In this document: piece after piece, positions 1 to 64,000 of the stretch
Position numbering within the stretch: the stretch's first letter is position 1
How the letters are laid out: every line of letters begins with the position of its first letter
DNA from: Demequinaceae bacterium
GTDB lineage: Bacteria; Actinomycetota; Actinomycetes; Actinomycetales; Demequinaceae
DNA: 64,000 nt
Assembly: GCA_016933155.1 (NCBI GenBank)
Contig: JAFGBM010000004.1
Location: 124,001-188,000, forward strand
Direction: 5' to 3'
The notes under the pieces: model-generated
Databases searched by the model: none
Told to the model about the DNA's origin: nothing
The model's input: the letters and a program-made list of their open reading frames with translations, nothing else
Translations under genes and position numbers: made by a program

Positions 1-1132
1 CCGGACGGATGGCCTCATGGGCCTCCTGGGCATTCGTGTCCTTCGAGGCATACGCCCGAGGGCTCTCGGCGACGGATTCCGTGCCGAACAGTTCGGCGGC
101 CTGGGCCCTCGCGGCTTTGACGGCCTCGGATGACAGCGTCGGGGAATCGGTGCGCATGTAGGTGATGTATCCGCGTTCGTAGAGCCCCTGAGCAACCCGC
201 ATGGCCTCCCTGGCCCCCAGGCGGAGCTTCCGGCTGGCCTCCTGAATCAAGGTGGAGGTGATGAAGGGGGCAGAGGGGCGGCGCGTGTAGGGCTTGGACT
301 CCACCCCGAGGACCGCGAACTCGGCAGAGGCCAGGCCCGAGGCGAGTGCCCCGGCGGTGGCCGCCGTCACGTGGGTCGTGGGTGAGCCCTTCGGCTGTCC
401 CCGGTCGTCGAAATCCCGGCCCGTCGCCACCCGGGTGCCGTCGATCGACGCGAGCCTGGCCTCGAACTGCCGTCCCGCGTCCGGCCCGGACGTCGCCTCG
501 AAAACGGCGCGGATGTCCCAGTACTCGGCGGCGATGAACGCCATGCGTTCCCGTTCACGGTCGACGACGAGCCGGAGCGCGATCGACTGGACCCGCCCGG
601 CGCTCAGGCCCTGGGCGACCTTGCGCCACAGGACGGGAGACACTTCGTACCCGTAGAGCCGGTCGAGCACGCGCCGGGCTTCCTGCGCCTCGACGAGTTC
701 CATGTCGACCTCGCGGGGATTCTCGAGTGCCCGACGGATCCCCTCTGGGGTGATCTCGTGGAAGGCCAGTCTCTTCACCGGAACCTTGGGTTTGAGGACC
801 TCCAGGAGGTGCCAGGCGATCGCCTCCCCCTCCCGGTCCTCATCGGTCGCGAGCAGAACCTCGGAGGCCTCCTTGAGGCGGGCCTTGATCTCGGATACGA
901 CCTTCTTCTTTTCCGGGGGCACCACGTAGTACGGCTCGAAGTCGTTTTCCACGTCGACGGCGAATTTCCCGAGCGAGCCCCCGCGCTTGTCCGCGGGCAT
1001 CTCGGACGGCTGCGGTAGGTCCCGGATGTGCCCGATGGATGAGACGACGTCGTAGCCGTCGCCGAGGAGCCCGCCAATGGTGCGGGACTTCGTCGGTGAC
1101 TCGACGATGACAAGGGTGCGACCCGTGGTCAT
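1..1132 (-). CDS. topA: DNA topoisomerase I, 5' part (runs off window)
   Basis: Type IA topoisomerase, which relaxes negative supercoils by single-strand cleavage through a 5'-phosphotyrosine. The visible 377 residues start at an ATG at 1132 with the TOPRIM opening (TLVIVESPTKS) and the acidic TDEDREGEA motif. The catalytic-tyrosine motif TYMRTDS follows, with the active Tyr near residue 325. Translation reaches the window edge in AHEAIRP, so the C-terminal part and the stop codon lie outside. It is read away from nrdG, 126 bp upstream on the same strand. No strong Shine-Dalgarno sequence is visible; a TATTCT box lies about 50 nt upstream of the ATG. Confidence 0.97.
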   Translation of the reverse strand, partial: MTTGRTLVIVESPTKSRTIGGLLGDGYDVVSSIGHIRDLPQPSEMPADKRGGSLGKFAVDVENDFEPYYVVPPEKKKVVSEIKARLKEASEVLLATDEDREGEAIAWHLLEVLKPKVPVKRLAFHEITPEGIRRALENPREVDMELVEAQEARRVLDRLYGYEVSPVLWRKVAQGLSAGRVQSIALRLVVDRERERMAFIAAEYWDIRAVFEATSGPDAGRQFEARLASIDGTRVATGRDFDDRGQPKGSPTTHVTAATAGALASGLASAEFAVLGVESKPYTRRPSAPFITSTLIQEASRKLRLGAREAMRVAQGLYERGYITYMRTDSPTLSSEAVKAARAQAAELFGTESVAESPRAYASKDTNAQEAHEAIRP

Positions 1133-1258
1133 GGAACCTGCTCTCCCTGAGCGTGTGCGTCCCAGTATGGACGCGCTGCGCAGAATATCCCGCATCACTG
1201 TAGGTCGCGCAAGTCGGACCTGTGGACGACGACGCGCCCCGGTGCGCTCCGAATGCCC

Positions 1259-2017
1259 CTAGAACTCGGTGGATTCCCGCCGTGTGAGGGCTTCCCGGAT
1301 CCCCGGCTCGGCCTCCGATGGGGGAAGGGTGACCCGGCGTTCAAGCCCGGGAAGGGCGTCGGCCGGGATGACGTCGACCAGGCGCAGGTTTCCGAGCCGT
1401 TCGGCGTAGTCGGGGCGGACCCCCTCGGATCGGGCCTCCTGGAGAACCGGGGGTCGGGCTCCGCGACGACTCAGCTCCGTGACGATCTCCTCGACGTCGG
1501 CCAGGGTCAACACGGTCGGGTCGACGGTGATCCGGACCTCATAGTCGACCCCGGAGGCGACCAGGAGATCAAGCGAGGCCCAGGCGCGTTCGCCGCCCGC
1601 CCTCGCTCCCGTCACCTCCTGATACCGGGCTGGGGGAGCCTTGATGTCGAGGCCCACCCAGGCGAGGCCGGGCAGCAGTTCTTTGAAACGCGCCGGGTAC
1701 GCCCCGTTCGTGTGCAGGACGGCCCCGAAGCCCAACTCCCTGACCTCGACGACGGCATCGACGATCTCCGGCTGACGGGTGGGTTCCCCGCCGGAGAAGA
1801 CGACCCCGTCCAGGAGGCCGACCCTCTGTTCGAGGGTGGCGCGCACCTGCTCCCAGGGGATCAATCCCGGGGCCCGCATGTCGATGAGGTCGGGGTTCTG
1901 GCAGTACCCGCAGTCCCAGGGGCACCCCTGGAGGAACAGCACGGAGGACAGTTTCCCGGGCCAGTCGATAGCGGAAAAGGGGAGGAAACCCGCGATCACG
2001 AGGTCGCTGGCGCTCAT
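1259..2017 (-). CDS. nrdG: Anaerobic ribonucleotide reductase activating protein (radical SAM)
   Basis: Radical SAM enzyme that installs the glycyl radical on NrdD. The 252-residue protein starts at an ATG at 2017 that overlaps the nrdD stop codon (ATGA). A longer upstream reading would run antisense-like through nrdD and is not supported. The SAM/[4Fe-4S] motif CxxxCxxC is CPWDCGYC, with Cys32, Cys36 and Cys39. The SAM-binding SGGEP motif follows (FSGGEPT). The ATGA overlap implies translational coupling with nrdD and co-transcription from the NrdR-controlled promoter. Confidence 0.95.
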   Translation of the reverse strand: MSASDLVIAGFLPFSAIDWPGKLSSVLFLQGCPWDCGYCQNPDLIDMRAPGLIPWEQVRATLEQRVGLLDGVVFSGGEPTRQPEIVDAVVEVRELGFGAVLHTNGAYPARFKELLPGLAWVGLDIKAPPARYQEVTGARAGGERAWASLDLLVASGVDYEVRITVDPTVLTLADVEEIVTELSRRGARPPVLQEARSEGVRPDYAERLGNLRLVDVIPADALPGLERRVTLPPSEAEPGIREALTRRESTEF

Positions 2018-3852
2018 CTCAAGGCGGCGGCGCTTTCGCGGAATTGGACCCGCTCGGCGTGCTCCCCCTTCTTTCCGATGTTGAACGACGTCACCGGACG
2101 GTGGTAGCCCATGACCCTGGTCCACACCTCGCACTCCTGAGGCTCCCGGTCGGGGAACTCGAGGGCGCACAGGGGGCAGGTGGTGTGCTCACCGTCGAGG
2201 TACCCGTGGAAGGGGCAGATCGAGAAGGTGGGTGTCACGGTGATGTACGGCAATCGGGCGCTTTCGAGGGTGCGCTTGACGAGCTGCTTGCAGGCCTCCA
2301 CGCTCGACACCCTCTCTCTCATATAGAGGTGAAGAACGGTGCCTCCCGTGTACTTCCCCTGGAGGGGGGTTTGGCGGCGGATTGCCTCGAACGGGTCGTC
2401 CGTGAAGCCCACGGGCAGTTGGGAGGAGTTGGTGTAGTACGGCTGATCCTCGGTCCCGGCTTGGATGATGTCGGGAAACTCCTTGCGGTCCACCTTGGCG
2501 AATCGGTAGGTGGTGCCCTCGGCGGGCGTCGCCTCGAGGTTGTAGAGGTGGCCGGTCTCCTCCTGGAACTCGACCATCCGGTCCCGGACGTAGTCGAGCA
2601 ACTCGAGGGCCATGGCCTCGCCCTCGGGGGAGGTGAGGTCGTGCTCGTCGTGCGTGAAGTTCCGGATCATCTCGTTGACGCCGTTGATGCCGATGGTCGA
2701 GAAGTGGTTGCGGAGCGTCCCGAGGTAGCGCTTGGTGTACGGGAAGAGGCCGTCGTCGATGGCTTCCTGGATGACTTCGCGCTTCTTCTCGAGCGTGCCG
2801 CGCGCCAAGGTGAGCAGGCGGTCGAGTTCGCGATACATCCCGTCGCGGTCCCCCGCGAACCGGTAGCCCAACCGCGCGGTGTTGATGGTGACGACGCCGA
2901 CGGATCCGGTCTGCTCGGCCGATCCGAAGAGGCCGTTGCCCCTCTTGAGGAGTTCCCGGAGGTCCAACTGAAGCCTGCAGCACATCGATCGAACCATGTG
3001 GGGCTCAAGGTCGGAGTTGATGAAGTTCTGGAAGTAGGGAAGGCCATACTTGGCGGTCATCTCGAACAGCAGTTGGGAGTTCGGGCTGTCCCAGTCGAAG
3101 TCCTTGGTGATGTTGTAGGTCGGGATCGGGAAGGTGAAGACCCGGCCTGCCGCGTCGCCCGTCGTCATGACGTCGATGTAGGCGCGGTTGATCATGTCCA
3201 TCTCGGCCTGGAGTTCGCCGTAGGTGAAGGACATCTCCTTGCCCGCGATGAAGGGGTTCTGGTCCTTGAGGTCGGCGGGGCAGGTCCAGTCGAAGGTCAG
3301 GTTGGTGAAGGGGGTCTGGGTGCCCCAGCGGGAGGGGACGTTGAGGTTGTAGATGAGTTCCTGAATGCCCTGGCGGACCTGTTTGTAACTCAGGCCTTCG
3401 TACCGGATGAAAGGGGCCATGTAGGTGTCGAAGGATGAGAACGCCTGGGCGCCCGCCCACTCGTTCTGGAGGGTGCCGAGGAAGTTGACGATCTGGCCGA
3501 CCGCACTCGAGAAGTGCTTGGCCGGGCTGGCCTCGACCTTGCCGGGGACGCCGTTGAAGCCCTCGGAGAGGAGGGTCCGAAGTGACCATCCGGCGCAGTA
3601 TCCGGAGAACATGTCGAGATCGTGGATGTGGAAGTCCCCCTTGCGGTGGGCCTCCCCGGCTTCGGGGTCGTACACGTGGCTCAGCCAGTAGTTGGCGATG
3701 ACTTTGCCCGCGGTGTTGAGGATCAACCCGCCCAGGGAGTACCCCTGATTCGCGTTCGCGTTGACGCGCCAGTCGCTTCGGTCGAGATACTCCTGGACGG
3801 ACTTCTCAACCTCGACAACAGGCTTGGCGTTTTCAACGGCTGCGATGGTCAT
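2014..3852 (-). CDS. nrdD: Anaerobic (class III) ribonucleoside-triphosphate reductase
   Basis: Reduces ribonucleoside triphosphates to deoxyribonucleotides without oxygen, using a glycyl radical. The 612-residue protein starts at an ATG at 3852 with an AAAGGGG ribosome site; the longer frame would read through the regulatory boxes. Landmarks are the active-site Cys region (SMCCRL), the C-terminal zinc site (CPFHGYL then CPLC) and the glycyl-radical motif RVMGY with the radical Gly near residue 582. The N-terminus lacks an ATP-cone like the one in E. coli NrdD, so allosteric activity control may differ. It is first in the nrdD-nrdG operon and is probably repressed by NrdR (see the boxes upstream). 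Confidence 0.96.
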   Translation of the reverse strand: MTIAAVENAKPVVEVEKSVQEYLDRSDWRVNANANQGYSLGGLILNTAGKVIANYWLSHVYDPEAGEAHRKGDFHIHDLDMFSGYCAGWSLRTLLSEGFNGVPGKVEASPAKHFSSAVGQIVNFLGTLQNEWAGAQAFSSFDTYMAPFIRYEGLSYKQVRQGIQELIYNLNVPSRWGTQTPFTNLTFDWTCPADLKDQNPFIAGKEMSFTYGELQAEMDMINRAYIDVMTTGDAAGRVFTFPIPTYNITKDFDWDSPNSQLLFEMTAKYGLPYFQNFINSDLEPHMVRSMCCRLQLDLRELLKRGNGLFGSAEQTGSVGVVTINTARLGYRFAGDRDGMYRELDRLLTLARGTLEKKREVIQEAIDDGLFPYTKRYLGTLRNHFSTIGINGVNEMIRNFTHDEHDLTSPEGEAMALELLDYVRDRMVEFQEETGHLYNLEATPAEGTTYRFAKVDRKEFPDIIQAGTEDQPYYTNSSQLPVGFTDDPFEAIRRQTPLQGKYTGGTVLHLYMRERVSSVEACKQLVKRTLESARLPYITVTPTFSICPFHGYLDGEHTTCPLCALEFPDREPQECEVWTRVMGYHRPVTSFNIGKKGEHAERVQFRESAAALR

Positions 3853-3890
3853 TTCGGGCCCCTTTGCTCGGCTAGATCGGATTCCAGCCA

Positions 3891-3937
3891 CCACTATATG
3901 TAGTATCCCTTCGGAAATCAATGCCCACATGTTGTGT
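3891..3937. promoter_or_regulatory. Tandem NrdR boxes upstream of nrdD
   Basis: Two near-palindromes resemble the NrdR consensus ACACTATATATTGTGT. Box 1 at 3891-3906 matches at 12 of 16 positions and box 2 at 3922-3937 at 10 of 16. Their starts are 31 bp apart, about three helical turns, which is the usual spacing of NrdR box pairs. Box 1 covers the -10 element of the predicted nrdD promoter, consistent with repression. The nrdR gene is not in this window. Confidence 0.8.
3893..3921 (-). promoter_or_regulatory. nrdD promoter
   Basis: On the minus strand, TTGATT (3916-3921) and TATAGT (3893-3898) are separated by exactly 17 bp, a good sigma-70 (housekeeping) promoter. It leaves a leader of about 35 nt before the nrdD ATG at 3852. 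Both NrdR boxes overlap it. Confidence 0.7.
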
Positions 3938-4096
3938 TGCCGTTCGGCGTGTCGCCGATTTTCCGGGACCTTTGTCCCGGTTTGGGCGTCGACGAGGCTT
4001 ACCGGGGGTCGAGATTCCCCGCGAGCATGCATTCAGGCTACGGGCGGGGTCTGACATCCCCGATCTTTCCCGTTTTCGCCCCGAGCCGGCACCGAC

Positions 4097-4756
4097 CTAG
4101 GCCTCCGGTGTGCCGATCCCTTCGGCGCACGGGGCGCCCGGCTCAGGGGTCTGCTCCCCTTCGACGTACTTCGCGAGGAAGACCTCGAGCCTCTCGTCCT
4201 CGACGTCGTCGAGTTGGAGCTGAACGCCCCAGGCGGTGAGGACGACGGCGGACGCGAGATCAGGGATAGGGCTCAGGACCGTGTAGTCCCATTGATCGGC
4301 CGCGTCGACCAACACCGCGCGCTGGTCGGCGCTGAGGCCCGGATGGTAGGCGATCCAGACGGCGCCGTGCTCCAGGGAGTGGACGGCATGGGATGTGCCG
4401 ACCGGCTCGGAGTAAACGCCGCAGTTCTGCCACACTGGGTCGTGCTCGCCCCCGAGGGGCGGCAACACCGTGCCGTTGACGGGCTCGGGTTCAGGCTTGT
4501 TCTCGACATGGGTAGCGTCGAGTCCGGCCTCCTCGCGAACCCCGTCGATGGGCTCCTGAGCCGCCTGAATGGATGCGTCGCGTTCCCGAGCGTCCTCGAG
4601 GAAGAAGAGGGTGGCGGGAATGGCGAGGGCCAGCACGACGGCCGCGACGATGCCGATGACGAGGAGCCTCGACCGGCGCTCTCGGCGGACTTCGACGGCC
4701 CGCATTTCGGCGACGCGCCTCGCGCTCTCGGACGACACCTTCTTCGATTGAGCCAT
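4097..4756 (-). CDS. DUF3105 membrane-anchored protein
   Basis: Conserved actinobacterial protein of unknown function. The 219-residue product starts at ATG 4756. It has a basic cytoplasmic N-terminus, one membrane segment around residues 29-52 and an exported C-terminal DUF3105 domain. The domain carries the family signature CGVYSEPV, then HAVHSLEHGAVWI and YHPGL, rich in His and Cys that could bind metal. An iron-box-like operator lies about 75 nt upstream, so expression may respond to iron. It sits downstream of the cysteine desulfurase operon on the same strand, with a 131-bp gap that holds its own control region. Confidence 0.85.
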   Translation of the reverse strand: MAQSKKVSSESARRVAEMRAVEVRRERRSRLLVIGIVAAVVLALAIPATLFFLEDARERDASIQAAQEPIDGVREEAGLDATHVENKPEPEPVNGTVLPPLGGEHDPVWQNCGVYSEPVGTSHAVHSLEHGAVWIAYHPGLSADQRAVLVDAADQWDYTVLSPIPDLASAVVLTAWGVQLQLDDVEDERLEVFLAKYVEGEQTPEPGAPCAEGIGTPEA

Positions 4757-4831
4757 GATCGAGCCTTCCCAGGTGGTTGCGTGATCTTCGCGCCATGCCC
4801 GCGACCGTCCCGTCGGGGCACGACGCACGGA

Positions 4832-4850
4832 TTAGGTTAGGCTAATCATA
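4832..4850. promoter_or_regulatory. DtxR/IdeR-like iron box
   Basis: The 19-mer at 4832-4850 matches the DtxR/IdeR consensus TTAGGTTAGGCTAACCTAA at 16 of 19 positions; the left half is perfect. It overlaps a TATGAT -10-like sequence (4845-4850, minus strand) upstream of the DUF3105 gene, a position suited to Fe(II)-dependent repression. No regulator gene is present in the window. Confidence 0.65.
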
Positions 4851-4887
4851 CAGGAGAGGCTGAGCTTGTTCCGCAGGGCGGCGAGAC

Positions 4888-6051
4888 CTACTGGGAGGCC
4901 TTGCCGTAGGCGGCGACAATGCCGTCTATCGCGGTCGCGATATTGTCTTCCGTGGTGCTCCGACCGAGCGAGAGGCGGACGGCGCCGAGGGCAACGGCGG
5001 GTTCGATCCCGCTCTCAAGGAGGATCGTCGATGGCTCGTGGACACCAGCGTGGCAAGCCGATCCCGTCGAAGCGGCGACCCGGGGGGCTCGGCTGAGGAT
5101 TTCGGAGCCAAGGACCCCGGGAAACGACATGAGAAGGGTGTTCGGCAGCGCTCCGTCCGGGCTGAGACGCACGAGGCCCGGCACCCCCCGCGAGAGGCCA
5201 CCCCACAGGCGGTCACGCAGACGAGCGGTCCGGTCCGGTTCGGTCGCCAGCAGGCTGACGGCAAGCGTCGCGGCCGCCCCGAGCCCGGCGATATAGGCGA
5301 CATTCTCCGTTCCGGGCCGGAACCCGAATTCCTGGCCTGCGCCGCGGACGAGTGGGGCGAGGCGAGTGCCGCGACGCACGTAGAGGGCGCCGATTCCCTT
5401 CGGCGCGTACATCTTGTGACCGGCGATCGACAGAAAGTCGACGCCGAGACGGTCGACATCGACCGGGATCTTCCCGATCGCCTGGGCCCCATCCGCGTGG
5501 ACGACGGCCCCGACCGCGTGGGCTGCGGCGGCGAGCTCGGCGATCGGAAGGATGGCGCCGGTCTCGTTCTGGGCGAAGATCGCCGTCGCGATCGAGGCAT
5601 CGGGCGGAATTCGCTCGGCGAGGAGGGATGGATCGACGATGCCCCCGTCGGCGGGCAGGCGCGTGACCGTCCAACCCCCGCGCTCGAGTTCGGCGCACGG
5701 CTCGGCAGTCGCGGGATGCTCGAGCACGGTCGTGACGAGGGATCTCCGGGACTCGGGAGCCAGGGCGGCGGCGCCCCGGATCGCCAGGTTGTTGGACTCG
5801 GTGCCTCCGGAGGTGAAGAGGATCTCGTCGGGGTTGGCGCCAACAAGCGCAGCGACCTCCTCGCGGGCCCGATCGACAGCGACCCGGGCGCGTCTCCCGT
5901 ACGGGTGATCGCTCGAGGGGTTGCCGAACTCCCCCCGGAGAAACGGAAGCATGGCGTCGAGAACCTCGGGGGCGACCGGCGTGGTGGCGTTGAAGTCCAG
6001 GTAGACCGGGTCGGCCGAGCTAAGCGCGGGAGGCGAGTCGCGGCCGGTCAA
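4888..6051 (-). CDS. Cysteine desulfurase (NifS/IscS family)
   Basis: PLP enzyme that takes sulfur from L-cysteine to form an enzyme persulfide, feeding Fe-S cluster and thiolation pathways. The 387-residue form starts at a TTG at 6051 whose last two bases begin the DsrE stop codon (TTGA overlap); no ATG or GTG fits better in this frame near the junction. Landmarks are the N-terminal YLDFNATTP, the cofactor-stacking His112 (EHPAT), the PLP lysine Lys213 (IAGHKMYAPKG) and the catalytic Cys333 in STGSACHAG. It is third in the operon with the ArsR-rhodanese regulator and the DsrE-like protein. Confidence 0.93.
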   Translation of the reverse strand: MTGRDSPPALSSADPVYLDFNATTPVAPEVLDAMLPFLRGEFGNPSSDHPYGRRARVAVDRAREEVAALVGANPDEILFTSGGTESNNLAIRGAAALAPESRRSLVTTVLEHPATAEPCAELERGGWTVTRLPADGGIVDPSLLAERIPPDASIATAIFAQNETGAILPIAELAAAAHAVGAVVHADGAQAIGKIPVDVDRLGVDFLSIAGHKMYAPKGIGALYVRRGTRLAPLVRGAGQEFGFRPGTENVAYIAGLGAAATLAVSLLATEPDRTARLRDRLWGGLSRGVPGLVRLSPDGALPNTLLMSFPGVLGSEILSRAPRVAASTGSACHAGVHEPSTILLESGIEPAVALGAVRLSLGRSTTEDNIATAIDGIVAAYGKASQ

Positions 6052-6410
6052 AACACCAACACCTTGTCGGCGGCCGCGGTGAGCGCGGTGAGTTCGTCCA
6101 GCGTGGATCGTTGCGCCCCGTCGAGCAGCTCCTGCTGCGTCAGCCCCCGTGCGTCGAGGCAGGTGGCGCACACCCGAATCGTGCCGCCTTTGCGAAGGAG
6201 GGTGGTCAGCATGCGTTCGACGTTGTAATACCCGTTGGGTGTCGCCTGACCGGCCTTGGCGGCGCTAGCCGAGTCCCCCATGAGGAAGACGTCGAGCTCG
6301 ATGGCCCCGTTGACCTCTTGTTTGCTCAACAGGTCGTTGGCGAGGCGGAGCCCGTTGTAGACGCGTTCGGTTCCATAGGGGGGGTCGTTGAGGATGAAGA
6401 GGAACTTCAT
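6048..6410 (-). CDS. DsrE/YchN-like sulfur-relay protein
   Basis: Small DsrE-fold protein (120 residues) starting at ATG 6410. It opens with the typical beta-strand KFLFILND. The conserved CxxC (Cys81, Cys84 in CATCLDARG) sits where family members carry the persulfide-accepting cysteine. Position between an ArsR-rhodanese regulator and a cysteine desulfurase, with overlapping stop and start, suggests that it accepts or delivers sulfane sulfur. The exact partner cannot be told from sequence. Confidence 0.85.
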   Translation of the reverse strand: MKFLFILNDPPYGTERVYNGLRLANDLLSKQEVNGAIELDVFLMGDSASAAKAGQATPNGYYNVERMLTTLLRKGGTIRVCATCLDARGLTQQELLDGAQRSTLDELTALTAAADKVLVF

Positions 6411-6442
6411 GGAGGGGGTCGACCTTTCGTTCTGGGAAGGGA

Positions 6443-7117
6443 CTAGAACTGGGTGAGGGTCAGATCGTGGGCGGCCCATTCGAAAGGGCCGCCTTCGAGG
6501 CGGGAGGCCTCGTGGCCGGTGGCCCGGAGGCGCTCGACGGCGAGGGCGGAGAGGACGCAGTACGGTCCCCGGCAGTACGCCACGACCGAGGCATCGACCG
6601 GCACTTCGGCCATGCGAGCCGAAAGCTCCTCGAGGGGGATGTTGACCGCGCCGGGAAGGTGGCCGGCGTCGTACTCCAGGCTCGGACGCACATCGATCAG
6701 CAGCGTCTCGCCCTCACCCAAGCGGGACTTCAGGTCGTCGAACGACACGGCCGTCGCACCGTCGTGCTCATCGAAGAAGGATGAAGCAAGCCGAGAGACC
6801 TCGGCCATCCGCTCCTCGGCCAACGATCGAAGGTGCAAGTAGCCTGCGACGACGGACGGGTCGGCGATCCGGTAGACGACGTGTAGGCCTTTGCGACGCG
6901 CCTCGACCATGCCCGCACCCCTGAGGATCTGGAGATGGTGCGACGTATTGCCCACCGTCATCGCCGTCGCCGTCGCAATTGATTCCACCGTGCGTTCGGC
7001 CTGAGTGAGGAGGTCGATGATTTCAACTCGCTTGGGGCTGGCGAAGGCAGCGGCCGCCCGGGAGAACTGCTCGAACACGGCGTCCTTGAAGGCCCGTGGA
7101 TCCATCGGGATTCCCAT
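6443..7117 (-). CDS. ArsR-family regulator fused to a rhodanese domain
   Basis: The 224-residue protein has an N-terminal ArsR winged helix (about 10-95; recognition region NTSHHLQILRGAGMV) and a C-terminal rhodanese domain (about 120-220). The rhodanese active-site loop is CRGPYC, with catalytic Cys182 and a second cysteine at 187. I see no classical ArsR metal-binding CxC. The rhodanese half may sense persulfide or polysulfide and switch DNA binding; that is inference. The start is 7117 or an in-frame ATG at 7105. It is first in the operon with the DsrE-like and cysteine desulfurase genes, so autoregulation is likely. Confidence 0.92.
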   Translation of the reverse strand: MGIPMDPRAFKDAVFEQFSRAAAAFASPKRVEIIDLLTQAERTVESIATATAMTVGNTSHHLQILRGAGMVEARRKGLHVVYRIADPSVVAGYLHLRSLAEERMAEVSRLASSFFDEHDGATAVSFDDLKSRLGEGETLLIDVRPSLEYDAGHLPGAVNIPLEELSARMAEVPVDASVVAYCRGPYCVLSALAVERLRATGHEASRLEGGPFEWAAHDLTLTQF

Positions 7118-7280
7118 CGTCTAGTAATCCAAGGAAACCTAGAATAGCACTCCGGGGTCGCGAACCGACTCGACCTCCCCCGTGCGGCCGGGATCGATGA
7201 CCGAAAAGCCCCCCACCCGATTCCAGGCTTTCACGGGACAATCGGGGTAGTACCCCTCGGTGAAGTGTCAGCTCAAACCC

Positions 7281-7306
7281 AACGGTTCAGCCCGGGGGAT
7301 CGTCAC
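7281..7306 (+). promoter_or_regulatory. ECF-type promoter of sigma-1
   Basis: AACG (7281-7284), 16 bp, CGTCAC (7301-7306), 42 bp before the sigma-1 ATG. It follows the AAC-N16-CGT pattern shared by all five sigma sets in this window. Confidence 0.6.
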
Positions 7307-7347
7307 ACATCCTGAAGGCCAACCAGTGGGACAGATACGGAGAACAG

Positions 7348-7878
7348 ATGGCCGATTGGCGCAACACGATGGAGTGTCTCGTCCGCGACCGCGAGCGGGC
7401 CCTTCTTGGATATGCCTACCTGGTCTGCGGGGATTCGACTGAGGCGCAGGACCTCGTTCAGGACGCCCTCGTGAGGACATTCTCCAGGCCGCGTCCCGGG
7501 CTCACCGTTTTCAAGGCGGAGGCCTACGTGCGCCGCGCCATCACCTCCACCTACATCGACCAGTACCGCCGCCACCAGAGGTGGTCAAGGGTCCAGCACC
7601 TCTTCCGTCCGGGCGACGGGGGGGACGACGCGACGCTGGGTGTCGATATGAGTGCAGACGTGACGCTGGCGATCTCCTCGCTTCCACCGAGGGAGCGGGC
7701 ATGCATCCTGCTCCGCTTCTTCGACGACCTCACGGTGCCGCAGATCGGGCGCCAGTTGGGGATCGCCGAAGGAAGCGTGAAGCGCTACCTCTCCGATGGA
7801 ATCGAACGCCTGGAACGGAGCCTCGGCCCGCTCGAGGACACCGAAATCGAGACGACCCCCGTGGCCGGGTACCGCTAG
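7348..7878 (+). CDS. ECF sigma factor 1 (SigE-family, actinobacterial type)
   Basis: Alternative sigma factor of 176 residues. Region 2 contains GYAYLVCGD, then AQDLVQDALVRTFSR and AYVRRAI. Region 4 contains LPPRERACILLRFFDDLT and the helix-turn-helix IAEGSVKRYLSD. No extra C-terminal domain. ATG 7348 is preceded by GGAGAACAG. It is followed after 29 bp by membrane protein A1, its probable partner. First of five paralogous sets. Confidence 0.93.
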   Translation: MADWRNTMECLVRDRERALLGYAYLVCGDSTEAQDLVQDALVRTFSRPRPGLTVFKAEAYVRRAITSTYIDQYRRHQRWSRVQHLFRPGDGGDDATLGVDMSADVTLAISSLPPRERACILLRFFDDLTVPQIGRQLGIAEGSVKRYLSDGIERLERSLGPLEDTEIETTPVAGYR

Positions 7879-7907
7879 GCCCCGACCCGAATTGAAAGGA
7901 CAATGAC

Positions 7908-9662
7908 ATGACCAGGCTGTCGGATCTCCTCAGAGGTGCGGCCGATCGTGCCCCCATTGGCGAGGCGTCTGTATCGATCCAGACGGCGCACCGCAGGGTG
8001 CGCATCCAGCGCGGCGTCCGTGGTGCGGCCAATGGCCTCGCCGGTGCCGGTGCTGCCGCTCTTGTTTTCGTGGGCATCGTCAATCCCGCCATCACGGCGG
8101 CCACGGGCCAGGACGACGTTGCCCTTGCTCCCGTTCCCGCCGAGGATGACGGAGGCCGGACGCTGGGTGGGCCCGAGACGGATGCCTACTACAACGGCGG
8201 TTGGGGGGTGTGCGGCTCCTATGTCGACACCGCTCCCGTCGACCCCGACCCTTCCCTCTCCCTGACCGTCGATTCCGGCGATCTGGTCGACCTCGAGGGC
8301 GGTACCGTCCTCGACCTCCCGGCCAGACTCACCGCAACGGAGGATCTGACGATCACCTTCAGCCTTGAGGCCGTCATCCTCTATGAGGGAATGGTCGTCG
8401 CCCGGCTCGACGCTGCCGAGGCCGAGCAGATCCTCGCCCTCGCCAGCGGCGATACCGCCGACTCGTCCGTGTCCCTTCCCCTGGTGAACTGCTTCGACGG
8501 GGCTGCCCTGCCTGCGGCGAAGTACGAACTCGTCGTGAGCCAGGCATTCAGTCACACGACCGACGAGCCGGGCCCCGAGCCGACCATGGAGCCGACCCCC
8601 GTGCCCGAGCCGACCATGGAGCCGACCCCCGTGCCCGAGCCGGAGCCGTCTCCCTCCTCCATCGGGACGACGACCGACATGATGGCCCCCGAGCCGATGC
8701 CCGTCGAGCCGGAGATCTGGTGGGAAGCCCGCGCTACCGCCCCCTCCGTGACCCTGTCGATCGCCGGTGATCCCGTCGACGACCCGTTCGGCGACTACAT
8801 CTGGTCCCCGCCGGAGAAGCCGGACGACATCCTCACCCCGGCGAAGGCCCGGGAACTGTACGAGGCGGGACTCGTGTCGGGAACGTGGGACATGGCACCG
8901 GGCACCTCGCGGTGGATCATCCCGAACTACGAAGAGGTCTCGTCCCTTGACTCGATGAGGAAGACCTCCTCCGGCTGGTACGGATGCAGTTGGGACGGGT
9001 CGACCGGGGTCGGCTTCCCGACCGAATCCGCCGTCCTCGACCTCTTGGACGTCTCCATGACCTTCCCCTCCAGGATCAACCTTTCCTACGGATGGGTGGT
9101 CGACGGCAACCCCCAGGTGCACATCACGGTGACCAATACCTCCGAGTACTCGCTCCCCGGTTTCTACGGAGAGCCGAGCCGAACTCTCTACCTGGTCAAA
9201 GACGGGCGGGTGGTGGCCGAGTCGTGGCCGCAGAACATCCGGCCCTACTCCGACGACCTCGTCCGCGAACATATGGCGGCCGACTCCGACGAATACTGGG
9301 GCACCCTGTCCCCGGGGGCTGACATCACCGGCGACTACCTGTGGCGGGACCTCAACGGATGCTGGACGGAGAACGGACCCAGGTCGGTGACGTCCGGCAC
9401 CTACACGCTGGTCACCTCCCAGAGCATCTACATCGACAGCTCCAACGGGGAATACCCGGTCCTGTATGCGGAGGATGACGTGACCGAAGCGGGAGACGGC
9501 CAGTCGGAAGCGCCGGTACCGGCCGTCGATTCCGGGGCGCGGGAGGACACGATCGAGATCGACCCCGTCATTGCGCCCGACATCGAACCGGACTACCTGT
9601 ACGACTGGGTTGAACTTCAGATGTGGACCTCGCTCGGCACTGTGACCATCACCACAAGCTGA
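7908..9662 (+). CDS. Membrane protein A1 with large ectodomain, putative sigma-1 partner/anti-sigma
   Basis: A 584-residue single-pass protein. It has a short cytoplasmic tail rich in Arg (residues 1-38), a membrane segment at about 39-63 and an extracytoplasmic region of about 520 residues. The ectodomain holds two related Cys-bearing beta-rich units: WGVCG...VNCFDG..LPAAKYELVVSQ and WYGCS...LNGCWTEN..SGTYTLVTSQ. A Pro-Glu linker (about 222-250) made by an exact 30-bp tandem repeat separates them. There is no zinc anti-sigma HxxxCxxC motif in the tail. Ribosome site GAAAGGACAATGAC precedes ATG 7908. Position and topology, not homology I recognise, suggest an anti-sigma or sensor role. Confidence 0.8.
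   Translation: MTRLSDLLRGAADRAPIGEASVSIQTAHRRVRIQRGVRGAANGLAGAGAAALVFVGIVNPAITAATGQDDVALAPVPAEDDGGRTLGGPETDAYYNGGWGVCGSYVDTAPVDPDPSLSLTVDSGDLVDLEGGTVLDLPARLTATEDLTITFSLEAVILYEGMVVARLDAAEAEQILALASGDTADSSVSLPLVNCFDGAALPAAKYELVVSQAFSHTTDEPGPEPTMEPTPVPEPTMEPTPVPEPEPSPSSIGTTTDMMAPEPMPVEPEIWWEARATAPSVTLSIAGDPVDDPFGDYIWSPPEKPDDILTPAKARELYEAGLVSGTWDMAPGTSRWIIPNYEEVSSLDSMRKTSSGWYGCSWDGSTGVGFPTESAVLDLLDVSMTFPSRINLSYGWVVDGNPQVHITVTNTSEYSLPGFYGEPSRTLYLVKDGRVVAESWPQNIRPYSDDLVREHMAADSDEYWGTLSPGADITGDYLWRDLNGCWTENGPRSVTSGTYTLVTSQSIYIDSSNGEYPVLYAEDDVTEAGDGQSEAPVPAVDSGAREDTIEIDPVIAPDIEPDYLYDWVELQMWTSLGTVTITTS
8581..8640 (+). repeat. Two perfect 30-bp tandem repeats inside A1
   Basis: Positions 8581-8610 and 8611-8640 are identical. 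They encode two copies of a 10-residue Pro/Glu/Thr/Met unit in the linker between ectodomain halves. Linker length could vary by slippage or recombination. Confidence 0.9.
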
Positions 9663-9675
9663 GGGATTTCGGCTT

Positions 9676-9712
9676 CGGCCCCTTTCCTCCCATACTGGGA
9701 GGCGAGGGGCCG
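9676..9712 (+). terminator. Hairpin after A1, likely terminator
   Basis: Stem CGGCCCC (9676-9682) pairs with GGGGCCG (9706-9712), with an inner CTCCCA/TGGGAG stem. It begins 14 nt after the A1 stop codon. No strong T-run follows, so efficiency is uncertain. Confidence 0.55.
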
Positions 9713-9738
9713 CTGTCGCGGTTTCCCTGGGGCTCACC

Positions 9739-9760
9739 CGATGTGAGATTCCTCACATCG
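9739..9760. promoter_or_regulatory. Perfect 9-bp inverted repeat upstream of sigma-2
   Basis: CGATGTGAG (9739-9747), 4-bp spacer, CTCACATCG (9752-9760). It lies 13 bp upstream of the sigma-2 -35 element, a good place for an activator or repressor. It has no T-run, so it is unlikely to be a terminator. The other four sigma sets lack an obvious equivalent. Confidence 0.5.
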
Positions 9761-9773
9761 ATCGTCCGGCCCC

Positions 9774-9799
9774 AAGGTTTCGGTCGGCCCACTCGTATT
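9774..9799 (+). promoter_or_regulatory. ECF-type promoter of sigma-2
   Basis: AAGG (9774-9777), 16 bp, CGTATT (9794-9799). Compared with the promoter of A2b at 11463-11488, both read CCCCAA, one variable base, GTTT, and then CGTATT at the same distance. This strongly suggests recognition by the same sigma factor. Confidence 0.65.
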
Positions 9800-9849
9800 G
9801 GTCAATAGAAGCGGACGCGAGGGCGTCCTTGTTCTGTCTGGAGGATGTG

Positions 9850-10413
9850 ATGGCCAGTTGGGCCGAAACCCTTGAGGAACTGGTTCGAAAGCGTGGTGGC
9901 GCCCTGACGGCATATGGATACCTCCTCACCGGAAACTCCCGGGATGCGGAGGACCTGTTCCACGACGCCGTCGTGAAGACGTTCTCTCGCGGAAAGTCGG
10001 ATGTGACCATGGGTGAGGCGGAAGCATACGTCCGACGGGCGATGTTCACCTCCCACATGGATGCCGGCCGCAAGGAGCAGTCCTGGCGTCGGGTGTTCCA
10101 CCTCTTCAAGGGGGAGGAGTCCGGGTCCCACGGCGGGGCCGTCGAGTTCCGGACCGATCTTCAGGAGGCCCTGCGTCACCTGACCCCCCGGGAACGGGCT
10201 TGCACCGTTCTCCGCTTCTATGACGACCTCACGGCCGCCGCAATCGGCCAAGAGCTCGGTATTTCCGAAGGCGCCGTCAGACGTTACCTGTCCGACGCAG
10301 CGGTGAAGCTGCGCGGACACCTGGGGGCGCTGGAGGACAACCCCTCGCAGGGTGTCACCTATGGCACCGTGCAAGAAACCGCGACAACACGAGCAAGGAC
10401 ATGGCAACCATGA
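9850..10413 (+). CDS. ECF sigma factor 2 (SigE-family)
   Basis: A 187-residue ECF sigma factor. Region 2: AYGYLLTGNSRDAEDLFHDA and AYVRRAM. Region 4: LTPRERACTVLRFYDDLT with helix-turn-helix ISEGAVRRYLSD. ATG 9850 has GGAGG five bases upstream; a frame opening at 9829 has no ribosome site. The stop overlaps the start of A2 (ATGA), so the two are translationally coupled. It probably drives its own promoter and that of A2b. Confidence 0.92.
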   Translation: MASWAETLEELVRKRGGALTAYGYLLTGNSRDAEDLFHDAVVKTFSRGKSDVTMGEAEAYVRRAMFTSHMDAGRKEQSWRRVFHLFKGEESGSHGGAVEFRTDLQEALRHLTPRERACTVLRFYDDLTAAAIGQELGISEGAVRRYLSDAAVKLRGHLGALEDNPSQGVTYGTVQETATTRARTWQP

Positions 10414-11303
10414 ACATCAACGAGCAGATGAATCAGCTGGGGCAGATCGGGAGTTCCGGGTACGATCCCGCGGATTCCGTGGTCGACCAGCTTGTCGGTC
10501 GCGCCAAGCGTGCCCGGGCGATCCGTCAGGGCGCGGCTGGATTGATCGGATCCGTCGGTGCCATCGGCCTCGGCCTCCTCGGGGCCCAGGTCTTCGTCAA
10601 CCTCACCCAGGACAACGATCCGGCGACCATCGCCGACCGGGGCTTCGACTTCAACAGCATGGAGTGGGGCGACCGCTACGGCGACGACTACACCGGCCTG
10701 GGGAAGACCCAGGACGAACTCGCGCAGGCGTGGGAGGACCTCAAGGCCGCAGCGGCCGTCAAGACCGATGAGCCCGCCCCGGCCCCGGCCAAGACGGAGA
10801 AGCCTGCTGTCACGTGCGAGTACGAGACGAAGACCAAGGACGGCTGGATCTACTACCGGAGCACAGCCACCGGCTGTGAATGGGTGAAGAAGGAGAAGGT
10901 CGAGATCACCGTCCCCGCTGGTTCGATCGAGTTCGGCGGCATCATCGCGCCGTGCAAGAACTACTATGACGCTGCTACGGACTCAACCGTGTGGGCGGCC
11001 TTCATCGACGCCGGCGAGAGCTGGAAGAAGATCGTCAAGTGCGAGGGCGGCCCGACGGACTACTGGTCGGGCAGTTACCGCTACATCTACGGTGGGGGCG
11101 CCGGCGGCGGTTGGCACGCCACCCTCTCGGGCGCGACCTGCACCGGATTCGAGTGGGTCAATGACGGCAAGGTGTATCAGTACATCTGCAACCCGAACTA
11201 CGGCTCCTACGAGTTCCCGTGGAAGTACATCCGGGACGTCACTCCCACCCCGACGCCGACTGAGACTCCGGAGCCGGAGCCGGAGCCGGAGCCGACGATA
11301 TAG
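10410..11303 (+). CDS. Membrane protein A2 (sigma-2 partner, putative anti-sigma)
   Basis: A 297-residue single-pass protein starting at ATG 10410, nine bases after AAGGAC and overlapping the sigma-2 stop. Cytoplasmic tail 1-40 (MNINEQMNQLGQIG, then RAKRARAIRQ), membrane segment about 41-64, then a spacer and a Cys- and Tyr-rich ectodomain (CKNYYDA from residue 182, GATCTGFEW). It ends in a Pro/Thr/Glu tail. The first 125 residues are nearly identical to A2b, about 95% at DNA level by eye, while the ectodomains have diverged though still share Cys spacing. Confidence 0.82.
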   Translation: MNINEQMNQLGQIGSSGYDPADSVVDQLVGRAKRARAIRQGAAGLIGSVGAIGLGLLGAQVFVNLTQDNDPATIADRGFDFNSMEWGDRYGDDYTGLGKTQDELAQAWEDLKAAAAVKTDEPAPAPAKTEKPAVTCEYETKTKDGWIYYRSTATGCEWVKKEKVEITVPAGSIEFGGIIAPCKNYYDAATDSTVWAAFIDAGESWKKIVKCEGGPTDYWSGSYRYIYGGGAGGGWHATLSGATCTGFEWVNDGKVYQYICNPNYGSYEFPWKYIRDVTPTPTPTETPEPEPEPEPTI

Positions 11304-11324
11304 AGATGGATTAACGTAGGACTC

Positions 11325-11365
11325 CTGGGCGTGGCGCGGTTCCCTCAGCCCGTGCCACGCCCGGG
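11325..11365 (+). other. Hairpin downstream of A2 (copy A of a duplicated element)
   Basis: Stem GGGCGTGGC (11327-11335) pairs with GCCACGCCC (11354-11362), with loop CCCTCAGCC. A second copy lies at 12602-12643 after A2b, with compensatory base changes in the stem. It may be a terminator part or a 3' UTR RNA element. Confidence 0.6.
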
Positions 11366-11383
11366 CCCTTCATAGGGGAAGGG

Positions 11384-11422
11384 AACAACAGGCGGGTCAC
11401 CTAAGGTGGCTCGCCTGTTGTT
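11384..11422 (+). terminator. Long stem-loop between A2 and A2b
   Basis: An 18-bp stem (11384-11401 with 11405-11422, two G-T type mismatches) closes a TAA triloop. The right arm ends TTGTT. It is a probable intrinsic terminator separating A2 from the A2b promoter. Confidence 0.65.
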
Positions 11423-11462
11423 CGCCTTGAGGGACGAACCACGGCTCGGGGAATCGCACCCC

Positions 11463-11488
11463 AATGTTTCTCCTGCCCCATCCGTATT
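11463..11488 (+). promoter_or_regulatory. ECF-type promoter of A2b
   Basis: AATG (11463-11466), 16 bp, CGTATT (11483-11488). It shares CCCCAA-n-GTTT and CGTATT with the sigma-2 promoter. It gives A2b its own sigma-2-type control. Confidence 0.65.
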
Positions 11489-11538
11489 AAGTGGTGGGGA
11501 ACGATGCTGAGGCGTCCCGTACGAAAGGACAAAGCACC

Positions 11539-12585
11539 GTGAACATGAATGAGCAGATGAATCAGCTGGGGCAGATAGGAAGCGTCGGCTACACGCCCAA
11601 AGATGCCGTGGTCGACCAACTCGTCGATCGCGCCAAGCGTGCCCGGGCGATCCGTCAGGGCGCGGCCGGATTGATCGGATCCGTCGGCGCCATCGGCCTC
11701 GGCCTCCTCGGGGCCCAGGTCTTCGTCAACCTCACACAGGACAACGATCCCGCGACCATCGCCGACCGGGGCTTCGACTTCAACAGCATGGAGTGGGGCG
11801 ACCGCTACGGCGACGACTACACCGGCCAGGGGTTGACCCAGGAGGAAGCCGCGCAGGCGTGGAAGGACCTCAAGGCCGCTGCGGCCGTCAAGACCGAGGA
11901 ACCCGCCCCCGTCAAGACCGAGGAACCGGCACCGGTCAAGCCGACCAAGCCGGCGTCCGAGATCCCCGATGGCTACTTCCTCTTCGGGAACGGCCAGGTG
12001 TACAAGTGTGAGCAATGGACCGACGCCACCACCGGAACAGTCTTCTGGGGCGCGTACAGCGGAACCGGCGACTGGGCCTACAAGATGATCCAGTGCAACC
12101 CCAACGACAAGTACGAGTACAGCTACAAGTACATGGGTAGTGCCGCGCCGTTCAACACCGCGACCCGCACGTGCACCGGGGCCACCGTCAATTACCTCGG
12201 GGCTCCGCACCGGATCTCCTGCCTGACCAACAGCGTTCTCTGGAACAAGTATCCGGAATGGAACGGGTCCAACGGCGGGAACACCGTATGGTCCCTGAAC
12301 AACGATGAAGGGAAGATCCTGGTCTCCCCCTCGACGTACAAATGGTTCGTGAGCGGGACATGCGCCTCGACCCTCTACTCGAACTCCACTCCGCTGTTCG
12401 GCTTCCCTGCGTGCCACCAGGCCGCATGCGACGGGTGGTACTACACCACGGATCAGCACCCGGAGAGGGATGGAAACCGGTACTCGTGGAGCGGATCGGC
12501 TTGGGTGATCGACAACCCGACCCCGACCCCGACCGAGACGACGCCTCCTCCGGAGCCGGAACCGTCTGTGACGCCTTCGGAGTAG
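11539..12585 (+). CDS. Membrane protein A2b, paralog of A2 with a different ectodomain
   Basis: A 348-residue paralog of A2. The GTG at 11539 lies nine bases after AAAGGAC and gives VNMNEQMNQLGQIG, aligned exactly with the A2 start; an earlier GTG at 11491 has no ribosome site. Tail, membrane segment and spacer are almost the same as in A2. The ectodomain keeps A2-like Cys landmarks (CEQWTDATTG, MIQCNPN, TRTCTG) and then adds a further region with CASTLYS and CHQAACDGWYY. A Pro/Thr/Glu tail ends the protein. No sigma gene of its own precedes it, so sigma-2 probably serves two membrane partners. Confidence 0.8.
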   Translation: MNMNEQMNQLGQIGSVGYTPKDAVVDQLVDRAKRARAIRQGAAGLIGSVGAIGLGLLGAQVFVNLTQDNDPATIADRGFDFNSMEWGDRYGDDYTGQGLTQEEAAQAWKDLKAAAAVKTEEPAPVKTEEPAPVKPTKPASEIPDGYFLFGNGQVYKCEQWTDATTGTVFWGAYSGTGDWAYKMIQCNPNDKYEYSYKYMGSAAPFNTATRTCTGATVNYLGAPHRISCLTNSVLWNKYPEWNGSNGGNTVWSLNNDEGKILVSPSTYKWFVSGTCASTLYSNSTPLFGFPACHQAACDGWYYTTDQHPERDGNRYSWSGSAWVIDNPTPTPTETTPPPEPEPSVTPSE

Positions 12586-12601
12586 TATCGGATTGCAGAC
12601 T

Positions 12602-12643
12602 CCCGGGTGTGGTACGGATCCCTCAGCCTGTGCCACACCCGGG
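12602..12643 (+). other. Hairpin downstream of A2b (copy B of duplicated element)
   Basis: Stem CCCGGGTGTGG (12602-12612) pairs with CCACACCCGGG (12633-12643). Relative to copy A, a C-G pair is replaced by T-A, with both arms changed. The loop again contains CCCTCAGCC. Confidence 0.6.
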
Positions 12644-12656
12644 CCTTCGGGACAAG

Positions 12657-12686
12657 CGGGCCGCCATCGGCGGCCCGTTCTGTTTT
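12657..12686 (+). terminator. Rho-independent terminator after A2b
   Basis: Perfect stem CGGGCCGCC (12657-12665) with GGCGGCCCG (12669-12677), followed by TTCTGTTTT. It separates A2b from the convergent tad operon. Confidence 0.85.
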
Positions 12687-12699
12687 CCGGACAAGGGTC

Positions 12700-13059
12700 T
12701 CAACCTGTCCCCGCACGCGCCGACCTGCTGATCTGGATTCCCGCGGTCCGGGTTTCCACCCTGACCGTTGCGATTCCATCGGCCTCGATCGAGCATTCCG
12801 TGAGGATGCCTCCCCATTCCTCCGCCACGGCCGCCGCTTGGTTGCACGGGTCCTCAGCCATCGGCTGTCCCAACGCGCGAAGGTCCCGCGCCTCCGACGC
12901 GGCGGCCAACGCGCAGGCGTCCGCCGCCCCCTGGGCTCGGGAGCCGGCGACCGCAACAGCCCCCACCGCGCCGAGCGCGACGACCAGGGTCGCAACCACC
13001 GCCACCACCCCCATGAAGACGAGCGAGGTCAAGCCCCGATCCCGCCTAATCCTGGACAC
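12700..13059 (-). CDS. TadE-like secreted/pilus-locus protein (Rv3654c-like)
   Basis: A 119-residue protein with one N-terminal hydrophobic segment (about 11-40) after a basic tip. The Ala-rich region GAADACALAAASEARD is typical of the last gene of actinobacterial tad loci. A GTG at 13059 overlaps the end of the TadE gene by 14 bp. Last gene of the tad operon; probably a pseudopilin-like assembly factor. Confidence 0.75.
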   Translation of the reverse strand: MSRIRRDRGLTSLVFMGVVAVVATLVVALGAVGAVAVAGSRAQGAADACALAAASEARDLRALGQPMAEDPCNQAAAVAEEWGGILTECSIEADGIATVRVETRTAGIQISRSARAGTG

Positions 13060-13369
13060 GCGTCACGGCCGTCGCCCGTGCCTCGAGGCCCCACGGCCCG
13101 CGATCGGCGACGGTCACCCGGATCCACTCCCCATCCCGGAGGATGTCGATCCTGGCGTCGGCGCCGACGATGGCGAGCGCCACGTCGGAAGCGTTCGAAT
13201 CCGTGTCCACGATCGCGATCCTCGCCACCGCGCTTGCGGCTTCCTGGGCCTTCACCATCGCGACACCGTGACACACCGCCGCTCCCAAGAGTCCCAGGAG
13301 CATCGCGACGGCCGGAAGCACCATGGCGAACTCCACCGTCGCCGATCCCCGATCGCTCCCTCGCCGCAC
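13046..13369 (-). CDS. TadE-family pseudopilin
   Basis: A 107-residue protein with the class signature GSATVEFAMVLP: a Glu at +5 after a GS processing site, then a hydrophobic helix. ATG 13369 is one base after the upstream stop, with GGGGCAG as ribosome site. It is probably processed by a prepilin peptidase and forms part of the pilus; no peptidase gene lies in the window. Confidence 0.82.
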   Translation of the reverse strand: MRRGSDRGSATVEFAMVLPAVAMLLGLLGAAVCHGVAMVKAQEAASAVARIAIVDTDSNASDVALAIVGADARIDILRDGEWIRVTVADRGPWGLEARATAVTRVQD

Positions 13370-13370
13370 G

Positions 13371-13538
13371 TTACTGCCCCAGCGCCGACCCGATGAGCCC
13401 CACGAGCCAATCCCTGACCTCGGGGGACTTGAGGATGGCCACCAGCAGCCCGGCGAATCCCGCCGCGGCCAGCGTGACGAGCGCGTACTCCGTCGTCGCC
13501 GATCCGTGATCCTTCCTCAGCCTTCTCACCCGATCCAT
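13371..13538 (-). CDS. Small Flp-like pilin, DUF4244 family
   Basis: A 55-residue peptide: MDRVRRLRKDHGSATTEYAL, then LAAAGFAGLLVAILKSPEVR. The G-SATTEYAL processing site and single hydrophobic helix fit DUF4244/Flp-type pilins, and the position between the T2SSF protein and TadE matches mycobacterial loci. A strong ribosome site (GAGGGGAGG) lies six bases before ATG 13538. Probable major pilus subunit. Confidence 0.85.
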   Translation of the reverse strand: MDRVRRLRKDHGSATTEYALVTLAAAGFAGLLVAILKSPEVRDWLVGLIGSALGQ

Positions 13539-13566
13539 GCAAGCCTCCCCTCGATATCCACGGTCG

Positions 13567-14493
13567 TCACCATCCCATGCCGATTCCCGTCACCAAGGCG
13601 ACGACGAGCGGCATGACCCCCAGGACGATGAAGGCCGGAAGCAGGCAGAGGGACAGGGGCAACGTCGCGCGCACCCCCAGGCGGGCGGCTTCGCGTTCCG
13701 CGGCCTCCCGACCCCCCTCGACGATCGCGTCCTGTGCAGCCCGGAGCATGGCCGCAGGCGACGCCCCTCGAAACCAGGAAGACCTCAGGGCTCGGTCGAG
13801 CGCGGCGAACCCGGCCCCCTCCCATGCTTCGGACCATGCGGCACCCGCCGCCAATGACTCAGAGACGCCGACCAGGCCTGCGCCCCCCGGCCCGAGGGCA
13901 TGCCCGACGTCGGCCAGCGCCGAGCGGACGTCCAGTCCAGACACCACGGCAGCCTCCACCAAGACCAGGGGAAGGACCACCTGGGTGGCATCGCTGCCCG
14001 CGGCTTCCGCGCACGCAACCATGCGCCGGAGCCAGGCACTCCCGACCCACCACATCCCCCCTCCCATGACGAGGAGGAGCCACCCGAGCGGAGTCGCGAC
14101 GAGGACCGTCGCCGCGCCCGGGTCCAGAATCAACGCGAAGAACCATCCGACAGCGGGGAGCCACAGCAACACCCTCGCGCTCGCTCGCGGCCCTGCCAGA
14201 GCCACCTCCCTTGCAGCCGCTGCCCTTCTCCTGCCCCTCTCCGCCTCCTCGATCCTCTCCAGGATGTCCGCCAACGGAGCCCCCGATCGGTGGGCGAGCC
14301 TCCCCGCCGCGCGAAGCGCCGTCGCCTCGTCTAGATCGATGCCCCCCACCTCGGGGGCCCCGTCTCCGTCGACCCCGACCCCGAACGCTTCCCACCAGGC
14401 CGCCTCGGGCGTCGCCCCCGACCGCAATAGGCCGATCGCCTCGGCCGTCATCAAACCGCCAGTCTCGATCCCGCTACTCGCTATCCCGCTCAT
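13567..14493 (-). CDS. TadB-TadC fusion, pilus assembly membrane platform (T2SSF)
   Basis: A 308-residue inner-membrane protein. Both halves resemble type II secretion F domains: a cytoplasmic helical part (about 20-95), two membrane helices (about 105-150), a second helical part (about 160-270) and two C-terminal helices. Mycobacteria carry separate tadB and tadC genes at this place; here they look fused and shortened. Its ATG overlaps the tadA stop (ATGA). Confidence 0.82.
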   Translation of the reverse strand: MSGIASSGIETGGLMTAEAIGLLRSGATPEAAWWEAFGVGVDGDGAPEVGGIDLDEATALRAAGRLAHRSGAPLADILERIEEAERGRRRAAAAREVALAGPRASARVLLWLPAVGWFFALILDPGAATVLVATPLGWLLLVMGGGMWWVGSAWLRRMVACAEAAGSDATQVVLPLVLVEAAVVSGLDVRSALADVGHALGPGGAGLVGVSESLAAGAAWSEAWEGAGFAALDRALRSSWFRGASPAAMLRAAQDAIVEGGREAAEREAARLGVRATLPLSLCLLPAFIVLGVMPLVVALVTGIGMGW

Positions 14494-15551
14494 GCCGCCC
14501 TCGTGAGTTCAGCCTGAGACTCCCGAGCTTCGTCCCACCCGAGGACCGCCTGGAGTTCGCCCCACGCCGACCCCTGGACGACCTCCCCGCCGGGCCCGGC
14601 CACGAGCGCCGGCTCAACCCGAAGGGCCTCCTCCCTGCGCTGGCCCTCCCGTGCCTGCAGCACCGCCACCTCGGTCACCCGCCTCCCCGCCGCCGTCTTC
14701 TCGAGGTGCACCACCGCATCGAAGGCCGTTGCCGCAAAGAGGTCGGTCGCCCGCCGATCCATGCCGGTGAGAGCCCCGAGTGCGGCGAACCGGGCGGGCA
14801 CATCGGCGGGTGTGTTCGCGTGAAGGATCGCCATTCCCCCCTTGTGCCCGGTGTTAAGGGCGGTGAGCACGTCCCTGACCTCTGAGCCCCGACATTCCCC
14901 CAGAACGATGCGGTCGGGGCGCATCCGAAGAGCCTCCCGGACCAGCCGCGCGAGGGACACCTCCCCCGCCCCGTCGACGTTGACCCGGCGCTCGACCATC
15001 CGAACAACGTGGGGATGATCGGGGTTGACTTCCCCGGCCTCTTCGATGACGATGATGCGTTCCGCAGGGTCGACAAGGGAGAGGAGGGAGGCGAGCAGGG
15101 TGGTTTTCCCGCTGCCCGTCGCCCCCGTGACGAGGATGCTCGCCCGGGCGATCACGAGACCCTCGAGCACGGCCGCGACCCTGGGGGCAAGGGTGCCCCC
15201 GAGGACGAGATCATCGAGAGTGAGGGCCTGGGCCCTGACCGTGCGCAACGAAATGACGGCGCACTCATCGACGACAGGAGGCAAGGCGGCGTGGAGCCTG
15301 GTGCCGTCGGGGAGTCGGGCGTCCACGAGCGGGGACGCGTCGTCGAGCCTCCTGCCCCCCAACGAGGCTAGCCGGACGGCCAATTCCCGGACCTCGCCGG
15401 CGGACGCGAACCGAACCGCTGCCCTCTCCAATCCGGCGCCCCGGTCGATCCAGACGTCGTCCGGCCCATTGACGAGCACGTCCGTCACTCCGGGCACCTC
15501 GATCAACGCCTGGAGACGTCCGGCGTGCCACGGGCGGGGAAGCTGTTTCAT
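14490..15551 (-). CDS. tadA: Tad pilus assembly ATPase TadA/CpaF
   Basis: A 353-residue secretion ATPase that powers Flp pilus assembly. Walker A is GATGSGKTT with Lys149, followed by the acidic Walker B-like IIVIEEAGE and RPDRIVLGECRG. ATG 15551 is chosen because the upstream frame has no family similarity. First gene of the operon tadA, tadB/C, DUF4244, tadE, TadE-like. No CpaE/Ssd gene precedes it, unlike mycobacteria. A palindromic ECF-like promoter lies about 45 nt upstream. Confidence 0.92.
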   Translation of the reverse strand: MKQLPRPWHAGRLQALIEVPGVTDVLVNGPDDVWIDRGAGLERAAVRFASAGEVRELAVRLASLGGRRLDDASPLVDARLPDGTRLHAALPPVVDECAVISLRTVRAQALTLDDLVLGGTLAPRVAAVLEGLVIARASILVTGATGSGKTTLLASLLSLVDPAERIIVIEEAGEVNPDHPHVVRMVERRVNVDGAGEVSLARLVREALRMRPDRIVLGECRGSEVRDVLTALNTGHKGGMAILHANTPADVPARFAALGALTGMDRRATDLFAATAFDAVVHLEKTAAGRRVTEVAVLQAREGQRREEALRVEPALVAGPGGEVVQGSAWGELQAVLGWDEARESQAELTRAA

Positions 15552-15596
15552 GGGGCCAGCCTCACCCCAGAGCGAAGGAACGCCACGAAATCCCCG

Positions 15597-15624
15597 ACAA
15601 CGGTCGAGCCTGCTTGTTCGTTGA
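15597..15624. promoter_or_regulatory. Palindromic, possibly bidirectional ECF-type promoter (tad operon / HAD gene)
   Basis: ACAACG (15597-15602), 16 bp, CGTTGA (15619-15624). Because CAACG-N16-CGTTG is self-complementary, it reads as AACG-N16-CGTTGT toward tadA and as AACG-N16-CGTTGA toward the HAD gene. The spacing equals that of the sigma-array promoters. It could instead be a dyad operator. Confidence 0.5.
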
Positions 15625-15695
15625 GGACCTGGGGACATCGGCCAGGCTGACACCGCCTCCGCCGGTTGTTCGTAGACTTGTCCTAGGGAGGCCCC

Positions 15696-16493
15696 ATGGG
15701 AGATCAGAGCCGCACGGCGGCCTTCTTCGATCTCGACAAGACGATCATCGCGACGTCCTCGGCGATCGCGTTCTCCCACGAGCTCCACGTCGAGGGACTC
15801 CTCACCCGCGTCGACACCCTCCGGACCGCCTACGCCCAGTTCCTGTTCACGATCGGAGGCGCCGACGCCCGGCAGACCGCGCGATTGAGGGACGCCATTG
15901 CGGAGACCATCACGGGCTGGGAGGCGGCCAAGGTCCAGAGGATCGTCGAGGAAACCGTCGACCAGTTGATCGACCCCGTCGTCTACGAGGAGGCTCTCCG
16001 CCTCATCCAACGGCATAAAGCGAACGGCCGGGACGTCATCATCGTGAGTGCCTCCGGGGCGGAGATCGTCCGGCCGATCGCCCGCCTCCTCGGAGCCACC
16101 TCCTTCATCGCCTCCGAGATGGAGGTGGTCGACGGAAAGTACACAGGCCAGATCGGCTTCTACGCCTTTGGACCCCAGAAGGCGAAGGCAATCCGCCGCC
16201 TCGCCGAGGAGAAAGGGTACGACCTGAGGCGCTGCTACGCGTACTCGGACTCCATCACCGACGCCCCCATGCTCAACGCGGTCGGATTCGGCTATGCCGT
16301 CAATCCCGACCGGGCGATGAAGCGGGCGGCGACGGAGAGGGGCTGGGGCATCCTCGAGTTCGAGAAGCCCGTCGTCCTCCGCAAGGCCTCCAACCGCCGC
16401 CTTGCCGTCATCGCCGGGATATCCATCGCCGTCATCGGCCTCGCATGGATCTCGATGTCCCGGCGTCGGTCACGCGGACGATGGGGTGCCTAG
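15696..16493 (+). CDS. HAD-IB phosphatase with C-terminal membrane anchor
   Basis: A 265-residue HAD-superfamily hydrolase of the SerB-like IB group. Motif I is DLDKT (Asp12, Asp14), motif II VSASG, and motif III region YAYSDSITDAPML. A C-terminal hydrophobic helix (about 237-256) is followed by an Arg-rich end. This gene flanks tad loci in mycobacteria (Rv3661-like). AGGGAGG precedes ATG 15696. Substrate unknown. Confidence 0.88.
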   Translation: MGDQSRTAAFFDLDKTIIATSSAIAFSHELHVEGLLTRVDTLRTAYAQFLFTIGGADARQTARLRDAIAETITGWEAAKVQRIVEETVDQLIDPVVYEEALRLIQRHKANGRDVIIVSASGAEIVRPIARLLGATSFIASEMEVVDGKYTGQIGFYAFGPQKAKAIRRLAEEKGYDLRRCYAYSDSITDAPMLNAVGFGYAVNPDRAMKRAATERGWGILEFEKPVVLRKASNRRLAVIAGISIAVIGLAWISMSRRRSRGRWGA

Positions 16494-16520
16494 CTGCCCA
16501 ACGCTTCGAACCAGTCGCGT

Positions 16521-16526
16521 TACCGT
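16521..16526 (+). promoter_or_regulatory. Leaderless-type -10 box
   Basis: TACCGT exactly 6 nt before the ATG of the SGNH hydrolase gene. Confidence 0.5.
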
Positions 16527-16532
16527 AGGTGC

Positions 16533-17402
16533 ATGAGTCGCGCTCCCCTGATCGGCCTCGTCGCACTGGGGATCGCCGTTCTCGTCGGAGCCTCAGCGAC
16601 CCCGGAGCCGTCACCCTCGACCTTCCCGGACGCCGTCCGGGTGATGTTCCTCGGGGACTCCATCACGGGCGGCCCCGGCTGCTGGCGAGCCGAGGTGTGG
16701 CGAAACCTGAGCGACGACGGGTACTCGGTCGACATGGTCGGCCCCTTCACCCGGGACGACTGCGGCGGAGTGGCCGACGCCGAGGGCCGGGTGTGGGACC
16801 CGGACAACGCGGGATACGGCGGCATCACGACGTACGGGGTGACGGCCAAGGTCGCCAACCGGGACCTGCTGACGAACCACCCACCGGACGTCATCGTCAT
16901 GCTGCTCGGCACCAACGACGTCCGGGCGGGGAGCACCACGCAGGAAGTGCTCGACCAGTACACCTTCCTCCTGGGACTCTTCCGCGACTACGTGCCCGAT
17001 GTCACGGTGGTGATCGGGACCCTCCCCCCAATCGGCCCGAGCGACTGCACCGACTGCCAGGCCATCCTCGACGAGCTCAACCCCCTCATCCCCGGGTGGG
17101 CGGAGTCGGCCTCGACACCCGATTCCCCCGTCACCGTGGCCGTCATCCACACCGACCTCGATGTCACGACGGACACGGTCGACGACCTTCACCCGAACGC
17201 GAGCGGAAACGCGAAAATCGCCGCGGCGTTCCTACCCGTCATCGAGGCCGCGCTGGACGATGTGAAGGCCCGACAAGACTCGTCGCCGCTCGTGGAAATG
17301 CTGGCTGGGCTAGGAGCGGTCCTTGTCGTCACCGGGGTGTTCCTCTACTGGCGCTTTCGCCGTGTGAGCACCTCCGGCGCCCAGCCGACCAAGGCTTCCT
17401 GA
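16533..17402 (+). CDS. Exported SGNH/GDSL hydrolase with C-terminal membrane anchor
   Basis: A 289-residue serine esterase-fold protein. The N-terminal hydrophobic segment (4-21) is a signal sequence. Block I GDSIT has Ser43, block III GTND is at 126-129, and block V DDLHP gives Asp218 and His220. A C-terminal membrane helix (about 260-281) ends in RFRR. It probably acts on an ester in the cell envelope; the substrate is not evident. Confidence 0.88.
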   Translation: MSRAPLIGLVALGIAVLVGASATPEPSPSTFPDAVRVMFLGDSITGGPGCWRAEVWRNLSDDGYSVDMVGPFTRDDCGGVADAEGRVWDPDNAGYGGITTYGVTAKVANRDLLTNHPPDVIVMLLGTNDVRAGSTTQEVLDQYTFLLGLFRDYVPDVTVVIGTLPPIGPSDCTDCQAILDELNPLIPGWAESASTPDSPVTVAVIHTDLDVTTDTVDDLHPNASGNAKIAAAFLPVIEAALDDVKARQDSSPLVEMLAGLGAVLVVTGVFLYWRFRRVSTSGAQPTKAS

Positions 17403-17432
17403 CCTCCGCCTCCCACCTCACTGGCCCGCTAC

Positions 17433-17458
17433 AACCCTTGGGACTTGCCGGACGTATA
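17433..17458 (+). promoter_or_regulatory. ECF-type promoter of sigma-3
   Basis: AACC (17433-17436), 16 bp, CGTATA (17453-17458), 33 bp before the sigma-3 start. Confidence 0.6.
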
Positions 17459-17491
17459 GCGGGGTGAAGGCGACACCGGAAGGATGGCGAC

Positions 17492-18049
17492 ATGGGGCGA
17501 TGGAGCGAACACCTCGGACCGCTCATGGAGACGCGCTACCCCGCCCTCCTCGCGTACGCGAACGCCCTGACCGCGGGCGACCGGGCCCAAGCCGAGGACG
17601 TGGTGCAGGACGCCATCGTCCGCTCCTTCTCGCGGGGCCGGGGATTTGAGACCGTCGCCCACTCCGAGGCCTACACCCGGCGTGCGATCCTCTCCGTCTT
17701 CCTCGACAAGACCCGCTCCCGGTCTCGGCTGCTTCGGGCCTTCTCCCGCCTAGCCGAAGCCGACGCCACGCCCTCGCACGACGACACCGTCGACACCTCG
17801 GAATCCGTCCGGACCCTGCTCCGGCACCTCAGCCCCCGCGAGCGCGCCTGCGTCGTCCTTCGGTACTACGACGACCTGACGATCGCCCAGGTGGCCGACG
17901 CCCTGGGACTCGCGTCCGGGACCGTCAAACGGTATCTCTCCAACGCGACCTCCCACCTCGGTGCCCATCTTGGCCTCCCCGACGACCCGGACTCCTCGGA
18001 GTCCGTCGCCGTGTCTTCCCCTCGAGTCCCCTCACGAAAGGAGCGGTGA
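17492..18049 (+). CDS. ECF sigma factor 3 (SigE-family)
   Basis: A 185-residue ECF sigma factor. Region 2: AYANALTAGDRAQAEDVVQDA and AYTRRAI. Region 4: LSPRERACVVLRYYDDLT with helix-turn-helix LASGTVKRYLSN. ATG 17492 is preceded by GGAAGGATGGCGAC. One base separates its TGA stop from the A3 ATG, implying coupled translation. Confidence 0.92.
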   Translation: MGRWSEHLGPLMETRYPALLAYANALTAGDRAQAEDVVQDAIVRSFSRGRGFETVAHSEAYTRRAILSVFLDKTRSRSRLLRAFSRLAEADATPSHDDTVDTSESVRTLLRHLSPRERACVVLRYYDDLTIAQVADALGLASGTVKRYLSNATSHLGAHLGLPDDPDSSESVAVSSPRVPSRKER

Positions 18050-18050
18050 C

Positions 18051-19148
18051 ATGAATCCCATCTCCGACGCCCTCCACGACCTAATGTCCTCCGACGAGGC
18101 CGCCTTCCGGGCCGCCCACAGCGGGCGCGGCCTCGACCTCGAACCCCGAGCCCGTCGGGCCCGTCGCGTCCGCGCGGCCACCCGGGCCGGGCTCGTCGTG
18201 GCCTCCGCCGCCGTCCTCGCCATCTCGGCCTTCTCCGTCTCGGCTGCCCTCCGCGGCGACTCGACCGACACGGACCCCATCGCGCCCCCGGTCCCCGAGG
18301 GCTACGAGCGGGTCGTCATTCCTCTCCCCGACGAAGATGGATGGGTGCAAGGGTTCTCAAAAAGCACAGATCCGGTGTTTGAGGCAGCTGGACTCTACGG
18401 TGCAATCTGCAACGAGCCCCTTCCTGACCTAGCAGACGCCGGACCCTTTCACCTCGAGGTCATCTCCACAAGCCCTGGCTATACAGGACAGAGGCCAGTT
18501 GAAGGCGAGTGGATTCCGACGGACGTCATGGCGGAAGCAACGCTCACCTATAACGGGAGTTCCAGCGGTGTTGTAGCGACCGATCAAAGTGCCTGGATTC
18601 TTTTACGCAGCGACGGGACAATCGCCCAGAGCACAGGGGGTGTCATCTCCAGCGAACCAATGGTGGAGACCAACCACTCACTTCGAGAGGCCTTTTCCAC
18701 CGAAATCGAAGGATGGCTTCCCTTGATCGACTGTGCTGCGCCCCCCCTAAGCGAAGTGTCCCCAGAAGGATACCCACCTGAAGTCCTGCTCGATGCTGGT
18801 TCCTACTCCATAATCAGCATCGCAAAGGTGGAATGGAGCGCTGCGGGCGCGACTGTGCTCGACGCCAACCAGTTGGGGTACGACCCGTCCTGGTTCGGCG
18901 AGGACTGGAGAGACGCGGTCCCCTGCCGCGACGCCGTTGCCGAGGCCAAACTCACCCAGAACGGCAACGCCATCGAATGCTTGCCCCACCTGTACTACCA
19001 GCAGTTCTTCGATTTCCCCTCTGGCAGCCAATACGCCATCGTCGACGTTCCCCTGGGATTCCTCGACGGCCCCAGGAAGACCTGGTACGTCGTCTCCGAC
19101 CCATACCCCTTCGAACTCCCTCTGGAAGGCGAGCCGCCGACAACCTGA
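18051..19148 (+). CDS. Membrane protein A3 (sigma-3 partner, putative anti-sigma)
   Basis: A 365-residue single-pass protein: cytoplasmic tail 1-45 with RARRARRVRAATR, membrane segment about 46-67, ectodomain of about 300 residues. The ectodomain shows the landmarks seen in A1 and A5: a first Cys (YGAICNEP), a second (LIDCAAPP), then LLDAGSYSI. Further Cys occur in VPCRDA and IECLPHL. DNA from about 18350 to 18830 is visibly less GC-rich than both flanks, suggesting that the ectodomain was exchanged. No known domain recognised. Confidence 0.78.
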   Translation: MNPISDALHDLMSSDEAAFRAAHSGRGLDLEPRARRARRVRAATRAGLVVASAAVLAISAFSVSAALRGDSTDTDPIAPPVPEGYERVVIPLPDEDGWVQGFSKSTDPVFEAAGLYGAICNEPLPDLADAGPFHLEVISTSPGYTGQRPVEGEWIPTDVMAEATLTYNGSSSGVVATDQSAWILLRSDGTIAQSTGGVISSEPMVETNHSLREAFSTEIEGWLPLIDCAAPPLSEVSPEGYPPEVLLDAGSYSIISIAKVEWSAAGATVLDANQLGYDPSWFGEDWRDAVPCRDAVAEAKLTQNGNAIECLPHLYYQQFFDFPSGSQYAIVDVPLGFLDGPRKTWYVVSDPYPFELPLEGEPPTT

Positions 19149-19176
19149 CTCCATGCCAGGCCAGAGGTGGGACCCC

Positions 19177-19203
19177 AACCTTTTCCGGGTGTGGTTCCGT
19201 TAT
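19177..19203 (+). promoter_or_regulatory. ECF-type promoter of sigma-4
   Basis: AACC (19177-19180), 17 bp, CGTTAT (19198-19203), preceded by CCC. The spacer is one base longer than in the other sets. Confidence 0.55.
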
Positions 19204-19241
19204 GGGGGCATGATGGTACCGGACTCGGAGGGATCGTGACG

Positions 19242-19778
19242 ATGGTCGAGGATCTCGTGCGAACGCGCTATGGCGCGCTCGTCGGGTTCGCCACGATGCT
19301 GACCGGGAACGCCGTGGAAGCCGAGGACGTGGTGCAGGATGCCCTGGTCGTCGTCTTCGGAAAGCGGGTATCGTTCCCCACCCTGGGACGCGCGGAGTCG
19401 TACGTCCGTCGAACGATCGCCTCCCGCTTCGTCGATGCCCGTCGCGGCCGTCAGCGCCAACGCCAGAGGGAGATCCGAGCGGATCGCGAGGCTTTCTCCT
19501 ATCCGCACACCACCGATGCGCAGGTCGTCAGCCGCCTCGACATCGAGACGGCGCTCGCCGACCTCGCCCCCCGGGTCCGCGCCTGCATCGTGCTCCGCTA
19601 CCTCGCCGATCAATCCATCGCCGATACCGCCCATGCCCTTGGGCTGAGTATGGGTGCGGTCAAGCGCTACGTATCCGACGGGATCGCCGCCCTCAACCTG
19701 GCCCTCGGAACCTTCGAGCCGACCGAGGTCACGGACGGCGAGCGCGCCGAGATCGTCTCCCAGGGAGGTGCTCGATGA
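19242..19778 (+). CDS. ECF sigma factor 4 (SigE-family)
   Basis: A 178-residue ECF sigma factor. Region 2: GFATMLTGNAVEAEDVVQDAL and SYVRRTI. Region 4: LAPRVRACIVLRYLADQS with helix-turn-helix LSMGAVKRYVSD. This departs most from the shared PRERAC and DDLT motifs. ATG 19242 is ten bases after GGAGG; a GTG at 19236 is too close. The end overlaps A4 by ATGA. Confidence 0.9.
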   Translation: MVEDLVRTRYGALVGFATMLTGNAVEAEDVVQDALVVVFGKRVSFPTLGRAESYVRRTIASRFVDARRGRQRQRQREIRADREAFSYPHTTDAQVVSRLDIETALADLAPRVRACIVLRYLADQSIADTAHALGLSMGAVKRYVSDGIAALNLALGTFEPTEVTDGERAEIVSQGGAR

Positions 19779-21322
19779 GCGAGCTCCAGGATCGACTTCG
19801 GGAAGCCGAGGCACGCGCCTCGGCCCACCGTGACTCTGCCACCCTCGAGACCATCGGGGCATCGGTCTCGCGTCGGGCGCGTCGTCGTCGAGTCGTCCGA
19901 AGCGGCGGAACCATCATCGCTGCGGCGGTGGGCATCGGTCTCGTCGGATCGGTGGGCTGGTCGGTCGTCACCCACAATGACCCCATCGCACCAAAGCCGA
20001 GCCCGTCACCCTCCGCGTCGGAGTCGCCCTCGCCGACGCCGGGCCCCGAACCCTCTCCCGTGACCGTCCCCGACGTGCCATACGAGGTCGTCGACGGGGT
20101 GACGGTCTCCCAGTACCTGCCAGAGGCCGAGGCGATCACCCCCGAGGTGTGGGACGAGGCGACCTCCGGTTGGACCCTCGCGGCCTTCGAAGGTGGGCTG
20201 ATGGATCCCTCGCGCCGGCAAAATTGGGGCGGGACCGACATCCTCGGGTACACCTACGGACCCGACATCGCGGTTCCCGGGCCCAGGGTCCTGTACCTCG
20301 TCTCACCTGACGGCCGAACCTACGAAGTGGCCAACCTGACGGATATGGGCGTCGGGGACGTGCTCGCCTGGGATGCCCAGCGCGAGGTCGCCCTCGTGAC
20401 GGATCGATACTCCGGGTACGGCCAAACCTCAAGCCGGATCTTCGCGACCCTCGACCTGAGAAGCGGGGTACTCGGACCATGGTTCGGGGTGGGCGGGGAC
20501 GGGGGCAGCGATTTCGACGTGCGGAGCGATAACGACGGAGTCTGGCCCATCGACGGGGGGTGGGCATTCGTCGGAACGACCTGGGACACCGAGTACAACC
20601 CGACCATCGTCCGGACGATCGTCGACGACTCCGGCCACCCCGTCCCGGGCGCGGCCGTGCTCGATCCGGAGTCGACCTTCACGGCGCTGGTCGGCGAGTA
20701 CCTCGTCGAATACCCGTCGGAATGGCCGCTCCCAGATGCCGCTCCGACCCTGCACGTACGAGACGACTTCGGTCGAGGACCCCTCCTCGAGTACCCCATG
20801 CCGATCGATCCCCACGGTGAGTCATCCAACAACTGCAGGGTCTACCGACTCGCTGCGCCGGAAGCGGTCGTCGTGGAGTGCGGGGCGTCCGAAGGGGAGG
20901 ACGGGCAGGGAACGATGCGGTCCACCGTCGCCGTGTTCGACCCCGAGCAGGGCTCGTTCGAGACGATCGTCGATTGGGACGGGAACACCCTCCTGGGGTA
21001 CGACTCCCAGGACATCCTCCGATGCGTCCGAGGCGACACCGTCTACGGTTTGTATCAACCCGGTCAGACCGATTGGGTGATGGGAGGACTGCGCGTTCGG
21101 AGCGCCGATCGCTACGAGGTCCTCTCCCCGCCGCCGGGGGTGTACATGGCGATCCAGTGCGAGGGTGCCGCCGGGGACGATTTCGTGGTCCGAGGCTCGG
21201 GGCCACTCCTCGCCCTCGACCCCGTGAACGAGACCTGGGGGACGCTCCTTCCCGCCAATGGCGGGACGTCTGATCGGCTCGTTGCCGGAGTCACCGACCT
21301 AGGGATGTTCGTCGCGCCGTAG
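19775..21322 (+). CDS. Membrane protein A4 (sigma-4 partner) with propeller-like ectodomain
   Basis: A 515-residue single-pass protein: cytoplasmic tail 1-43 (VSRRARRRRVVR), membrane segment about 44-65, a Pro/Ser-rich stalk (about 70-95) and a large ectodomain. Repeated beta-strand stretches (RVLYLVSPDGRTYEV, EVALVTDRYSG, RIFATLDLRSGVLG) resemble a beta-propeller or quinoprotein-like fold, unlike the Cys units of A1, A3 and A5. The start overlaps the sigma-4 stop. Anti-sigma or sensor function is inferred from position and topology. Confidence 0.78.
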   Translation: MSELQDRLREAEARASAHRDSATLETIGASVSRRARRRRVVRSGGTIIAAAVGIGLVGSVGWSVVTHNDPIAPKPSPSPSASESPSPTPGPEPSPVTVPDVPYEVVDGVTVSQYLPEAEAITPEVWDEATSGWTLAAFEGGLMDPSRRQNWGGTDILGYTYGPDIAVPGPRVLYLVSPDGRTYEVANLTDMGVGDVLAWDAQREVALVTDRYSGYGQTSSRIFATLDLRSGVLGPWFGVGGDGGSDFDVRSDNDGVWPIDGGWAFVGTTWDTEYNPTIVRTIVDDSGHPVPGAAVLDPESTFTALVGEYLVEYPSEWPLPDAAPTLHVRDDFGRGPLLEYPMPIDPHGESSNNCRVYRLAAPEAVVVECGASEGEDGQGTMRSTVAVFDPEQGSFETIVDWDGNTLLGYDSQDILRCVRGDTVYGLYQPGQTDWVMGGLRVRSADRYEVLSPPPGVYMAIQCEGAAGDDFVVRGSGPLLALDPVNETWGTLLPANGGTSDRLVAGVTDLGMFVAP

Positions 21323-21339
21323 CATCACCACCCACCCCC

Positions 21340-21365
21340 AACGTTCGCCCCCACCCACCCGTTCA
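21340..21365 (+). promoter_or_regulatory. ECF-type promoter of sigma-5
   Basis: AACG (21340-21343), 16 bp, CGTTCA (21360-21365), preceded by CCCCC. It lies only 17 bp after the A4 stop. Confidence 0.6.
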
Positions 21366-21400
21366 AGCCGGTGACAGGGCACACTGGACCCGGAGGCGAC

Positions 21401-21934
21401 ATGGGTGCGTGGAGGGGCTTGCTGGCGGAGGTCGTCAGGACCCGCCACGCCTCCCTCCTCGCGTACGGGTACCTCTTGACCTCGAGCCGAGCGGACGCCG
21501 AGGACCTCGTCCAAGATGCGCTCGTCAAGGTCTTCTCCCGCGTCCGCACCCTGCCAAACGCCGCCGCCGCCGATCAATACGTCCGGAGGGCCATGCTCAC
21601 CCTCTACCTCGACCGTCGGCGCCGCGACCATGCGTGGAACCTGGTGAAGCGAATCGTCACAACGGACGACGGCGTGGCTGGGCCGGAGGACTCCGTCACG
21701 GCGTCCACGGACGTCCGGGCCTCCCTGGCCGCCCTCAGCCCCAGGGAGCGGGCCTGCGTCGTCCTCCGCCACTTCGACGACCTCTCGGTGCGGGAGATCG
21801 CCGGGCGGCTAGGGCTCGCCGAGGGAAGCGTCAAGCGGTACCTCAGCGACGGGCTGAAGCGCCTCGGCGTCGAGATGACCGATGACGGGGCCACGGTTAC
21901 CGTGGTCGCCCACGGCCGCGAAGGGAGGAACTGA
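21401..21934 (+). CDS. ECF sigma factor 5 (SigE-family)
   Basis: A 177-residue ECF sigma factor. Region 2: LAYGYLLTSSRADAEDLVQDAL and YVRRAM. Region 4: LSPRERACVVLRHFDDLS with helix-turn-helix LAEGSVKRYLSD. ATG 21401 follows CGGAGGCGAC. One base separates it from A5. Confidence 0.92.
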   Translation: MGAWRGLLAEVVRTRHASLLAYGYLLTSSRADAEDLVQDALVKVFSRVRTLPNAAAADQYVRRAMLTLYLDRRRRDHAWNLVKRIVTTDDGVAGPEDSVTASTDVRASLAALSPRERACVVLRHFDDLSVREIAGRLGLAEGSVKRYLSDGLKRLGVEMTDDGATVTVVAHGREGRN

Positions 21935-21935
21935 C

Positions 21936-23489
21936 ATGGGATCCATCGATCGCGACCTTCAGGGGATCTACGACTCCGAACGGGACGCCACCCGAACCCC
22001 GGCCGGGCTCGTCGACGTAGTGGCCAGGAGGGCTGGCCGACGCCGGGGCTCGGCCATCGCTGGGACTGCAGCTGCAGGGCTGGCCGTGGTCGGGCTCGTC
22101 GCATCCCTCGGGGTAGCCGTCGCCCGAAACTCCGAACCCGTCACCACCCCTGATCAGCCAATCGAGGTGAATATGTACGTTGGCCCCACGCAGGGGTGGC
22201 AGAACGAGGGAGCGATGGATCTGGTGGAGTTCTGTGGGGAGGCCGCCCCACAGACGAAGCCGATCTCCGAGTACTTCACCCTCTCGTCGAACGTTGAGAG
22301 CCTGGCCGACGATCTCTCAACCGACGTGACGTTCCATGTTGACACATTCGCTGGGACGAGCGAAATCACGGGGACCGAACGATCGGGTGTCCTCCAAATC
22401 ACGTCACGCATCGACGGGGCTGGCGGCCTGATGCAGGGCTGGCTCTTCGTTCAAGACGGAATCGTCGTCGGGTACGTCGACAACGTCACCCCCGGCACAG
22501 ACCCCCTCACGGGCGTGAGGACCTGGGAGGACGGGGGGTCGACGTTACTCACGGCCAACACCAGCGTCGCGGTCTCGTGCGAGGCGGGCGAGATGGCCGA
22601 TGACCCCTTCTGGCTGGTCGGCGACGCCTATGTGTACGGCCCGAGCCCGGCCTCGATCCTTCCCGCCGGGGACTACGAGGCCTACCCGGTCGTGCGGATC
22701 GAAGCCTCCGACAAGACCGACGCCCGTCGGACGCTCGCCGCCAGCGGCATCTCGACGAGCCTGGTCGGACCCGGACGCCTCGCCGAACCCGGCAGTTGGG
22801 ATTGCCAACAGGCCACCGAGGCCGCCGGCCTGACCCCCATCGACTGCGTCGAAGGGCTCTACGACCAGGCCTGGGCCATCGCGACGGTCACCGTCCCACC
22901 CGAATTCCAGAGCCCCGACATCGATGTCACCCTCGTCGGGGTGCCCCTCCCCTACTCCCGGACGGGCGAGGCCGTCGTCGAAGAGCCCGAAAGCCAGTGG
23001 ACCACAGAACACACCTACGGTATGTGCTCCCACGGACTAGTCGATGGCTTCTGGCAGACCGATGGCCTTCCCCCGAGTCTCGTGTCCCCGCAGGGCTTCG
23101 CCGTCCTCGACCCGCTCCTCGCCAACTCAAGCCTGACAACTAGTGCGGGAATCCTGGACGATCCGCAGGACGACGGGACGCTTGAGGGAATCGTCGACTT
23201 CGAAGTGCTCCTCGCCACAGACCTGGACGACTCCCCCCGGTTCACCTTCGCGGGCTCCGCCCGAGCGACCATCAACGACGGCGGCCCGATCATCCTCGAC
23301 CGTTACTCTGGCCCGACGACCGTCACCCTCACCCTGAGCGATGTCACCTGGTGCGGTGATCCACCCCCGGAGGGAACCGTACTGTCGGCGGCTATCACGG
23401 GCTCCGCGGTCTTTGCCCCAACCGGCGGAGACCCAAGCGAAGTCGCGGTCGTCCTATGGATCGCCCCAAACGGGCTCCCCTGGGACTAG
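21936..23489 (+). CDS. Membrane protein A5 (sigma-5 partner, putative anti-sigma)
   Basis: A 517-residue single-pass protein: cytoplasmic tail 1-38 (VARRAGRRRG), membrane segment about 39-63, ectodomain of about 450 residues. It has the Cys-unit landmarks found in A1 and A3 (LVEFCGEA, FVQDGIVVGYV, VSCEAGE, ILPAGDYEAYPVV) and a second Cys region (YGMCSHG, VTWCGDPP). Codon use in the first ectodomain part (about 22140-22420) is looser than in the tail region. Convergent with the acyltransferase gene, 4 bp apart. Confidence 0.78.
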   Translation: MGSIDRDLQGIYDSERDATRTPAGLVDVVARRAGRRRGSAIAGTAAAGLAVVGLVASLGVAVARNSEPVTTPDQPIEVNMYVGPTQGWQNEGAMDLVEFCGEAAPQTKPISEYFTLSSNVESLADDLSTDVTFHVDTFAGTSEITGTERSGVLQITSRIDGAGGLMQGWLFVQDGIVVGYVDNVTPGTDPLTGVRTWEDGGSTLLTANTSVAVSCEAGEMADDPFWLVGDAYVYGPSPASILPAGDYEAYPVVRIEASDKTDARRTLAASGISTSLVGPGRLAEPGSWDCQQATEAAGLTPIDCVEGLYDQAWAIATVTVPPEFQSPDIDVTLVGVPLPYSRTGEAVVEEPESQWTTEHTYGMCSHGLVDGFWQTDGLPPSLVSPQGFAVLDPLLANSSLTTSAGILDDPQDDGTLEGIVDFEVLLATDLDDSPRFTFAGSARATINDGGPIILDRYSGPTTVTLTLSDVTWCGDPPPEGTVLSAAITGSAVFAPTGGDPSEVAVVLWIAPNGLPWD

Positions 23490-23493
23490 ATCC

Positions 23494-24801
23494 CTACACG
23501 TCCGTAGCCTTCGTCTTCCGCCTCCCGGAGAGCCGCCCCTCAAGGAAGGGCCGTTCGATGAGGTTCCAGGACAGCGCCGCGACGATGTAGCTGACGACGA
23601 GCGCGAACACCGAGATCTCAAGCCACCGCACTGGGTCAGAAACCCCGCCGTAGTTCAGGAACTCGGGGGACACAACCCGGCCCACCCACAGGATGACGAG
23701 GTGGTGCCAGATGTACAACCCGAACGAGATCTTGGCCGTGTACCGGAGGACGGGCGAGTCGAAAACGCGATGAAGCCCCTTGCCGTACGCGAGCGAGACC
23801 AGCAGAACGGCCGCGAGGAACGGGAAGACGGGATAGAAGTAGGGGTTCTGCTGCATCGAGAACGTGCCGTCGAGCTCGGCAGGCGACCTCTTCCACCAGA
23901 AAATACCCATCATCCCCGCGAACGCCGCGAGCGAGACAAGATCGAACCACCAACTCCTCCGGCCCGAGAAGTAGATCTTCCACATGGCGATGAATCCCGC
24001 GGCGAAGATCCCCAGGGCGAAGTGGGCGAAGAACCCCACGGGGTTGTACCCGGGCATCCAGGATTTGGCCCCGCCGATGAGCCCGTACTGCCATCCCTTG
24101 CCATCGGCCCCCGTCACGAACGTCGACACGACCCACTGGTTGATGAGCAACACCGCCGCGAGCGCCACCAGCCAGTAGGTCCACGCGGCGATCCGGCCCC
24201 GGAACTTCACGAGGAACAGCCCGAGCATGAGGATCGGCATCAAGACGTAGCAGAAGACCTCGAAGCCGATCGACCACAGGGGTCCGTTCTGGTCCGTGGG
24301 GAACAGGGTGACGTAATGGAACTCCGAGGTGAAGGTCAGGCCCGAGATGAGGCGTCGGCCGGCATCGGGAACCTCATACCCATCGCTTCGGGCGATGACG
24401 CCCGCGACGACGAAGCTCACCCCGAGGGCCACGTAGAAGCCGGGCATGATCCGCTGGGCGCGGCGCTTGATGTAGTGGCCGATGCTCGGGTAGGGCTTCT
24501 TGGCGAAATACGCGGTCCAGAAGGGGTAGCTCAGCAGCATCCCGGACAGGACGAAGAAGATGGAGACGCCGGCCGCGCCCTTGATGAAGAAGCCGTGAAC
24601 GTCCTGAAGCCACGCCGACTGCTCCCAGGAGGCCAGCTTCTGGAAAAGGTGGTGGAAGATCACCATCAAGGCGGCGATGGCCCGGACCCCGTCCGCGCCG
24701 GTGATCCTGCCCTTGGTTGGCGCCGAGTCCTGTGGGGCAGTATCGGGAACCGCGGGCTCCGCCTGCGGCTTGGTCGCTGGGGCTGTCTTCGAAATGGGCA
24801 T
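23494..24801 (-). CDS. Acyltransferase 3 family membrane protein
   Basis: A 435-residue multi-span acyltransferase (OafA-like fold) that probably acylates an envelope carbohydrate. The family opening GADGVRAIAALMVIFHHL carries the motif histidine, followed by GVSIFFVLSGMLLSYPFW and RRAQRIMPGFY. A paralog lies at 44579-45862 with the same order of motifs. The ATG at 24801 is preceded by TAGCAT-N6, a leaderless promoter. A Pro-rich cytoplasmic N-terminus of about 30 residues precedes the first helix. Confidence 0.9.
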   Translation of the reverse strand: MPISKTAPATKPQAEPAVPDTAPQDSAPTKGRITGADGVRAIAALMVIFHHLFQKLASWEQSAWLQDVHGFFIKGAAGVSIFFVLSGMLLSYPFWTAYFAKKPYPSIGHYIKRRAQRIMPGFYVALGVSFVVAGVIARSDGYEVPDAGRRLISGLTFTSEFHYVTLFPTDQNGPLWSIGFEVFCYVLMPILMLGLFLVKFRGRIAAWTYWLVALAAVLLINQWVVSTFVTGADGKGWQYGLIGGAKSWMPGYNPVGFFAHFALGIFAAGFIAMWKIYFSGRRSWWFDLVSLAAFAGMMGIFWWKRSPAELDGTFSMQQNPYFYPVFPFLAAVLLVSLAYGKGLHRVFDSPVLRYTAKISFGLYIWHHLVILWVGRVVSPEFLNYGGVSDPVRWLEISVFALVVSYIVAALSWNLIERPFLEGRLSGRRKTKATDV

Positions 24802-24807
24802 GCCGGG

Positions 24808-24813
24808 ATGCTA
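24808..24813 (-). promoter_or_regulatory. Leaderless-type -10 box
   Basis: TAGCAT exactly 6 nt before the ATG of the acyltransferase on the minus strand. Confidence 0.5.
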
Positions 24814-24847
24814 CCGGGTTTGGCTGCTTCCCCAGACCGCCGCTTCC

Positions 24848-26716
24848 CTAGACCTCGGTGAGGACGATGACTCGATCATCCCGGGAGTAGGTCCGACGAT
24901 CCGTCTTGAGCGGGCTGAGCACCACCCGCGGCTGCTCCTCGCCCATCGGGGCGGTCACGTACCCGATGGCCGTGGCCCCCCGGGACTTGGCCCCGGCGAG
25001 GACGGTGTAGAAGTCCACCTCGACGCCCGGGGTCACGTACCAATCGGCGGGCCTGACGTATATCTCGCACCCCTCGCTCCCGAACAGGTCCCCGAACACG
25101 GCGCTCAGGTGGGGGTTCTCGGAGATCTGAGTCATCATGAGGCTGACCAGGTGGTCGCTCACGATGAAGTCATCGATCCGGGTGACCTCGGCGAGCCTGC
25201 GATTGCGTTCGTCGAGCATCTCGCTCACAACGTTGACCCGCACGCCTTCCCTGCTCATGATGTCGCGCAGGTGGAGGAGCGTGACGAGGGTCTTGGTGTC
25301 CGCCTCCTGGACTCCCAGGTTGTCGCTGTACGCCACCACGATGACGTGGTCGTATGAAGTCGGTTTGAGGCCGTCGAGTGTCGCCCTGTCCGCAGCGTTC
25401 CCCTGGGTGACGGTTGTCTTGAGGTTCGTGAGTCTTCCCAGGTTCGCAACCGGGAACTCGGAGACGATCGTGGCGCTCGACCCCGGAGCGGCGTACTCAT
25501 TGAGCTCCCGAAGCATGTGGGGAAGGCTCGAGTTCGATCCGAGGACGAGCGTCTTCTCGTGTTGGGCCCGGAGGGCCTTGGTCTTGGAGACCGCCTGGGA
25601 GTCCGGAACGCCAGGCTCGGTGAGGAAGACGGCCGAATCGTCCTCGGCGATCACGATCAATCGGTCGCCCTCGCCATAGACGGTATCCGCAGGAGGATTG
25701 AGGAGGACACGATCCCCCGACATAATCCCCACCACGGCCGAAGCCGCGAACGAGAGTTGCGCGTCGAAGTAGGTGCGGCCGACGAGGCCCGGCTGGGAGG
25801 TGAAGTACATCTCGACCCCGCCGAAGTCCAAAAGGTCCACATACACCGCGCTGAGTCCCGGCTGTCGACTCGTCTGCGCAGTGATCTGGCCGACGCGTTC
25901 GCTCGCCAGGACCCATTTGGCTTGGTCCTCACCCACGAGACGGGCGACCTCGAGATTCTTGGAGTCGTGGATCTGGCCGACGATGTGAAGGGTCCCCTCA
26001 GGACGCTTGGGGTGTCGCATCAAGGCGAGGGCGGTCTTGATGGAGCGGGCGTCCGGGTCGCCTCCGGACTCCGGGCTCAAGATGATGACGCTCTTGGCCG
26101 CGAAGGGGCTCGCGATGAGGAGGTCGTCCTGGTCCAGGGGGCTGCCCGAGCGGCAGATGATGCGCGTCCTGCCGGGATCCGGAACCTTGTCGCGAATCTC
26201 GTCCTCCATCTTCACCTTGTCCATCTCCGCGAGGATGACGATGGCGGGATGCCTGGCCGAGGCATTGGCGAGGCACAGTCCGCTCACGATCGAGGCGATC
26301 TTGGAATTCCATCCGAGGATGACCGTGTGTCCGGACTCGATCACGGTCGAACGCCCCTTGCGGAGTTCGGCCACCTTCGCGTCGAAACCACCGGACACGA
26401 TGCCGATCAGGTTGGCGGCGATGAAGACGCCGATGACGGTGACGATCAGCATCGCGACCCGGAAGGGCCACCCGGTCTCCGGTGAGGGATCGTCCACGCC
26501 GAGGGTCCGGACGAGGTTCGTCCAGATCACTTGACCGACGGGCTGGTCGCCTTCCACGTCCGCGACCTTGATGTTCAGAAGGAGGATGACGATGGCATCG
26601 ACGGCGACGACCACCGCGACGACGAGGGCGAGGAACCCCAGCATGGCTCCCGTGCCGTGGCCCATGAGCCCGTCGAACCAGTATTTGAAACGCTCTCGGA
26701 ACTTCGGTCGTTTCAT
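24848..26716 (-). CDS. CASTOR/POLLUX-like ion channel, NAD(P)-binding regulatory protein
   Basis: A 622-residue membrane protein. It has two N-terminal hydrophobic segments (about 28-50 and 80-108), then tandem RCK/TrkA-N-like Rossmann domains (GHTVILGWNSK near 130; ERKTLVLGSNSSL-like second domain near 375). This is the architecture of CASTOR/POLLUX-type cation channels and their bacterial relatives. ATG 26716 has GAGGAGG six bases upstream; an in-frame ATG at 26740 is possible. Ion specificity cannot be read from sequence. Confidence 0.82.
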   Translation of the reverse strand: MKRPKFRERFKYWFDGLMGHGTGAMLGFLALVVAVVVAVDAIVILLLNIKVADVEGDQPVGQVIWTNLVRTLGVDDPSPETGWPFRVAMLIVTVIGVFIAANLIGIVSGGFDAKVAELRKGRSTVIESGHTVILGWNSKIASIVSGLCLANASARHPAIVILAEMDKVKMEDEIRDKVPDPGRTRIICRSGSPLDQDDLLIASPFAAKSVIILSPESGGDPDARSIKTALALMRHPKRPEGTLHIVGQIHDSKNLEVARLVGEDQAKWVLASERVGQITAQTSRQPGLSAVYVDLLDFGGVEMYFTSQPGLVGRTYFDAQLSFAASAVVGIMSGDRVLLNPPADTVYGEGDRLIVIAEDDSAVFLTEPGVPDSQAVSKTKALRAQHEKTLVLGSNSSLPHMLRELNEYAAPGSSATIVSEFPVANLGRLTNLKTTVTQGNAADRATLDGLKPTSYDHVIVVAYSDNLGVQEADTKTLVTLLHLRDIMSREGVRVNVVSEMLDERNRRLAEVTRIDDFIVSDHLVSLMMTQISENPHLSAVFGDLFGSEGCEIYVRPADWYVTPGVEVDFYTVLAGAKSRGATAIGYVTAPMGEEQPRVVLSPLKTDRRTYSRDDRVIVLTEV

Positions 26717-26781
26717 GGCATCCTCCTCGTCGACGAGCATGGCCTGAGTAAGGCCACACTAGCCAGACCCGAGGCGGACCG

Positions 26782-28443
26782 CTATCCCTTGAGGTCCCGT
26801 CGCCGGAACGCCCACACGCTCGCGCCGACGAAGGCCGCCGAAGCCGCGGTCAGGATCCCGAGGTATCCCCAGGCGAACCCGTTCTCCAGGGGCAGGTGGC
26901 TGGCGTAGTAATGGAAGGGCGACGCCTTGGCCCACCCTCCCCACGTGGGGCTGAGCGGCAGGAAGTTGGCCACGGCGTAGGAGGCGATCATGAGGAGGGT
27001 CGCCGCCGAGGTGGCCGCCCTCGACACCCCGGTCAGGGCCCCGACGAAGAGGGCGACCGTCCCGATGAATACGGAGAACACGGCGAGGTGGGTGCACACA
27101 GCGGCGATGTTGGCAAGGCTCAGGCCCGATCCCCCGAGCCAGCTCCCCGTCCACACGCCGAGGTAGGTGACGAGGCACGCGGCGGCGACCATGAGGACCA
27201 TGGCCCACGCCTTCGCGAGAACGACCCGGGTGCGGGAGACGGGATTCGCCAGGAGCACTCCCATCGTCCGCTCCCTCTCCTCCCCGGCAAGAGCCCGGGA
27301 AGCCATCCCGATCGCGAGGACGGCCACCGCCACTGGGCCGACGATGGAGAAGATCTCCCCGTGGTAGAAGCCCGCCGGGCTGCCGTAGTCCGCTCCCCCG
27401 ACCATGGCCATGATCTCCTCAGGGAAGGCCTTGACGAGTTCGCTCATCTTGTCGCCGACGCCCTTGAAGATCGGCCCGATCATCGCCCCCATGTAGAACA
27501 TGGACATCCCGACGATCGTCAGGACGGTCCTGGCCTCGCTCGTCGTCTTCGCCGTGATGGAGCCGAGCATCGCCCGTCCCGCGACCCTCTCCGCCAGGTG
27601 ACTGAACCTCGGGTTCCTGGCCAGCCGGTCGAGGATCGTCGTCCTCTCCTCCCCGACCTTGAGGTCCCGCCGTTCGAAGACGACAGCCGCCAGGACGAGG
27701 AAGGCGAGCCCCGGACCGGCGAGGAGGGCGACGTGGTCCCAGGCGACCCCATTGGAGAACGGTTCCGCCCCGTCGAAGTAGTACCAGGGGAAGACCTTCG
27801 CCCATGGACCGCCCCACGTCGTCATGGGCAGGAGCCCCGCCCCGAAGAAGGAAACGATCATGACCGTCGTCCCCGTGGCGGCCGCCTTCAGGGTACTGGC
27901 GGTCCACGACCCGACAAGGAAGGTCAGTCCCCCGATGAAGAGGGCGAGGGCCGCAAGGTGAATCGTCGACGATCCGAGGAACATCCCGGAGCCGTCCTCC
28001 CCGACCAGGGCAATAACGAGGTAGTAGCCACCCCACATGAGCAGGCAGCCGACGGCGGTCAGGGTGAGGAAGGCCCCCGCCTTCTCCGCCACGAGGCGGC
28101 GACGACCCCGGGGGTTGGCGAGAAGGACGTTGATGGTGCCCCAGCGCTCCTCCCCGGCGACGGCGTCCGCCGCCATCGCGATCAACACCCCGATAAGCAC
28201 GAGCGGCACCATGGACGAGACCATCTCGCTGAAGATCATGCCCGTGGTGCCGAGCGAGGTGTCGAATCCCATGAGCTCCCGGAACGCCTCCGGCATGAGG
28301 TCGAAGGCCTCGAGCGCCACCTCATCGATGCCCTTATAGGCCGCGACCCCCATCCAGTTGGTGAGGGCGATCGCCGCCGCCGCAACCGTGATACCCAACC
28401 ACCGGTCCCGGATCGCCTTGAGGTAGATGGACCGGAGCATCAC
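26782..28443 (-). CDS. ABC-2 type exporter permease
   Basis: A 553-residue membrane permease built of two similar halves of about six helices. Each half contains the motif AGEERWGTINVLLANPRGRR or AGEERERTMGVLLANPVSRT, so it is a tandem duplication. It overlaps the ATP-binding gene by 4 bp (ATGA). With that protein it forms an exporter of unknown substrate, drug or lipid type. Confidence 0.88.
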   Translation of the reverse strand: MMLRSIYLKAIRDRWLGITVAAAAIALTNWMGVAAYKGIDEVALEAFDLMPEAFRELMGFDTSLGTTGMIFSEMVSSMVPLVLIGVLIAMAADAVAGEERWGTINVLLANPRGRRRLVAEKAGAFLTLTAVGCLLMWGGYYLVIALVGEDGSGMFLGSSTIHLAALALFIGGLTFLVGSWTASTLKAAATGTTVMIVSFFGAGLLPMTTWGGPWAKVFPWYYFDGAEPFSNGVAWDHVALLAGPGLAFLVLAAVVFERRDLKVGEERTTILDRLARNPRFSHLAERVAGRAMLGSITAKTTSEARTVLTIVGMSMFYMGAMIGPIFKGVGDKMSELVKAFPEEIMAMVGGADYGSPAGFYHGEIFSIVGPVAVAVLAIGMASRALAGEERERTMGVLLANPVSRTRVVLAKAWAMVLMVAAACLVTYLGVWTGSWLGGSGLSLANIAAVCTHLAVFSVFIGTVALFVGALTGVSRAATSAATLLMIASYAVANFLPLSPTWGGWAKASPFHYYASHLPLENGFAWGYLGILTAASAAFVGASVWAFRRRDLKG

Positions 28444-29366
28444 CGCCGCGCCCCCTCCTCTCGAACCCCATTCGCCTCGCCCCGGTAGAAGGTCAGGAAG
28501 ATCTCGTCGAGATCCACGGAGGAACTCGCCAGCGACAGGACCTCGTGGGAGGCCGCAGCCTTGAGCAGGGGCGTCATCGCCCCCTCGTAGGTGACGGTCG
28601 CGTGGAGGCCGTCGACCTCGACCTCCCGCACTCCTTCGACGGCGGACAGGGCGGAAGCCTTGACGGGCTTGGCGAATTGCATCGACACCCTGCGGAGCGC
28701 TTTGTCCCTGAGGTCCCGCATCCTCTCCGTCGCGATGAGCCGACCCTCCCGGATGAACCCGACGCGGTCGGCGACGCGCTCCACCTCGGACAGGGTGTGG
28801 CTGGACAGGAACACCGTCGCCCCCGCCTTGGTCACCTCGCGAAGCAGCGCCTGGAACTCCTGCTGCATCAAGGGGTCAAGGCCGGTGCTGGGTTCGTCCA
28901 GGAGGTAAACCTCGGGCTTCGACATGAACGCCTGGAGGATGCCGACCTTCTGCTTGTTGCCGCTCGACAGGGCACCGATCTTGCGCGACAGGTCGGCCTC
29001 GAATCTTCGGGCGAGTTCATCCACCCACCCCCAGTCGACACCTCCCCGGAGATTCGCGAAGTAGGTCAGCGCCTCCTTGCCGGAGAGGGCCGGATAGATC
29101 GCGAGCTCCCCCGGCAGGTATCCGATGCGGCGCCTAAGTTTGACGGAATGCTCGTGGGTGTCGAGCCCGAGGATGGTCGCCGACCCCTGAGTCGGACGGA
29201 TGAGGTCGAGGACGGAGCGGATGGTCGTCGTCTTTCCCGCGCCGTTGGGTCCTAGGAAGCCGAAGATCTCGCCTTGGGGGATGTCGACGGACAGGTCCCT
29301 GACGGCGGTGAAATCACCGTACTTCTTGGTGAGGTGGGAGATCTGAATGACGGGATTCTCGGTCAT
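28440..29366 (-). CDS. ABC transporter ATP-binding protein
   Basis: A 308-residue ATPase of the CcmA/drug-exporter group. Walker A GPNGAGKTT (about 39-47), signature LSSGNKQK (about 134-141), Walker B VYLLDEPSTGLDP and switch His in FLSSHTLS. Ribosome site AAGGACAGCG precedes ATG 29366, and TAGGGT 25 nt upstream is a likely -10. First gene of the two-gene exporter operon. Confidence 0.93.
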   Translation of the reverse strand: MTENPVIQISHLTKKYGDFTAVRDLSVDIPQGEIFGFLGPNGAGKTTTIRSVLDLIRPTQGSATILGLDTHEHSVKLRRRIGYLPGELAIYPALSGKEALTYFANLRGGVDWGWVDELARRFEADLSRKIGALSSGNKQKVGILQAFMSKPEVYLLDEPSTGLDPLMQQEFQALLREVTKAGATVFLSSHTLSEVERVADRVGFIREGRLIATERMRDLRDKALRRVSMQFAKPVKASALSAVEGVREVEVDGLHATVTYEGAMTPLLKAAASHEVLSLASSSVDLDEIFLTFYRGEANGVREEGARR

Positions 29367-29493
29367 CGCTGTCCTTTCTGGCCCGTCTTCACCCTAGACC
29401 CGGGGTTGACGGCCGGAACATCCTGCTCGAGGACGATTCAACGTCAGCCCAAAGTCATTGGCCGCGCCCGCCTCGGCATGTCACCATTACCCC

Positions 29494-31725
29494 ATGCCCC
29501 GGACCGAGAAACCCAAGGACACGGCCGCTGCGTTCGACACAAGCGAGGAAACCTTCCCCGTGCCGACCGTCCGGGCCGCCCCCGACGCGGCCCCCGACAC
29601 CGATCCCCTTCCCCCGGAGCGGTACCTCGACAGGGAAATCAGTTGGCTCGCCTTCAACGAGAGGGTGCTCGAACTCGCCGAGGACCCCACGACACCCCTC
29701 CTCGAACGCGCCTTCTTCCTCGCCATCTTCGCGTCCAACCTCGACGAGTTCTTCATGGTCCGCATCGCCGGGCTCAGGCGACGGATCGCGGCCGGGTTCG
29801 CCGTTCCGTCGGAAACGGGCATGAGCCCCACCCGCCTCGTCGAGGTCCTGATAGCCCGGGCCCACGACCTCATGAACCGCCACGCCGACCTCTTCACCGA
29901 TGAGATCCTTCCCAAATTGGCGGACGCCGGGATCCATCTGGTGCGATGGGCGGACCTCAACGAGGACGAGCACGATCGGCTGCGCCAGCTGTTCCGTCGG
30001 GAGATCTTCCCCGTCCTCACACCGCTGGCCGTCGACCCCGGCCACCCCTTCCCCTACATCTCCGGGCTGTCCCTCAACCTCGCGGTCACCCTCCGGGACC
30101 CCGATACCGGGAAGGAGCGCTTCGCGAGGGTCAAGGTTCCGGAGACCCTCCCCCGCTTCCTCGCCGTCGAGGCGAAGGTGAAGAGGGTCGAGGCCCCCTC
30201 GGCATCGGACTCCGCGCTCGACACGGGTCCGAAGAGCTTCGTCCCCGTCGAGGACGTCATCGCCGAACAGTTGGAGTACCTCTTCCCGGGGATGGACACC
30301 GTCGAGCACTACACGTTCCGCGTGACCCGCAACGAGGACCTGGAGATCGAAGAGGACGACGCCGAGAACCTCCTCATGGCGATGGAGCAGGAACTACTCC
30401 GGAGGCCCTTCGGGCCGGCGGTCCGGCTGGAGGTCGCCGAGGACCTCCCCCACACCATCCGGGACCTGCTGGTCCGGGAACTCCAGATCTCGGAGGGGGA
30501 CGTCTTCCACCTGCCGGCCCCGCTCGACCTCACCGGCCTCCACCTCGTCGCCGAACTCGACCGGCCGTCCCTCCGTTATCCGGCCTTCCGGCCGACGACC
30601 CACCACCAGCTCGCCCCCGTCGAAACCTCGGAGCCTGCGAACGTCTTCGCCGCCATGGGGCGGGGCGACGTCCTCCTCCACCACCCGTACGATTCGTTCT
30701 CGACCTCAGTCCAGACCTTCATCTCCCAGGCCGCCAACGACCCCAAGGTGCTGGCCATCAAGCAGACCCTGTACCGGACGTCGGGAGACTCTCCCATCAT
30801 CGATTCGCTCATCCAGGCGGCCCACAACGGCAAGCAGGTGCTCGCCATCGTCGAGATCAAGGCCCGGTTCGACGAGAGTCAGAACATCTCCTGGGCTCGG
30901 AAACTGGAACAAGCCGGAGTCCACGTCGTCTACGGCCTCGTCGGCCTCAAGACCCACTGCAAACTCTCGCTGGTCGTCCGGCAGGAGGACAAGGGGCTTC
31001 GACGCTACTGCCACATCGGAACGGGAAACTACCACCCGAGGACGGCCCGGACGTACGAGGACTACGGCCTCCTGACCTGCGACCACGATGTCGGCGCCGA
31101 CCTCGCGAAACTCTTCAACCGCCTCTCCGGGTATGCCCCCAAGGCCAAGTTCCACCGCCTGCTTGTGGCCCCCGCCGGCATCCGAACCGGCATCATCGCT
31201 CGGATCGAGGAACAGGCCGCCCGGATCGTCCAGGGCAAGGAGGCGTGGATCAAGATCAAGGTCAACGCCATCGTCGACGAGAAGACCATCGACGCCCTCT
31301 ACCGCGCCTCCCAGGCCGGCGTCCCGGTGGAGATGCTGGTCAGGGGGCAATGCTCCCTCATGCCAGGCGTGCCCGGCCTGAGCGAGAACATCCGGGTCCG
31401 GAGCGTCCTCGGGCGATTCCTCGAACACTCCCGCATCTTCGCCTTCGCCGGCGACGACGGACCCGAGGTCTGGATCGGATCGGCCGACCTCATGCACCGC
31501 AACCTCGACCGAAGGGTCGAAGCCCTCGTCAGCATCCTCGAGGACGATCAACGGGCTGCGCTCGTGGAGAACATCGACCTCGCCATGGATCCTCGGTGCC
31601 TCGCGTGGGATCTCGGCCCCAACGGCAAGTGGACCCGCTCGAACGGCGGAGGCAAGGCGAAGGCCCGCGACCTGCACGCGACCTACATCAAGCGCCAGGC
31701 CAAGCGGCGGGCAGGACCGGCGTGA
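29494..31725 (+). CDS. ppk: Polyphosphate kinase (PPK1)
   Basis: Makes long-chain polyphosphate from ATP through a phosphohistidine. The 743-residue protein shows the PPK1 opening ([19 protein letters not shown]), the [12 protein letters not shown] motif, [23 protein letters not shown] and the C-terminal catalytic-His region [12 protein letters not shown] chose ATG 29494; a TTG at 29458 in frame is less likely. Its stop overlaps the start of mutT1 (GTGA), the same pair as in mycobacteria. Confidence 0.96.
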
Positions 31726-32687
31726 AGGGCGACAGCAGGCGGACCATCATCGCGGCGGGGGCCCTGGTCTGGCGTGTCCGCGAGGACTCCCTTCAGGTGC
31801 TGGCCGTTCATCGGCCGCGCTACGACGATTGGTCGTGGCCCAAGGGCAAGACCCGCCGGGGCGAGACCCTTCCCGAATGCGCCATCCGCGAGGTATTCGA
31901 GGAGACGGGCAAGCAGGTCATGCTCGGCCAGGTTCTTCCCTCAGTGAGTTATACCCTTCAAAACGGACACGCCAAGCGGGTGACCTACTGGTCGGCGGAA
32001 ACCACGAACACGGCCCATCCGGCGCTTCTCGCCCGGCCTCGATATCGGCTCGCCCCCAAGAGGGAGATCGACAACACCCGCTGGTTCACCGTCGAGCAAG
32101 CCAGAAAGATGATCACCATGCCGTCCGACCTCAAGGTGCTCGACACCCTGGTCAAGGCCTATGAGTCGGGTCGGCTCCGCACCCGCGCCTTCATCCTCAC
32201 CCGTCACGCGAGGGCCAGGAAGCGGAGCGGCTGGCGGCACGACGACCTGGCCCGTCCCCTCACCGTCGGCGGCGCCAGACGCGCCCATCAGCTCATTCGG
32301 CTCTTCTCCGCCTTCGGGATTCGGGCAATCCACTCGTCCCCCGCGGCCAGGTGCCTGATGACCGTCCAGCCGTACTCCACGACCATCGGGAAGAAGATCT
32401 CCACCCACGACTCCCTCACGGAAGCCGCCCACGAGGAAGACCCCAAGGTGGCGGCGGAGACCTTCATGGAGCTGCTCGCATCGGAGCGCAACAGCGTGGT
32501 GTGTGCCCACCGGCCGACCATGCCGACGCTCCTGACGATGCTTGAGGCCGCCACGCGCAAGTGGACCCGAGGCAGACTTCCCCGAAAGAACCCCTATCTG
32601 CCCGCCGGGGGAGTCCTGGTCGCCCATGTGATGGACACGGAGTCCGGGCCCAGAATCACCGCCCTGGAGCGGCACCTGCTCATCTAG
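31722..32687 (+). CDS. mutT1: MutT1-like Nudix hydrolase with histidine-phosphatase domain
   Basis: A 321-residue two-domain protein. The N-terminal Nudix domain has the box starting [12 protein letters not shown] and ending REVFEETG. The C-terminal histidine-phosphatase domain starts ILTRHARA, with RHA in place of the usual RHG, and has a second conserved His in CAHRPTM. Mycobacterial MutT1, next to ppk, has this layout and hydrolyses 8-oxo-dGTP, diadenosine polyphosphates or related nucleotides. GTG 31722 overlaps the ppk stop. Confidence 0.92.
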
Positions 32688-32734
32688 GGACGTGCCTGAT
32701 CGCCGACTAGGAGGTAGTTTGACATCGGGCCGGG

Positions 32735-32768
32735 AGCGCCAGTCGGCGCTGAGGCCGCTCGAAGCGGC
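32735..32768. other. Two small hairpins in the mutT1-32931 gap
   Basis: AGCGCC/GGCGCT (32735-32750, loop AGTC) and GCCGCT/AGCGGC (32754-32768, loop CGA) sit back to back between convergent genes. A bidirectional terminator is plausible, though no T-run is seen. Confidence 0.4.
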
Positions 32769-32930
32769 TGTCACTGGAGCCCGGGGCTACCGCGGCCCGA
32801 CGTCCCCACCAGAGTAAACCCCCGGGGCCACCCGTGCATAGCGACCGCTTCCCTTATGCCCCGGCTCGATGCAAAACAGCCCTTGCGTCCATTCGTGAGG
32901 AAGATGCCCTGGTGCGTCGACAACTTGAGA

Positions 32931-33560
32931 CTAGTCCAAGCGCCCCTCGCGCCACATCCGGGCGGAGCGCTCGAGTTCCTCCCCCGTGTGGGCCAGTTGG
33001 GATGCCCGAAGCGCGGCTTGATGGACCCGCGCCTGAGACAGGGCGTCGTCCCCTTCTTCCTCGAACTCGGTTCCGAGCGCCACCACCCGGCAGAAGGCCC
33101 CGGCCCGGTCGAGGGCGTGGGCGAGGTCTCCCGTGAAGACTCCGGAGAGGATGGCGTCGGCGAGCGCCCGAACCTCGTCCGGGGCGGGTGGGTCCGCAAC
33201 CCCGACGGTCTCGTGCCGCACGTGGGCGGCCGCGACCCCGAAGTGGTACGTCCGCGCGACCCCGACGGCGTCGCACTTGACCCACTCGCGGATCATGTAG
33301 AGCCGCCAGAGAGTCCCAGGCAGAGTCTGTGCCTCGGCCTTGGACCACAGCATCGCCACCGTCTCAAGCCCCTCCTCATCGACGAGCGCGATGAGCCTCT
33401 CGACGAGATCGGGACGCCGGGATTCCCTCGCCTGGTTGACGATTGCGGCCGCCGTCTCATGCGCGATGAGGGCGCGGTCGGCCGGATCGATGTCCCCCTC
33501 GATCTGGTCTGCGAAATCCAGGTCCAGCATGGCGGGACGGCGGAATTTGGCCTCAGCCAT
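32931..33560 (-). CDS. Conserved actinobacterial protein of unknown function
   Basis: A 209-residue soluble, mostly helical and acidic protein. The N-terminus FRRPAMLDLDFADQIEGDID and the central LPGTLWRLYMIREWVKCD recall a family common in actinobacteria, sometimes annotated only as DNA-binding protein; I cannot confirm that. ATG 33560 is preceded by a GGGGGAGGAT stretch. It follows msrB with a 5-bp gap, so the two form an operon. Confidence 0.7.
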   Translation of the reverse strand: MAEAKFRRPAMLDLDFADQIEGDIDPADRALIAHETAAAIVNQARESRRPDLVERLIALVDEEGLETVAMLWSKAEAQTLPGTLWRLYMIREWVKCDAVGVARTYHFGVAAAHVRHETVGVADPPAPDEVRALADAILSGVFTGDLAHALDRAGAFCRVVALGTEFEEEGDDALSQARVHQAALRASQLAHTGEELERSARMWREGRLD

Positions 33561-33565
33561 GGCGG

Positions 33566-33994
33566 CTATCCTCCCCCGCCCTGGTCGGAAGCCTCATCCT
33601 TGGCCTCCTCGAACGTCAGGCAGACCGAGTTGATGCAGTACCGATCACCCGTCGGGGTGCCATGTCCATCGGGGAAGACGTGTCCGAGGTGGGAGTCGCA
33701 CGTCGCGCACCTGACCTCGGTCCGACTCATGCCGAAGGAATCGTCGCTGTCGAGCACGACGGCATCGTTGTCGATGCATTCATAGAAACTCGGCCATCCC
33801 GAACCGGAGTTGAACTTCGCATCCGATCGGAAGAGGGCCGCGCCGCACGCACGGCACCGGTAGGTCCCCGCCTCCTTGTTGTCCAGCAGCGCGCCCGACC
33901 AGGCCGGTTCGGTGCCGTGGCCTCGGAGTACGTGGTACTCCTGCTCGCTGAGTTCCGCTCGCCATTCCGCTTCGCTCTTGCCGATGGTGGCCAT
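33566..33994 (-). CDS. msrB: Peptide-methionine (R)-S-oxide reductase
   Basis: Repairs oxidised methionine (R-sulfoxide) in proteins. 142 residues, typical length. Zinc ligands are two CxxC motifs (CRACG, CATCD), and the catalytic Cys is in RYCINSVCL. FNSGSGWPSF and GHVFPDGHG are the usual signatures. ATG 33994 has GGGAGG five bases upstream; the longer frame has no MsrB similarity. Confidence 0.96.
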   Translation of the reverse strand: MATIGKSEAEWRAELSEQEYHVLRGHGTEPAWSGALLDNKEAGTYRCRACGAALFRSDAKFNSGSGWPSFYECIDNDAVVLDSDDSFGMSRTEVRCATCDSHLGHVFPDGHGTPTGDRYCINSVCLTFEEAKDEASDQGGGG

Positions 33995-34157
33995 CGATCC
34001 TCCCTGTGGGGACCCTTCCAGAGTACGCGTCGGGCCGACGCCGTCTACGGGGTTGTGAAATTGGTACCAATATGACGCCGATCGGGTCCAGGATGTTCCC
34101 TCGATCCCAAGACTTCTCGTTGTCGGTAGATTGGTAACCGGACGATGGGAGCGATTC

Positions 34158-34667
34158 ATGAACGACCTCGGGGATGTCTGGGCCTCCGTGGGAGTCGTCG
34201 TTCTCGCTACCCTCGTTCCCTTCATCTTGTTCCGCGGACTCGCGATCATCGGTACCCCTAAGCCGAATCGCGGTGACGACGATTCCATGAGGTTCGCCGG
34301 ACGGGTGTCCTACCCCCTCGACGGAGCTCCGGAGCGGCGCCGACCCCAACCGGCAACCTTCGGGATTGCCTCGGAACGGTTCGTCTTCAAGCCCGACACC
34401 GACGATGAGGAATCCTTCCGGTTCTCCTCAATGGGAATCGTGAAGGCGGGGCGCTTTCAGCGAGTGTGGGGGGCGTCGGGGGCAACGGCCAAAGGCCTCG
34501 ATCTTCGGCTGCCCGACGGTCGCGTCATCCGGGTGAAGCCCGAGGTCCAACTGAAGGACGGCAACCAGCGCGGGACGCAGGTCTCATCGGATTCCTCAGG
34601 GTGGACGAAATGGCTGGAGCGGGAGCTTGCCCGTTGTGGGGTTCCCTTCTGCGAGAAGGAGCAGTAG
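34158..34667 (+). CDS. Small single-pass membrane protein, paralog of the broken gene at 35393
   Basis: A 169-residue protein with one N-terminal helix (about 10-32) and a cytoplasmic domain of unknown function containing RFVFKPDTDDEE, RVWGASGATAKGLDLRLP and a C-terminal KWLERELARCGVPF. The gene at 35393 shares the layout and the ends of several strands. Start ATG 34158 after GGGAGCG. First of a four-gene operon with two lipoproteins. Confidence 0.65.
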   Translation: MNDLGDVWASVGVVVLATLVPFILFRGLAIIGTPKPNRGDDDSMRFAGRVSYPLDGAPERRRPQPATFGIASERFVFKPDTDDEESFRFSSMGIVKAGRFQRVWGASGATAKGLDLRLPDGRVIRVKPEVQLKDGNQRGTQVSSDSSGWTKWLERELARCGVPFCEKEQ

Positions 34668-34697
34668 AAGATATCGTTGAACCGGAAAGGGAACCCT

Positions 34698-35378
34698 ATG
34701 CACACCACCCGGCTTATCCCCCTCGCGGCTTTCGCCGTTCTCGTTCTTACCGCCTGCGACCCGGCGCCAGCGGTCACCATAACCGTTCCCGCCGACCCAT
34801 CAGTCACCCCGAGCGCGGCCCCGGTCGTGAGCCCCGTTGTGACCCCGAGCCCGACCTTCGTCGCCCACCCCGCGCCCGTCGACCTTCGCATCACGACATC
34901 TGGCCTCTTGCCCCTCACCATCGGGATGGACGCCGCCACAAACCCGGGCGCCGCGATGATCCAGTGGGACCCCACCTACTGCTACAGCGTCGAGATGGAC
35001 ATCACGACCAACACGGGCCGATGGTCCGCCGCCTACCCGAGCGGGCTGTTCAGCCTGAATGGGCATTATGCCCCCGCCATCACCCGGATCGATATCTGGG
35101 ATCCGGTACTGCAGACGCCCGAGGGCATCCACGTCGGCTCGACGCTCGTCGACCTCGTCGCGGCCTACCCAGGGTTGGTCACCGGCACCCCGGCTTTCAG
35201 TACGACGCCCTACTGGATCTCGGACGCGGCGGGCATCGTGGTGTTCGAGGTGGGGAACGGGACCGTCATGGGCGACCCCGGTCCGGACCAGGTCTGGTTC
35301 ATCCGGGTACTCTCGGCCGGCTCGGATCCCGACTACGCGATCGCCAGTTCGGGCAACATCGCTGACGCCTGCTTCTAG
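34698..35378 (+). CDS. Lipoprotein of unknown function
   Basis: A 226-residue exported protein. Signal peptide with lipobox LTAC (Cys about 20), a Pro/Ser/Val-rich stalk to about residue 60, then a compact domain with two further Cys (PTYCYSVEMD and the C-terminal DACF). TPEGIHVGSTLVDLVAAYP resembles a motif seen in other actinobacterial lipoproteins. ATG 34698 follows AAAGGGAA. Confidence 0.75.
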   Translation: MHTTRLIPLAAFAVLVLTACDPAPAVTITVPADPSVTPSAAPVVSPVVTPSPTFVAHPAPVDLRITTSGLLPLTIGMDAATNPGAAMIQWDPTYCYSVEMDITTNTGRWSAAYPSGLFSLNGHYAPAITRIDIWDPVLQTPEGIHVGSTLVDLVAAYPGLVTGTPAFSTTPYWISDAAGIVVFEVGNGTVMGDPGPDQVWFIRVLSAGSDPDYAIASSGNIADACF

Positions 35379-35392
35379 GGGCGCAACCAGCC

Positions 35393-35913
35393 ATGAGCAA
35401 GGGACTGCTCGTCACCTTTCTGGTGGCTCTCATTGCCCTGTCCGTTGTCGGCCAGTTGTGGGCTCAGAAATCGGCTCACCGATTCGTCCAAGGCCGTGGA
35501 CGCGCCCCAACACCCCTTCAGGACGGGACGTGGGCGTTCTCGGGATTCATCGCTCAGCCTGACGATTCCGACCCCATACGTCGGAAGCGTAAACGAGGAC
35601 GGATCGTCGTCGAGAGGACCTGCCTCCTTTGGGAACCCAAAGGGGACACCCCACAGACGTTCCCCTTTAGAGAGCTCCAGATTGTGTCCTACATCCCCTC
35701 ATCGGACAGACTCCAGCGAATCGGTACGGATTGTGGATGCTTCGAAAGGGGGGCCCCCGAATACAGGTGTTCGTCGACGCGTGCGAGCGAGACGGCAAGT
35801 CCGAACTGCCGTGGCCAGGCGTCCGGGGGGCGCGGTATTCCAAGTGGCTGACGGAACATCTTCTCGGGAACGGGGTCCCGATGGCTGCCGGTTCCGGTTC
35901 TTCGGATCCGTAG
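35393..35913 (+). pseudogene. Membrane protein gene with a frameshift near 35718-35728
   Basis: The first part (35393 to about 35720) encodes one N-terminal helix followed by RIVVERTCLLWEPKG and DRLQRIG. It then continues in the -1 frame as YGLWMLRKGGPRIQVFVD and ends KWLTEHLLGNGVPM before a TAG at 35911-35913. Together these match the paralog at 34158 (QRV, KGLDL, VIRV, KWLERELARCGVPF) without large gaps. A single missing base explains the break. The restored stop overlaps the GTG of the next gene (TAGTG), supporting the joined reading. It may be real decay or a sequencing error. Confidence 0.7.
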
Positions 35914-36782
35914 TGCGTCGCCTCGCTTCGGCGGGTGCCATAGTCGGGCTCCTGATGGCGTGCCCGGCCTGTTCCGATACGGCAGAGCCTCCCCCTCCTG
36001 AATCCCCCGATCCACCACCCACCCTTTCGCCGTCGCCGACGACCTCCCCGTCCGACTCCCTCCCGTACGAGTCTTTGCCCCCGCCCGGGACGGCGTGGCA
36101 GATCCGGCTCGACGGCGGGGTGCCCAGCGATCCGGGGGCGCGTATCGTCGAGGTCGACTACCAGGCGCCCGAGGATCTGGTGGGACGGCTCGAGAGGGAT
36201 GGCGTCTACACCGTCTGCTACATGAGCGCCGGGACGGTCGAGGAGTACCGGCCCGACGTCGCGGACTTTCCGGACGAGGTCGTTGGCCGGGCCCTGCCCG
36301 ACTGGCCTGACGAGCGGTACCTCGATCTCCGGCGCCTCGACCTCCTGGGGCCGCTCTGGGAAGCACGGCTCGATTCGTGTGCGGCGGCCGGCTTCGACGC
36401 CGTCGACCCCGACAACGTCGATTCCTACGAGAACGACTCGGGCTTCCCCCTGACGGAGGACGATGCGGTCGCGGCAATGCTGTGGCTCGCCGAGGCGGTC
36501 CACGAGCGGGGCATGGCGATCGGGCAGAAGAACGCGCCAGGGCTGACGGATCGGCTCGTGGGGGTATTCGACTTCGCTGTGACCGAGGAGTGCCTGACGC
36601 AGGGGTGGTGCGAGGAGATGTCGCCGTATATCGATGCAGGGAAGCCGGTGCTCGCAATCGAGTACCTTGAGGACGGGGCGGCCCTCGACGCCCTCTGCCC
36701 GACCGCCGAGACATTCCGTCTCAGCCTCCTGGTCACGACCCTCGACCTGCCGGGTGACGGCGATCGCTGCCCCGAATCCTGA
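35913..36782 (+). CDS. GH114-like lipoprotein (endo-alpha-1,4-polygalactosaminidase family)
   Basis: A 289-residue exported protein. GTG 35913 gives a basic tip, hydrophobic core and lipobox LMAC, followed by a Pro/Ser stalk. The TIM-barrel domain has family stretches: WQIRLDGG, VCYMSAGTVEEYRPD, FDAVDPDNVDSYEN, AIGQKNAP and DFAVTEECLTQGWCEEM. Family members act on galactosamine-containing polysaccharides. Last gene of the 34158 operon. Confidence 0.82.
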   Translation: MRRLASAGAIVGLLMACPACSDTAEPPPPESPDPPPTLSPSPTTSPSDSLPYESLPPPGTAWQIRLDGGVPSDPGARIVEVDYQAPEDLVGRLERDGVYTVCYMSAGTVEEYRPDVADFPDEVVGRALPDWPDERYLDLRRLDLLGPLWEARLDSCAAAGFDAVDPDNVDSYENDSGFPLTEDDAVAAMLWLAEAVHERGMAIGQKNAPGLTDRLVGVFDFAVTEECLTQGWCEEMSPYIDAGKPVLAIEYLEDGAALDALCPTAETFRLSLLVTTLDLPGDGDRCPES

Positions 36783-36912
36783 CCTGCCAACCATCCGCAC
36801 GGCGCAGGGGACTGATGATGCCCGTGGGAAATCACCGTAAACACCGGGAGGTCTCACCTGTCTCATGGATCCCATGAACCGTGCGGACGGCAGGGCGTCC
36901 CGAATCGACGCC

Positions 36913-36918
36913 TAGAAT
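36913..36918 (+). promoter_or_regulatory. -10 box of tRNA-Lys
   Basis: TAGAAT 8 nt before the mature tRNA 5' end. No clear -35. Confidence 0.5.
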
Positions 36919-36926
36919 CGTAGGGC

Positions 36927-36999
36927 GGGCCTCTAGCTCAGTTGGTAGAGCAGCGGACTTTTAATCCGCGGGTCGTGGGTTCGAGCCCCACGGGGCCCA
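36927..36999 (+). tRNA. tRNA-Lys (anticodon TTT)
   Basis: 73 nt fold as a full cloverleaf. Acceptor GGGCCTC/GGGGCCC with one G-T pair, D arm GCTC/GAGC, anticodon arm GCGGA-CTTTTAA-TCCGC, T arm GTGGG-TTCGAGC-CCCAC, discriminator A. The 3' CCA is not encoded (ACCG follows). Confidence 0.97.
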
Positions 37000-37080
37000 C
37001 CGCGGACACTCAAGGTCACAGATCGAAAACGATCCACCTCGGCGGCCTGAAGGGGGCCCTCCGTACGCAACGCTGGACTC

Positions 37081-37956
37081 ATGAGAAGAATCGCCGCCCT
37101 ATCCCTCGTCGCCATCGCCGTCGTGTCCGGATGCACGGCCACGCCGGTCAGCCCGACCCCCTCCCCTGACACCGAGGGATTCTTGACCTTCGAGCACGAC
37201 GGGATCGTCCGGGAGTACCTGTACTACGAGCCGCCGGATCTACCAGACGGGGCACCCGTGGTCTTCCTGCTCCACGGCTACACGAGCGACGCGGCCGAGA
37301 TCCGCGCCTCCTTCGAGTTCGATCGAGTCGCGGACGAGCACGGCTTCGCCGTCGTCTACCCCCAGGGGAGCCTGGACACCTGGGGCGATACTCACTGGAA
37401 CGCGTACGTTCAGGAGAGCACCACCGACGACATCGGATTCCTGACCGCTCTGGCACGCGATCTGCAGGACCGCCACGGCCTCGACCCGAATCGGACCTTT
37501 GTCTCCGGATTCTCGAACGGCGGCTTCATGACCTACGTTCTTGCGACCGAGGCTCCCGCGGTGTTCCGCGCCGGGGCATCGATCGCGGGAAGCATGTCCG
37601 GAACCTCCTGGGCGAACCGGGACGATGGCTCGGTCTTTCCGCTCCTCCAGGTCTCCGGGCTCGCCGATACCGTCGTTCCAGTCGACGGCAGCCTCGGTCC
37701 AGGCCGAGGGTGGGGTGGCGCTCCGGCTATGCCGGAGATCATCGACTACTGGAGTACCCGCGCTGAGTGTACGAGCGTGCTCACCGACAAGATCGGGGAG
37801 AACACGACCCGCGAGCGCCACGTCGGGTGCGCGGGGAACTACGAGATCTGGTACCTCGAGATCGAGGGCCTCGATCACTCCGTTCCCGCAGTGGACAACA
37901 CCGCGGGATTCGATGTTGCCGAACTCATCTGGGAGTTCTTCGACTCTGCCGTTTAG
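37081..37956 (+). CDS. Secreted esterase, PHB-depolymerase/LpqC-like lipoprotein
   Basis: A 291-residue alpha/beta hydrolase. Signal peptide with lipobox VSGC (Cys 18). Oxyanion region FLLHGYTSDA, nucleophile elbow GFSNGG, Asp candidate in GLADTVVPVDG and His in GLDHSVP. Such enzymes cleave acetyl or feruloyl esters of polysaccharides or short polyhydroxybutyrate. The gene lies between tRNA-Lys and photolyase. Confidence 0.88.
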   Translation: MRRIAALSLVAIAVVSGCTATPVSPTPSPDTEGFLTFEHDGIVREYLYYEPPDLPDGAPVVFLLHGYTSDAAEIRASFEFDRVADEHGFAVVYPQGSLDTWGDTHWNAYVQESTTDDIGFLTALARDLQDRHGLDPNRTFVSGFSNGGFMTYVLATEAPAVFRAGASIAGSMSGTSWANRDDGSVFPLLQVSGLADTVVPVDGSLGPGRGWGGAPAMPEIIDYWSTRAECTSVLTDKIGENTTRERHVGCAGNYEIWYLEIEGLDHSVPAVDNTAGFDVAELIWEFFDSAV

Positions 37957-37989
37957 GCGCGTCTCACCTGTGCGGCCTGCCGGGGCAGG

Positions 37990-39306
37990 CTAGCGGTCTC
38001 GGCGTACGGCTCGATTGGCAGCGAGCGACACCTCACGTTCGACGCCGTGGTCAACCATCGGCTCGGGGTATTCGGGCGATCCAAGTTCAGTAATCCATCG
38101 CGCGGCATAGTAACCATCCGGGTCGAAGCGTTCGCCCTGCCGCTGGGGATTGAAGACACGAAAGAATGGGGCCGCGTCCCGCCCGGTTCCCGCCACCCAC
38201 TGCCAGTTCAGTTGGTTCTGGGCATGGTCGTAGTCGAGCAGGTTCCGGCGGAAGTGCTCGGCCCCGCGCTGCCATTCGAGGTGAAGATCCTTCACCAGGA
38301 AACTCGCCGCGACCATGCGGGCCCGGTTGTGCATGTCGCCTGTCGCCAGGAGCTGTCGCATCCCTGCGTCGACGATCGGGAAGCCTGTCTCCCCCCTGCT
38401 CCAAACCCCGAAACGCTCGTCTGCCTCCGCTCCCGTGGCCCAGTGCCCCTCGGGAGCCACAGGACGGAGACATTCGCGCATGGCCTCCGGGTGACGCCAG
38501 AGCACGTCGGCATGGAAATCCCGCCAGGCGATCTGGCGTTCGAACGCCCGGGCAGCGTCGGAGTCGATGTGCGCAGTGGCGTGCACAATGGTGCGAGGAT
38601 GGATCTCCCCGAAGGCGAGGGCCAAAGAGAGCCCGGATGTACCATCGCGATCGAGACGATCGCGGTCCGCGGGATAGTCCCCCAACCGGTGCGAGAGAAA
38701 CGAATCCAGTGCGGCGAGCGCGTTCTCCTCCCCCACTTCTGGATCCGCGCTCAAGGGATCCTCATCGTGGGCACGACTCGCTTCCTCATGGAGGTTGACA
38801 TCCGATACCGGGCCTGCCCTCAACGAGACGTCCGGCGGAGGGTAGGGCGGAGGCCAACCTCTATCCCTCCACGCTCGCGAAAACGGGGTGAAGACCTGAT
38901 ACCCCGTTCCGTCTGCCCGCACGATGGTTCCCGGTGGGGCAACGTAGGCGGAGTCGAGGAGGCTCAATTCCACCCCAACTGTGGCGAGGGCGGTGCGGAC
39001 GGCATCTTGGGTTCTCACCCCCGACGGGGTGAACTCCTTGGTCGCGATGACCGTAGGCGCACCCAGGTCACGAGCGACGCGAGTGAGGACTTCGGGAGCT
39101 TCCCCCCGGACGACCGACAGGCCTCCCCCGAGATCCCCCCGGAGGGAACCGAGCACGCGAGCCAGGTGACGACGTCGGCGGCCCGGCCAGCGAGCGATCG
39201 CGTCCGCCCACGGAAACACGGCCGCACCACCCAGGGCGCTCACCTCGAGGATCGCGGGGTTGTCCACCAGTCGAACGTCACGTCGTACCCACCACAGCGC
39301 GGTCAC
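37990..39306 (-). CDS. Cryptochrome/DNA photolyase family protein
   Basis: FAD enzyme for light-driven repair of UV pyrimidine dimers. 438 residues from GTG 39306, slightly short for the family. N-terminal photolyase domain starts WWVRRDVRLVDNPAI; the FAD-binding half has WRDFHADVLW, TGFPIVDAGMRQL, HNRARMVAASFLVKDL and the end AAPFFRVFNPQRQGERFDPD. TACCGT 7 nt upstream makes a leaderless transcript likely. Whether its target is CPD or 6-4 photoproduct is not settled by sequence alone. Confidence 0.92.
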   Translation of the reverse strand: MTALWWVRRDVRLVDNPAILEVSALGGAAVFPWADAIARWPGRRRRHLARVLGSLRGDLGGGLSVVRGEAPEVLTRVARDLGAPTVIATKEFTPSGVRTQDAVRTALATVGVELSLLDSAYVAPPGTIVRADGTGYQVFTPFSRAWRDRGWPPPYPPPDVSLRAGPVSDVNLHEEASRAHDEDPLSADPEVGEENALAALDSFLSHRLGDYPADRDRLDRDGTSGLSLALAFGEIHPRTIVHATAHIDSDAARAFERQIAWRDFHADVLWRHPEAMRECLRPVAPEGHWATGAEADERFGVWSRGETGFPIVDAGMRQLLATGDMHNRARMVAASFLVKDLHLEWQRGAEHFRRNLLDYDHAQNQLNWQWVAGTGRDAAPFFRVFNPQRQGERFDPDGYYAARWITELGSPEYPEPMVDHGVEREVSLAANRAVRRDR

Positions 39307-39313
39307 ACGACCT

Positions 39314-39319
39314 ACGGTA
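39314..39319 (-). promoter_or_regulatory. Leaderless-type -10 box
   Basis: TACCGT 7 nt before the GTG of the photolyase gene (minus strand). Confidence 0.45.
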
Positions 39320-39355
39320 CTTCCCGCTCTCTCCCGGAAAGCCCCGCTCCCTGCG

Positions 39356-39361
39356 TAGGCT
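39356..39361 (+). promoter_or_regulatory. Leaderless-type -10 box
   Basis: TAGGCT exactly 6 nt before the ATG of the first aldo-keto reductase. Divergent from the photolyase box 37 bp away. Confidence 0.5.
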
Positions 39362-39367
39362 GGAACC

Positions 39368-40195
39368 ATGGCGGTTCCCACTCGGACCCTCAACGATGGC
39401 GTCAGCATTCCCGCCATCGGATTCGGCACCAACTCCCTTCGCGGCGACGCGGGCCTCGGGGCCATTCGTTCCGCCCTCGAGTGCGGATACCGCCTCATCG
39501 ACTGCGCGGTGAACAGTCGCAACGAGGTGGAGGTCGGACGCTCCGTGCGCGAGTTCCTCAGGGCAACGGAGACGCCGCGCGATGAGATCTTCGTCCAGAC
39601 CAAGATCCCCGGTCATCTTCACGATTCCAAGAAAGCACTCGATGCCTATCAGATCTCGCTCGAACTCCTTGGACTCGAACGCATCGACGTGCTCCTGCTC
39701 CATTCCCCCAACTTCATGGCCGGGAAGTACCGTGATGCGTGGCGCACCCTAGTGGACCTCCGACAGAGTGGGGCGGTGCGGTCCATCGGGGTCAGCAACT
39801 TCACCGCTCAAAGCATTTCAGAGATCATCCTCTCCACCGGCATCACGCCCGCCGTCCACCAGATGGAACTGCATCCATGGCATGCGCAAGAACGCCTGCG
39901 TGCCGAGAACGCGCGGCTCGGCATCGTGACCCAATCGTGGAGCCCACGCGGAAGCGGGGATCCGCAGAACGATACTGCGCCAGTCGTCTCCGCCGCCACA
40001 GCCCATGGCGTCACCCCCGACCAGGTGATCCTTCGCTGGCACCTCCAGCTGGGCAACATTCCCCTCCCGATGTCCATGACACCCTCGGAACGATGCGAGC
40101 ACCTCAGTGTCTTCGGCTTCGAACTCTCCGAGGCGGAGATGGCGGCGATCTCCTCGCTTTCGGGCCCAGGCGCCAACACCTTCGGCAGCGGCTGA
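39368..40195 (+). CDS. Aldo-keto reductase paralog lacking the catalytic Tyr
   Basis: A 275-residue AKR-fold protein. Of the catalytic tetrad Asp-Tyr-Lys-His, the Asp (LIDCA), Lys (VQTKIPG) and His (LLLHSPN) are present. The Tyr position holds Ser (LIDCAVNSRNE, where relatives have DxAxxYxNE). The paralog at 43101 keeps the Tyr. NADPH-binding stretches (SIGVSNF, TPDQVILRWHLQ) are intact. It may be catalytically impaired or changed in function. Leaderless -10 upstream. Confidence 0.88.
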   Translation: MAVPTRTLNDGVSIPAIGFGTNSLRGDAGLGAIRSALECGYRLIDCAVNSRNEVEVGRSVREFLRATETPRDEIFVQTKIPGHLHDSKKALDAYQISLELLGLERIDVLLLHSPNFMAGKYRDAWRTLVDLRQSGAVRSIGVSNFTAQSISEIILSTGITPAVHQMELHPWHAQERLRAENARLGIVTQSWSPRGSGDPQNDTAPVVSAATAHGVTPDQVILRWHLQLGNIPLPMSMTPSERCEHLSVFGFELSEAEMAAISSLSGPGANTFGSG

Positions 40196-40312
40196 GGCAC
40201 GGGCTGATCGATCTTGTACTCGGCAACACGGCCCCGTTGCGCGGGACGACAGCGACACGTCACAACGGGGTCATGCCTGGTGACCAGGTTCGCTCTCGAC
40301 CAGATTCTGCAC

Positions 40313-41071
40313 ATGACTTCACCCCGAGAGACCTACCGACAGGCAAAGGCCGCCGTGGCGCTGGCCCAACAACTCCACAGAGCCTCCACCATCGACACAG
40401 ACGACTACTGGCTCTATCACGGCTTCGTCCGCATCGACCAAGCCAACGCCGCAATGGCGGCCAAGCCCGTCGACACACTCGAAGCGGTGGTGGACAACCC
40501 AGAGTTGCTCGGCGCTCTCAAGGCTGCGGGAGTCCTCACAATACTCGACGTCATGGGCGGGCCCAGAAGGCGGATCCCGAACGTACCTGGTGTGGACAGA
40601 GAGACCTACGCCGAAGTAGCAAGCGCAGCCACCGCGGCGTGGAACGCCTTCCTGACCGCCACGGATGTAGAGTTCACGCCCGACACGCGTTCGGACAACC
40701 AAACACGAGTGCTTGAGATGCTTAGCCATCTCGTTGAGGTCAACCGCGCGAGTAGTGATCTCAAAGAACCGATCCTTGAGTTCGCCAGTCTGGCGGAACC
40801 GCTTCTCAAGACCGCACTACCGGCGGCGAACCCTGTCATTGGCCTCTTCGCTGGTCCAGTGAGGCGCGCCCGTGCCGTTGCCGCCATCGCCACATTGGAG
40901 ACCCATCTCGCCCCTCTCATGCTTCGGGACATCCCCACATTACTCACCCACATCCTCAAGGACCTCAAGGTCAAAAAGCTCGAGGGCGACGCGCTGTGGA
41001 ATGACCTTCGTGCACACTCGAAGGAGTACGACGTGGCGATGGATCAAATCGGACGGCCAGACCTGAGATAG
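40313..41071 (+). CDS. Hypothetical protein
   Basis: A 252-residue, helix-rich soluble protein without a motif I recognise; no signal peptide or membrane helix stands out. ATG 40313 is chosen because CAGATT lies 6 nt upstream, matching the leaderless spacing of neighbours, and no ribosome site is present; GTG codons further upstream are possible. It lies within the segment flanked by the two aldo-keto reductase paralogs, with lower GC than surrounding genes. Confidence 0.6.
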   Translation: MTSPRETYRQAKAAVALAQQLHRASTIDTDDYWLYHGFVRIDQANAAMAAKPVDTLEAVVDNPELLGALKAAGVLTILDVMGGPRRRIPNVPGVDRETYAEVASAATAAWNAFLTATDVEFTPDTRSDNQTRVLEMLSHLVEVNRASSDLKEPILEFASLAEPLLKTALPAANPVIGLFAGPVRRARAVAAIATLETHLAPLMLRDIPTLLTHILKDLKVKKLEGDALWNDLRAHSKEYDVAMDQIGRPDLR

Positions 41072-41173
41072 GGCAACTATCCCCAAAGTGATGGTCGAGC
41101 GGGCGGGGCTCCCGAATCCGCATGGGTCCCGCAGACAGGCACACCCTCAGCCGATTGAGTTTGCAAGGCGCGA

Positions 41174-41905
41174 CTAGAAGTACACGCAGGCCTGCTCGTT
41201 CGTATCACGACGCTCGGCATTGTTAAGCAGGTCCAGCAGCATCTCTACCGGGACGATGAACGTCGTTCCGTAGTTGTCGCCCGCATACAGCACCCCGACA
41301 ACGGTCCCGTTGTTGTCGTATGCCGCCGAGCCCGACGAGCCGGGTGCGGCCTCCGCCGTGGTGGCGAACACTTGGCCCTCGCCCTCGAGCTCGTCATCGA
41401 CCTCGGCGAGGATCGTTCCCTCCGTGACACGCAACTCATTCCCCTCCGGATAGCCAACGACCTGCACGAAGTCCCCCGGAGCGGGGTCCGCATCTGCGAG
41501 GGTGACCATGACGGGAAGTTCCTCCTCGATCGTGAGCACCCCCAGGTCTCCCCAGTTCGATACATAACTGTCCGTTATCGTCAGCGGCGTGCCATCGAAC
41601 ATTGTCGCCGACAGTTTGTAGTGGTTTTCAATCACGTGTCGGTTCGTCACCACCGTGTGCTCGTCGATCGCGAATCCGGAGCCTGTCCCGATTCCCTCGC
41701 AGCCTTCGTTGAGGACCCGTACGGCCGCGATCTCCTGATCCTCGAATCCCAACGGCCCCTGGGGAAAAGATGAGGGGAGGGGCGAGGGCGTCGCCTCCTC
41801 TCCCCAGGGAGTTGGGATCGCTTCGGGGGGAGAAAGCACCACTCCGCACGCCGTCAGCGTCAGCACCCCACCGAGCGCAAGTACAAGACATGGCGTGCGC
41901 TTCAT
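41174..41905 (-). CDS. Exported trypsin-like serine protease, lipoprotein
   Basis: A 243-residue S1/HtrA-like protease. Signal peptide with lipobox LTAC (Cys20), then Pro/Ser stalk. Triad: His90 (TNRHVIE), Asp120 (NWGDLGV), Ser191 (APGSSGSA). No PDZ domain follows. ATG 41905 has GGAGG five bases upstream and overlaps the stop of the previous gene (ATGA). Third gene of an operon with two membrane coiled-coil proteins, which may be partners or substrates. Confidence 0.88.
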   Translation of the reverse strand: MKRTPCLVLALGGVLTLTACGVVLSPPEAIPTPWGEEATPSPLPSSFPQGPLGFEDQEIAAVRVLNEGCEGIGTGSGFAIDEHTVVTNRHVIENHYKLSATMFDGTPLTITDSYVSNWGDLGVLTIEEELPVMVTLADADPAPGDFVQVVGYPEGNELRVTEGTILAEVDDELEGEGQVFATTAEAAPGSSGSAAYDNNGTVVGVLYAGDNYGTTFIVPVEMLLDLLNNAERRDTNEQACVYF

Positions 41906-42471
41906 GACACCTCCGCCGCTGGCTCGGGGGCCGGGAGATTCGCCTCGATGAACTCGACGGCTTCGGTGAAGTATCCACGGATGTCCACGCATATCTCCCT
42001 GACGTCATCGTCGTAGGCGTGAATCATCGACCATGGCCGGATGTTCCACTTCATGCGAACGTAGTAGGCGACGTCAAAGGACGCGTCGATGCAGTAGCCC
42101 ATCGCCACTCCAACGTACGACAGGTACAGGGCATATTCGTCGGCCCTGACGGAGTGATTCGCGGACACCAGGAACTGAGAATGCATGTAGTCCAACCCGG
42201 CCTGGAGCTGTGCAAGGGCCCGGCCGTCGACTGCGAGAGCGTCCTCCACCTCGCCACGTTGGTCGGCAAGGTCCCCAGCCGTATCACGCAACTCAGCGAC
42301 GCGCCCCGACCACAGAAACGACAACGCACTGAGATACAAGGTCGCCGAAACGAGCGCCGATGCCGCAAGGACTTGTGCGGTCCGCATCCATAGTCGACGC
42401 CTCCGCGGCACACCCTCGGCCACCACAACAGACGCGGTCTGCGTGGCGATCTTCGCCTCCGACTTACCCAT
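41902..42471 (-). CDS. Single-pass membrane protein with coiled coil (protease operon)
   Basis: A 189-residue protein: Lys/Arg-rich cytoplasmic tip, membrane helix about 28-50, then a helical stretch AELRDTAGDLADQRGEVEDA likely to form a coiled coil, and an extracytoplasmic C-terminus with two Cys (GYCIDAS, REICVDIRG). No family recognised. Start ATG 42471 overlaps the previous gene by 8 bp. Its layout matches the next gene upstream, so the two may be distant paralogs. Confidence 0.7.
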   Translation of the reverse strand: MGKSEAKIATQTASVVVAEGVPRRRRLWMRTAQVLAASALVSATLYLSALSFLWSGRVAELRDTAGDLADQRGEVEDALAVDGRALAQLQAGLDYMHSQFLVSANHSVRADEYALYLSYVGVAMGYCIDASFDVAYYVRMKWNIRPWSMIHAYDDDVREICVDIRGYFTEAVEFIEANLPAPEPAAEVS

Positions 42472-42997
42472 CGAGCCCTGCCTTCGCCTTGCTGAACGCC
42501 GCCTTCGCCGCTTCGCAGGTCTGCCTGACGACGGCCTCCCGGTCACGTCCGCGTGACTGCTCGGTCGTGGTCCACAAGTAGTCGAGAAGGACAAGTTCGG
42601 CATCGTAACACTCCGTGAGGACGGCGACCGCGTCGCGTATCTGATACAGCTCCGCGATGCTCGACGCCTCCAAGGCCTTCAACTCGGCGACGCGCCCCTC
42701 CGTCGTATCGGCCTGCTCAGATAGCAGATCTATCAGTTCCTCCTGCTCGACGAGATCGGCCTGCAATACGGACAACGCGGTGCCCGTCGCCTCATTCGCC
42801 GCGAGGAGAGTCTCGGCCTCGTCCTGCCAACGCGAAAGGAGCACGAGAAGCAGGGTGTCGGCGAGTACCACCAGCGTGGCGCCGGCGCCGATCAAGACAG
42901 TCTTACGCGAGACATTCCGCCGCGGCTTCACCTCCGTTGGCTTTTCAGCCTTTGCTCGAGCCGATGCGGTTGCACGTGCGCCCACGGCCTTGGTCAT
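42464..42997 (-). CDS. Single-pass membrane protein with coiled coil (first gene of protease operon)
   Basis: A 177-residue protein: basic Ala/Lys-rich cytoplasmic part (1-32), membrane helix about 33-55, then a long predicted coiled coil (LQADLVEQEELIDLLSEQ, VAELKALEAS) and two Cys (LTECYDAE, RQTCEAA). No known family. TAGATT exactly 6 nt before ATG 42997 predicts a leaderless transcript for the three-gene operon. Confidence 0.7.
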   Translation of the reverse strand: MTKAVGARATASARAKAEKPTEVKPRRNVSRKTVLIGAGATLVVLADTLLLVLLSRWQDEAETLLAANEATGTALSVLQADLVEQEELIDLLSEQADTTEGRVAELKALEASSIAELYQIRDAVAVLTECYDAELVLLDYLWTTTEQSRGRDREAVVRQTCEAAKAAFSKAKAGLDG

Positions 42998-43003
42998 GGC
43001 GTC

Positions 43004-43009
43004 AATCTA
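43004..43009 (-). promoter_or_regulatory. Leaderless-type -10 box
   Basis: TAGATT 6 nt before the first ATG of the coiled-coil/protease operon (minus strand). Confidence 0.5.
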
Positions 43010-43088
43010 GCGGCCCCGCGACGTTAGCGCGACCGGTGTCCATATACTTCTCTCCGCTTCCTGACTAGAGCGTGAAGCACCGTCCGCG

Positions 43089-43094
43089 TAGTGT
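43089..43094 (+). promoter_or_regulatory. Leaderless-type -10 box
   Basis: TAGTGT 6 nt before the ATG of the second aldo-keto reductase. Confidence 0.5.
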
Positions 43095-43100
43095 GACACC

Positions 43101-43979
43101 ATGACGGTTCCGAGCCGCGCCCTGAGGGATGGCACCAGCATTCCGATCATCGGGTTCGGCACGATCCCTCTTCACGGCAGCGACTGCTATGACGCCACCC
43201 GCCTTGCCCTTCGGAGCGGCTATCGCCTTTTCGATGCGGCCTCGAATTACCACAACGAGGTCGAGATCGGCCAGGCCGTTCGCGAATTCCTGAAAGAGAC
43301 GGGCACCTCCCGTGGTGAGATTGTCATCCAGGTCAAGGTCCCGGCTCGCCTCCACCAATTCCAACAAGCCATGCTGTCGTGCTCCGACTCCCAGCAGATG
43401 CTCGGCCTCGGTCGCCTCGATGTGGCCATCGTCCACGCACCCGAGCCTGGGTCCCGAGCCCATCTCGGGGCATGGGGTGCCTTGATCGAGTTGCAGAATC
43501 GCGGCATTGTCCGCACCATCGGAGTCAGCAACTGCACAGCCGAGCAACTGGTGGACCTCATCGACGAAAGCGGTGTCACCCCGGCAATACACCAAGTCGA
43601 GCTCAACGCCTACCATGCGGAAGAAGATATGTGCGCCCTGAACACGCGCCTCGGGATCGTGACCCAGGCGTGGAACCCTCTCGGGGGCGGAGCCTCCGCC
43701 TACGTCGATCCCCCGTGGGCCGGGATCGCGGTCGCTCACCGCGTCACTCCGGACCAAGTGGTGATGCGCTGGCATCTTCAACTCGGGAACGTGCCGCTTC
43801 CCATGAAGAACAACGAACCCAAGCAGCGCGCCTGTCTCGACGTCTTCGGTTTCGAACTGTCCGCCGAAGAGATGGCGGCGATTTCATCGAACTCCCTGCC
43901 CACGCCAAGTCCACCTGGGGGTGGAGAGAACGCAAACGCGGGGTGGGGCGGGACTGCGGCCTCAAAGCCGGGCTGGTAG
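43101..43979 (+). CDS. Aldo-keto reductase
   Basis: A 292-residue NADPH-dependent reductase with a complete tetrad: Asp and Tyr in LFDAASNYHNE, Lys in IQVKVPA and His in AIVHAPE. TIGVSNCTAEQL and TPDQVVMRWHLQ are cofactor-binding stretches. It is clearly paralogous to the gene at 39368 over its whole length, with a Gly/Pro-rich C-terminal extension of about 25 residues. Substrate unknown. Confidence 0.92.
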   Translation: MTVPSRALRDGTSIPIIGFGTIPLHGSDCYDATRLALRSGYRLFDAASNYHNEVEIGQAVREFLKETGTSRGEIVIQVKVPARLHQFQQAMLSCSDSQQMLGLGRLDVAIVHAPEPGSRAHLGAWGALIELQNRGIVRTIGVSNCTAEQLVDLIDESGVTPAIHQVELNAYHAEEDMCALNTRLGIVTQAWNPLGGGASAYVDPPWAGIAVAHRVTPDQVVMRWHLQLGNVPLPMKNNEPKQRACLDVFGFELSAEEMAAISSNSLPTPSPPGGGENANAGWGGTAASKPGW

Positions 43980-44035
43980 GCGTCCCCATGAGACCTCGTC
44001 TCACGGTCGTGCTCGTCCCGACGGCCCTCGGGGAC

Positions 44036-44041
44036 TAGCCT
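44036..44041 (+). promoter_or_regulatory. Leaderless-type -10 box
   Basis: TAGCCT 6 nt before the ATG of the VOC gene. Confidence 0.5.
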
Positions 44042-44047
44042 CGAAGC

Positions 44048-44422
44048 ATGCCCACCTTCACCACGACGGCGGTCTTCGTCGAAGACCTCGCCCGCTCCGC
44101 CGCCTTCTACCGTGACGTGCTCCTCCAGAAGGAGGTGTACTCCGACCAGAACCACATCCTCTTCGAGAACGGCCTCGAACTCCACCTCGGCGACGTCCTG
44201 CTGGGATACGCCTACGGAACCAGACGAGGCCCCAACGGCCAGTGGGGACACGACAACTTCGCCCTCACGTTCCGCACGGACGACATCGAGAGCGACTTCG
44301 AACGCATCTCGGCCGTCACGACGCCGCTTCATCCCGTACGCATGGAGCCGTGGGGTGAGCGCTTCTTCCGGTTCCACGATCCCGACGGTCACATCGTCGA
44401 GGTCGGGGAAAGGTCAAAGTAG
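44048..44422 (+). CDS. VOC-superfamily (glyoxalase/bleomycin-resistance fold) protein
   Basis: A 124-residue VOC-fold protein: FVEDLARSAAFYRDVL at the N-terminus and RFFRFHDPDGHIVEVGE at the C-terminus, with a metal-ligand-type His and Glu. Function could be glyoxalase-like, dioxygenase-like or drug binding; sequence alone does not decide. Confidence 0.85.
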   Translation: MPTFTTTAVFVEDLARSAAFYRDVLLQKEVYSDQNHILFENGLELHLGDVLLGYAYGTRRGPNGQWGHDNFALTFRTDDIESDFERISAVTTPLHPVRMEPWGERFFRFHDPDGHIVEVGERSK

Positions 44423-44566
44423 GCCCTCGGCTACATCGTCGCGCTGACGACCCTAGGTACGGCTCGAGGGATCCCCGGGTGCCAACCTTGCTTCTACGAG
44501 AATCCCCGAAGACCGGTTCGCTGCGAAAGCGCAACCCCTCGGTCTGGCCAACCCGTTGGGCACCGA

Positions 44567-44572
44567 TAGCCT
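44567..44572 (+). promoter_or_regulatory. Leaderless-type -10 box
   Basis: TAGCCT 6 nt before the ATG of the second acyltransferase. Confidence 0.5.
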
Positions 44573-44578
44573 GGGCGG

Positions 44579-45862
44579 ATGACGAGCGCGACCTCCTCTG
44601 AAGTAATCAGCCCGCGCGATGAGGCCGCATCGAAGCGCAGCCAGAAGCAGATCTCCCGACTCACTGGCGCCGAGGGGCTTCGCGCGCTGGCCTGCCTCAA
44701 CATCCTCTTCTTCCACGCCGTCATCCGCATCGATCCGGCCACTCAGGACGGGTGGTTCAGGGACGTCCAGGACTTCTTCAGCACCGGTGCGGTCGGGGTG
44801 GCGGTGTTCTTCGTTCTCTCCGGGATGCTGCTGAGTTACCGCTTCTGGATGGCATTCTTCACCAAGACCTCCTACCCCTCCATCGGCCACTTCATCCGTC
44901 GGCGCGTCTCGCGTATCCTTCCCGGGTTCTACTTCGTCCTCGTCGTCTCCTTCCTGATCGACAGGTCCAATGCCAACGCCTGGAACTCCGAACTCTACGA
45001 GCCCGTGAGGCGCCTGATCGGTGGCTTCACCCTGACCTCCTCCTTCCACTATGAGACCTACTTCCCCGTGGACTCGAACATCCCGCTCTGGGCGGTCCCC
45101 ATGGAGGCCGTGTGCTACGTCGTCTTGCCGCTCGCGATGTGGGTCTTGTTCTCGATTCGACGACGGGGGACGCAAATCGGGATCGGGTTCTGGCTGTCCG
45201 TCATCGCGATCGGGGTGCTCATCAACGGGTGGGTGGTCAGCACCTTCCAGATGGACGGGCGAGGCGAGTACTGGTCGATCGACCTCGCCCGCGACCAGAT
45301 ACCCGGTCGCAACCCCGCCGCGTACTTCGGCCAGTTCGCCATCGGCGTGCTCGCGGCGGCGGCCATCGTGCTGTGGAAGATCCACCGGAAGGGCAAGCGG
45401 ACGTGGTGGTTCGACGCCACCGGGCTGGTCATCGCCGTCGGCATGGTTGTGTTCTTCTGGGTCATCCGGGGAGACTGGAGCCATCAGGCGAGCCTGACGA
45501 TGCAGGAGCAGCCGTACTACTACCCGTACTACGCGGTGCTGCTGGGGATCCTCGCGGTCGCGTTGGGATTCTCCAGGTGGCTCTGGCGACTGTTCGAGAT
45601 CGCCCCGCTGAGGTTCATCGCCAAGTACTCGTACGGCATCTACCTGTGGCATTCGCTCGTCTTCGACTGGTACGCCCGGGAGATCGACTGGCGGTACGGC
45701 TGGTACGCCGACACGGATCACGTCCACTTCATCTATGGGACGCTCGTGTGCCTCGCGCTCACCATCGTCGTCTCCATGATCTCGTGGCACGTGATCGAGC
45801 GGCCCTTCGTCGAGGGATGGCTGTCCGGGCAGAAGAAGGCCCGAGCCTCTACGCCGTCTTAG
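44579..45862 (+). CDS. Acyltransferase 3 family membrane protein (paralog of 23494-24801)
   Basis: A 427-residue multi-span acyltransferase. GAEGLRALACLNILFFHA carries the motif His; GVAVFFVLSGMLLSYRFW and RRRVSRILPGFY correspond one to one with the first copy. Late motifs KYSYGIYLWHSLV and VIERPFVEG are also shared. Probably modifies an envelope sugar. The 3' end overlaps the convergent GH51 gene by 14 bp. Confidence 0.9.
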   Translation: MTSATSSEVISPRDEAASKRSQKQISRLTGAEGLRALACLNILFFHAVIRIDPATQDGWFRDVQDFFSTGAVGVAVFFVLSGMLLSYRFWMAFFTKTSYPSIGHFIRRRVSRILPGFYFVLVVSFLIDRSNANAWNSELYEPVRRLIGGFTLTSSFHYETYFPVDSNIPLWAVPMEAVCYVVLPLAMWVLFSIRRRGTQIGIGFWLSVIAIGVLINGWVVSTFQMDGRGEYWSIDLARDQIPGRNPAAYFGQFAIGVLAAAAIVLWKIHRKGKRTWWFDATGLVIAVGMVVFFWVIRGDWSHQASLTMQEQPYYYPYYAVLLGILAVALGFSRWLWRLFEIAPLRFIAKYSYGIYLWHSLVFDWYAREIDWRYGWYADTDHVHFIYGTLVCLALTIVVSMISWHVIERPFVEGWLSGQKKARASTPS

Positions 45863-47345
45863 CCCGGAGCATCACCCACGATGCAGCGGGGAGGCGAATC
45901 TTCACGGCCCCGCTATCAACGATCGTCTCGACCAAGCGGGGCGACACCCTCTCGGGTGCATTCGCGGTGTTGACCGCCGTGAGGTCGTCGTCATAGACGC
46001 CCACGGCCTCCGCGTGTTCGACGGATCCGAACTCGCGCAGGTCGAGAATGACCTCCTGGGGGGCGTTCGGATCGCGATTGGCGAGAAACTGCGTGTGCTG
46101 CTTGTCCAGGTCCCAGGTCGCGGCAACGGTGACCGCGTCGACGGTGCCGTGCTTGGCGGTGTCGATCGTCGGCCCCTTCACGCTCGCCCGCAGGACCGTG
46201 GGATGAGCGTGGGCGGCGGTGAGGGAGAACGGATGAAACGTGGCCTGTCGCCAGGCGGGGCCACCCGGCTCGGTCATGATCGGCGCGATGACGTTGACCA
46301 ATTGCGCCAGGCTTGCCGCCTTCACCCGATCCGCGTGACGGAGCAAGGTGGCGAGCAGGTCCCCCACCACGACGGCATCCACCACCGTGTAGACGTCCTC
46401 AAGGAGCCGGGGAGCGACTGGCCAGTCCCGCGGCCCCGCGCCGATCGCCTTGCTCAGGTACCAAACGTTCCATTCGTCGAAGGAGACGTCGATGCGCTTG
46501 TCGGACGAGCGTGCGGCCCGAACCTCGTCGGCCGCCGCGACGACGCCCTCGATGAATGCGGACATGTCCGCGCCCGATGCCAGAAACGAACGAAGGTCTC
46601 CGTCCTCGAGTTCGTAATACGCGTGCGCCGAGATCAGGTCGACCTCGTCGTAGCAGTGCCCGAGCACCACCCGCTCCCATTCGCCGAACGTGGGCATCGA
46701 TCGGCCGGAACTGCCGCAGGCGACGAGCGTCAGGTCGGGGTCCATTCGGCGCATGGCGCGCGCCATGTCGAGAGCGCTTCTCCCATATTGGTCGGGGGTC
46801 ATCTGGCCGATCTGCCAGGGCCCGTCCATCTCGTTGCCGAGGCACCACATCCTGATCCCGTGCGGCTCCTCGACGCCGTGTTTTCGCCGGAGGTCGCTCA
46901 AGGCGGTCCCCCCGGGGTGGTTGCAGTACTCGAGCAGGTCGACCGCGGCCTCCGTGCCTCGGGTGCCAGTGTTGACGGCCATCATCAGCTCGAGGTTGGC
47001 GGCGCGGCACCAGGCCAGGAACTCGTTGGTTCCCACCTCGTTCGTCTCAAGCGTGTGCCACGCAAGGTCGAGTCGACGGGGACGATCGGTACGCGGGCCT
47101 ACACCGTCCTCCCAGCGATAGGACGAGACGAAGTTTCCGCCGGGGTAGCGAACCGTTGTGACGCCAAGTTCGCGGACCAATGCCAGGACGTCGCCGCGAA
47201 AGCCCTCCGGCGTGGCCGTGGGGTGATCCGGCTCGTAAATGCCGGTGTAGATGCCGCGTCCGAGGTGCTCGACAAACGTTCCGAAAAGGCGGCGGTCGAT
47301 TTCCCCGACGACGGCGTTTGGCGCCAGTGTGATGTCCACCGCCAT
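45849..47345 (-). CDS. Alpha-L-arabinofuranosidase, GH51
   Basis: Cleaves terminal arabinofuranose from arabinan or arabinoxylan oligosaccharides. 498 residues, full family length. Acid/base Glu172 in CLGNEMDG, nucleophile Glu291 in SFDEWNVWY, VRYPGGNFVSSYRWEDG near the N-terminus. No signal peptide, so it is cytoplasmic. GGAAAGGAAGG precedes ATG 47345. Confidence 0.95.
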   Translation of the reverse strand: MAVDITLAPNAVVGEIDRRLFGTFVEHLGRGIYTGIYEPDHPTATPEGFRGDVLALVRELGVTTVRYPGGNFVSSYRWEDGVGPRTDRPRRLDLAWHTLETNEVGTNEFLAWCRAANLELMMAVNTGTRGTEAAVDLLEYCNHPGGTALSDLRRKHGVEEPHGIRMWCLGNEMDGPWQIGQMTPDQYGRSALDMARAMRRMDPDLTLVACGSSGRSMPTFGEWERVVLGHCYDEVDLISAHAYYELEDGDLRSFLASGADMSAFIEGVVAAADEVRAARSSDKRIDVSFDEWNVWYLSKAIGAGPRDWPVAPRLLEDVYTVVDAVVVGDLLATLLRHADRVKAASLAQLVNVIAPIMTEPGGPAWRQATFHPFSLTAAHAHPTVLRASVKGPTIDTAKHGTVDAVTVAATWDLDKQHTQFLANRDPNAPQEVILDLREFGSVEHAEAVGVYDDDLTAVNTANAPERVSPRLVETIVDSGAVKIRLPAASWVMLRAKTA

Positions 47346-47576
47346 GTCGGGCCTTCCTTTCCGCCAGCTCTTGCCAGCGCCCCAATGCGCCGTGCCTGAT
47401 GGTTCTCACCCTAGGGGATCGCCTTCATCGTCCCCGTGGAGAGGCTTGTCGAGTCTTCAGAGCAGAAGACGGCAGAATCGTCAGGGCCCCACCACCCCAT
47501 AACTTGCTTGAATTCGATTCGGTAACGATCCGAGGCATAAAGCCTGCGGGTCATGCCAGGCCGTCATCCTGACGAC

Positions 47577-48161
47577 ATGCGAACACCCCCTCTTACCATC
47601 GTCGCACTCGCCGTAGCCCTGCTCACGGGCTGCGCGGGTGAGACAGATGTCGATCCGAATGCTGACCTCGGTGGCGGGGCCACGGCCCTCCACCGAGCCG
47701 CCGCGAGCGACCAGGCCGAGACCATCGTCTCGCTCCTCGACGCGGGCGCGCATGTGGACGCCCGTGCTGACAACGGCCAGACGCCCCTCATGATCGCGGC
47801 CTCTCTCGACAATGAGGATGCCGTCCTTGCCCTCCTCGACGGTGGCGCCGATCCCCTGATCTCGAACCCGAAGCTCGAGGGCATGACCGCCCTCCATTAC
47901 GCCGCGTGGCAAGGAGGAACAGACGCTTTGGCTGTGCTCCTCGACGCCGGAGTAGACATCGACCTGGTCGACGGCCGCGAAACGACCGCGATCATGTACA
48001 CGACGTTCCTCGGCCAGCCCGAAGCGGCCGCCCTCCTCATCGCGCGTGGGTGCGATCTCAACCATCGCGACAACGACGGAATGACGGCGCTCTTCTGGGC
48101 CCGCTACCACGAGTTCCCCGAGATCGCCGAGGCGATCGAGAATGCGGGCGGGGTGGAGTAG
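47577..48161 (+). CDS. Ankyrin-repeat lipoprotein
   Basis: A 194-residue protein with signal peptide and lipobox LTGC (Cys 18), then about four ankyrin repeats: TALHRAAAS, TPLMIAASL, TALHYAAWQ, TTAIMYTTF and TALFWARYH mark repeat starts. It binds a protein partner outside the membrane; the partner is unknown. CATCCT 6 nt before the ATG is a weak leaderless -10. Confidence 0.88.
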   Translation: MRTPPLTIVALAVALLTGCAGETDVDPNADLGGGATALHRAAASDQAETIVSLLDAGAHVDARADNGQTPLMIAASLDNEDAVLALLDGGADPLISNPKLEGMTALHYAAWQGGTDALAVLLDAGVDIDLVDGRETTAIMYTTFLGQPEAAALLIARGCDLNHRDNDGMTALFWARYHEFPEIAEAIENAGGVE

Positions 48162-48226
48162 GCCCGCAGAATGATCGGCAATGGGCGAGGTCGCCGACAC
48201 GGCCCCGCCCACAACAGCAATCGAGC

Positions 48227-48856
48227 CTAGGATTCGACAGGTCCGAGCGCCCAACGACCCATCCTGCGGTGCGCGTCTCCAAGCCCCTTGATCGCCCACG
48301 CCAGGAACGGGAACAGGATGATCCCGAGTATGGGACCGAGCCAGAACCATTCGCCCCCCTGGCTGAGGTTGACATCGTCCGGAATCCATGCCCAGGGCAC
48401 AAACGGGCTGGCGAGGATCGACGGCGGCAGAACGAAGTACGTGACCGCGAGGCTGAAGCCGATCGAACACACGACGAACCGCCACGTCACCCAGGAGAGG
48501 ACGCGCCAGGCGTGGCGATCACGCCACACCGTTCCCGCCCATGCAAAGAACCCGGCCGCTTTGCCGTCGGAAGCCGGCCCGACCGAGGCGAGGGGCTCAG
48601 GTTCGGGGATGTCTTCGCCGAGGAGGCCGTTAATGAGCATCCGCTCGTAGACTCCGATCCCGCGGAGGAGCACCTGAGTGAGCAGAAGGATGGGCACGCC
48701 GATCCAGATGACGACGGTGCCGAAACCGACCGAGTAGAGGGTGATGATTAGGCATCCCCACAGCAGGCCGTAGATGAGACCGATGAGCAGATAGAAGGCA
48801 TCCCGCGCGGTCTGCCACGAGAGTGCCGGTGCGAGGAATCGCTTGAGTATTGTCAT
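48227..48856 (-). CDS. Putative sensor-domain membrane protein
   Basis: A 209-residue protein with four membrane segments. The N-terminus ARDAFYLLIGLIYGLLWG and IWIGVPILLLTQVLLRGIGVYERMLINGLLG match the putative sensor domain often found at the N-terminus of actinobacterial histidine kinases, here standing alone without a kinase. GGAGGT precedes the ATG directly. Confidence 0.75.
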   Translation of the reverse strand: MTILKRFLAPALSWQTARDAFYLLIGLIYGLLWGCLIITLYSVGFGTVVIWIGVPILLLTQVLLRGIGVYERMLINGLLGEDIPEPEPLASVGPASDGKAAGFFAWAGTVWRDRHAWRVLSWVTWRFVVCSIGFSLAVTYFVLPPSILASPFVPWAWIPDDVNLSQGGEWFWLGPILGIILFPFLAWAIKGLGDAHRRMGRWALGPVES

Positions 48857-48982
48857 ACCTCCATCGTTCGGTGTCGCCACCTCGAATGCGCCCCCCAGGG
48901 GCATGAATCCTCATCCCCCACAGGAACGGAGTCCGTCCTCCCCCAAGAGAGCGGTCGTCCCACGCTTTCTCCCCCGCCTAGG

Positions 48983-48988
48983 TACCCT
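48983..48988 (+). promoter_or_regulatory. Leaderless-type -10 box
   Basis: TACCCT 6 nt before the ATG at 48995. Confidence 0.5.
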
Positions 48989-48994
48989 GAGCCC

Positions 48995-49513
48995 ATGCCG
49001 CTGACGCCGTACCACATGGGGCCGGGGATCCTCCTCAAGGCCCTTTTTCGCGGATCCTTTTCCCTCATGGTCTTCGGGTACGCCAACGTCCTCATCGACC
49101 TCCAGCCGCTGATCGCGATCACCTCCGGCCGAGGAGAAACCCACGGCTGGACGCATACGTGGCTCGCGGCGATCGTCATCGGCGCGTTCGCGGCGGTCAC
49201 AGGCAAGTGGCTCGCCGACCTCGCCCTGCGCCTCGTCGCCTCTCGCGATCGATCGGATTTGCGGGTGCGATGGTGGGTGGCGGCGCTTTCGGCCTACTTG
49301 GGAACGTCGAGTCACATTGCACTCGACTCTCTGACGCACGGCAACATGCACCCCTTCGAGCCCTTCTCCGACGCCCAGCCCTGGCTGGGAGCCGTGACCC
49401 CAGGGAACCTCCGCCTTTTATGCGTTATCGCGGGAGCCGTGGGGACGGTGCTGTACTTCGCCGGCCTGTGGTTCCGTCGACGGGCCGTCCTCCGTCCTAC
49501 CCAGCGTCCGTGA
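48995..49513 (+). CDS. Membrane protein, YdjM/DUF457-like (putative metal-dependent hydrolase fold)
   Basis: A 172-residue integral membrane protein. PYHMGPGILLKALF, ANVLIDLQPL, THTWL and SHIALDSLTHG carry the spaced His and Asp residues of the membrane-bound hydrolase group related to YdjM. Enzyme activity is not shown for most members. Convergent overlap of 17 bp with the GH5 gene. Confidence 0.65.
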   Translation: MPLTPYHMGPGILLKALFRGSFSLMVFGYANVLIDLQPLIAITSGRGETHGWTHTWLAAIVIGAFAAVTGKWLADLALRLVASRDRSDLRVRWWVAALSAYLGTSSHIALDSLTHGNMHPFEPFSDAQPWLGAVTPGNLRLLCVIAGAVGTVLYFAGLWFRRRAVLRPTQRP

Positions 49514-50546
49514 GGATCCTGAGGTATTCGGGATCGACCACCTGGCCGTCGGCGTCGACGAGACCGAAGTCCATCTGCTTGTAGTTCCACACCGCTCGGC
49601 CGATCCCGGCCTCCCGGAGCATCCCCATGAAGTCGGCGAGCCACCTCCGCCGATTCTCCGGCTCGATCCAGTCGCCCACGCCGAACTCGCCGCAGTAGAG
49701 TTCCCTCCCTGTTCGTTCGGCGAAGTCCAGTGCCGGCTGAAGGATCTCGGCCACCAACTCGCGATCCGCCCTCCGTCCGACGAATGGTCCGAAGTCGGCA
49801 CGGTGCTGCGGGTTTCGCTCCAGGAACTCGGCGAGGCCGGGGAACTCGCCAGGGTACGAGACCGTCTCCCCCCACTCCCGCAACCCGGGATTCCAATAGG
49901 CCTTCTGATGTGTGAAGAGGAGGGGGTCGTAGAAGTGGAAGGTGTAGACGACCTTGGGGTCATCGAAGACGACGAGGTCCTTGAGCCCGGGGACGCCGTT
50001 GTTGAAGTTGCCTCCGATCATGATGGTCGAGTCGGGGGCGATGGCACGGATCGCGGGGATGGTGCGCCGGATAAGCACATTCCACGGTTCGACGTCGGGG
50101 ATGACTACCTCGTTGAGCAGTTCGAAGATGATCGGAACCCGGGAGTCCCGGTACCGCCGGACGATCTGCTCCCACAAGCCGATGAAACGCTGCTGCAAGC
50201 TCTCGTCGTCGAACAGGCTGTTGACACCCCTGGTCTCCTCCTCCAACTCATTCGTGAAGGTGAACCCCGGGGCATGGTGGATGTCGAGGATCATCGCCAA
50301 GTCGGCCGCCTCGCACCACTGAAGGCAGTCGTCGATGTAGCTGTATCCCCGCTCAACCGGCACCCCAATGGCGTCATCCGACTCGAGGACGGGATAGTCG
50401 ACGGGCAGGCGCACGTGATCCATCCCCCATGAGGCGATCCGGTCGATGTCGGGACGGGTGATAAAGGTGCGGAAGTGCTCGTGGTCGAATTCCCTGTACT
50501 GGGACAGCCAACCTCCAAGGTTGACTCCATCGATGAAGCCACTCAT
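49497..50546 (-). CDS. GH5-family glycoside hydrolase (cellulase-like)
   Basis: A 349-residue TIM-barrel hydrolase acting on beta-linked glucans or mannans. The catalytic acid/base is Glu146 in FELLNE and the nucleophile Glu287 in LYCGEFGV. HVRLPVDYPVLE and LDIHHAPGF are family motifs. No signal peptide, suggesting action on imported oligosaccharides. GGAGG precedes ATG 50546. Confidence 0.9.
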   Translation of the reverse strand: MSGFIDGVNLGGWLSQYREFDHEHFRTFITRPDIDRIASWGMDHVRLPVDYPVLESDDAIGVPVERGYSYIDDCLQWCEAADLAMILDIHHAPGFTFTNELEEETRGVNSLFDDESLQQRFIGLWEQIVRRYRDSRVPIIFELLNEVVIPDVEPWNVLIRRTIPAIRAIAPDSTIMIGGNFNNGVPGLKDLVVFDDPKVVYTFHFYDPLLFTHQKAYWNPGLREWGETVSYPGEFPGLAEFLERNPQHRADFGPFVGRRADRELVAEILQPALDFAERTGRELYCGEFGVGDWIEPENRRRWLADFMGMLREAGIGRAVWNYKQMDFGLVDADGQVVDPEYLRILTDAG

Positions 50547-50695
50547 TCGCCAGCCTCCTCAGTTGCGAAAACACGCGTTGGTAGCACGATACGGCTCATG
50601 GACCGCCCTTGGGTTGAGCGTGAAAAGACCCGATGCCCCTAACGAGGGCCTAGAGTCAGTCCAGAGCGACTGGCGTCGGAGACGGAGGGAATCAC

Positions 50696-51784
50696 GTGAA
50701 GGAGGTGCGGGAGTTCTGGATCGCCCTGTGTCTGGCGGTTGCGGCGGCGCTCGCCGTCAAGGTGCCCAGCCTTTTCGGCCTCTCCCTTGCCGACGATCCC
50801 GGCTTCCATGCCCGCAATGCGAGCCTCCTCGTCCTCCCCCTGCTCGGCGTCTACTTCGTATGGAAGCGCAGCCTCCGCAGCATCGGCGTCCGCACCATCG
50901 GCGTCCTTCTCTCGACCTTCGCCCTCGGGGCCGTCTTCACGAACGCCTATCCCTTCGAGGAGGGCGGCGCGACCGAACTTCTGGCCGCCCTTCACCTGCC
51001 GATCATTCTGTGGCTTCTCGTGGGCGTCGCCTACGTCGGTGGCGAGTGGCGGTCGCACGATGCGCGTATGGACTTCGTCCGATTCTCGGGCGAATGGCTC
51101 GTCTACATGGGCCTTTTCGCCCTCGGGGGCGGTGTCCTCGCCGGGCTTACCCAGGGCACGTTCGAGATCCTCGACGTCGATGCGACCGGCTTCATCCAGA
51201 ACTGGCTTCTCCCCTGCGGGGCAGCCGGCGCCGCGGTCATCGCGGCCTGGCTCGTCGACTCCCGGCGAGCCATCATCGAGAACGTCGCACCCGTCCTCGC
51301 CCGGGCCTTCATCCCCCTCTTCACGCTGCTCCTGATGGCGCTCCTCGGAACGATCGTCTGGACCCGCACGGAGATGTCGCTCGACCGGGACGCCCTCGCT
51401 GTCGTGACGGCTCTCCTGGTGTTGGTGCTCGCGCTCATGGTCTACGCCATCGCCGCGCGTCAGGGGACGGAGCGCGTACTGCTCATCGATCGAGTCCAGT
51501 TCGCGCTCGGGATCACCGCATGGGGGCTTGCGGGAGTCGTCGTCGCGACGATGCTCGCCCGCCTGGCGGAGTATGGTATGAGCCCGAACAGGACCGCCGC
51601 ACTCGGCATCGCCCTCATCGTCTTCGTCAACCTCACGTGGACGTCCTGGGTGGGGCACGTCATGCTCCACAACAACTGCTCCTTCTCCCGGCTCGACCGA
51701 TTCCAGACCCGGTATCTGCCCGTCTATGCGATGTGGGCCACTGCGGTCGTGGTCGTGTTTCCTCCGGTCTTCGGCTTCGCCTAG
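50696..51784 (+). CDS. DUF4153-like integral membrane protein
   Basis: A 362-residue protein with about ten membrane helices. GTG 50696 follows GGAGGGAATCAC. Stretches NAYPFEEGGATELLAALHLPI, WLVYMGLFALGGGVL and VLARAFIPLFTLLLM resemble the DUF4153 family. Function unknown. Confidence 0.75.
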   Translation: MKEVREFWIALCLAVAAALAVKVPSLFGLSLADDPGFHARNASLLVLPLLGVYFVWKRSLRSIGVRTIGVLLSTFALGAVFTNAYPFEEGGATELLAALHLPIILWLLVGVAYVGGEWRSHDARMDFVRFSGEWLVYMGLFALGGGVLAGLTQGTFEILDVDATGFIQNWLLPCGAAGAAVIAAWLVDSRRAIIENVAPVLARAFIPLFTLLLMALLGTIVWTRTEMSLDRDALAVVTALLVLVLALMVYAIAARQGTERVLLIDRVQFALGITAWGLAGVVVATMLARLAEYGMSPNRTAALGIALIVFVNLTWTSWVGHVMLHNNCSFSRLDRFQTRYLPVYAMWATAVVVVFPPVFGFA

Positions 51785-51831
51785 GACCCGTCACAGGGGA
51801 ACCTTCCCGAGCGCCTCAGTCAGTCCGGGCG

Positions 51832-51837
51832 TACGCT
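51832..51837 (+). promoter_or_regulatory. Leaderless-type -10 box
   Basis: TACGCT 5 nt before the ATG at 51843. Confidence 0.4.
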
Positions 51838-51842
51838 GAGGC

Positions 51843-52262
51843 ATGAACGAAAAAAAGACCCAACCCTCTGAGGCTCGCGTCGAAGAGTTCGTGACGAACA
51901 TCCCCGACAAGGTTCTCCGGTCCGAGGCCGAACGCCTCCTCACCCTCATGACCAACGTCACCGGCGAGAAGCCCGTCATGTGGGGCGATGGCATCGTCGG
52001 CTTCGGGATGTACCACTACACGACGAAATCCGGCCGCGAAGGCGACTGGATGCGCGTGGGATTCGCGCCGGGGAAGGCCCGATTGTCGCTCTATGGGCTC
52101 AAGGACCACAAGGAATCGCTCCGCCTGCTTGAACACCTCGGCCCCCACACTGCGGGCGTCGGGTGCGTGTACATCAAGAACCTCGACGACGTCAACGAGG
52201 ACGTGCTCAGGGCTCTTATCGCCCTCGCCCACGAGCGCGAAGCCCTCGCGAACCATAACTGA
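51843..52262 (+). CDS. DUF1801 (YdhG-like) protein
   Basis: A 139-residue small soluble protein with the family pattern KPVMWGDGIVGFGMYHYTTKSG and KARLSLYGL. Distantly related to frataxin-like and YdeI folds; role unknown. Confidence 0.85.
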   Translation: MNEKKTQPSEARVEEFVTNIPDKVLRSEAERLLTLMTNVTGEKPVMWGDGIVGFGMYHYTTKSGREGDWMRVGFAPGKARLSLYGLKDHKESLRLLEHLGPHTAGVGCVYIKNLDDVNEDVLRALIALAHEREALANHN

Positions 52263-52334
52263 CGGTCCAAACGTGCCTGGATGCGTGTGCTCAATCTCAC
52301 CCACAACCCCCTAACGCGTAACTCCCCCTTTCAA

Positions 52335-52340
52335 TACCGT
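52335..52340 (+). promoter_or_regulatory. Leaderless-type -10 box
   Basis: TACCGT 6 nt before the ATG of the DegV gene. Confidence 0.5.
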
Positions 52341-52346
52341 TGACAC

Positions 52347-53204
52347 ATGGCCCAACCGACCGTCGCCGTCGTCACGGACAGCGCCTCCGCCCTCCCGCAC
52401 GCCTTCCAGGCCAAGTACGACATCCGTGTCGTCCCCATGCACATCGCCATCGATGAGGAGGTCTTCACCGAAGGGGTGAACATCAGCCCCCCCAAGGTTG
52501 TCGCGGCCCAGCTCCTGGGGTCCAAGGTCAGGACCTTTGAACCCCCGGTCGCCGAGTTCTCGCACGCCTATCAGGGCTGCATCAAGGCCGGATACCGGGA
52601 GATCGTGTCCATTCACGTTTCCTGCAAGATCCACAAGGTCTACGCCCACGCCCAGGAGGCAGCCCGGACGATGGGGACGCCCGTCACGGTGATCGACAGC
52701 GGGACCGTCACGATGGCGGAGGGCTGGGTTGTGCTTGCGGCGGCGGCCGTCGCGAAGGCCGGCGGCGACGCGGAGGACGTCGTACGGGCCGCCCGGGAGG
52801 CGATGGAGACGAGCCGCCTCCTCTTCACCGTGGAAACGCTCGACTACGTGCATCAGGACGGCCGGGTCTCGGGGGCGATTCGCCTGCTGAGCAACGCCAC
52901 GCATATGCGCCCGATTCTCACCATCAAGGACGGGGACATCGCCCTCGCAGGCCGGGAACGCCAAACGGGCCCCGCGCGAGAGAAGGTGCGGACGATGATG
53001 CAGGACTACGCGAAGACGCTGGCCCGACCGGTCGTCTCCGTGGCCCTAGTAGGGGGCAGTGCGCTCGAGGAAGGCCTCGGTATCGACACCCCGGGCCTCA
53101 TGATCGAAGATTCACCGGGGGCGAGTCTCACCGCCCATGCCGGGCCGGGCACCTACGCCGTCGCTGTCGCCGACATGCCCCTGGAGTTCATCCGCGAAAT
53201 CTAG
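52347..53204 (+). CDS. DegV-family fatty-acid-binding protein
   Basis: A 285-residue DegV protein, which presents exogenous fatty acids to fatty-acid kinase (FakB role in firmicutes). VVTDSASALP at the N-terminus, IHVSCKIHKVYAHAQEA, VIDSGTVTMAEGW and the conserved YVHQDGRVSG near residue 168. Here a Cys precedes the lipid-binding Lys where many relatives have Ser. Overlaps the convergent DsbD-like gene by 4 bp. Confidence 0.93.
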   Translation: MAQPTVAVVTDSASALPHAFQAKYDIRVVPMHIAIDEEVFTEGVNISPPKVVAAQLLGSKVRTFEPPVAEFSHAYQGCIKAGYREIVSIHVSCKIHKVYAHAQEAARTMGTPVTVIDSGTVTMAEGWVVLAAAAVAKAGGDAEDVVRAAREAMETSRLLFTVETLDYVHQDGRVSGAIRLLSNATHMRPILTIKDGDIALAGRERQTGPAREKVRTMMQDYAKTLARPVVSVALVGGSALEEGLGIDTPGLMIEDSPGASLTAHAGPGTYAVAVADMPLEFIREI

Positions 53205-54580
53205 TCATCGTGCTCGACTCGGAGGAGTTCCCGCTGGCTGCGCACGGCAGTCGTCACCAGATGGATGATCCCGGCTAGCAGGAACGCCGCCGCAAACAGC
53301 GCAAGCGCGGTCATCGGGTCCTCCATCAGGCTCGGGGCGAAGACCATGGTCCCGGCAAGGGCGAGCATCGTCACCCCGGCGACGAGTTTGAGCACTTCTC
53401 CGTGCTTCTCCTGCATCTTGGTGGCCCGCATGGTCACGACCGCAATCCCGAACACGATCATCTCGTCGAGCAGGAACGGGATCATGTACACGAGGAAGTA
53501 GACGGCTGTCTCGGCAAGCCCCACCCCCTCGGCCTGCAGCATCCCGGTCCAAATCACGGGGAATCCGCCCGTGCACGGGGTCTCGATGATGGAGACGGCC
53601 ACAGCAAGGACAATGGTCGCCCCGAGCGCAGGGATCAGGGCGCGATGGCCCGCAGCATTGCGGACGCGTTGATAGATCCCGGGTTTTGCGGAGTCCTTGA
53701 TGGTGAAAGAGAGGCCCGTCTTGAACGCGAAGTAGTCCTTGAGGCTTACCGCCCCGAAGACACCTGCCACAATGGCAACGAAGACCTGAACCTTTCCGAC
53801 GAATCCGATGACGGAGAGGGCGGAGTAGATTCCGGCAATATAGAGCGCATACATACCGGCGGTGACGGTGAGGAAGGTTGTTCCGATCGCGAGCACGCGT
53901 CGACGCGAGGCCGTGCGAATGACGATTGTCAGCAGCACCGAGATGACCCAAAGCGAGCAGGGGTTCACCCCGTCGACGAAGCCAATGATGAGGCTCGACA
54001 CCAGAAGCGACTTGTCGCCGAGCGACACCTCCCCGAAGACGGGGACATCGATGGTGGCCTCCTTGTCGTCCGCCACGCAGAAAGGATCGTCCTCGGAACA
54101 AGTCCCGGTCTTGGGGTCGCCGTACACTCCGGGGGCCGGGGTGCGCCCCTCGGCCAGCAGCTCGACGGCGGTTGCGACGTCCTCCTGGATAGCGGGGGTC
54201 CAGCCGATCCAAATGCGCTTGTCGATGATCGTCACCGGGACGTTCGTCGCATCGAAGTCGTACTCGTTGCCGTAGGCCTCGAAGCGGGCACGTTCGTACT
54301 CGTCGTAATAGACCTCATACTCACGGATGGGGATGTCCGGATATTGGAATTCGACGCTCGTGAGCCACTGTCGCTCGTCCTCGCACCGGGGGCATCCGTC
54401 TCCCCAGAAAACGATGATGTCGAGCGTCGGCTCGATCTCCTCGGTGAAGACCACACCCTGGTCCCTGCCCGCCCACAATGCGGTGCCGAAGATCGCGGCG
54501 GCGGCGAAGGCGACTGTGGCTCCGATCCATGCGAGACGAGACCCCACGGACGTGCCTTTGGTCTCGGTTTGAGTCACCAT
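53201..54580 (-). CDS. Thioredoxin/glutaredoxin-like domain fused to DsbD-type electron transporter
   Basis: A 459-residue membrane protein. One N-terminal anchor (about 17-37), then an exported thioredoxin-like domain with CPRC (Cys63, Cys66), then at least six membrane helices. The intramembrane Cys pair expected for DsbD/CcdA is visible as DGVNPCSLW and IETPCTGGFP. The fusion would pass reducing power from the cytoplasm straight to its own outer CxxC domain. AGGGGAC precedes ATG 54580. Confidence 0.85.
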   Translation of the reverse strand: MVTQTETKGTSVGSRLAWIGATVAFAAAAIFGTALWAGRDQGVVFTEEIEPTLDIIVFWGDGCPRCEDERQWLTSVEFQYPDIPIREYEVYYDEYERARFEAYGNEYDFDATNVPVTIIDKRIWIGWTPAIQEDVATAVELLAEGRTPAPGVYGDPKTGTCSEDDPFCVADDKEATIDVPVFGEVSLGDKSLLVSSLIIGFVDGVNPCSLWVISVLLTIVIRTASRRRVLAIGTTFLTVTAGMYALYIAGIYSALSVIGFVGKVQVFVAIVAGVFGAVSLKDYFAFKTGLSFTIKDSAKPGIYQRVRNAAGHRALIPALGATIVLAVAVSIIETPCTGGFPVIWTGMLQAEGVGLAETAVYFLVYMIPFLLDEMIVFGIAVVTMRATKMQEKHGEVLKLVAGVTMLALAGTMVFAPSLMEDPMTALALFAAAFLLAGIIHLVTTAVRSQRELLRVEHDD

Positions 54581-54716
54581 GGTGCTGTCCCCTTCTAGCG
54601 GATCGGCGTCCGCATCATTGTAGGCACATGGGGGCCGTTCCAGTTTCGGGCACAATCCCCGGTGCCCCGACGTTGAGGAGGCGGCAGCACCGGATTGTTC
54701 CGAAGGAGGGGATGCC

Positions 54717-55271
54717 GTGTCGGACTTCATGTGGCGCTTGGCCTCCACCGTGCTTCCGGCTGTGGCCGTCGGCACGACGGCGGTCTGGATGACGTATGCC
54801 ATCGCCCGTCGGGGGCGTGGGGCCGAAGCGGCGAGGTATACCGCCGTTCGAGCCCTTCTCGGGGCCGGGGTGGCGACGCTCCTCTGGTGGACCCTCGTCC
54901 TCTCGAATCCAGACTCCGACGGAACCCGATCCCTCAACCTCGTCCCCTTCCACGAGATCTCGCGATCCCTCCGGTCGGACGAGGCGGGCTACGGAGTCGT
55001 CAACCTCTGGGGGAACATCCTCGTCTTCGTCCCCGTCGGGGTCCTCACCGTCCTGTCGATGCGGACTGGACGACGATGTGCGGGAACGCTCGCCCTCGCG
55101 GCGGGGATCGGTTTATCCATCGGAATCGAGGCCGCTCAATACACGATCGGCCGTTCGGCGGACGTGGATGACGTCATTCTCAACGCGACCGGAATCCTGA
55201 TCGGGGTGGTGGGGGCCCGGCTCACCCAGCACATCGGACGTCCGGCCTCGATGTCCGAAAGCAGCCGCTAA
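54717..55271 (+). CDS. VanZ-like membrane protein
   Basis: A 184-residue protein with four or five membrane helices. LNLVPFHEI, NLWGNILVFVPVGVLTVL and EAAQYTIGRSADVDDVILNATGILIG are the VanZ signatures. GTG 54717 follows GGAGGGGATGCC. In enterococci VanZ gives low-level teicoplanin resistance; most actinobacterial members have no known role. Confidence 0.85.
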   Translation: MSDFMWRLASTVLPAVAVGTTAVWMTYAIARRGRGAEAARYTAVRALLGAGVATLLWWTLVLSNPDSDGTRSLNLVPFHEISRSLRSDEAGYGVVNLWGNILVFVPVGVLTVLSMRTGRRCAGTLALAAGIGLSIGIEAAQYTIGRSADVDDVILNATGILIGVVGARLTQHIGRPASMSESSR

Positions 55272-55645
55272 CGTCCGCGAGAACTCCGAAGCCGGAAGTG
55301 CGAGCCCGCCCGGGGCGGCTGGTTCCCGATCCTCTTGCCTCCCCAGTCCTTGGTCCCCTTCGGTGTGGGTGGGGGCAGGGGCGGACGCGCGGGTTCGGGA
55401 CGCTTGACGTCGACCTTCGTGGCTGGCTTCGTCGCGGCAGGCTTCTTCGCGGTCGGCTTCTTGGTGGTGGACGACGCCCCCGAAACCTTGGCGGTCGGCT
55501 TCGCCGCAGGGGCCTTTCCCATCGCCGCCGCATTCTTGGCCGCCGCCTCCTTTGCCCCTACCGGAGCCTTCGGAGTCGCCTTCACCGGTTTGGCGGTGCT
55601 GGCCTTCCCAACCCCCTTGACGGGGCCGGATGCTGTCGGGCTCAT
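55268..55645 (-). CDS. Lys/Ala/Pro-rich basic protein, histone-H1-like
   Basis: A 125-residue low-complexity protein. Residues 9-80 consist of repeated AKP, AKK and APV-type units like the basic tails of actinobacterial nucleoid proteins. The C-terminus GKRIGNQPPRAGSHFRLRSSRGR is Arg-rich. No folded HU-type domain is attached. It may bind DNA or polyanions. Overlaps the convergent vanZ gene by 4 bp. Confidence 0.65.
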   Translation of the reverse strand: MSPTASGPVKGVGKASTAKPVKATPKAPVGAKEAAAKNAAAMGKAPAAKPTAKVSGASSTTKKPTAKKPAATKPATKVDVKRPEPARPPLPPPTPKGTKDWGGKRIGNQPPRAGSHFRLRSSRGR

Positions 55646-55823
55646 TCGACTCTCCCTTGGTTCCGCTTGTAGGTCTTCAGCCTAACCAACCCCCAGCCAT
55701 TGCGTCACGTTTCGTCATCCGATGCGCACACATGATCAAGGACTTGGGGGCCACGGGTCGGCAGAATCGATCGAGCCGGCCCGGGCTCGAGGGCGCCAAG
55801 CGAACAAGCCGAGGAGGAATCGG

Positions 55824-56291
55824 ATGGAGATGCATGTGAAACAGATCGGGACCGTGTCCCTGGGGGCACATCCCCACATCGCCCTGGATGACGAGTACGC
55901 CCAAGGGCTCGACGGATTGGAAGGCTTCAGCCACGTCTGGGTCGTCTGGTATGCGCACGAGGTCCCCGCATGGGATCCGGCCAACCTCACTATCCCCAAG
56001 CCCTACCGCAAGGCACCGCCCTCCCTCGGGGTTTTCTCCACCCGGTCGGAGAACCGCCCCAACCCAATCCTCTTGAGCGTCGTCCAGGTCACCGGGATCG
56101 ACGTCGAGGCCGGAACCGTCGGGATCGCGTGGATCGATGCCGAGGACGGGTCCCCGGTCCTGGATCTCAAGCCCTACCAGCCCGCCGCCGATCGTATCCG
56201 CGACGCGGATGTCCCGGAATGGTGTCGGCACTGGCCCGCAACGACCGAAGAGAGCGGCACCTTCCCCTGGCATGAGGAGTTCATGTTCTGA
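55824..56291 (+). CDS. TrmO/TsaA-like tRNA-N6-methyltransferase family protein
   Basis: A 155-residue UPF0066 protein, whose E. coli relative methylates N6-threonylcarbamoyladenosine-37 in tRNA. Family motifs FSHVWVVWYAHE, GVFSTRSENRPNPI, VQVTGIDVEAG and LDLKPYQPAAD. GAGGAGGAATCGG precedes ATG 55824. The 3' end overlaps the AraC-type regulator gene by 11 bp. Confidence 0.9.
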   Translation: MEMHVKQIGTVSLGAHPHIALDDEYAQGLDGLEGFSHVWVVWYAHEVPAWDPANLTIPKPYRKAPPSLGVFSTRSENRPNPILLSVVQVTGIDVEAGTVGIAWIDAEDGSPVLDLKPYQPAADRIRDADVPEWCRHWPATTEESGTFPWHEEFMF

Positions 56292-57129
56292 CCGGGATGT
56301 AGATTTCGGTCGCCCCTTCCCGCGTGTAGTGCTGGTACTCCCAGGACGCGGCTGCTTGGACGTCGTGTGTGGCGAGGTAGTCGCGGTAGATGAACTCGTA
56401 CGTGTCGCGTATCGTCTCGATGCCGCCCGGGTGGACGAACCGAAGGCAGGTTGCCGCCGGGATCGTGCGGGTATGGAAGAGGGGCTCCTGCTCCACCACC
56501 CCGTCCGTCCGAATCCCGCACAGGACGGCGAGGCCGGTGAGCGCGTCGGTCTCCGGCCACGACGAGACTTGGAAGAACGCCTCGGGAAGGACTCGATCGC
56601 GGACGCGATCCTGGACACGCATGAAGGCCTCCCACGGGGAATGGAGGCTCAAGACTCCCTCCTCGACGAAAAAGGCCAAGCCCGTCACGTGGAACTCGTC
56701 GATGTGGACGAGGCCCGGCTCCGCGATGACCGGACGCGCCGATAGTCGGGGCCTGGCCGGGACGGCCCTGGGCGTGCCGTCGAGGGGATGGGGGTCCTGC
56801 CTCAGTCGCTTCGGCGGTATCCCGAACCGCTTCCGGAAAGCCCGGGAGAACGTCTCGTAGTCCCGAAACCCGAAACGTTCGGCGACGGCCCTGAGGGGAG
56901 TCTCGCCCCCGGTGATCACCCGTGCGGCCTCCGTCAGTGTCCTCCCGAGGATGTACTCCTTCGGCGGGGTTCCGACGACCGCGGAGAAGAGACGGGCGAA
57001 GTGGTGGACCGAATACCCTACCCGGCGAGCCAGTTCGGCGACGGTCTGGATCGGAACCTCCGGGGACTCGGCGACGAGGGAATCCTCGAAGGCCTCGATC
57101 GCGCGAACGATGTGGTCGTACCCGGTCAC
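56281..57129 (-). CDS. AraC-family regulator with GyrI-like effector domain
   Basis: A 282-residue regulator. Two AraC helix-turn-helix units (about 27-70, VAELARRVGYSVHHFARLF; about 77-115, RAVAERFGFRDYETFSRAFRKRFG) are followed by a GyrI-like small-molecule-binding domain (about 140-280, ending EIYIPVRT). GTG 57129 overlaps the metX stop (GTGA), so it is co-translated with the methionine genes although it is not a known Met regulator. Confidence 0.92.
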   Translation of the reverse strand: MTGYDHIVRAIEAFEDSLVAESPEVPIQTVAELARRVGYSVHHFARLFSAVVGTPPKEYILGRTLTEAARVITGGETPLRAVAERFGFRDYETFSRAFRKRFGIPPKRLRQDPHPLDGTPRAVPARPRLSARPVIAEPGLVHIDEFHVTGLAFFVEEGVLSLHSPWEAFMRVQDRVRDRVLPEAFFQVSSWPETDALTGLAVLCGIRTDGVVEQEPLFHTRTIPAATCLRFVHPGGIETIRDTYEFIYRDYLATHDVQAAASWEYQHYTREGATEIYIPVRT

Positions 57130-58316
57130 GAAAGCCCCTCCAGGAATTCCACCACGTGGGCGTTGACCTGCCCGGACTCGACGAGGAATCCGTCGTGGCC
57201 GACATCGGAGTGAACCACCTTGACCCCGTCCGATCCCCTGAGGTGCTGGTCCAGCAGCACGGCATTCGACACCGGATACAGCCGGTCGGAGTCCACGGCC
57301 AGGATGAGCGCCGGGATGTCCACGCCCGAGAGCGCCGCCTCGACGCCCCCCCGTCCCCGACCGATGTCGTGCGAGAGGATCGCCTCCACCAGGCGCAGAT
57401 AAGTGTTGGCGTCGAAACGCCGGGCGAGCTTGTCGGCGTGATGCTCGAGGTAGGAGGCCACGGCGAAGCGCCCGCCCCCGCCCAGAGGGTTCTCACCCTC
57501 CTGGAAGTCCCTCCCGAAGCGGGCGTTGAGTTCCCCCTCCGAGCGATAGGTCGAGTGGGCGATCATCCTGGCGATCCCCATCCCTATGTGCGGGCCCTCG
57601 TCGTCCGCGGCGTCGTAGTAGTCGCCGCCTCGAAACCGGGGGTCGGCCCGGATGGCCGCGAGTTGAGGGGTGGCCCAGGCGATCTGATCGGCCGTGGAGG
57701 CCGCGGCAGCCCCCTCGACCGCGATGGCCCGTACGCGCCCGGGTGCCATGACCGCCCACTCGAGGGCCCGCATGCCTCCGAGGGACGGTCCGAGCACGAG
57801 CCTCCACGACTCCACCCCCAGGCGGTCCGTGAGCGCGATCTCCGCCCTCACCATGTCCCGGATCGTCAGGTAGGGAAACCGGGACCCCCAGGGCCGTCCG
57901 TCCTCGGGGTGCGGAGATGACGGACCCGTCGTGCCCTGGCACCCGCCAATGACATTGGCGCACACGACGAAGTAGCGATCGGTGTCGATGGGGCGGCCGG
58001 GTCCCACCATCGAGATCCACCAGCCCCCCGTGTGGTGGCCCGTGCCCGCAGGTCCCGTGGCGTGCGAGTCGCCCGTGAGGGCGTGGGCCACATAGACGGC
58101 GTTGCCGCCGTCCGGGTTCAACTCTCCCCACGTCTCGTAGGCGATCCGCACCCCCGGCAGGACTCCTGACGGATCCGCCTCGAGCGGCAGGTCGCCTAGG
58201 TCGAAGAACTGGCGCCTCCCCGGATCGTCCCCCTCCCGCCAGGCCGCAGACGCCGGTATGGGCACCCGTTCGGGTGCCTCCGGCGGTTCGTCGCTTTCTA
58301 TCTCGTCGTCGTCCAT
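57126..58316 (-). CDS. metX: Homoserine O-acetyltransferase
   Basis: Makes O-acetylhomoserine from homoserine and acetyl-CoA, the first dedicated step to methionine. 396 residues from ATG 58316, 13 bp after metY. Catalytic Ser about 178 in GPSLGGMRALEW, Asp in AVDSDRLYP and His in VGHDGF; NVIGGCQGTTGPSS is the family signature. Second gene of metY-metX-AraC. Confidence 0.95.
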   Translation of the reverse strand: MDDDEIESDEPPEAPERVPIPASAAWREGDDPGRRQFFDLGDLPLEADPSGVLPGVRIAYETWGELNPDGGNAVYVAHALTGDSHATGPAGTGHHTGGWWISMVGPGRPIDTDRYFVVCANVIGGCQGTTGPSSPHPEDGRPWGSRFPYLTIRDMVRAEIALTDRLGVESWRLVLGPSLGGMRALEWAVMAPGRVRAIAVEGAAAASTADQIAWATPQLAAIRADPRFRGGDYYDAADDEGPHIGMGIARMIAHSTYRSEGELNARFGRDFQEGENPLGGGGRFAVASYLEHHADKLARRFDANTYLRLVEAILSHDIGRGRGGVEAALSGVDIPALILAVDSDRLYPVSNAVLLDQHLRGSDGVKVVHSDVGHDGFLVESGQVNAHVVEFLEGLS

Positions 58317-58329
58317 GGGCCTTCCCCGA

Positions 58330-59640
58330 TCAGGAAATCGCGGAGAACCCTTTCTCAAGGTCCTCCAGGATGTCGTCGATGTGCTCGATCCCGACGGCGA
58401 GCCGCACCGTCCCGGGTGTCACACCCGCCGCGGCCTGCTCCTCCGGGGTCAGCTGGCTGTGGGTCGTCGTCGCCGGGTGGATGACGAGCGAGCGCACGTC
58501 CCCGATGTTGGCGACCAGAGAGTGGAGGGAAAGGGCGTCGATGAACGTCCGGGCAACCTTCTCCCCGCCGGCGATTTCGAACGCCAAGACCGCCCCTGCG
58601 CCCTTGGGTGCGTACTTGGCGGCGTTCTTGTGCCACGGGGAGGAGGGGAGGCTCGCGTAGGCGACGGACACGACGTCCTTGCGCTTCTCGAGCCACTCCG
58701 CGACGACTTTGGCGTTCGCGAGGTGCCTCTCCACTCGGAGCGACAGGGTCTCGAGGCCCTGGGCAATGAGGAAAGCATTGAATGGGGAGATAGCGGGACC
58801 GACGTCCCGGAGCAACTGAACCCGCGCCTTGAGGATGAAGGAGAGGTTGACCTCGAAGAGTCCCCCCACTCCCAGGTCTTTCGCATAGGTCAGACCGTGG
58901 TAGCTCGGGTCCGGGGTGTTGAAGTTGGGGAACCGGTCGGGATACTGCGCATAGTCGAAGGTCCCGCCGTCGACGATGATCCCGGCGATGGCAGTGCCGT
59001 GCCCCCCAAGGTACTTCGTCGCCGAGTGGACGACATAGTCGGCCCCCCATTGGAGCGGCTGGGTGACGTACGGCGTGGCCACGGTGTTGTCCACGATGAG
59101 GGGGACGCCCGCCTCGTGAGCCACCTTGGCGACCCCCTCGATGTCCAAGACGTCCTGCTTGGGGTTGGAGATCGACTCCCCGAAGAGGGCCTTGGTGTTC
59201 GGCCTGATCGCCGCCTTCCACGAGGCGAGGTCGTCGGGCTCGTCGACGAAGGTCGTCTCGATCCCGTACTTCGGCAGGGTGTGGTGGAAGAGGTTGTAGG
59301 TTCCCCCATACAACGACGGCGACGAGACGATGTGGTCGCCCGCCTCGGCGATGTTGAGGATGGAGACGGTCTCCGCGGCCTGGCCGGACGCGAGGAGCAG
59401 CGCCCCGACCCCGCCCTCGAGGGCGGCTATCCGCGTTTCGACGGCCTCCTGGGTCGGGTTGCCGATCCTCGTGTAGATCGGACCCAGTTCGGAGAGGGCG
59501 AAGCGGCTGGCCGCCTGGGCGGTGTCCTGGAATACGAAGGAGGTGGTCTGGTAGAGGGGAAGGGATCGGGCGCCGGTCGCTGCGTCCGGAACCTGGCCGG
59601 CATGGACCTGGAGCGTCTCGAAGCGGTGATTCGTTGTCAT
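58330..59640 (-). CDS. metY: O-acetylhomoserine sulfhydrylase
   Basis: PLP enzyme turning O-acetylhomoserine plus sulfide into homocysteine. 436 residues, normal for this enzyme and longer than MetB-type relatives. TLQVHAGQVPD opening, HIVSSPSLYGGTYN, PLP Lys in SATKYLGGHG and SLVANIGDVRSLVIHPATTTH near the end. ATG 59640 is chosen because an open frame upstream runs through the leader without family similarity. First gene of the operon, behind a leader carrying a mini-ORF. Confidence 0.96.
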   Translation of the reverse strand: MTTNHRFETLQVHAGQVPDAATGARSLPLYQTTSFVFQDTAQAASRFALSELGPIYTRIGNPTQEAVETRIAALEGGVGALLLASGQAAETVSILNIAEAGDHIVSSPSLYGGTYNLFHHTLPKYGIETTFVDEPDDLASWKAAIRPNTKALFGESISNPKQDVLDIEGVAKVAHEAGVPLIVDNTVATPYVTQPLQWGADYVVHSATKYLGGHGTAIAGIIVDGGTFDYAQYPDRFPNFNTPDPSYHGLTYAKDLGVGGLFEVNLSFILKARVQLLRDVGPAISPFNAFLIAQGLETLSLRVERHLANAKVVAEWLEKRKDVVSVAYASLPSSPWHKNAAKYAPKGAGAVLAFEIAGGEKVARTFIDALSLHSLVANIGDVRSLVIHPATTTHSQLTPEEQAAAGVTPGTVRLAVGIEHIDDILEDLEKGFSAIS

Positions 59641-59849
59641 CTCGGTCTCGCTTTCTGGTGAAGTGTGGTGGGGTCTTGACGGCCCGGCCACACGCAGCGA
59701 GGCCAGCGCGCTGACCCGCTTCGCCCATGGCAAGGCTTGCGGTTGGCACATTGGGAGGCCCGAGGGAGCTGCCAGGAAGCCTGGCTGGGCGCCCACGCGG
59801 GCGCACGCCGAACGTGCGCTAGTCAGCGGCACATTCGACGAATACTCAT
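59641..59849 (-). promoter_or_regulatory. metY leader RNA with hairpins, putative attenuator
   Basis: About 209 nt between the predicted start of transcription and metY. After the mini-ORF come strong stems: GCGCACG/CGTGCGC (59801-59819) directly after its stop, GCCAGG/CCTGGC (59771-59785) and GTGTGG/CCACAC (59663-59693). No classic U-run terminator is seen, so control could be translational or Rho-dependent. The pattern does not match SAM riboswitch cores that I compared by eye. Confidence 0.5.
59823..59849 (-). CDS. Leaderless mini-ORF (MSIRRMCR) upstream of metY
   Basis: Eight codons, Met-Ser-Ile-Arg-Arg-Met-Cys-Arg-stop. Its ATG lies exactly 6 nt after a -10 box, so it should be the first codon of a leaderless transcript. 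Adjacent Met and Cys codons fit sensing of sulfur amino acids by ribosome stalling, as known for Cys-rich leaderless mini-ORFs in mycobacteria. A hairpin starts 3 nt after its stop. Confidence 0.55.
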   Translation of the reverse strand: MSIRRMCR

Positions 59850-59855
59850 GCCGTG

Positions 59856-59884
59856 AGGTTAGGTCATCCTTCGTCGGAATGCAA
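59856..59884 (-). promoter_or_regulatory. metY operon promoter
   Basis: TTGCAT (59879-59884) and TAACCT (59856-59861) with a 17-bp spacer on the minus strand. The -10 is 6 nt from the mini-ORF ATG. Confidence 0.65.
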
Positions 59885-59952
59885 GCCCGAGGCCCGCGCC
59901 TGCGGGTCGCGAAACCCTTCTGTACAGTATTGAGCAAGGGAAGGACAAAGTC

Positions 59953-60357
59953 ATGGACGACGCCTCACCCCGCCACATCTGGTATACCCACGCCCTCCTC
60001 GACTACGGCGATCATGGTCTCGGCCACGCCCGTCGGGACCCCAGCCGGGTCGGCATCATCGAGGTCACGGACAGCATCCGCTGGGTTCCCCAGGAGGGGG
60101 AGGGATGGTCATTCCCCCTCTCGACTGTCACCGTCGTCTCACGCAAAGCCTTCCTCGGGCTGATGTTCGACGGCCTCGAACTGGAAATCCCCAGGATCGG
60201 GAGCCTCCGCATCCGGGCCATGAACTTCGCCCCGAACATCCCGCTGCGTCCCACCGATCGCGCCACGGGAGACGCGGCCGCGACGGGCAAGCTCCGGAGG
60301 AAACTCATCAAGCACGGTGCGATGAAGACCGATCGCGTCGACCAAGCCTCTCAGTGA
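59953..60357 (+). CDS. Hypothetical protein
   Basis: A 134-residue soluble protein with a beta-rich middle (VGIIEVTDSIRWVPQ, STVTVVSRKAFLGLMFDG) and a basic C-terminus (GKLRRKLIKHG). No family recognised. AAGGGAAGGACAAAGTC precedes ATG 59953. TACAGT at 59923-59928, within the palindrome CTGTACAG, could be its -10. Confidence 0.6.
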   Translation: MDDASPRHIWYTHALLDYGDHGLGHARRDPSRVGIIEVTDSIRWVPQEGEGWSFPLSTVTVVSRKAFLGLMFDGLELEIPRIGSLRIRAMNFAPNIPLRPTDRATGDAAATGKLRRKLIKHGAMKTDRVDQASQ

Positions 60358-60446
60358 GGCAAGGCGACCGCCAGAGAGGCGACAGGGTCCCCTGAGTAGG
60401 CTGAAACCACGAGGCCGGCGCCGGTCCGGCCCAAAGGGAGGTTGTC

Positions 60447-60656
60447 ATGACCACATCCGTCGGGCGGGTCACCGAGATCACCGCCAGCAGCGACAAGTCC
60501 TTCGATGACGCCGTCAAGGCCGGGATCGCCCGTGCGAACAAGACGCTCCGGGGTGTGACGGGGGCGTGGGTCAAGGAACAGAAGGTCGATACCAGGGACG
60601 GCGTCGTCACCGCCTATCGGGTGAACATGCTCGTCACCTTCATCGTCGACGACTAG
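60447..60656 (+). CDS. Dodecin (flavin-binding)
   Basis: A 69-residue protein forming hollow dodecamers that store FMN or riboflavin. VGRVTEITASSDKSFDDAVKAGI and GVTGAWVKEQKV, with the flavin-stacking Trp, are diagnostic. AAAGGGAGGTTGTC precedes the ATG. Confidence 0.93.
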   Translation: MTTSVGRVTEITASSDKSFDDAVKAGIARANKTLRGVTGAWVKEQKVDTRDGVVTAYRVNMLVTFIVDD

Positions 60657-60688
60657 AACTAGGCTCCCGCAGCAATCGGCCCGCGACG

Positions 60689-61177
60689 CTAGACCAGTTC
60701 GCGGAGCACCCCGGTGTGGACGTCGAAGACGAAGCCCCGCACTTGGTCGCGCCGGGGGAGGAACGGGCTGGTCCGAACGCGCTCCATCGACTGGCGGAGA
60801 TCCACGTCGAGGTCGGTGAAAGATTCGGGGGACCACGACGGCTTCTGTCCCGTGTCGGCCAGCAGTTCTTCCCTCAGTCCGTCGTCGGTGTAGGTAAGGG
60901 CGCCGCAGTCGGTGTGATGGATGAGAACGACCTCCTCCGTTCCGAGTTTGCGTTGAGAGACAACAAGGGAGCGGATGACGTCGTCCGTGACCACGCCTCC
61001 GGCGTTCCGGATGATGTGGGCGTCGCCGATGTCGAGGCCGAGCATGGCGAAAACGTCCAGGCGCGAGTCCATACAGGCGACGACGGCGAGTTTCAGCCGG
61101 GGCGGCAGGGGTCGGTCCGGGGTGTAGGACGCGGCGTAGTCGCAGTTGCGTTTGGCGAGTTCATCGGCGATGCCCAT
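60689..61177 (-). CDS. Beta-carbonic anhydrase
   Basis: Interconverts CO2 and bicarbonate. 162 residues, short clade. Zinc ligands Cys35 (ACMDSR), His88 and Cys91 (HHTDC), with the Asp37/Arg39 dyad. Supplies bicarbonate for carboxylases. Convergent with dodecin, 32 bp apart. Confidence 0.94.
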   Translation of the reverse strand: MGIADELAKRNCDYAASYTPDRPLPPRLKLAVVACMDSRLDVFAMLGLDIGDAHIIRNAGGVVTDDVIRSLVVSQRKLGTEEVVLIHHTDCGALTYTDDGLREELLADTGQKPSWSPESFTDLDVDLRQSMERVRTSPFLPRRDQVRGFVFDVHTGVLRELV

Positions 61178-61385
61178 GGCAGGCTCCCTTCATCGGGTGT
61201 GTGCCCAGCCTAAGCGACGCCCGGCCAGGGGACATGCGCGGGATCTACGCCCCGATGAGGAAGACGTCGGCTGGCGAACCATCGTGCGGGATGCTGCGGG
61301 GCTCGCCCCGTTTGAGCGGGGATGTGCCAGGATCGAGTCAGGACGGCGAGGGTGCTCCGTCGGACGTGGGGAGGGAGGACTCCGA

Positions 61386-61601
61386 ATGGAATCTGAACGA
61401 TGCCTGATGTGCGAGCGCGAACTCGTCTTCGTATCTGACAGAGAGGCACTCCTCTGGGCCAGGATCCATGACCCGAGGGCGGACTCGTTCGCCCAAGTCT
61501 GCCCGGAGTGCGAGGGCTACTACTGTGCGAAGTGCGCAGCGGGGACGAGCAAAGCCTGCCCTGTGTGTGGGGCGACGGTCTACAACGCTGGCAACCCTTG
61601 A
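61386..61601 (+). CDS. Small zinc-ribbon protein
   Basis: 71 residues with four CxxC pairs (CLMC, CPEC, CAKC, CPVC), enough for two zinc sites. No DNA-binding or enzyme domain attached. GGAGGACTCCGA precedes ATG 61386; the longer upstream frame is unlikely. Function unknown. Confidence 0.75.
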   Translation: MESERCLMCERELVFVSDREALLWARIHDPRADSFAQVCPECEGYYCAKCAAGTSKACPVCGATVYNAGNP

Positions 61602-61738
61602 CATGATCGATGTCATGCTTGTGTTTCCAGCGGCGTCGTATCTGCCGCCGGGTCAATCTGAAACCGATCAGTCGTCCTGGTAATCTGGGACTTCGAAACG
61701 TTTCGAAACACTGGGCGAATCGTCGCAAGGAGGTCTCC

Positions 61739-62527
61739 ATGTCCCGCGTCTTCGTCACCGGCGCCGGCCAGGGAATCGGTGCCGAGACCGTCCTGCAACT
61801 CCGGGAGCTGGGACACGATGTGGTCGCGCATGCCCGGAGCGAGAAACGGGCAGAGCAGATCAAGGCCGCGCACGCCGTTCGCGCCCATCATGTGGGACTC
61901 GCGGGAGTCGTCGTGGGCGACCTCTCGACCATGGCCTCGACGAGGGAGCTTGCCGGCCAGGCGAACGCCCTCGGCCCGTATGACGCCATCATCCACAATG
62001 CCGGACTCGGCGGCGGCTCTGACAAGCGGAAGGAGAGCGCGGACGGGCTCGAACTCATCTTCCACACGAACGTCGTCAGCCCCTACATCCTCACCTGCCT
62101 GATGCCGGTTGCCCCGCGAATGGTCTACCTGACAAGCGGCCTGGAGGCCCAGGGCCGGTTGACGATGGACGACCTCCAGTGGAAGAAGCGGCCTTGGGAC
62201 GGGATGCAGGCCTACAGCGACTCCAAGCTCCACGACGTGATGCTGGCGTTCGAACTGGCAGCCCGGCACCCGGGGATCGTCGTGAACACCGTCGACCCCG
62301 GCTGGATCAAGACGAGCCTGGGTGGCCCTAATGCCCCCGATCCCCTCGATCTCGGTGCCGAAACCCAGGTCTGGTTGGTCACCAGCGACGACCCGATCGC
62401 CCTCACCTCCGGCCAGTACATCAAGCGTCGTGCCGTCCAGGTCCCGAACCCGGAGGCTCAGGATCCGGCCAAGCGCGCCGCCCTCGTCGACGAACTCGAG
62501 AGCCTCACCGGCCTGGTGCTTCCGTAA
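61739..62527 (+). CDS. Short-chain dehydrogenase/reductase
   Basis: A 262-residue Rossmann oxidoreductase. Cofactor motif TGAGQGIG at residues 7-14, HNAGLGGGSD and catalytic Tyr/Lys in YSDSK. The Ser of the triad is in YLTSGLE. PGWIKTSLGG follows. AAGGAGGTCTCC precedes ATG 61739. Substrate unknown. Confidence 0.9.
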   Translation: MSRVFVTGAGQGIGAETVLQLRELGHDVVAHARSEKRAEQIKAAHAVRAHHVGLAGVVVGDLSTMASTRELAGQANALGPYDAIIHNAGLGGGSDKRKESADGLELIFHTNVVSPYILTCLMPVAPRMVYLTSGLEAQGRLTMDDLQWKKRPWDGMQAYSDSKLHDVMLAFELAARHPGIVVNTVDPGWIKTSLGGPNAPDPLDLGAETQVWLVTSDDPIALTSGQYIKRRAVQVPNPEAQDPAKRAALVDELESLTGLVLP

Positions 62528-62551
62528 TCCGCGAGAGGGTGCCCGGCACGC

Positions 62552-62557
62552 TAGCCT
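62552..62557 (+). promoter_or_regulatory. Leaderless-type -10 box
   Basis: TAGCCT 6 nt before the ATG of galE. Confidence 0.5.
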
Positions 62558-62563
62558 CAATAC

Positions 62564-63535
62564 ATGACCTGGCTCGTGACCGGAGGCGCCGGATACATCG
62601 GCTCGCACGTCGTCCGGGCCTTTCGGGACGCCGGTTTCAAGGTCGCTGTCCTCGATGACCTCTCAACGGGGAGGGCCAGTTTCGTACCGGAGGGGATCCG
62701 CCTCGTTCACGCGACCCTGCTCGATGTCGAGGTCGTCCGGTCCGCGCTCACCGACCTTGACGTCACCGGGGTCGTCCACATTGCCGGATACAAGTATGCG
62801 GGGGAGTCCGTCCACCGGCCCCTGTACACCTGGCGTCAGAACGTGGGGGGAACCGGGGCGCTTCTGACCGCGATGGATGAGGCCGGAGTCGGCATGCTCG
62901 TCTATTCGGGCTCGGCGGGGGTGTACGGGACTCCGACGGTCGAGGTCGTCACCGAGGCGACTCCCGACGCTCCCGAATCCCCCTACGGGGAGTCCAAGCT
63001 CGCAGCTGAGATCCTCATCCGGGCCCAGGCAACCGCAACTGCGGATACCGACCACCCGCTCCAGCAGACCTCCCTCCGGTTCTTCAACGTCATCGGCTCC
63101 CACGGCGAGGTCTACGACGCGAGCCCCTTCAACCTTCTTCCCCGGGTCTTCACGGGGTTGCTCAAGGGCGAGGCCCCCGTCATCTTCGGCGACGACTATC
63201 CCACCCCGGACGGGACGTGCATCCGCGACTATATCTGCGCCTCCGATGTCGCCCTCGCCCACGTCGAGGCCGCACGCGCGATGGAGGCCGGACGGCCCCT
63301 CGAGCCCGTCTACAACCTCGGCTCGGGCACGGGGACGAGCGTCAAGGAGATGATGAACGCCATCATCGAGGTCACGGGCACTGATCTCCGGCCGGTCATC
63401 GGCCCCCGTCGGCCGGGTGACCCCGCTCGCATTGTCGCCGACGGAGCCCTGGCCGCCCGGGACCTCGGCTGGTCGATGCGCCACGCCCCCCGTGACATGG
63501 TCGCGAGCGCCTGGGCGGCGCACCCCAAGGGGTAG
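62564..63535 (+). CDS. galE: UDP-glucose 4-epimerase
   Basis: A 323-residue extended SDR interconverting UDP-glucose and UDP-galactose. NAD motif GGAGYIGSH (7-15), HIAGYKYAGESV, catalytic YGESK near residue 146, RFFNVIGS and RDYICASDVALAH. Followed after 10 bp by a GH1 gene, so both may serve galactoside use. Confidence 0.93.
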   Translation: MTWLVTGGAGYIGSHVVRAFRDAGFKVAVLDDLSTGRASFVPEGIRLVHATLLDVEVVRSALTDLDVTGVVHIAGYKYAGESVHRPLYTWRQNVGGTGALLTAMDEAGVGMLVYSGSAGVYGTPTVEVVTEATPDAPESPYGESKLAAEILIRAQATATADTDHPLQQTSLRFFNVIGSHGEVYDASPFNLLPRVFTGLLKGEAPVIFGDDYPTPDGTCIRDYICASDVALAHVEAARAMEAGRPLEPVYNLGSGTGTSVKEMMNAIIEVTGTDLRPVIGPRRPGDPARIVADGALAARDLGWSMRHAPRDMVASAWAAHPKG

Positions 63536-63538
63536 ATT
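63533..63538 (+). promoter_or_regulatory. Leaderless-type -10 box
   Basis: TAGATT 7 nt before the ATG of the GH1 gene; it overlaps the galE stop. Confidence 0.4.
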
Positions 63539-63545
63539 GCCTCCT

Positions 63546-64000
63546 ATGACGGCACCGGCTTCCGGGGACTCCACCACCCACGAGAAGTCGCCGTTCCCCC
63601 TTCCCGAAGGGTGGGTGTGGGGGGTCGCCGGTTCCGCCCATCAGACCGAAGGCAACAACGACGCCAACGACTGGTGGCGCTTTGAACACGAGGAGGGGAC
63701 TGGCGCGGTGGAACCCTCCGGGATCGCCTGCGACAGCTGGAACCGGTGGGAGGAGGATCTCGACCTTGTCAAGGGAGCGGGACTGGACAGTTACCGCACC
63801 TCGCTGGAGTGGAGCCGGATCGAGCCCGCCGAAGGCGAGTTCTCCGCCCCCGCACTGGCGCATTACCGTCGCATGCTTGAGGGAACGCGTCAGCGAGGCT
63901 TGACGGCTACCCTCGCCCTCCATCACTTCACCCTTCCGCTCTGGTTGGCCGATCAGGGGGGGTGGGAGTCTCCGCGGGCTGTCGAATTCTTCGCGCGCTA
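63546..64000 (+). CDS. GH1 beta-glucosidase/galactosidase, 5' part (runs off window)
   Basis: The first 151 residues of a GH1 hydrolase. WVWGVAGSAHQTEGNN is the substrate-binding opening of the family, followed by WEEDLDLVKGAGLDSYRTSLEWSRIEP and LHHFTLPLWLADQGGW. The acid/base NEP and nucleophile ENG motifs lie beyond the window edge. Starts 10 bp after galE. Confidence 0.93.
   Translation, partial: MTAPASGDSTTHEKSPFPLPEGWVWGVAGSAHQTEGNNDANDWWRFEHEEGTGAVEPSGIACDSWNRWEEDLDLVKGAGLDSYRTSLEWSRIEPAEGEFSAPALAHYRRMLEGTRQRGLTATLALHHFTLPLWLADQGGWESPRAVEFFAR

Follow-up and report, generated by a model that had tools for sequence, protein, structure and literature searches.

Predicted self-activating modules of ECF sigma factors and membrane partners, with lineage-specific promoter variants, in a Demequinaceae genome

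Organization of the sigma factor array

The window, that is, the whole stretch of DNA that was analysed, comprises 64,000 nt of a 1.885-Mb, 15-contig genome from the Demequinaceae (G000; labels such as G001 denote other genomes of the family, and L followed by a number denotes a sigma factor locus). Between positions 7348 and 21934 it contains five ECF sigma factor genes, each followed by a gene for a predicted single-pass membrane protein, and all genes and promoter sites described for this array lie on the forward strand. The first pair consists of sigma-1 (7348-7878), in which Pfam regions 2 and 4 are both recognized, and partner 1 (7908-9662), a putative anti-sigma factor or sensor whose hydrophobic stretch begins at about residue 44. 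The end of the sigma-2 gene (9850-10413), whose product has a recognition helix with VRRY instead of VKRY, overlaps by 13 nt with the gene for partner 2 (10401-11303), a membrane protein as judged by hydropathy. It is followed by a paralogue of partner 2 that has no sigma factor gene (11545-12585), with a near-identical N-terminal part and a diverged ectodomain. The remaining pairs are sigma-3 (17492-18049) with partner 3 (18051-19148), sigma-4 (19236-19778, with a GTG start) with partner 4 (19775-21322), and sigma-5 (21401-21934) with partner 5 (21936-23489).

With regions 2 and 4 only and a length of about 180 aa, the five proteins have the layout of ECF (group IV) sigma factors. Region 4 passed the Pfam cut-off in all five and region 2 in four; sigma-2 gave no Pfam region-2 match at E 0.001, and its region 2 was seen only through full-length ECF models. 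All five exceeded the cut-off of the sigma70-ECF model TIGR02937. The best NCBIfam match for each was SigE-fam_strep (TIGR02983), yet at 102-122 bits these matches stay under the curated cut-off of 141.55. The nearest named loci belong to Demequina species, and the best match with a solved structure is SigL of Mycobacterium tuberculosis (6dv9, E 8e-17). At E 0.001, neither the five partners nor the sigma-less copy matched any Pfam family, and hence no known anti-sigma domain was recognized in them. Structure comparison with a model of partner 1 predicted by AlphaFold (mean pLDDT 62.9) found nothing above a query TM-score of 0.17, and no fold is claimed.

Promoter sites upstream of the sigma factor genes

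An earlier sequence-only reading had placed a common ECF-type promoter before every sigma factor gene of the array, and all five motifs were found exactly where it had put them. The site of sigma-1 (7281-7303) has the -35 sequence AACG at 7281-7284, a spacer of 16 bp and CGT at 7301-7303, and that of sigma-2 (9774-9796) has AAGG at 9774-9777, 16 bp and CGT at 9794-9796 within CGTATT. Upstream of sigma-3 (17433-17455), the site with the weakest support of the five, AACC at 17433-17436 is followed after 16 bp by CGT at 17453-17455; sigma-4 (19177-19200) has AACC at 19177-19180, 17 bp and CGT at 19198-19200; and sigma-5 (21340-21362) has AACG at 21340-21343, 16 bp and CGT at 21360-21362. The AAC is therefore exact in four of the five and is AAG in sigma-2. 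The C-runs said to precede most of these sequences are present in four sites, with CTACAACC instead at sigma-3.

The distances from site to sigma factor start are 67, 76, 59, 59 and 61 nt for sigma-1 to sigma-5. In the window outside 7200-23500, on both strands, the chance of an AACS/AAGG-16/17-CGT site lying 46-80 nt before a random point is 0.0196, which gives a probability of 2.9e-9 for all five, a somewhat flattering value because the range of 46-80 nt was picked after the sites had been seen. With a matrix built from relatives only (100 sites), the five sites took ranks 1, 2, 7, 8 and 21 when both strands of the window were scanned, sigma-5 having the top site; on these ranks and the above probability, a chance origin of the five sites was rejected. 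A palindromic site at 15599, which lies between a tadA-like gene and a HAD gene, is also top-scoring in the window but is not put forward as a target.

Five further relatives of the array sigma factors, encoded elsewhere in the genome, also carry the site, which brings the count to ten out of ten. These ten score 11.2-18.0 versus at most 8.4 for the eight other sigma factor genes of the genome, which served as a negative control and of which two, at 7.3 and 8.4, were slightly above the 95% null of 7.2. The bare motif is far less specific. CCAACSN16CGT occurs at 77 places in the genome versus 18 for a reversed-pattern control, and its 17-bp form at 35 versus 26. The sequence-only reading had named equally frequent occurrence of the motif inside genes as one observation that would speak against it, and for the bare motif this is partly the case, since 19 of the 30 places examined out of the 77 fall within called ORFs. 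The proof is carried by position and conservation, and a genome-wide regulon based on the bare motif was abandoned because the motif is too common.

Conservation of promoters and membrane partners

For the comparison across the family, 115 sigma factor upstream regions were assembled, namely the ten of this genome and 105 from 18 further Demequinaceae genomes, restricted to family matches with E < 1e-35 among the matches listed. A de novo two-block search, which started from random sites, allowed a wide range of gaps and was not seeded with the previously noted motif, recovered [A/C]CCC-AAC-S, 16 or 17 bp and CGT in 111 of the 115 regions, with an objective of 977 versus 54-65 in three shuffled sets. 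Among the 110 sites scoring above 5, the spacing was 16 in 95 and 17 in 15; the other five loci (L129, L121, L068, L097 and L098) had no site above this score. By sequence and spacing, the promoter sites of the array belong to this AAC-16/17-CGT type. A further scan took in 52 of 80 named loci (L141-L192, the more distant L193-L220 being set aside and one locus being too short). Since the Demequina loci probably overlap the training genomes, only the 33 non-Demequina loci, from Cellulomonas, Oerskovia, Actinotalea, Micromonospora and others, count as independent, and 28 of these 33 named loci scored above the 95% null.

The skeleton is common to all five promoters, as had been proposed, but the -35 letters, the spacer length and the bases around CGT are specific to the lineage. 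In the sigma-1 group, AACG and CGTC are each present in 18 of 19 members, our own included, with L042 the exception both times. Both sigma-2 orthologues that were found, L057 and L058, retain the AAGG. The 17-bp spacer of sigma-4, which had been noted as a deviation within the array, is explained by the fact that spacer length follows the sigma factor tree, as the tree neighbours of sigma-4 (L025, L105, L084 and L104) likewise score best with 17 bp.

The membrane partner is conserved along with the promoter. According to a hydropathy rule, a membrane protein gene follows the sigma factor gene at 108 of the 115 loci, and the hydrophobic stretch starts at a median of residue 44; of the seven misses, six have a weaker stretch (1.35-1.50), and at L089, which is close to the end of a contig, no frame was obtained. 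This gene order, with a predicted single pass and a short N-terminal part before it, is the arrangement expected of a membrane-bound anti-sigma factor.

A sixth promoter and a second surface protein

The sigma-less paralogue of partner 2 is preceded by a sixth promoter site of the sigma-2 type, which the sequence-only reading had missed. This site (11463-11485) reads CCCCAATG-16-CGTATT, with AATG at 11463-11466 and CGT at 11483-11485 after a spacer of 16 bp, and it ranked 12th in the window scan. Partner 2 and the sigma-less copy share 90.7% of their DNA sequence over 386 bp covering the inner domain, the membrane stretch and the stalk, and their outer parts have diverged. The pattern CCAAKGTTTN13CGTA has five matches in G000, G001 and G002 together, and its reversed control has none. 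Three of the five are sigma-2 promoters, one is the site at 11463, and the last precedes a sigma-less gene next to sigma-2 in G002. The product of this comparable G002 gene matches the sigma-less protein of the window in the ectodomain only, the outer parts being related with 29% identity over 185 aa. Taken together, the pattern matches and the related outer parts make it most likely, as far as sequence comparison goes, that sigma-2 also directs the synthesis of a second surface protein through the promoter at 11463, which may serve either as another anti-sigma factor or as an effector.

Co-divergence of promoters and sigma factors

The relation between promoter variants and sigma factors was analyzed on a tree of the 115 sigma factors with the 110 sites scoring above 5 and with 300 within-genome shuffles for each measure; the five sites scoring 5 or less were left out here and in the promoter-picking described below, and one of them, L121, was restored for the analysis of helix residues. 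The three-letter -35 core requires 5 changes on the sigma factor tree versus a shuffle mean of 17.3 (minimum 14), and the spacer length likewise requires 5 versus a mean of 14.1 (minimum 12). By column, the ratio of observed to null changes is 0.21-0.39 at the four AACS positions versus 0.75-0.89 at spacer positions +7 to +13, and 0.44-0.81 downstream of CGT, mostly under the spacer ratios. When the promoter of each sigma factor was to be picked from the set of its own genome, guided by the promoters of the three closest relatives that came from other genomes and were separated from it by 0.5 changes or more, the correct one was chosen in 58 of 102 cases (chance 15, spacer-base control 28, upstream-base control 18). 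Of the ten sigma factors of the genome studied here, four (sigma-1, sigma-2, sigma-5 and L027) had their own promoter in first place, by a small margin for sigma-1 and sigma-5, and the promoter of sigma-3, which is without a near relative, came last of ten.

The variants of the -35 core also pair with residues of the recognition helix. With numbering as in sigma-1, residues 145-146 are KR in 84 of the 92 sigma factors with an AAC core, the others having KK (2), KS (2) or RR (4). They are RR or HR in the AAG sigma factors (3 of 3), KK in the ACC sigma factors (7 of 7), RK in the CGC sigma factors (5 of 5, L121 included) and RG in the TGC sigma factors (4 of 4). When the sequences were grouped into 49 clusters, R146 was kept in 38 of 41 clusters with AA versus none of 8 others (P 3.7e-7), and it is also changed in four AAC sigma factors, the two with KK and the two with KS. 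Ranked by mutual information over entropy, R146 came first at each of the three clustering cuts, and ranked by plain mutual information it came first at two; at the coarser cuts just 3 and 2 non-AA clusters are left, and at the coarsest (25 clusters) the link is weak (P 0.01). For the C or G that follows AAC, P131 and other residues ranked highest, but independent pairs (5 to 0, median p 0.06) gave too little support for any claim.

Covariation is in itself no new observation, for Todor et al. reportedly used it in 2020 to rewire ECF specificity. In a gap-free alignment to M. tuberculosis SigL, K145-R146 stand opposite the K-S of its VKSR, and from the common VxSR pattern we take these residues to be equivalent to M170-S171 of sigma-H of Corynebacterium glutamicum. 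According to excerpts of a simulation study of C. glutamicum sigma-D and sigma-H (PMC11588781), bases -33 and -32 are placed against the part of the helix from 170 to 171, and base -31 against position 170. Excerpts of a structural report on M. tuberculosis sigma-H describe contacts of S182 and R186 with the -35 element and an effect of M181 on -31/-30 (PMC6411747). As in the C. glutamicum sigma factors, where positions 170 and 171 help to set -35 specificity (PMC11588781, in the excerpted part), the -35 variant read by each lineage is probably set partly by residues 145-146; unlike the changes engineered there, those described here are natural and include loss of the AA step in the ACC, CGC and TGC cores.

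Autoregulation and insulation

The autoregulation that had been proposed for the array is, on comparative evidence, well supported by the family-wide conservation of the sites and by the co-divergence of promoters with sigma factors. We consider it highly probable that the best explanation for the array is a set of self-activating modules, each formed by a sigma factor gene and its membrane partner, which are partly insulated from each other by lineage-specific promoter variants. The partner, with about 40 residues inside the cell and a large, variable part outside, would most likely hold the sigma factor until an outside signal frees it. The freed sigma factor would then read AAC-16/17-CGT before its own gene, so that sigma factor and partner would be raised together, and it would also transcribe a few other genes. 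Each sigma lineage would read its own variant of the shared skeleton, which would leave the modules at least partly insulated.

The most serious alternative is that the promoters are read interchangeably, such that any active sigma factor of the array, or one master sigma factor, switches on all of them in a cross-wired network. The shared CCAAC[CG]-16/17-CGT skeleton is consistent with such a network, as is the fact that only four of ten sigma factors of this genome rank their own promoter first, and all ECF sigma factors of Bacillus subtilis are described as cross-talking in the excerpted part of the study of Rhodius et al. (PMC3817407). However, the letters of the core and the length of the spacer follow the sigma factor tree, the AAGG/AATG...CGTA form is confined to sigma-2 loci in three genomes, and a promoter can be assigned to its sigma factor from relatives far above chance and above the spacer controls, so that interchangeable reading appears unlikely. 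The earlier suggestion of cross-talk between the five regulators is thereby weakened, since the lineages keep their own -35 letters, spacer and CGT-flanking bases, and free cross-talk is the less favoured reading; cross-talk may still take place between sigma-4, sigma-5 and a number of the dispersed sigma factors.

It is less probable still, and in our judgement quite improbable, that promoters and sigma factors match merely through joint inheritance of neighbouring sequence, without the sigma factor reading its own promoter. Related genomes do share sequence by descent, and part of this is seen in the controls, in which spacer and upstream bases also picked the right promoter more often than chance and the columns downstream of CGT gave ratios mostly below those of the spacer. 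In contrast, the columns of the -35 core follow the clades far more closely than those of the nearby spacer, the AA step and R146 change together, and the sigma-2 form also precedes sigma-less genes in two genera. Finally, that the motif arises by chance in a genome rich in G+C, as its many bare occurrences, often inside ORFs, might suggest, or is a conserved element with another role such as an operator or RNA leader, is very improbable in view of its position at the sigma factor starts (P about 3e-9), its two blocks at a strict 16/17-bp spacing around a free spacer, its link to the recognition helix and the low scores before the eight other sigma factor genes.

Relation to known systems

Autoregulation of ECF sigma factors is textbook knowledge, and in this respect the array is of an ordinary kind. 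SigL holoenzyme transcribes its own promoter, P-sigL, and prefers C-G just upstream of a -10 element that begins with T, which together make CGT, according to excerpts of a structural study (PMC6372665). The array sigma factors resemble SigL in both respects, the predicted use of their own promoter and the C-G-T at the -10 end; unlike the single SigL, ten related sigma factors are encoded in one 1.9-Mb genome here, five of them in an array. In the sigma factor network of M. tuberculosis, as excerpted from PMC4821874, autoregulation is enriched and sigma factors also regulate each other. According to the excerpted text of Rhodius et al. 2013 (PMC3817407), most ECF sigma factors control their own synthesis through a promoter upstream of their gene, and insulation prevails between promoter groups and holds for many pairs. 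The group-specific two-block motifs of that study were mined in the same way as ours, but the ECF groups concerned diverge across bacteria, whereas the divergence described here took place within the radiation of one family and often between paralogues of one genome. A literature search found no paper on Demequina together with ECF sigma factors. The useful part of the present data is a natural series of 115 related sigma factors and their promoters, with cores AAC, AAG, ACC, CGC and TGC that pair with different recognition-helix dipeptides, through which the divergence of ECF specificity after duplication can be approached pair by pair.

Serpin lipoprotein and other dispersed sites

One site of this type, AACGATTC-16-CGTT, lies 62 nt before a serpin-family lipoprotein gene (G000:C3:205197), 17 kb beyond the window. 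Eight of the 19 family genomes encode serpins, five in a set of 13 and three in a set of six, and six of these eight have the site before the gene: AACG-16-CGT is located 32-62 nt before the serpin start in G000, G001, G002, G004, G013 and G016, G016 being included on the condition that translation begins at the second ATG. In G012, a weak site (10.3) overlaps the likely start of a gene at the edge of a contig that is split over two frames, and the serpin gene of G017 has no such site upstream. No group of the sigma factor tree other than sigma-1 was seen in all these genomes, and sigma-1 is the likeliest reader of the serpin site; we infer this rather than observe it, because the sigma-1 letters AACG...CGTC fit best in G004, G013 and G016, whereas G000, G001 and G002 have CGTT. 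The site is a plausible output for modules of otherwise obscure purpose, and a search of the literature, judged by title, found no paper linking serpins to ECF sigma factors. A broader picture, which we put forward tentatively and regard as rather doubtful in its entirety, is that the family radiated partly insulated pairs whose -35 code switched repeatedly through residues 145-146, including loss of the AA step, and that sigma-1, the most conserved of them, drives surface lipoproteins including the serpin, so that the module may detect foreign proteases attacking its large ectodomain and respond by producing a protease inhibitor.

Sites of this type also precede the gene for another lipoprotein, characterized by a YYPAC motif, in G003, G005 and G008. 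A stricter sigma-1-type pattern gave 23 matches in 13 family genomes, ten before sigma-1 genes and 13 elsewhere, and the latter comprise two between genes and 11 inside called ORFs, one of which, L264, also precedes the YYPAC gene.

Sigma-type sites away from the sigma genes

A putative ECF promoter, with an AAC-type -35 element and CGT separated by 16 bp, was found in the source genome 17 kb to the right of the window (L304, G000:C3:205197-205222), 62 nt upstream of a serpin lipoprotein gene. Of the eight genomes of the family with a serpin gene, six have a site of this type in front of it. Within the window, a self-complementary site, CAACG-16-CGTTG, is present on both strands at 15599-15622, in an intergenic stretch flanked by a HAD gene and a tadA-like T2SSE gene, and its two orientations took ranks 3 and 4 when the window was scanned with the matrix trained only on relatives. 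AACG-16-CGT was also observed upstream of lipoprotein genes in three related genomes of the same bacterial family, G003, G005 and G008 (loci L260, L264 and L302); the encoded lipoproteins form one family, characterised by a YYPAC motif.

Three sigmas forming one clade (L068, L097 and L098) were without any AAC/CGT site in the upstream regions scanned, and the -10 parts are poor for their neighbours in the sigma tree, L072 and L074. This clade perhaps uses a different promoter form.

Genes adjoining the sigma sets

Partner 2, a predicted single-pass membrane protein (10401-11303), and the adjacent sigma-less paralogue (11545-12585) are almost identical in the inner and membrane part, whereas the outer part has diverged, a pattern such as duplication with local conversion would leave. 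Pilus-type genes with T2SSE and T2SSF matches lie on the minus strand at 13567-15551, between sigma sets 2 and 3, and a gene fusing an ArsR-type HTH to a rhodanese domain (6443-7117) is divergent from sigma-1.

Follow-up and report, generated by a model that had tools for sequence, protein, structure and literature searches.

Paired SigE-like ECF sigma factors and short-tailed membrane proteins as likely autoregulated surface-sensing modules in Demequinaceae

We found that five SigE-like ECF sigma factor genes in a Demequinaceae genome belong to a family of sigma/membrane-partner pairs that are likely modules of an autoregulated sigma factor and a membrane-bound sensor, most likely a short non-zinc anti-sigma factor, controlling surface proteins. 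S. coelicolor SigE, the best-studied of the SigE-like ECF sigma factors, lacks an anti-sigma factor; the ~170 pairs here have a short, Arg-rich membrane tail in common, and most have a promoter of their own type. These pairs would form a large uncharacterised sensor class that is now made testable.

In the window (the whole stretch of 64,000 nucleotides that was analysed), the five paralogous sigma genes all lie on the plus strand, each with the gene of a single-pass membrane protein directly 3' of it, as the first-pass annotation had described. The pairs are s1 (7348..7878) with p1 (7908..9662, 584 aa), s2 (9850..10413) with p2 (10410..11303, 297 aa), s3 (17492..18049) with p3 (18051..19148, 365 aa), s4 (19242..19778) with p4 (19775..21322, 515 aa) and s5 (21401..21934) with p5 (21936..23489, 517 aa); the likely starts of s2, p3, s4, s5 and p5 are ATG 9850, 18051, 19242, 21401 and 21936, respectively. 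The gaps between sigma and partner genes are 29, -4, 1, -4 and 1 bp for pairs 1 to 5, in agreement with the 0 to 29 bp and two ATGA overlaps (pairs 2 and 4) claimed earlier. The pairs had also been read as one array of five in 16 kb; the pairs are confirmed, whereas the array is interrupted, with pairs 1-2 set apart from pairs 3-5 by a minus-strand Tad pilus cluster (12700-15570) and then a HAD gene (15696-16493) and an SGNH gene (16533-17402). A sixth pair, whose partner overlap is also ATGA, lies on the opposite strand, immediately outside the upstream end of the window (contig C3:121332-121892), and four more elsewhere bring the total for the 1.9 Mb genome to ten. Half of these ten sigma factors are found here, and Demequina has further arrays of as many as five pairs (loci L044-L047), so the clustering is not due to chance.

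All five sigma factors score above the cut-off of the ECF superfamily model TIGR02937, and the three that were scanned with Pfam have Sigma70_r2 and Sigma70_r4_2 above cut-off. Family profiles place them near SigE: TIGR02983 (SigE family) is the top model for all five, at 102-122 bits, under its curated cut-off of 141.55. Hence, the five are relatives of TIGR02983, not members.

We collected 172 nonredundant sigma/partner pairs from Demequinaceae and other Actinomycetes, so that the pairs are indeed kept together in relatives, one of the points on which the earlier reading could have fallen. Orthologs of s1 occupy the same position in the Demequinaceae genomes examined, and sigma and partner genes overlap by ATGA in 106 of the 172 pairs. 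Conserved pairing and this translational coupling, together with the tail motif and the ECF-type autoregulatory promoter described below, give good support to the proposal of a repertoire of surface-signal switches.

The partners in the window have Arg-rich tails of ~40-45 aa followed by one helix; across the 172 pairs, the transmembrane segment starts at a median of residue 44 (5-95% range 37-53). The tail motif in the 172 pairs consists of Leu-x3-Leu in the first helix and a nearly invariant Arg, present in 168 (98%) and corresponding to R35 in p1, and a structure model predicted tail helices at residues 4-13 and 24-47 with low confidence. The partners gave no meaningful match to Pfam or NCBIfam, and the tails hold no His/Cys motif, which confirms the earlier statement that they carry no zinc anti-sigma motif. 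They differ from Class I ZAS in having tails of only ~43 residues, with neither a zf-HC2 domain nor a zinc-binding motif, and have the size of Class II (CnrY type), with at most ~50 residues before one transmembrane helix. The first ectodomain of p1 is Ig-like (model residues ~111-290); a structure search with it matched an Ig-like sandwich of a generic kind (best Z ~11), with TRAP and Wzt domains as two of many matches, from which no function was inferred. A carbohydrate-sensing role was also considered for the partners, and Pfam gave no match to a carbohydrate-binding module.

We found ECF-type promoters (core CAA-N18-CGT) upstream of the sigma operons and of p2b, a further receptor-like gene, all on the plus strand. 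These are CCAACGGTT-N13-CGTCAC for pair 1 (7279..7306), which is conserved 5' of pair-1 orthologs, CCCAAGGTTT-N13-CGTATT for s2 (9771..9799), CCCAATGTTT-N13-CGTATT, a second promoter of the sigma-2 type, 5' of p2b (11460..11488), ACAACCCTTGG-N11-CGTATA for pair 3 (17431..17458), CAAC-N18-CGT for pair 4 (19174..19203) and CCCAACGTTC-N13-CGTTCA for pair 5 (21337..21365). Across the family, CAAC-N17-CGT is present 5' of 114 of the 172 sigma genes, while the other spacings from 11 to 23 occur 0-18 times (N16 once, N18 12 times). Sigma distance is tracked more closely by the flank of the -35 element (rho 0.31) than by the spacer (rho 0.19).

Pattern searches of the organism's own genome for the promoter gave 34 sites of this class, compared with 7 in the reversed control, and several of them stand directly 5' of lipoprotein genes. 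The promoter class is found 5' of the gene for a DUF4349 lipoprotein in 15/15 Demequinaceae genomes having that gene; in two genomes of other families, the gene has no site at spacing 17. In five genomes, a site also lies 39-69 bp upstream of serpin lipoprotein genes. The promoter supplies candidate targets, the DUF4349 lipoprotein and the serpin.

The ectodomains of the pairs had been described as swapped. As a general pattern this failed, since ectodomain relatedness tracks sigma relatedness, as for p4, whose ectodomain is akin to that of a pair on contig C12; sigma and ectodomain distances correlate within genomes (rho 0.28, null 0.13 ± 0.04), and swapping was rejected as the overall pattern on this ground. 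The best reading is that pairs duplicate and diverge as units. A correlation of sigma and partner distances could also arise from co-inheritance of adjacent genes alone.

The description holds at p2 and p2b only, where a near-identical tail and membrane segment are joined to diverged ectodomains. The p2b gene (11539..12585, plus strand, 348 aa; GTG start by p2 homology, ATG 11545 possible) lies beyond a 19-bp hairpin, a likely terminator (11383..11423, plus strand), and encodes a sixth partner-like protein, missed by the first-pass annotation, that has no sigma factor of its own. Its 5' 386 bp are 91% identical to p2, and four-fold sites of the two genes are identical at 37/42 positions over residues 26-100 and at 10/29 over residues 131-297; the tail, helix and juxtamembrane stretch are nearly the same and the ectodomain is different. 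Without mismatch, the sigma-2 promoter occurs in the genome only 5' of s2 and p2b. We suggest that only the receptor gene, and not its sigma gene, was copied at pair 2, with p2b retaining the tail, the membrane segment and a sigma-2-type promoter; because these were kept, p2b probably feeds s2 via a second ectodomain, and p2 and p2b are probably two receptors for one sigma factor. The fuller version, a one-sigma/two-sensor circuit, holds that p2b belongs to the sigma-2 regulon so that activation would build the second receptor, and that the ectodomain was replaced behind a conserved tail shared by two receptors of one sigma; it is put forward tentatively, at slightly under even odds. It is rather unlikely that p2b is instead a duplicate in decay, or a silent cassette whose recombination with p2 would vary the surface. 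Recent gene conversion would fit the high silent-site identity confined to the 5' part, p2b lacks a sigma factor, and the single ortholog in a same-genus genome carries an ectodomain of the p2b type; however, the frame is intact, with its own sigma-2-type promoter and the hairpin upstream, and p2b is the only clear orphan among ~200 tail-bearing proteins, so that no reservoir of cassettes is seen. The p2/p2b mosaic offers a natural experiment for finding which receptor part addresses the sigma factor.

For all modules, we infer that the tail binds the sigma factor and inhibits it. At rest, the ~43-residue cytoplasmic tail, a Leu-rich helix followed by an Arg-rich one that continues into the membrane, would hold the sigma factor at the membrane. 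A signal, from a putative ligand at the ectodomain, would free the sigma, probably by proteolysis in steps, the last of them carried out by the site-2 protease whose gene is present in this genome. The freed sigma would then transcribe its own operon from the CAAC-N17-CGT promoter, and surface lipoprotein genes, putatively those of the DUF4349 lipoprotein, the serpin lipoprotein and others.

Contact between tail and sigma was examined by prediction and by profile searches. A naturally in-frame pair from a Homoserinimonas MAG (L122), fused by reading the sigma gene through its stop into the partner tail, gave in AlphaFold2 a confident sigma and first tail helix; the rest of the tail was poorly predicted (pTM 0.46) and no interface was resolved. 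Two other alignments for AlphaFold2 were dropped, a richer one with tail rows, in which the tails were misplaced onto sigma, and one with rows of whole partners, which seemed no better judging by its identities. Residue-level sigma-tail covariation was not clearly above a clade-preserving null. The tails matched neither known anti-sigma structures nor Pfam, and a PDB profile search with the tail, a very short profile, had no anti-sigma chain among matches to E 10. With NCBIfam, 47 tails gave weak matches to the CU044_5270 family (NF038083; 16/47, best E 0.0014) and to a generic anti-sigma model (4/47), whereas the window partners scanned whole score far below the CU044_5270 cut-off.

It is improbable that the partner is a co-activator or a membrane scaffold for sigma activity or stability, with the signal recruiting or stabilising sigma. 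The absence of a known anti-sigma fold among tail matches would suit this role, as would RskA, reported to be a dual activator-inhibitor of SigK (PMC7509140); the partners nevertheless are laid out like membrane anti-sigma factors, with a short N-terminal part in the cytoplasm, one helix and an ectodomain, and with their genes downstream in the operon, and a sigma operon that activates itself should require an inhibitor. We give a similarly small chance to the partners being ordinary surface proteins that are co-transcribed with and controlled by sigma and never touch it, activity being set transcriptionally, in the way that CseBC controls S. coelicolor SigE. The tail motif with its conserved Arg persists over unrelated ectodomains, ATGA coupling is frequent, and in p2b the ectodomain diverged whereas tail and membrane segment were kept, silent sites included; most sigma genes also have their own family-type promoter and would run away without an inhibitor. 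On the side of the no-contact reading are the lipoprotein nature of the promoter-class targets, the AlphaFold2 and covariation results, and S. coelicolor SigE itself, after which the sigma family is named and which is under no anti-sigma control (PMC6767563).

Compared with known systems, the proposed anti-sigma modules resemble CnrH/CnrY in joining an ECF sigma factor to a single-pass membrane regulator with a short anti-sigma region, CnrY itself being very short. The periplasmic sensor that serves CnrY is a separate protein, CnrX, whereas the partners here bear large ectodomains of their own. They also differ in their Actinomycetes host and in having no sequence or profile similarity detectable with so short a profile. 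In CnrY of Cupriavidus metallidurans, a class II anti-sigma domain, two tail helices wrap sigma4 and sigma2 (PMC7406223). The likeness to SigI/RsgI proposed earlier holds for the way of working and not for family: Clostridium thermocellum has multiple sigma/membrane-regulator pairs with different ectodomains and regulated intramembrane proteolysis (PMC12203970), and several pairs with differing ectodomains are found here too, but the sigma factors are SigE-like ECF, not SigI, and profile searches did not find the RsgI N-terminal domain in the partners. The closest sigma family is that of S. coelicolor SigE/CseABC (ECF39, TIGR02983). SigE targets include promoters of the CAAC-N17-CGTC type, and many members of its regulon are envelope proteins or lipoproteins (PMC6767563); CAAC-N17-CGT promoters and lipoprotein targets are also seen here. 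The promoter of SigE itself is not a SigE target (PMC6767563), whereas here a membrane partner accompanies nearly every sigma, and a promoter of the sigma's own type is present for most.

The five SigE-like ECF sigma genes (s1-s5) and five single-pass membrane partners (p1-p5) are present in the window as the first-pass annotation described. Its array was only partly confirmed: the five pairs stand, but other genes lie between pairs 2 and 3, and both a sixth pair and p2b (window 11539-12585, plus strand), a partner-like membrane protein, had been missed. A Tad pilus gene cluster (window 12700-15570, minus strand) splits the array between pairs 2 and 3; by eye from sequence, we named a tadA-like ATPase (14490 to about 15570), a tadB/C-like gene (13567-14493) and two small TadE-like genes here, all on the minus strand. 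A plus-strand HAD phosphatase gene adjoining the tad cluster and an SGNH-like hydrolase gene also lie between these pairs. The sixth pair is ~2 kb beyond the window, on the opposite strand, adjoining topA, and four further pairs were found on contigs C12, C1, C6 and C11. Hence, the genome (1.885 Mb, 15 contigs, with the window on C3) has ten pairs. TIGR02983 was the top match for all five window sigmas at 102-122 bits, below its cut-off of 141.55 bits, and the family search gave no meaningful match for any window partner. The closest loci within the named-genome collection are from Demequina species, and the relatives of this genome are Demequina and another Demequinaceae genus.

Searching with the ten own sigmas, we found 3-15 sigma relatives per Demequinaceae genome; most genomes from outside the family had fewer or lacked them altogether. 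Pairs are kept together in relatives: a partner ORF is immediately downstream of 90 of 91 sigma genes in the fetched regions (the single exception is at a contig end), and in the named genomes (Demequina, Cellulomonas, Agromyces, Oerskovia, Promicromonospora, Jiangella and others) 92 of 103 sigma genes have a partner with its helix in the expected place. After duplicate removal, the set held 172 pairs, with a sigma-partner gap most often of -4 (106/172), a median transmembrane start at residue 44 and a median partner length of 453. The first part of the tail (the ~43-residue cytoplasmic N-terminus) has Leu-type residues spaced four positions apart, followed by hydrophobic positions and an Arg cluster, one Arg of which is present in 168/172 pairs. 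Four Demequina loci (L044, L045, L046 and L047) hold arrays of five pairs in ~12 kb, and some of these arrays include divergent sigmas that score low. In Phytoactinopolyspora (L085:8072-9906, plus strand), a partner-like gene precedes a sigma with a 4-bp overlap, possibly a reversed-order pair.

In the Demequinaceae genomes examined, pair 1 is flanked by topA/nrdG-like genes on one side and a tad-HAD block on the other, and its orthologs (n = 11) share 70% identity in the sigma, 58% in the tail and about 38% in the ectodomain. Pair 2 adjoins pair 1 in the same-genus genome (G001) and one Demequina genome (G024), and is kept beside a p1 fragment in a third relative (G002). tadC and HAD keep their synteny in Demequina; the slot that follows HAD is occupied here by pairs 3-5 and in several Demequina by different, non-orthologous pairs. 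Sigma distances correlated with ectodomain distances at 0.28 (within-genome shuffles 0.13 ± 0.04) and with tail distances at 0.15 (shuffles 0.00 ± 0.06). Hence, sigma and partner mostly move and diverge together. The pair-1 partner stops after the first ectodomain, at about 308 aa, in Demequina aurantiaca (L087:6564-7493) and D. oxidasica (L089:6558-7481). An almost tail-less membrane protein (L011:4144-5439, minus strand), which by eye resembles the ectodomain of the adjacent sigma operon's partner, could be a decoy or co-receptor.

We observed coupling, conserved pairing, a tail motif, own-type promoters and candidate targets. In the proposed mechanism, the tail would inhibit the sigma and regulated proteolysis would release it; a site-2 protease gene is present in this genome, but such genes are near universal. 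The tail may act as a class II anti-sigma of the CnrY type, which it fits in size; CnrY holds sigma4 and sigma2 with two helices (PMC7406223). The tails gave no sequence match to this class, structure prediction of sigma with partner tail gave no resolved interface, and sigma-tail residue covariation gave no clear signal. The system most likely belongs with the known pairings of a sigma and a membrane anti-sigma factor, of which it would be a new form. In outline, the analysis supports the earlier interpretation as a collection of surface-signal switches.

Aligning the regions upstream of pair-1 orthologs, we found a conserved CCCAACG-N-TT-N13-CGTC type site. Counting p2b with the ten sigma operons, this genome has 11 units, 9 of which are preceded by CAA(C/G/T)-N17-CGT; the spacing differs at s4 (N18) and at the operon on C12 (N15 or N18). 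CAAC-N17-CGT lies before 114/172 sigma genes; the other spacings in the range 11-23 each precede at most 18. Sigma relatedness is tracked more closely by the sequence after CAA (rho 0.31) than by the spacer (0.19), suggesting promoters that are partly sigma-specific. Targets of Streptomyces coelicolor SigE include sites of the same kind, such as CAAC-N17-CGTCTG at sco4468 (PMC6767563).

CCCAAC-N17-CGTH has 34 sites in this genome versus 7 for the reversed pattern, and intergenic sites lie upstream of lipoprotein genes and of sigma operons. A more stringent version of the pair-1 pattern, which gave zero control matches, was searched across relatives and picked out the pair-1 promoter in 13 genomes. 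In five, it picked out lipoprotein genes, among them two for serpins and one for a DUF4349-type protein. In 15/15 Demequinaceae genomes carrying the DUF4349 lipoprotein gene, the site lies upstream of that gene (background 3.2% per 500-bp strand window, a figure inflated by locus choice). The site is 39-69 bp upstream of serpin lipoprotein genes in five Demequinaceae genomes, a variant site is near a called start in a sixth (G012), and no site was found upstream in the single genome outside Demequinaceae. The serpin lipoprotein gene of this genome (L155; G000:C3:205196-206577) has an ECF-type promoter upstream.

The most interesting part of the system is a possible one sigma/two receptors circuit at p2 and p2b, the latter being a sigma-less partner that lies downstream of p2. 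The two proteins are 97% identical over residues 26-60 and 95% over residues 61-100, with 37/42 four-fold sites identical in this conserved part (residues 26-100); past residue 131, identity drops to 26-43% and 10/29 four-fold sites are identical. The ectodomain of the same-genus ortholog is 46% like p2b versus 23% like p2. Hence, the tail, membrane helix and juxtamembrane stretch form the conserved unit, and of the two ectodomains the sigma-adjacent one (p2) has diverged more. The ectodomain swapping claimed for the whole array is supported at p2/p2b only; as a general pattern it is not, since sigma and ectodomain distances correlate. Of ~200 tail-bearing proteins, p2b alone is a clear orphan; the remaining candidates include some with a low-scoring sigma nearby and some at a contig edge.

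A 19-bp hairpin lies between p2 and p2b, and p2b is preceded by a promoter of its own, CCCAATGTTT-N13-CGTATT, which matches the s2 promoter; with zero mismatch, this sequence occurs only before s2 and p2b in the genome. The s2 promoter is nearly unchanged ahead of the s2 orthologs in G001 and G024. Directly upstream of the s2 promoter is an inverted repeat, GATGTGAG-ATTC-CTCACATC (window 9740-9759), a possible operator; the s2 ortholog in G024 (L019) has the similar TGTGAGATATCTCACA upstream.
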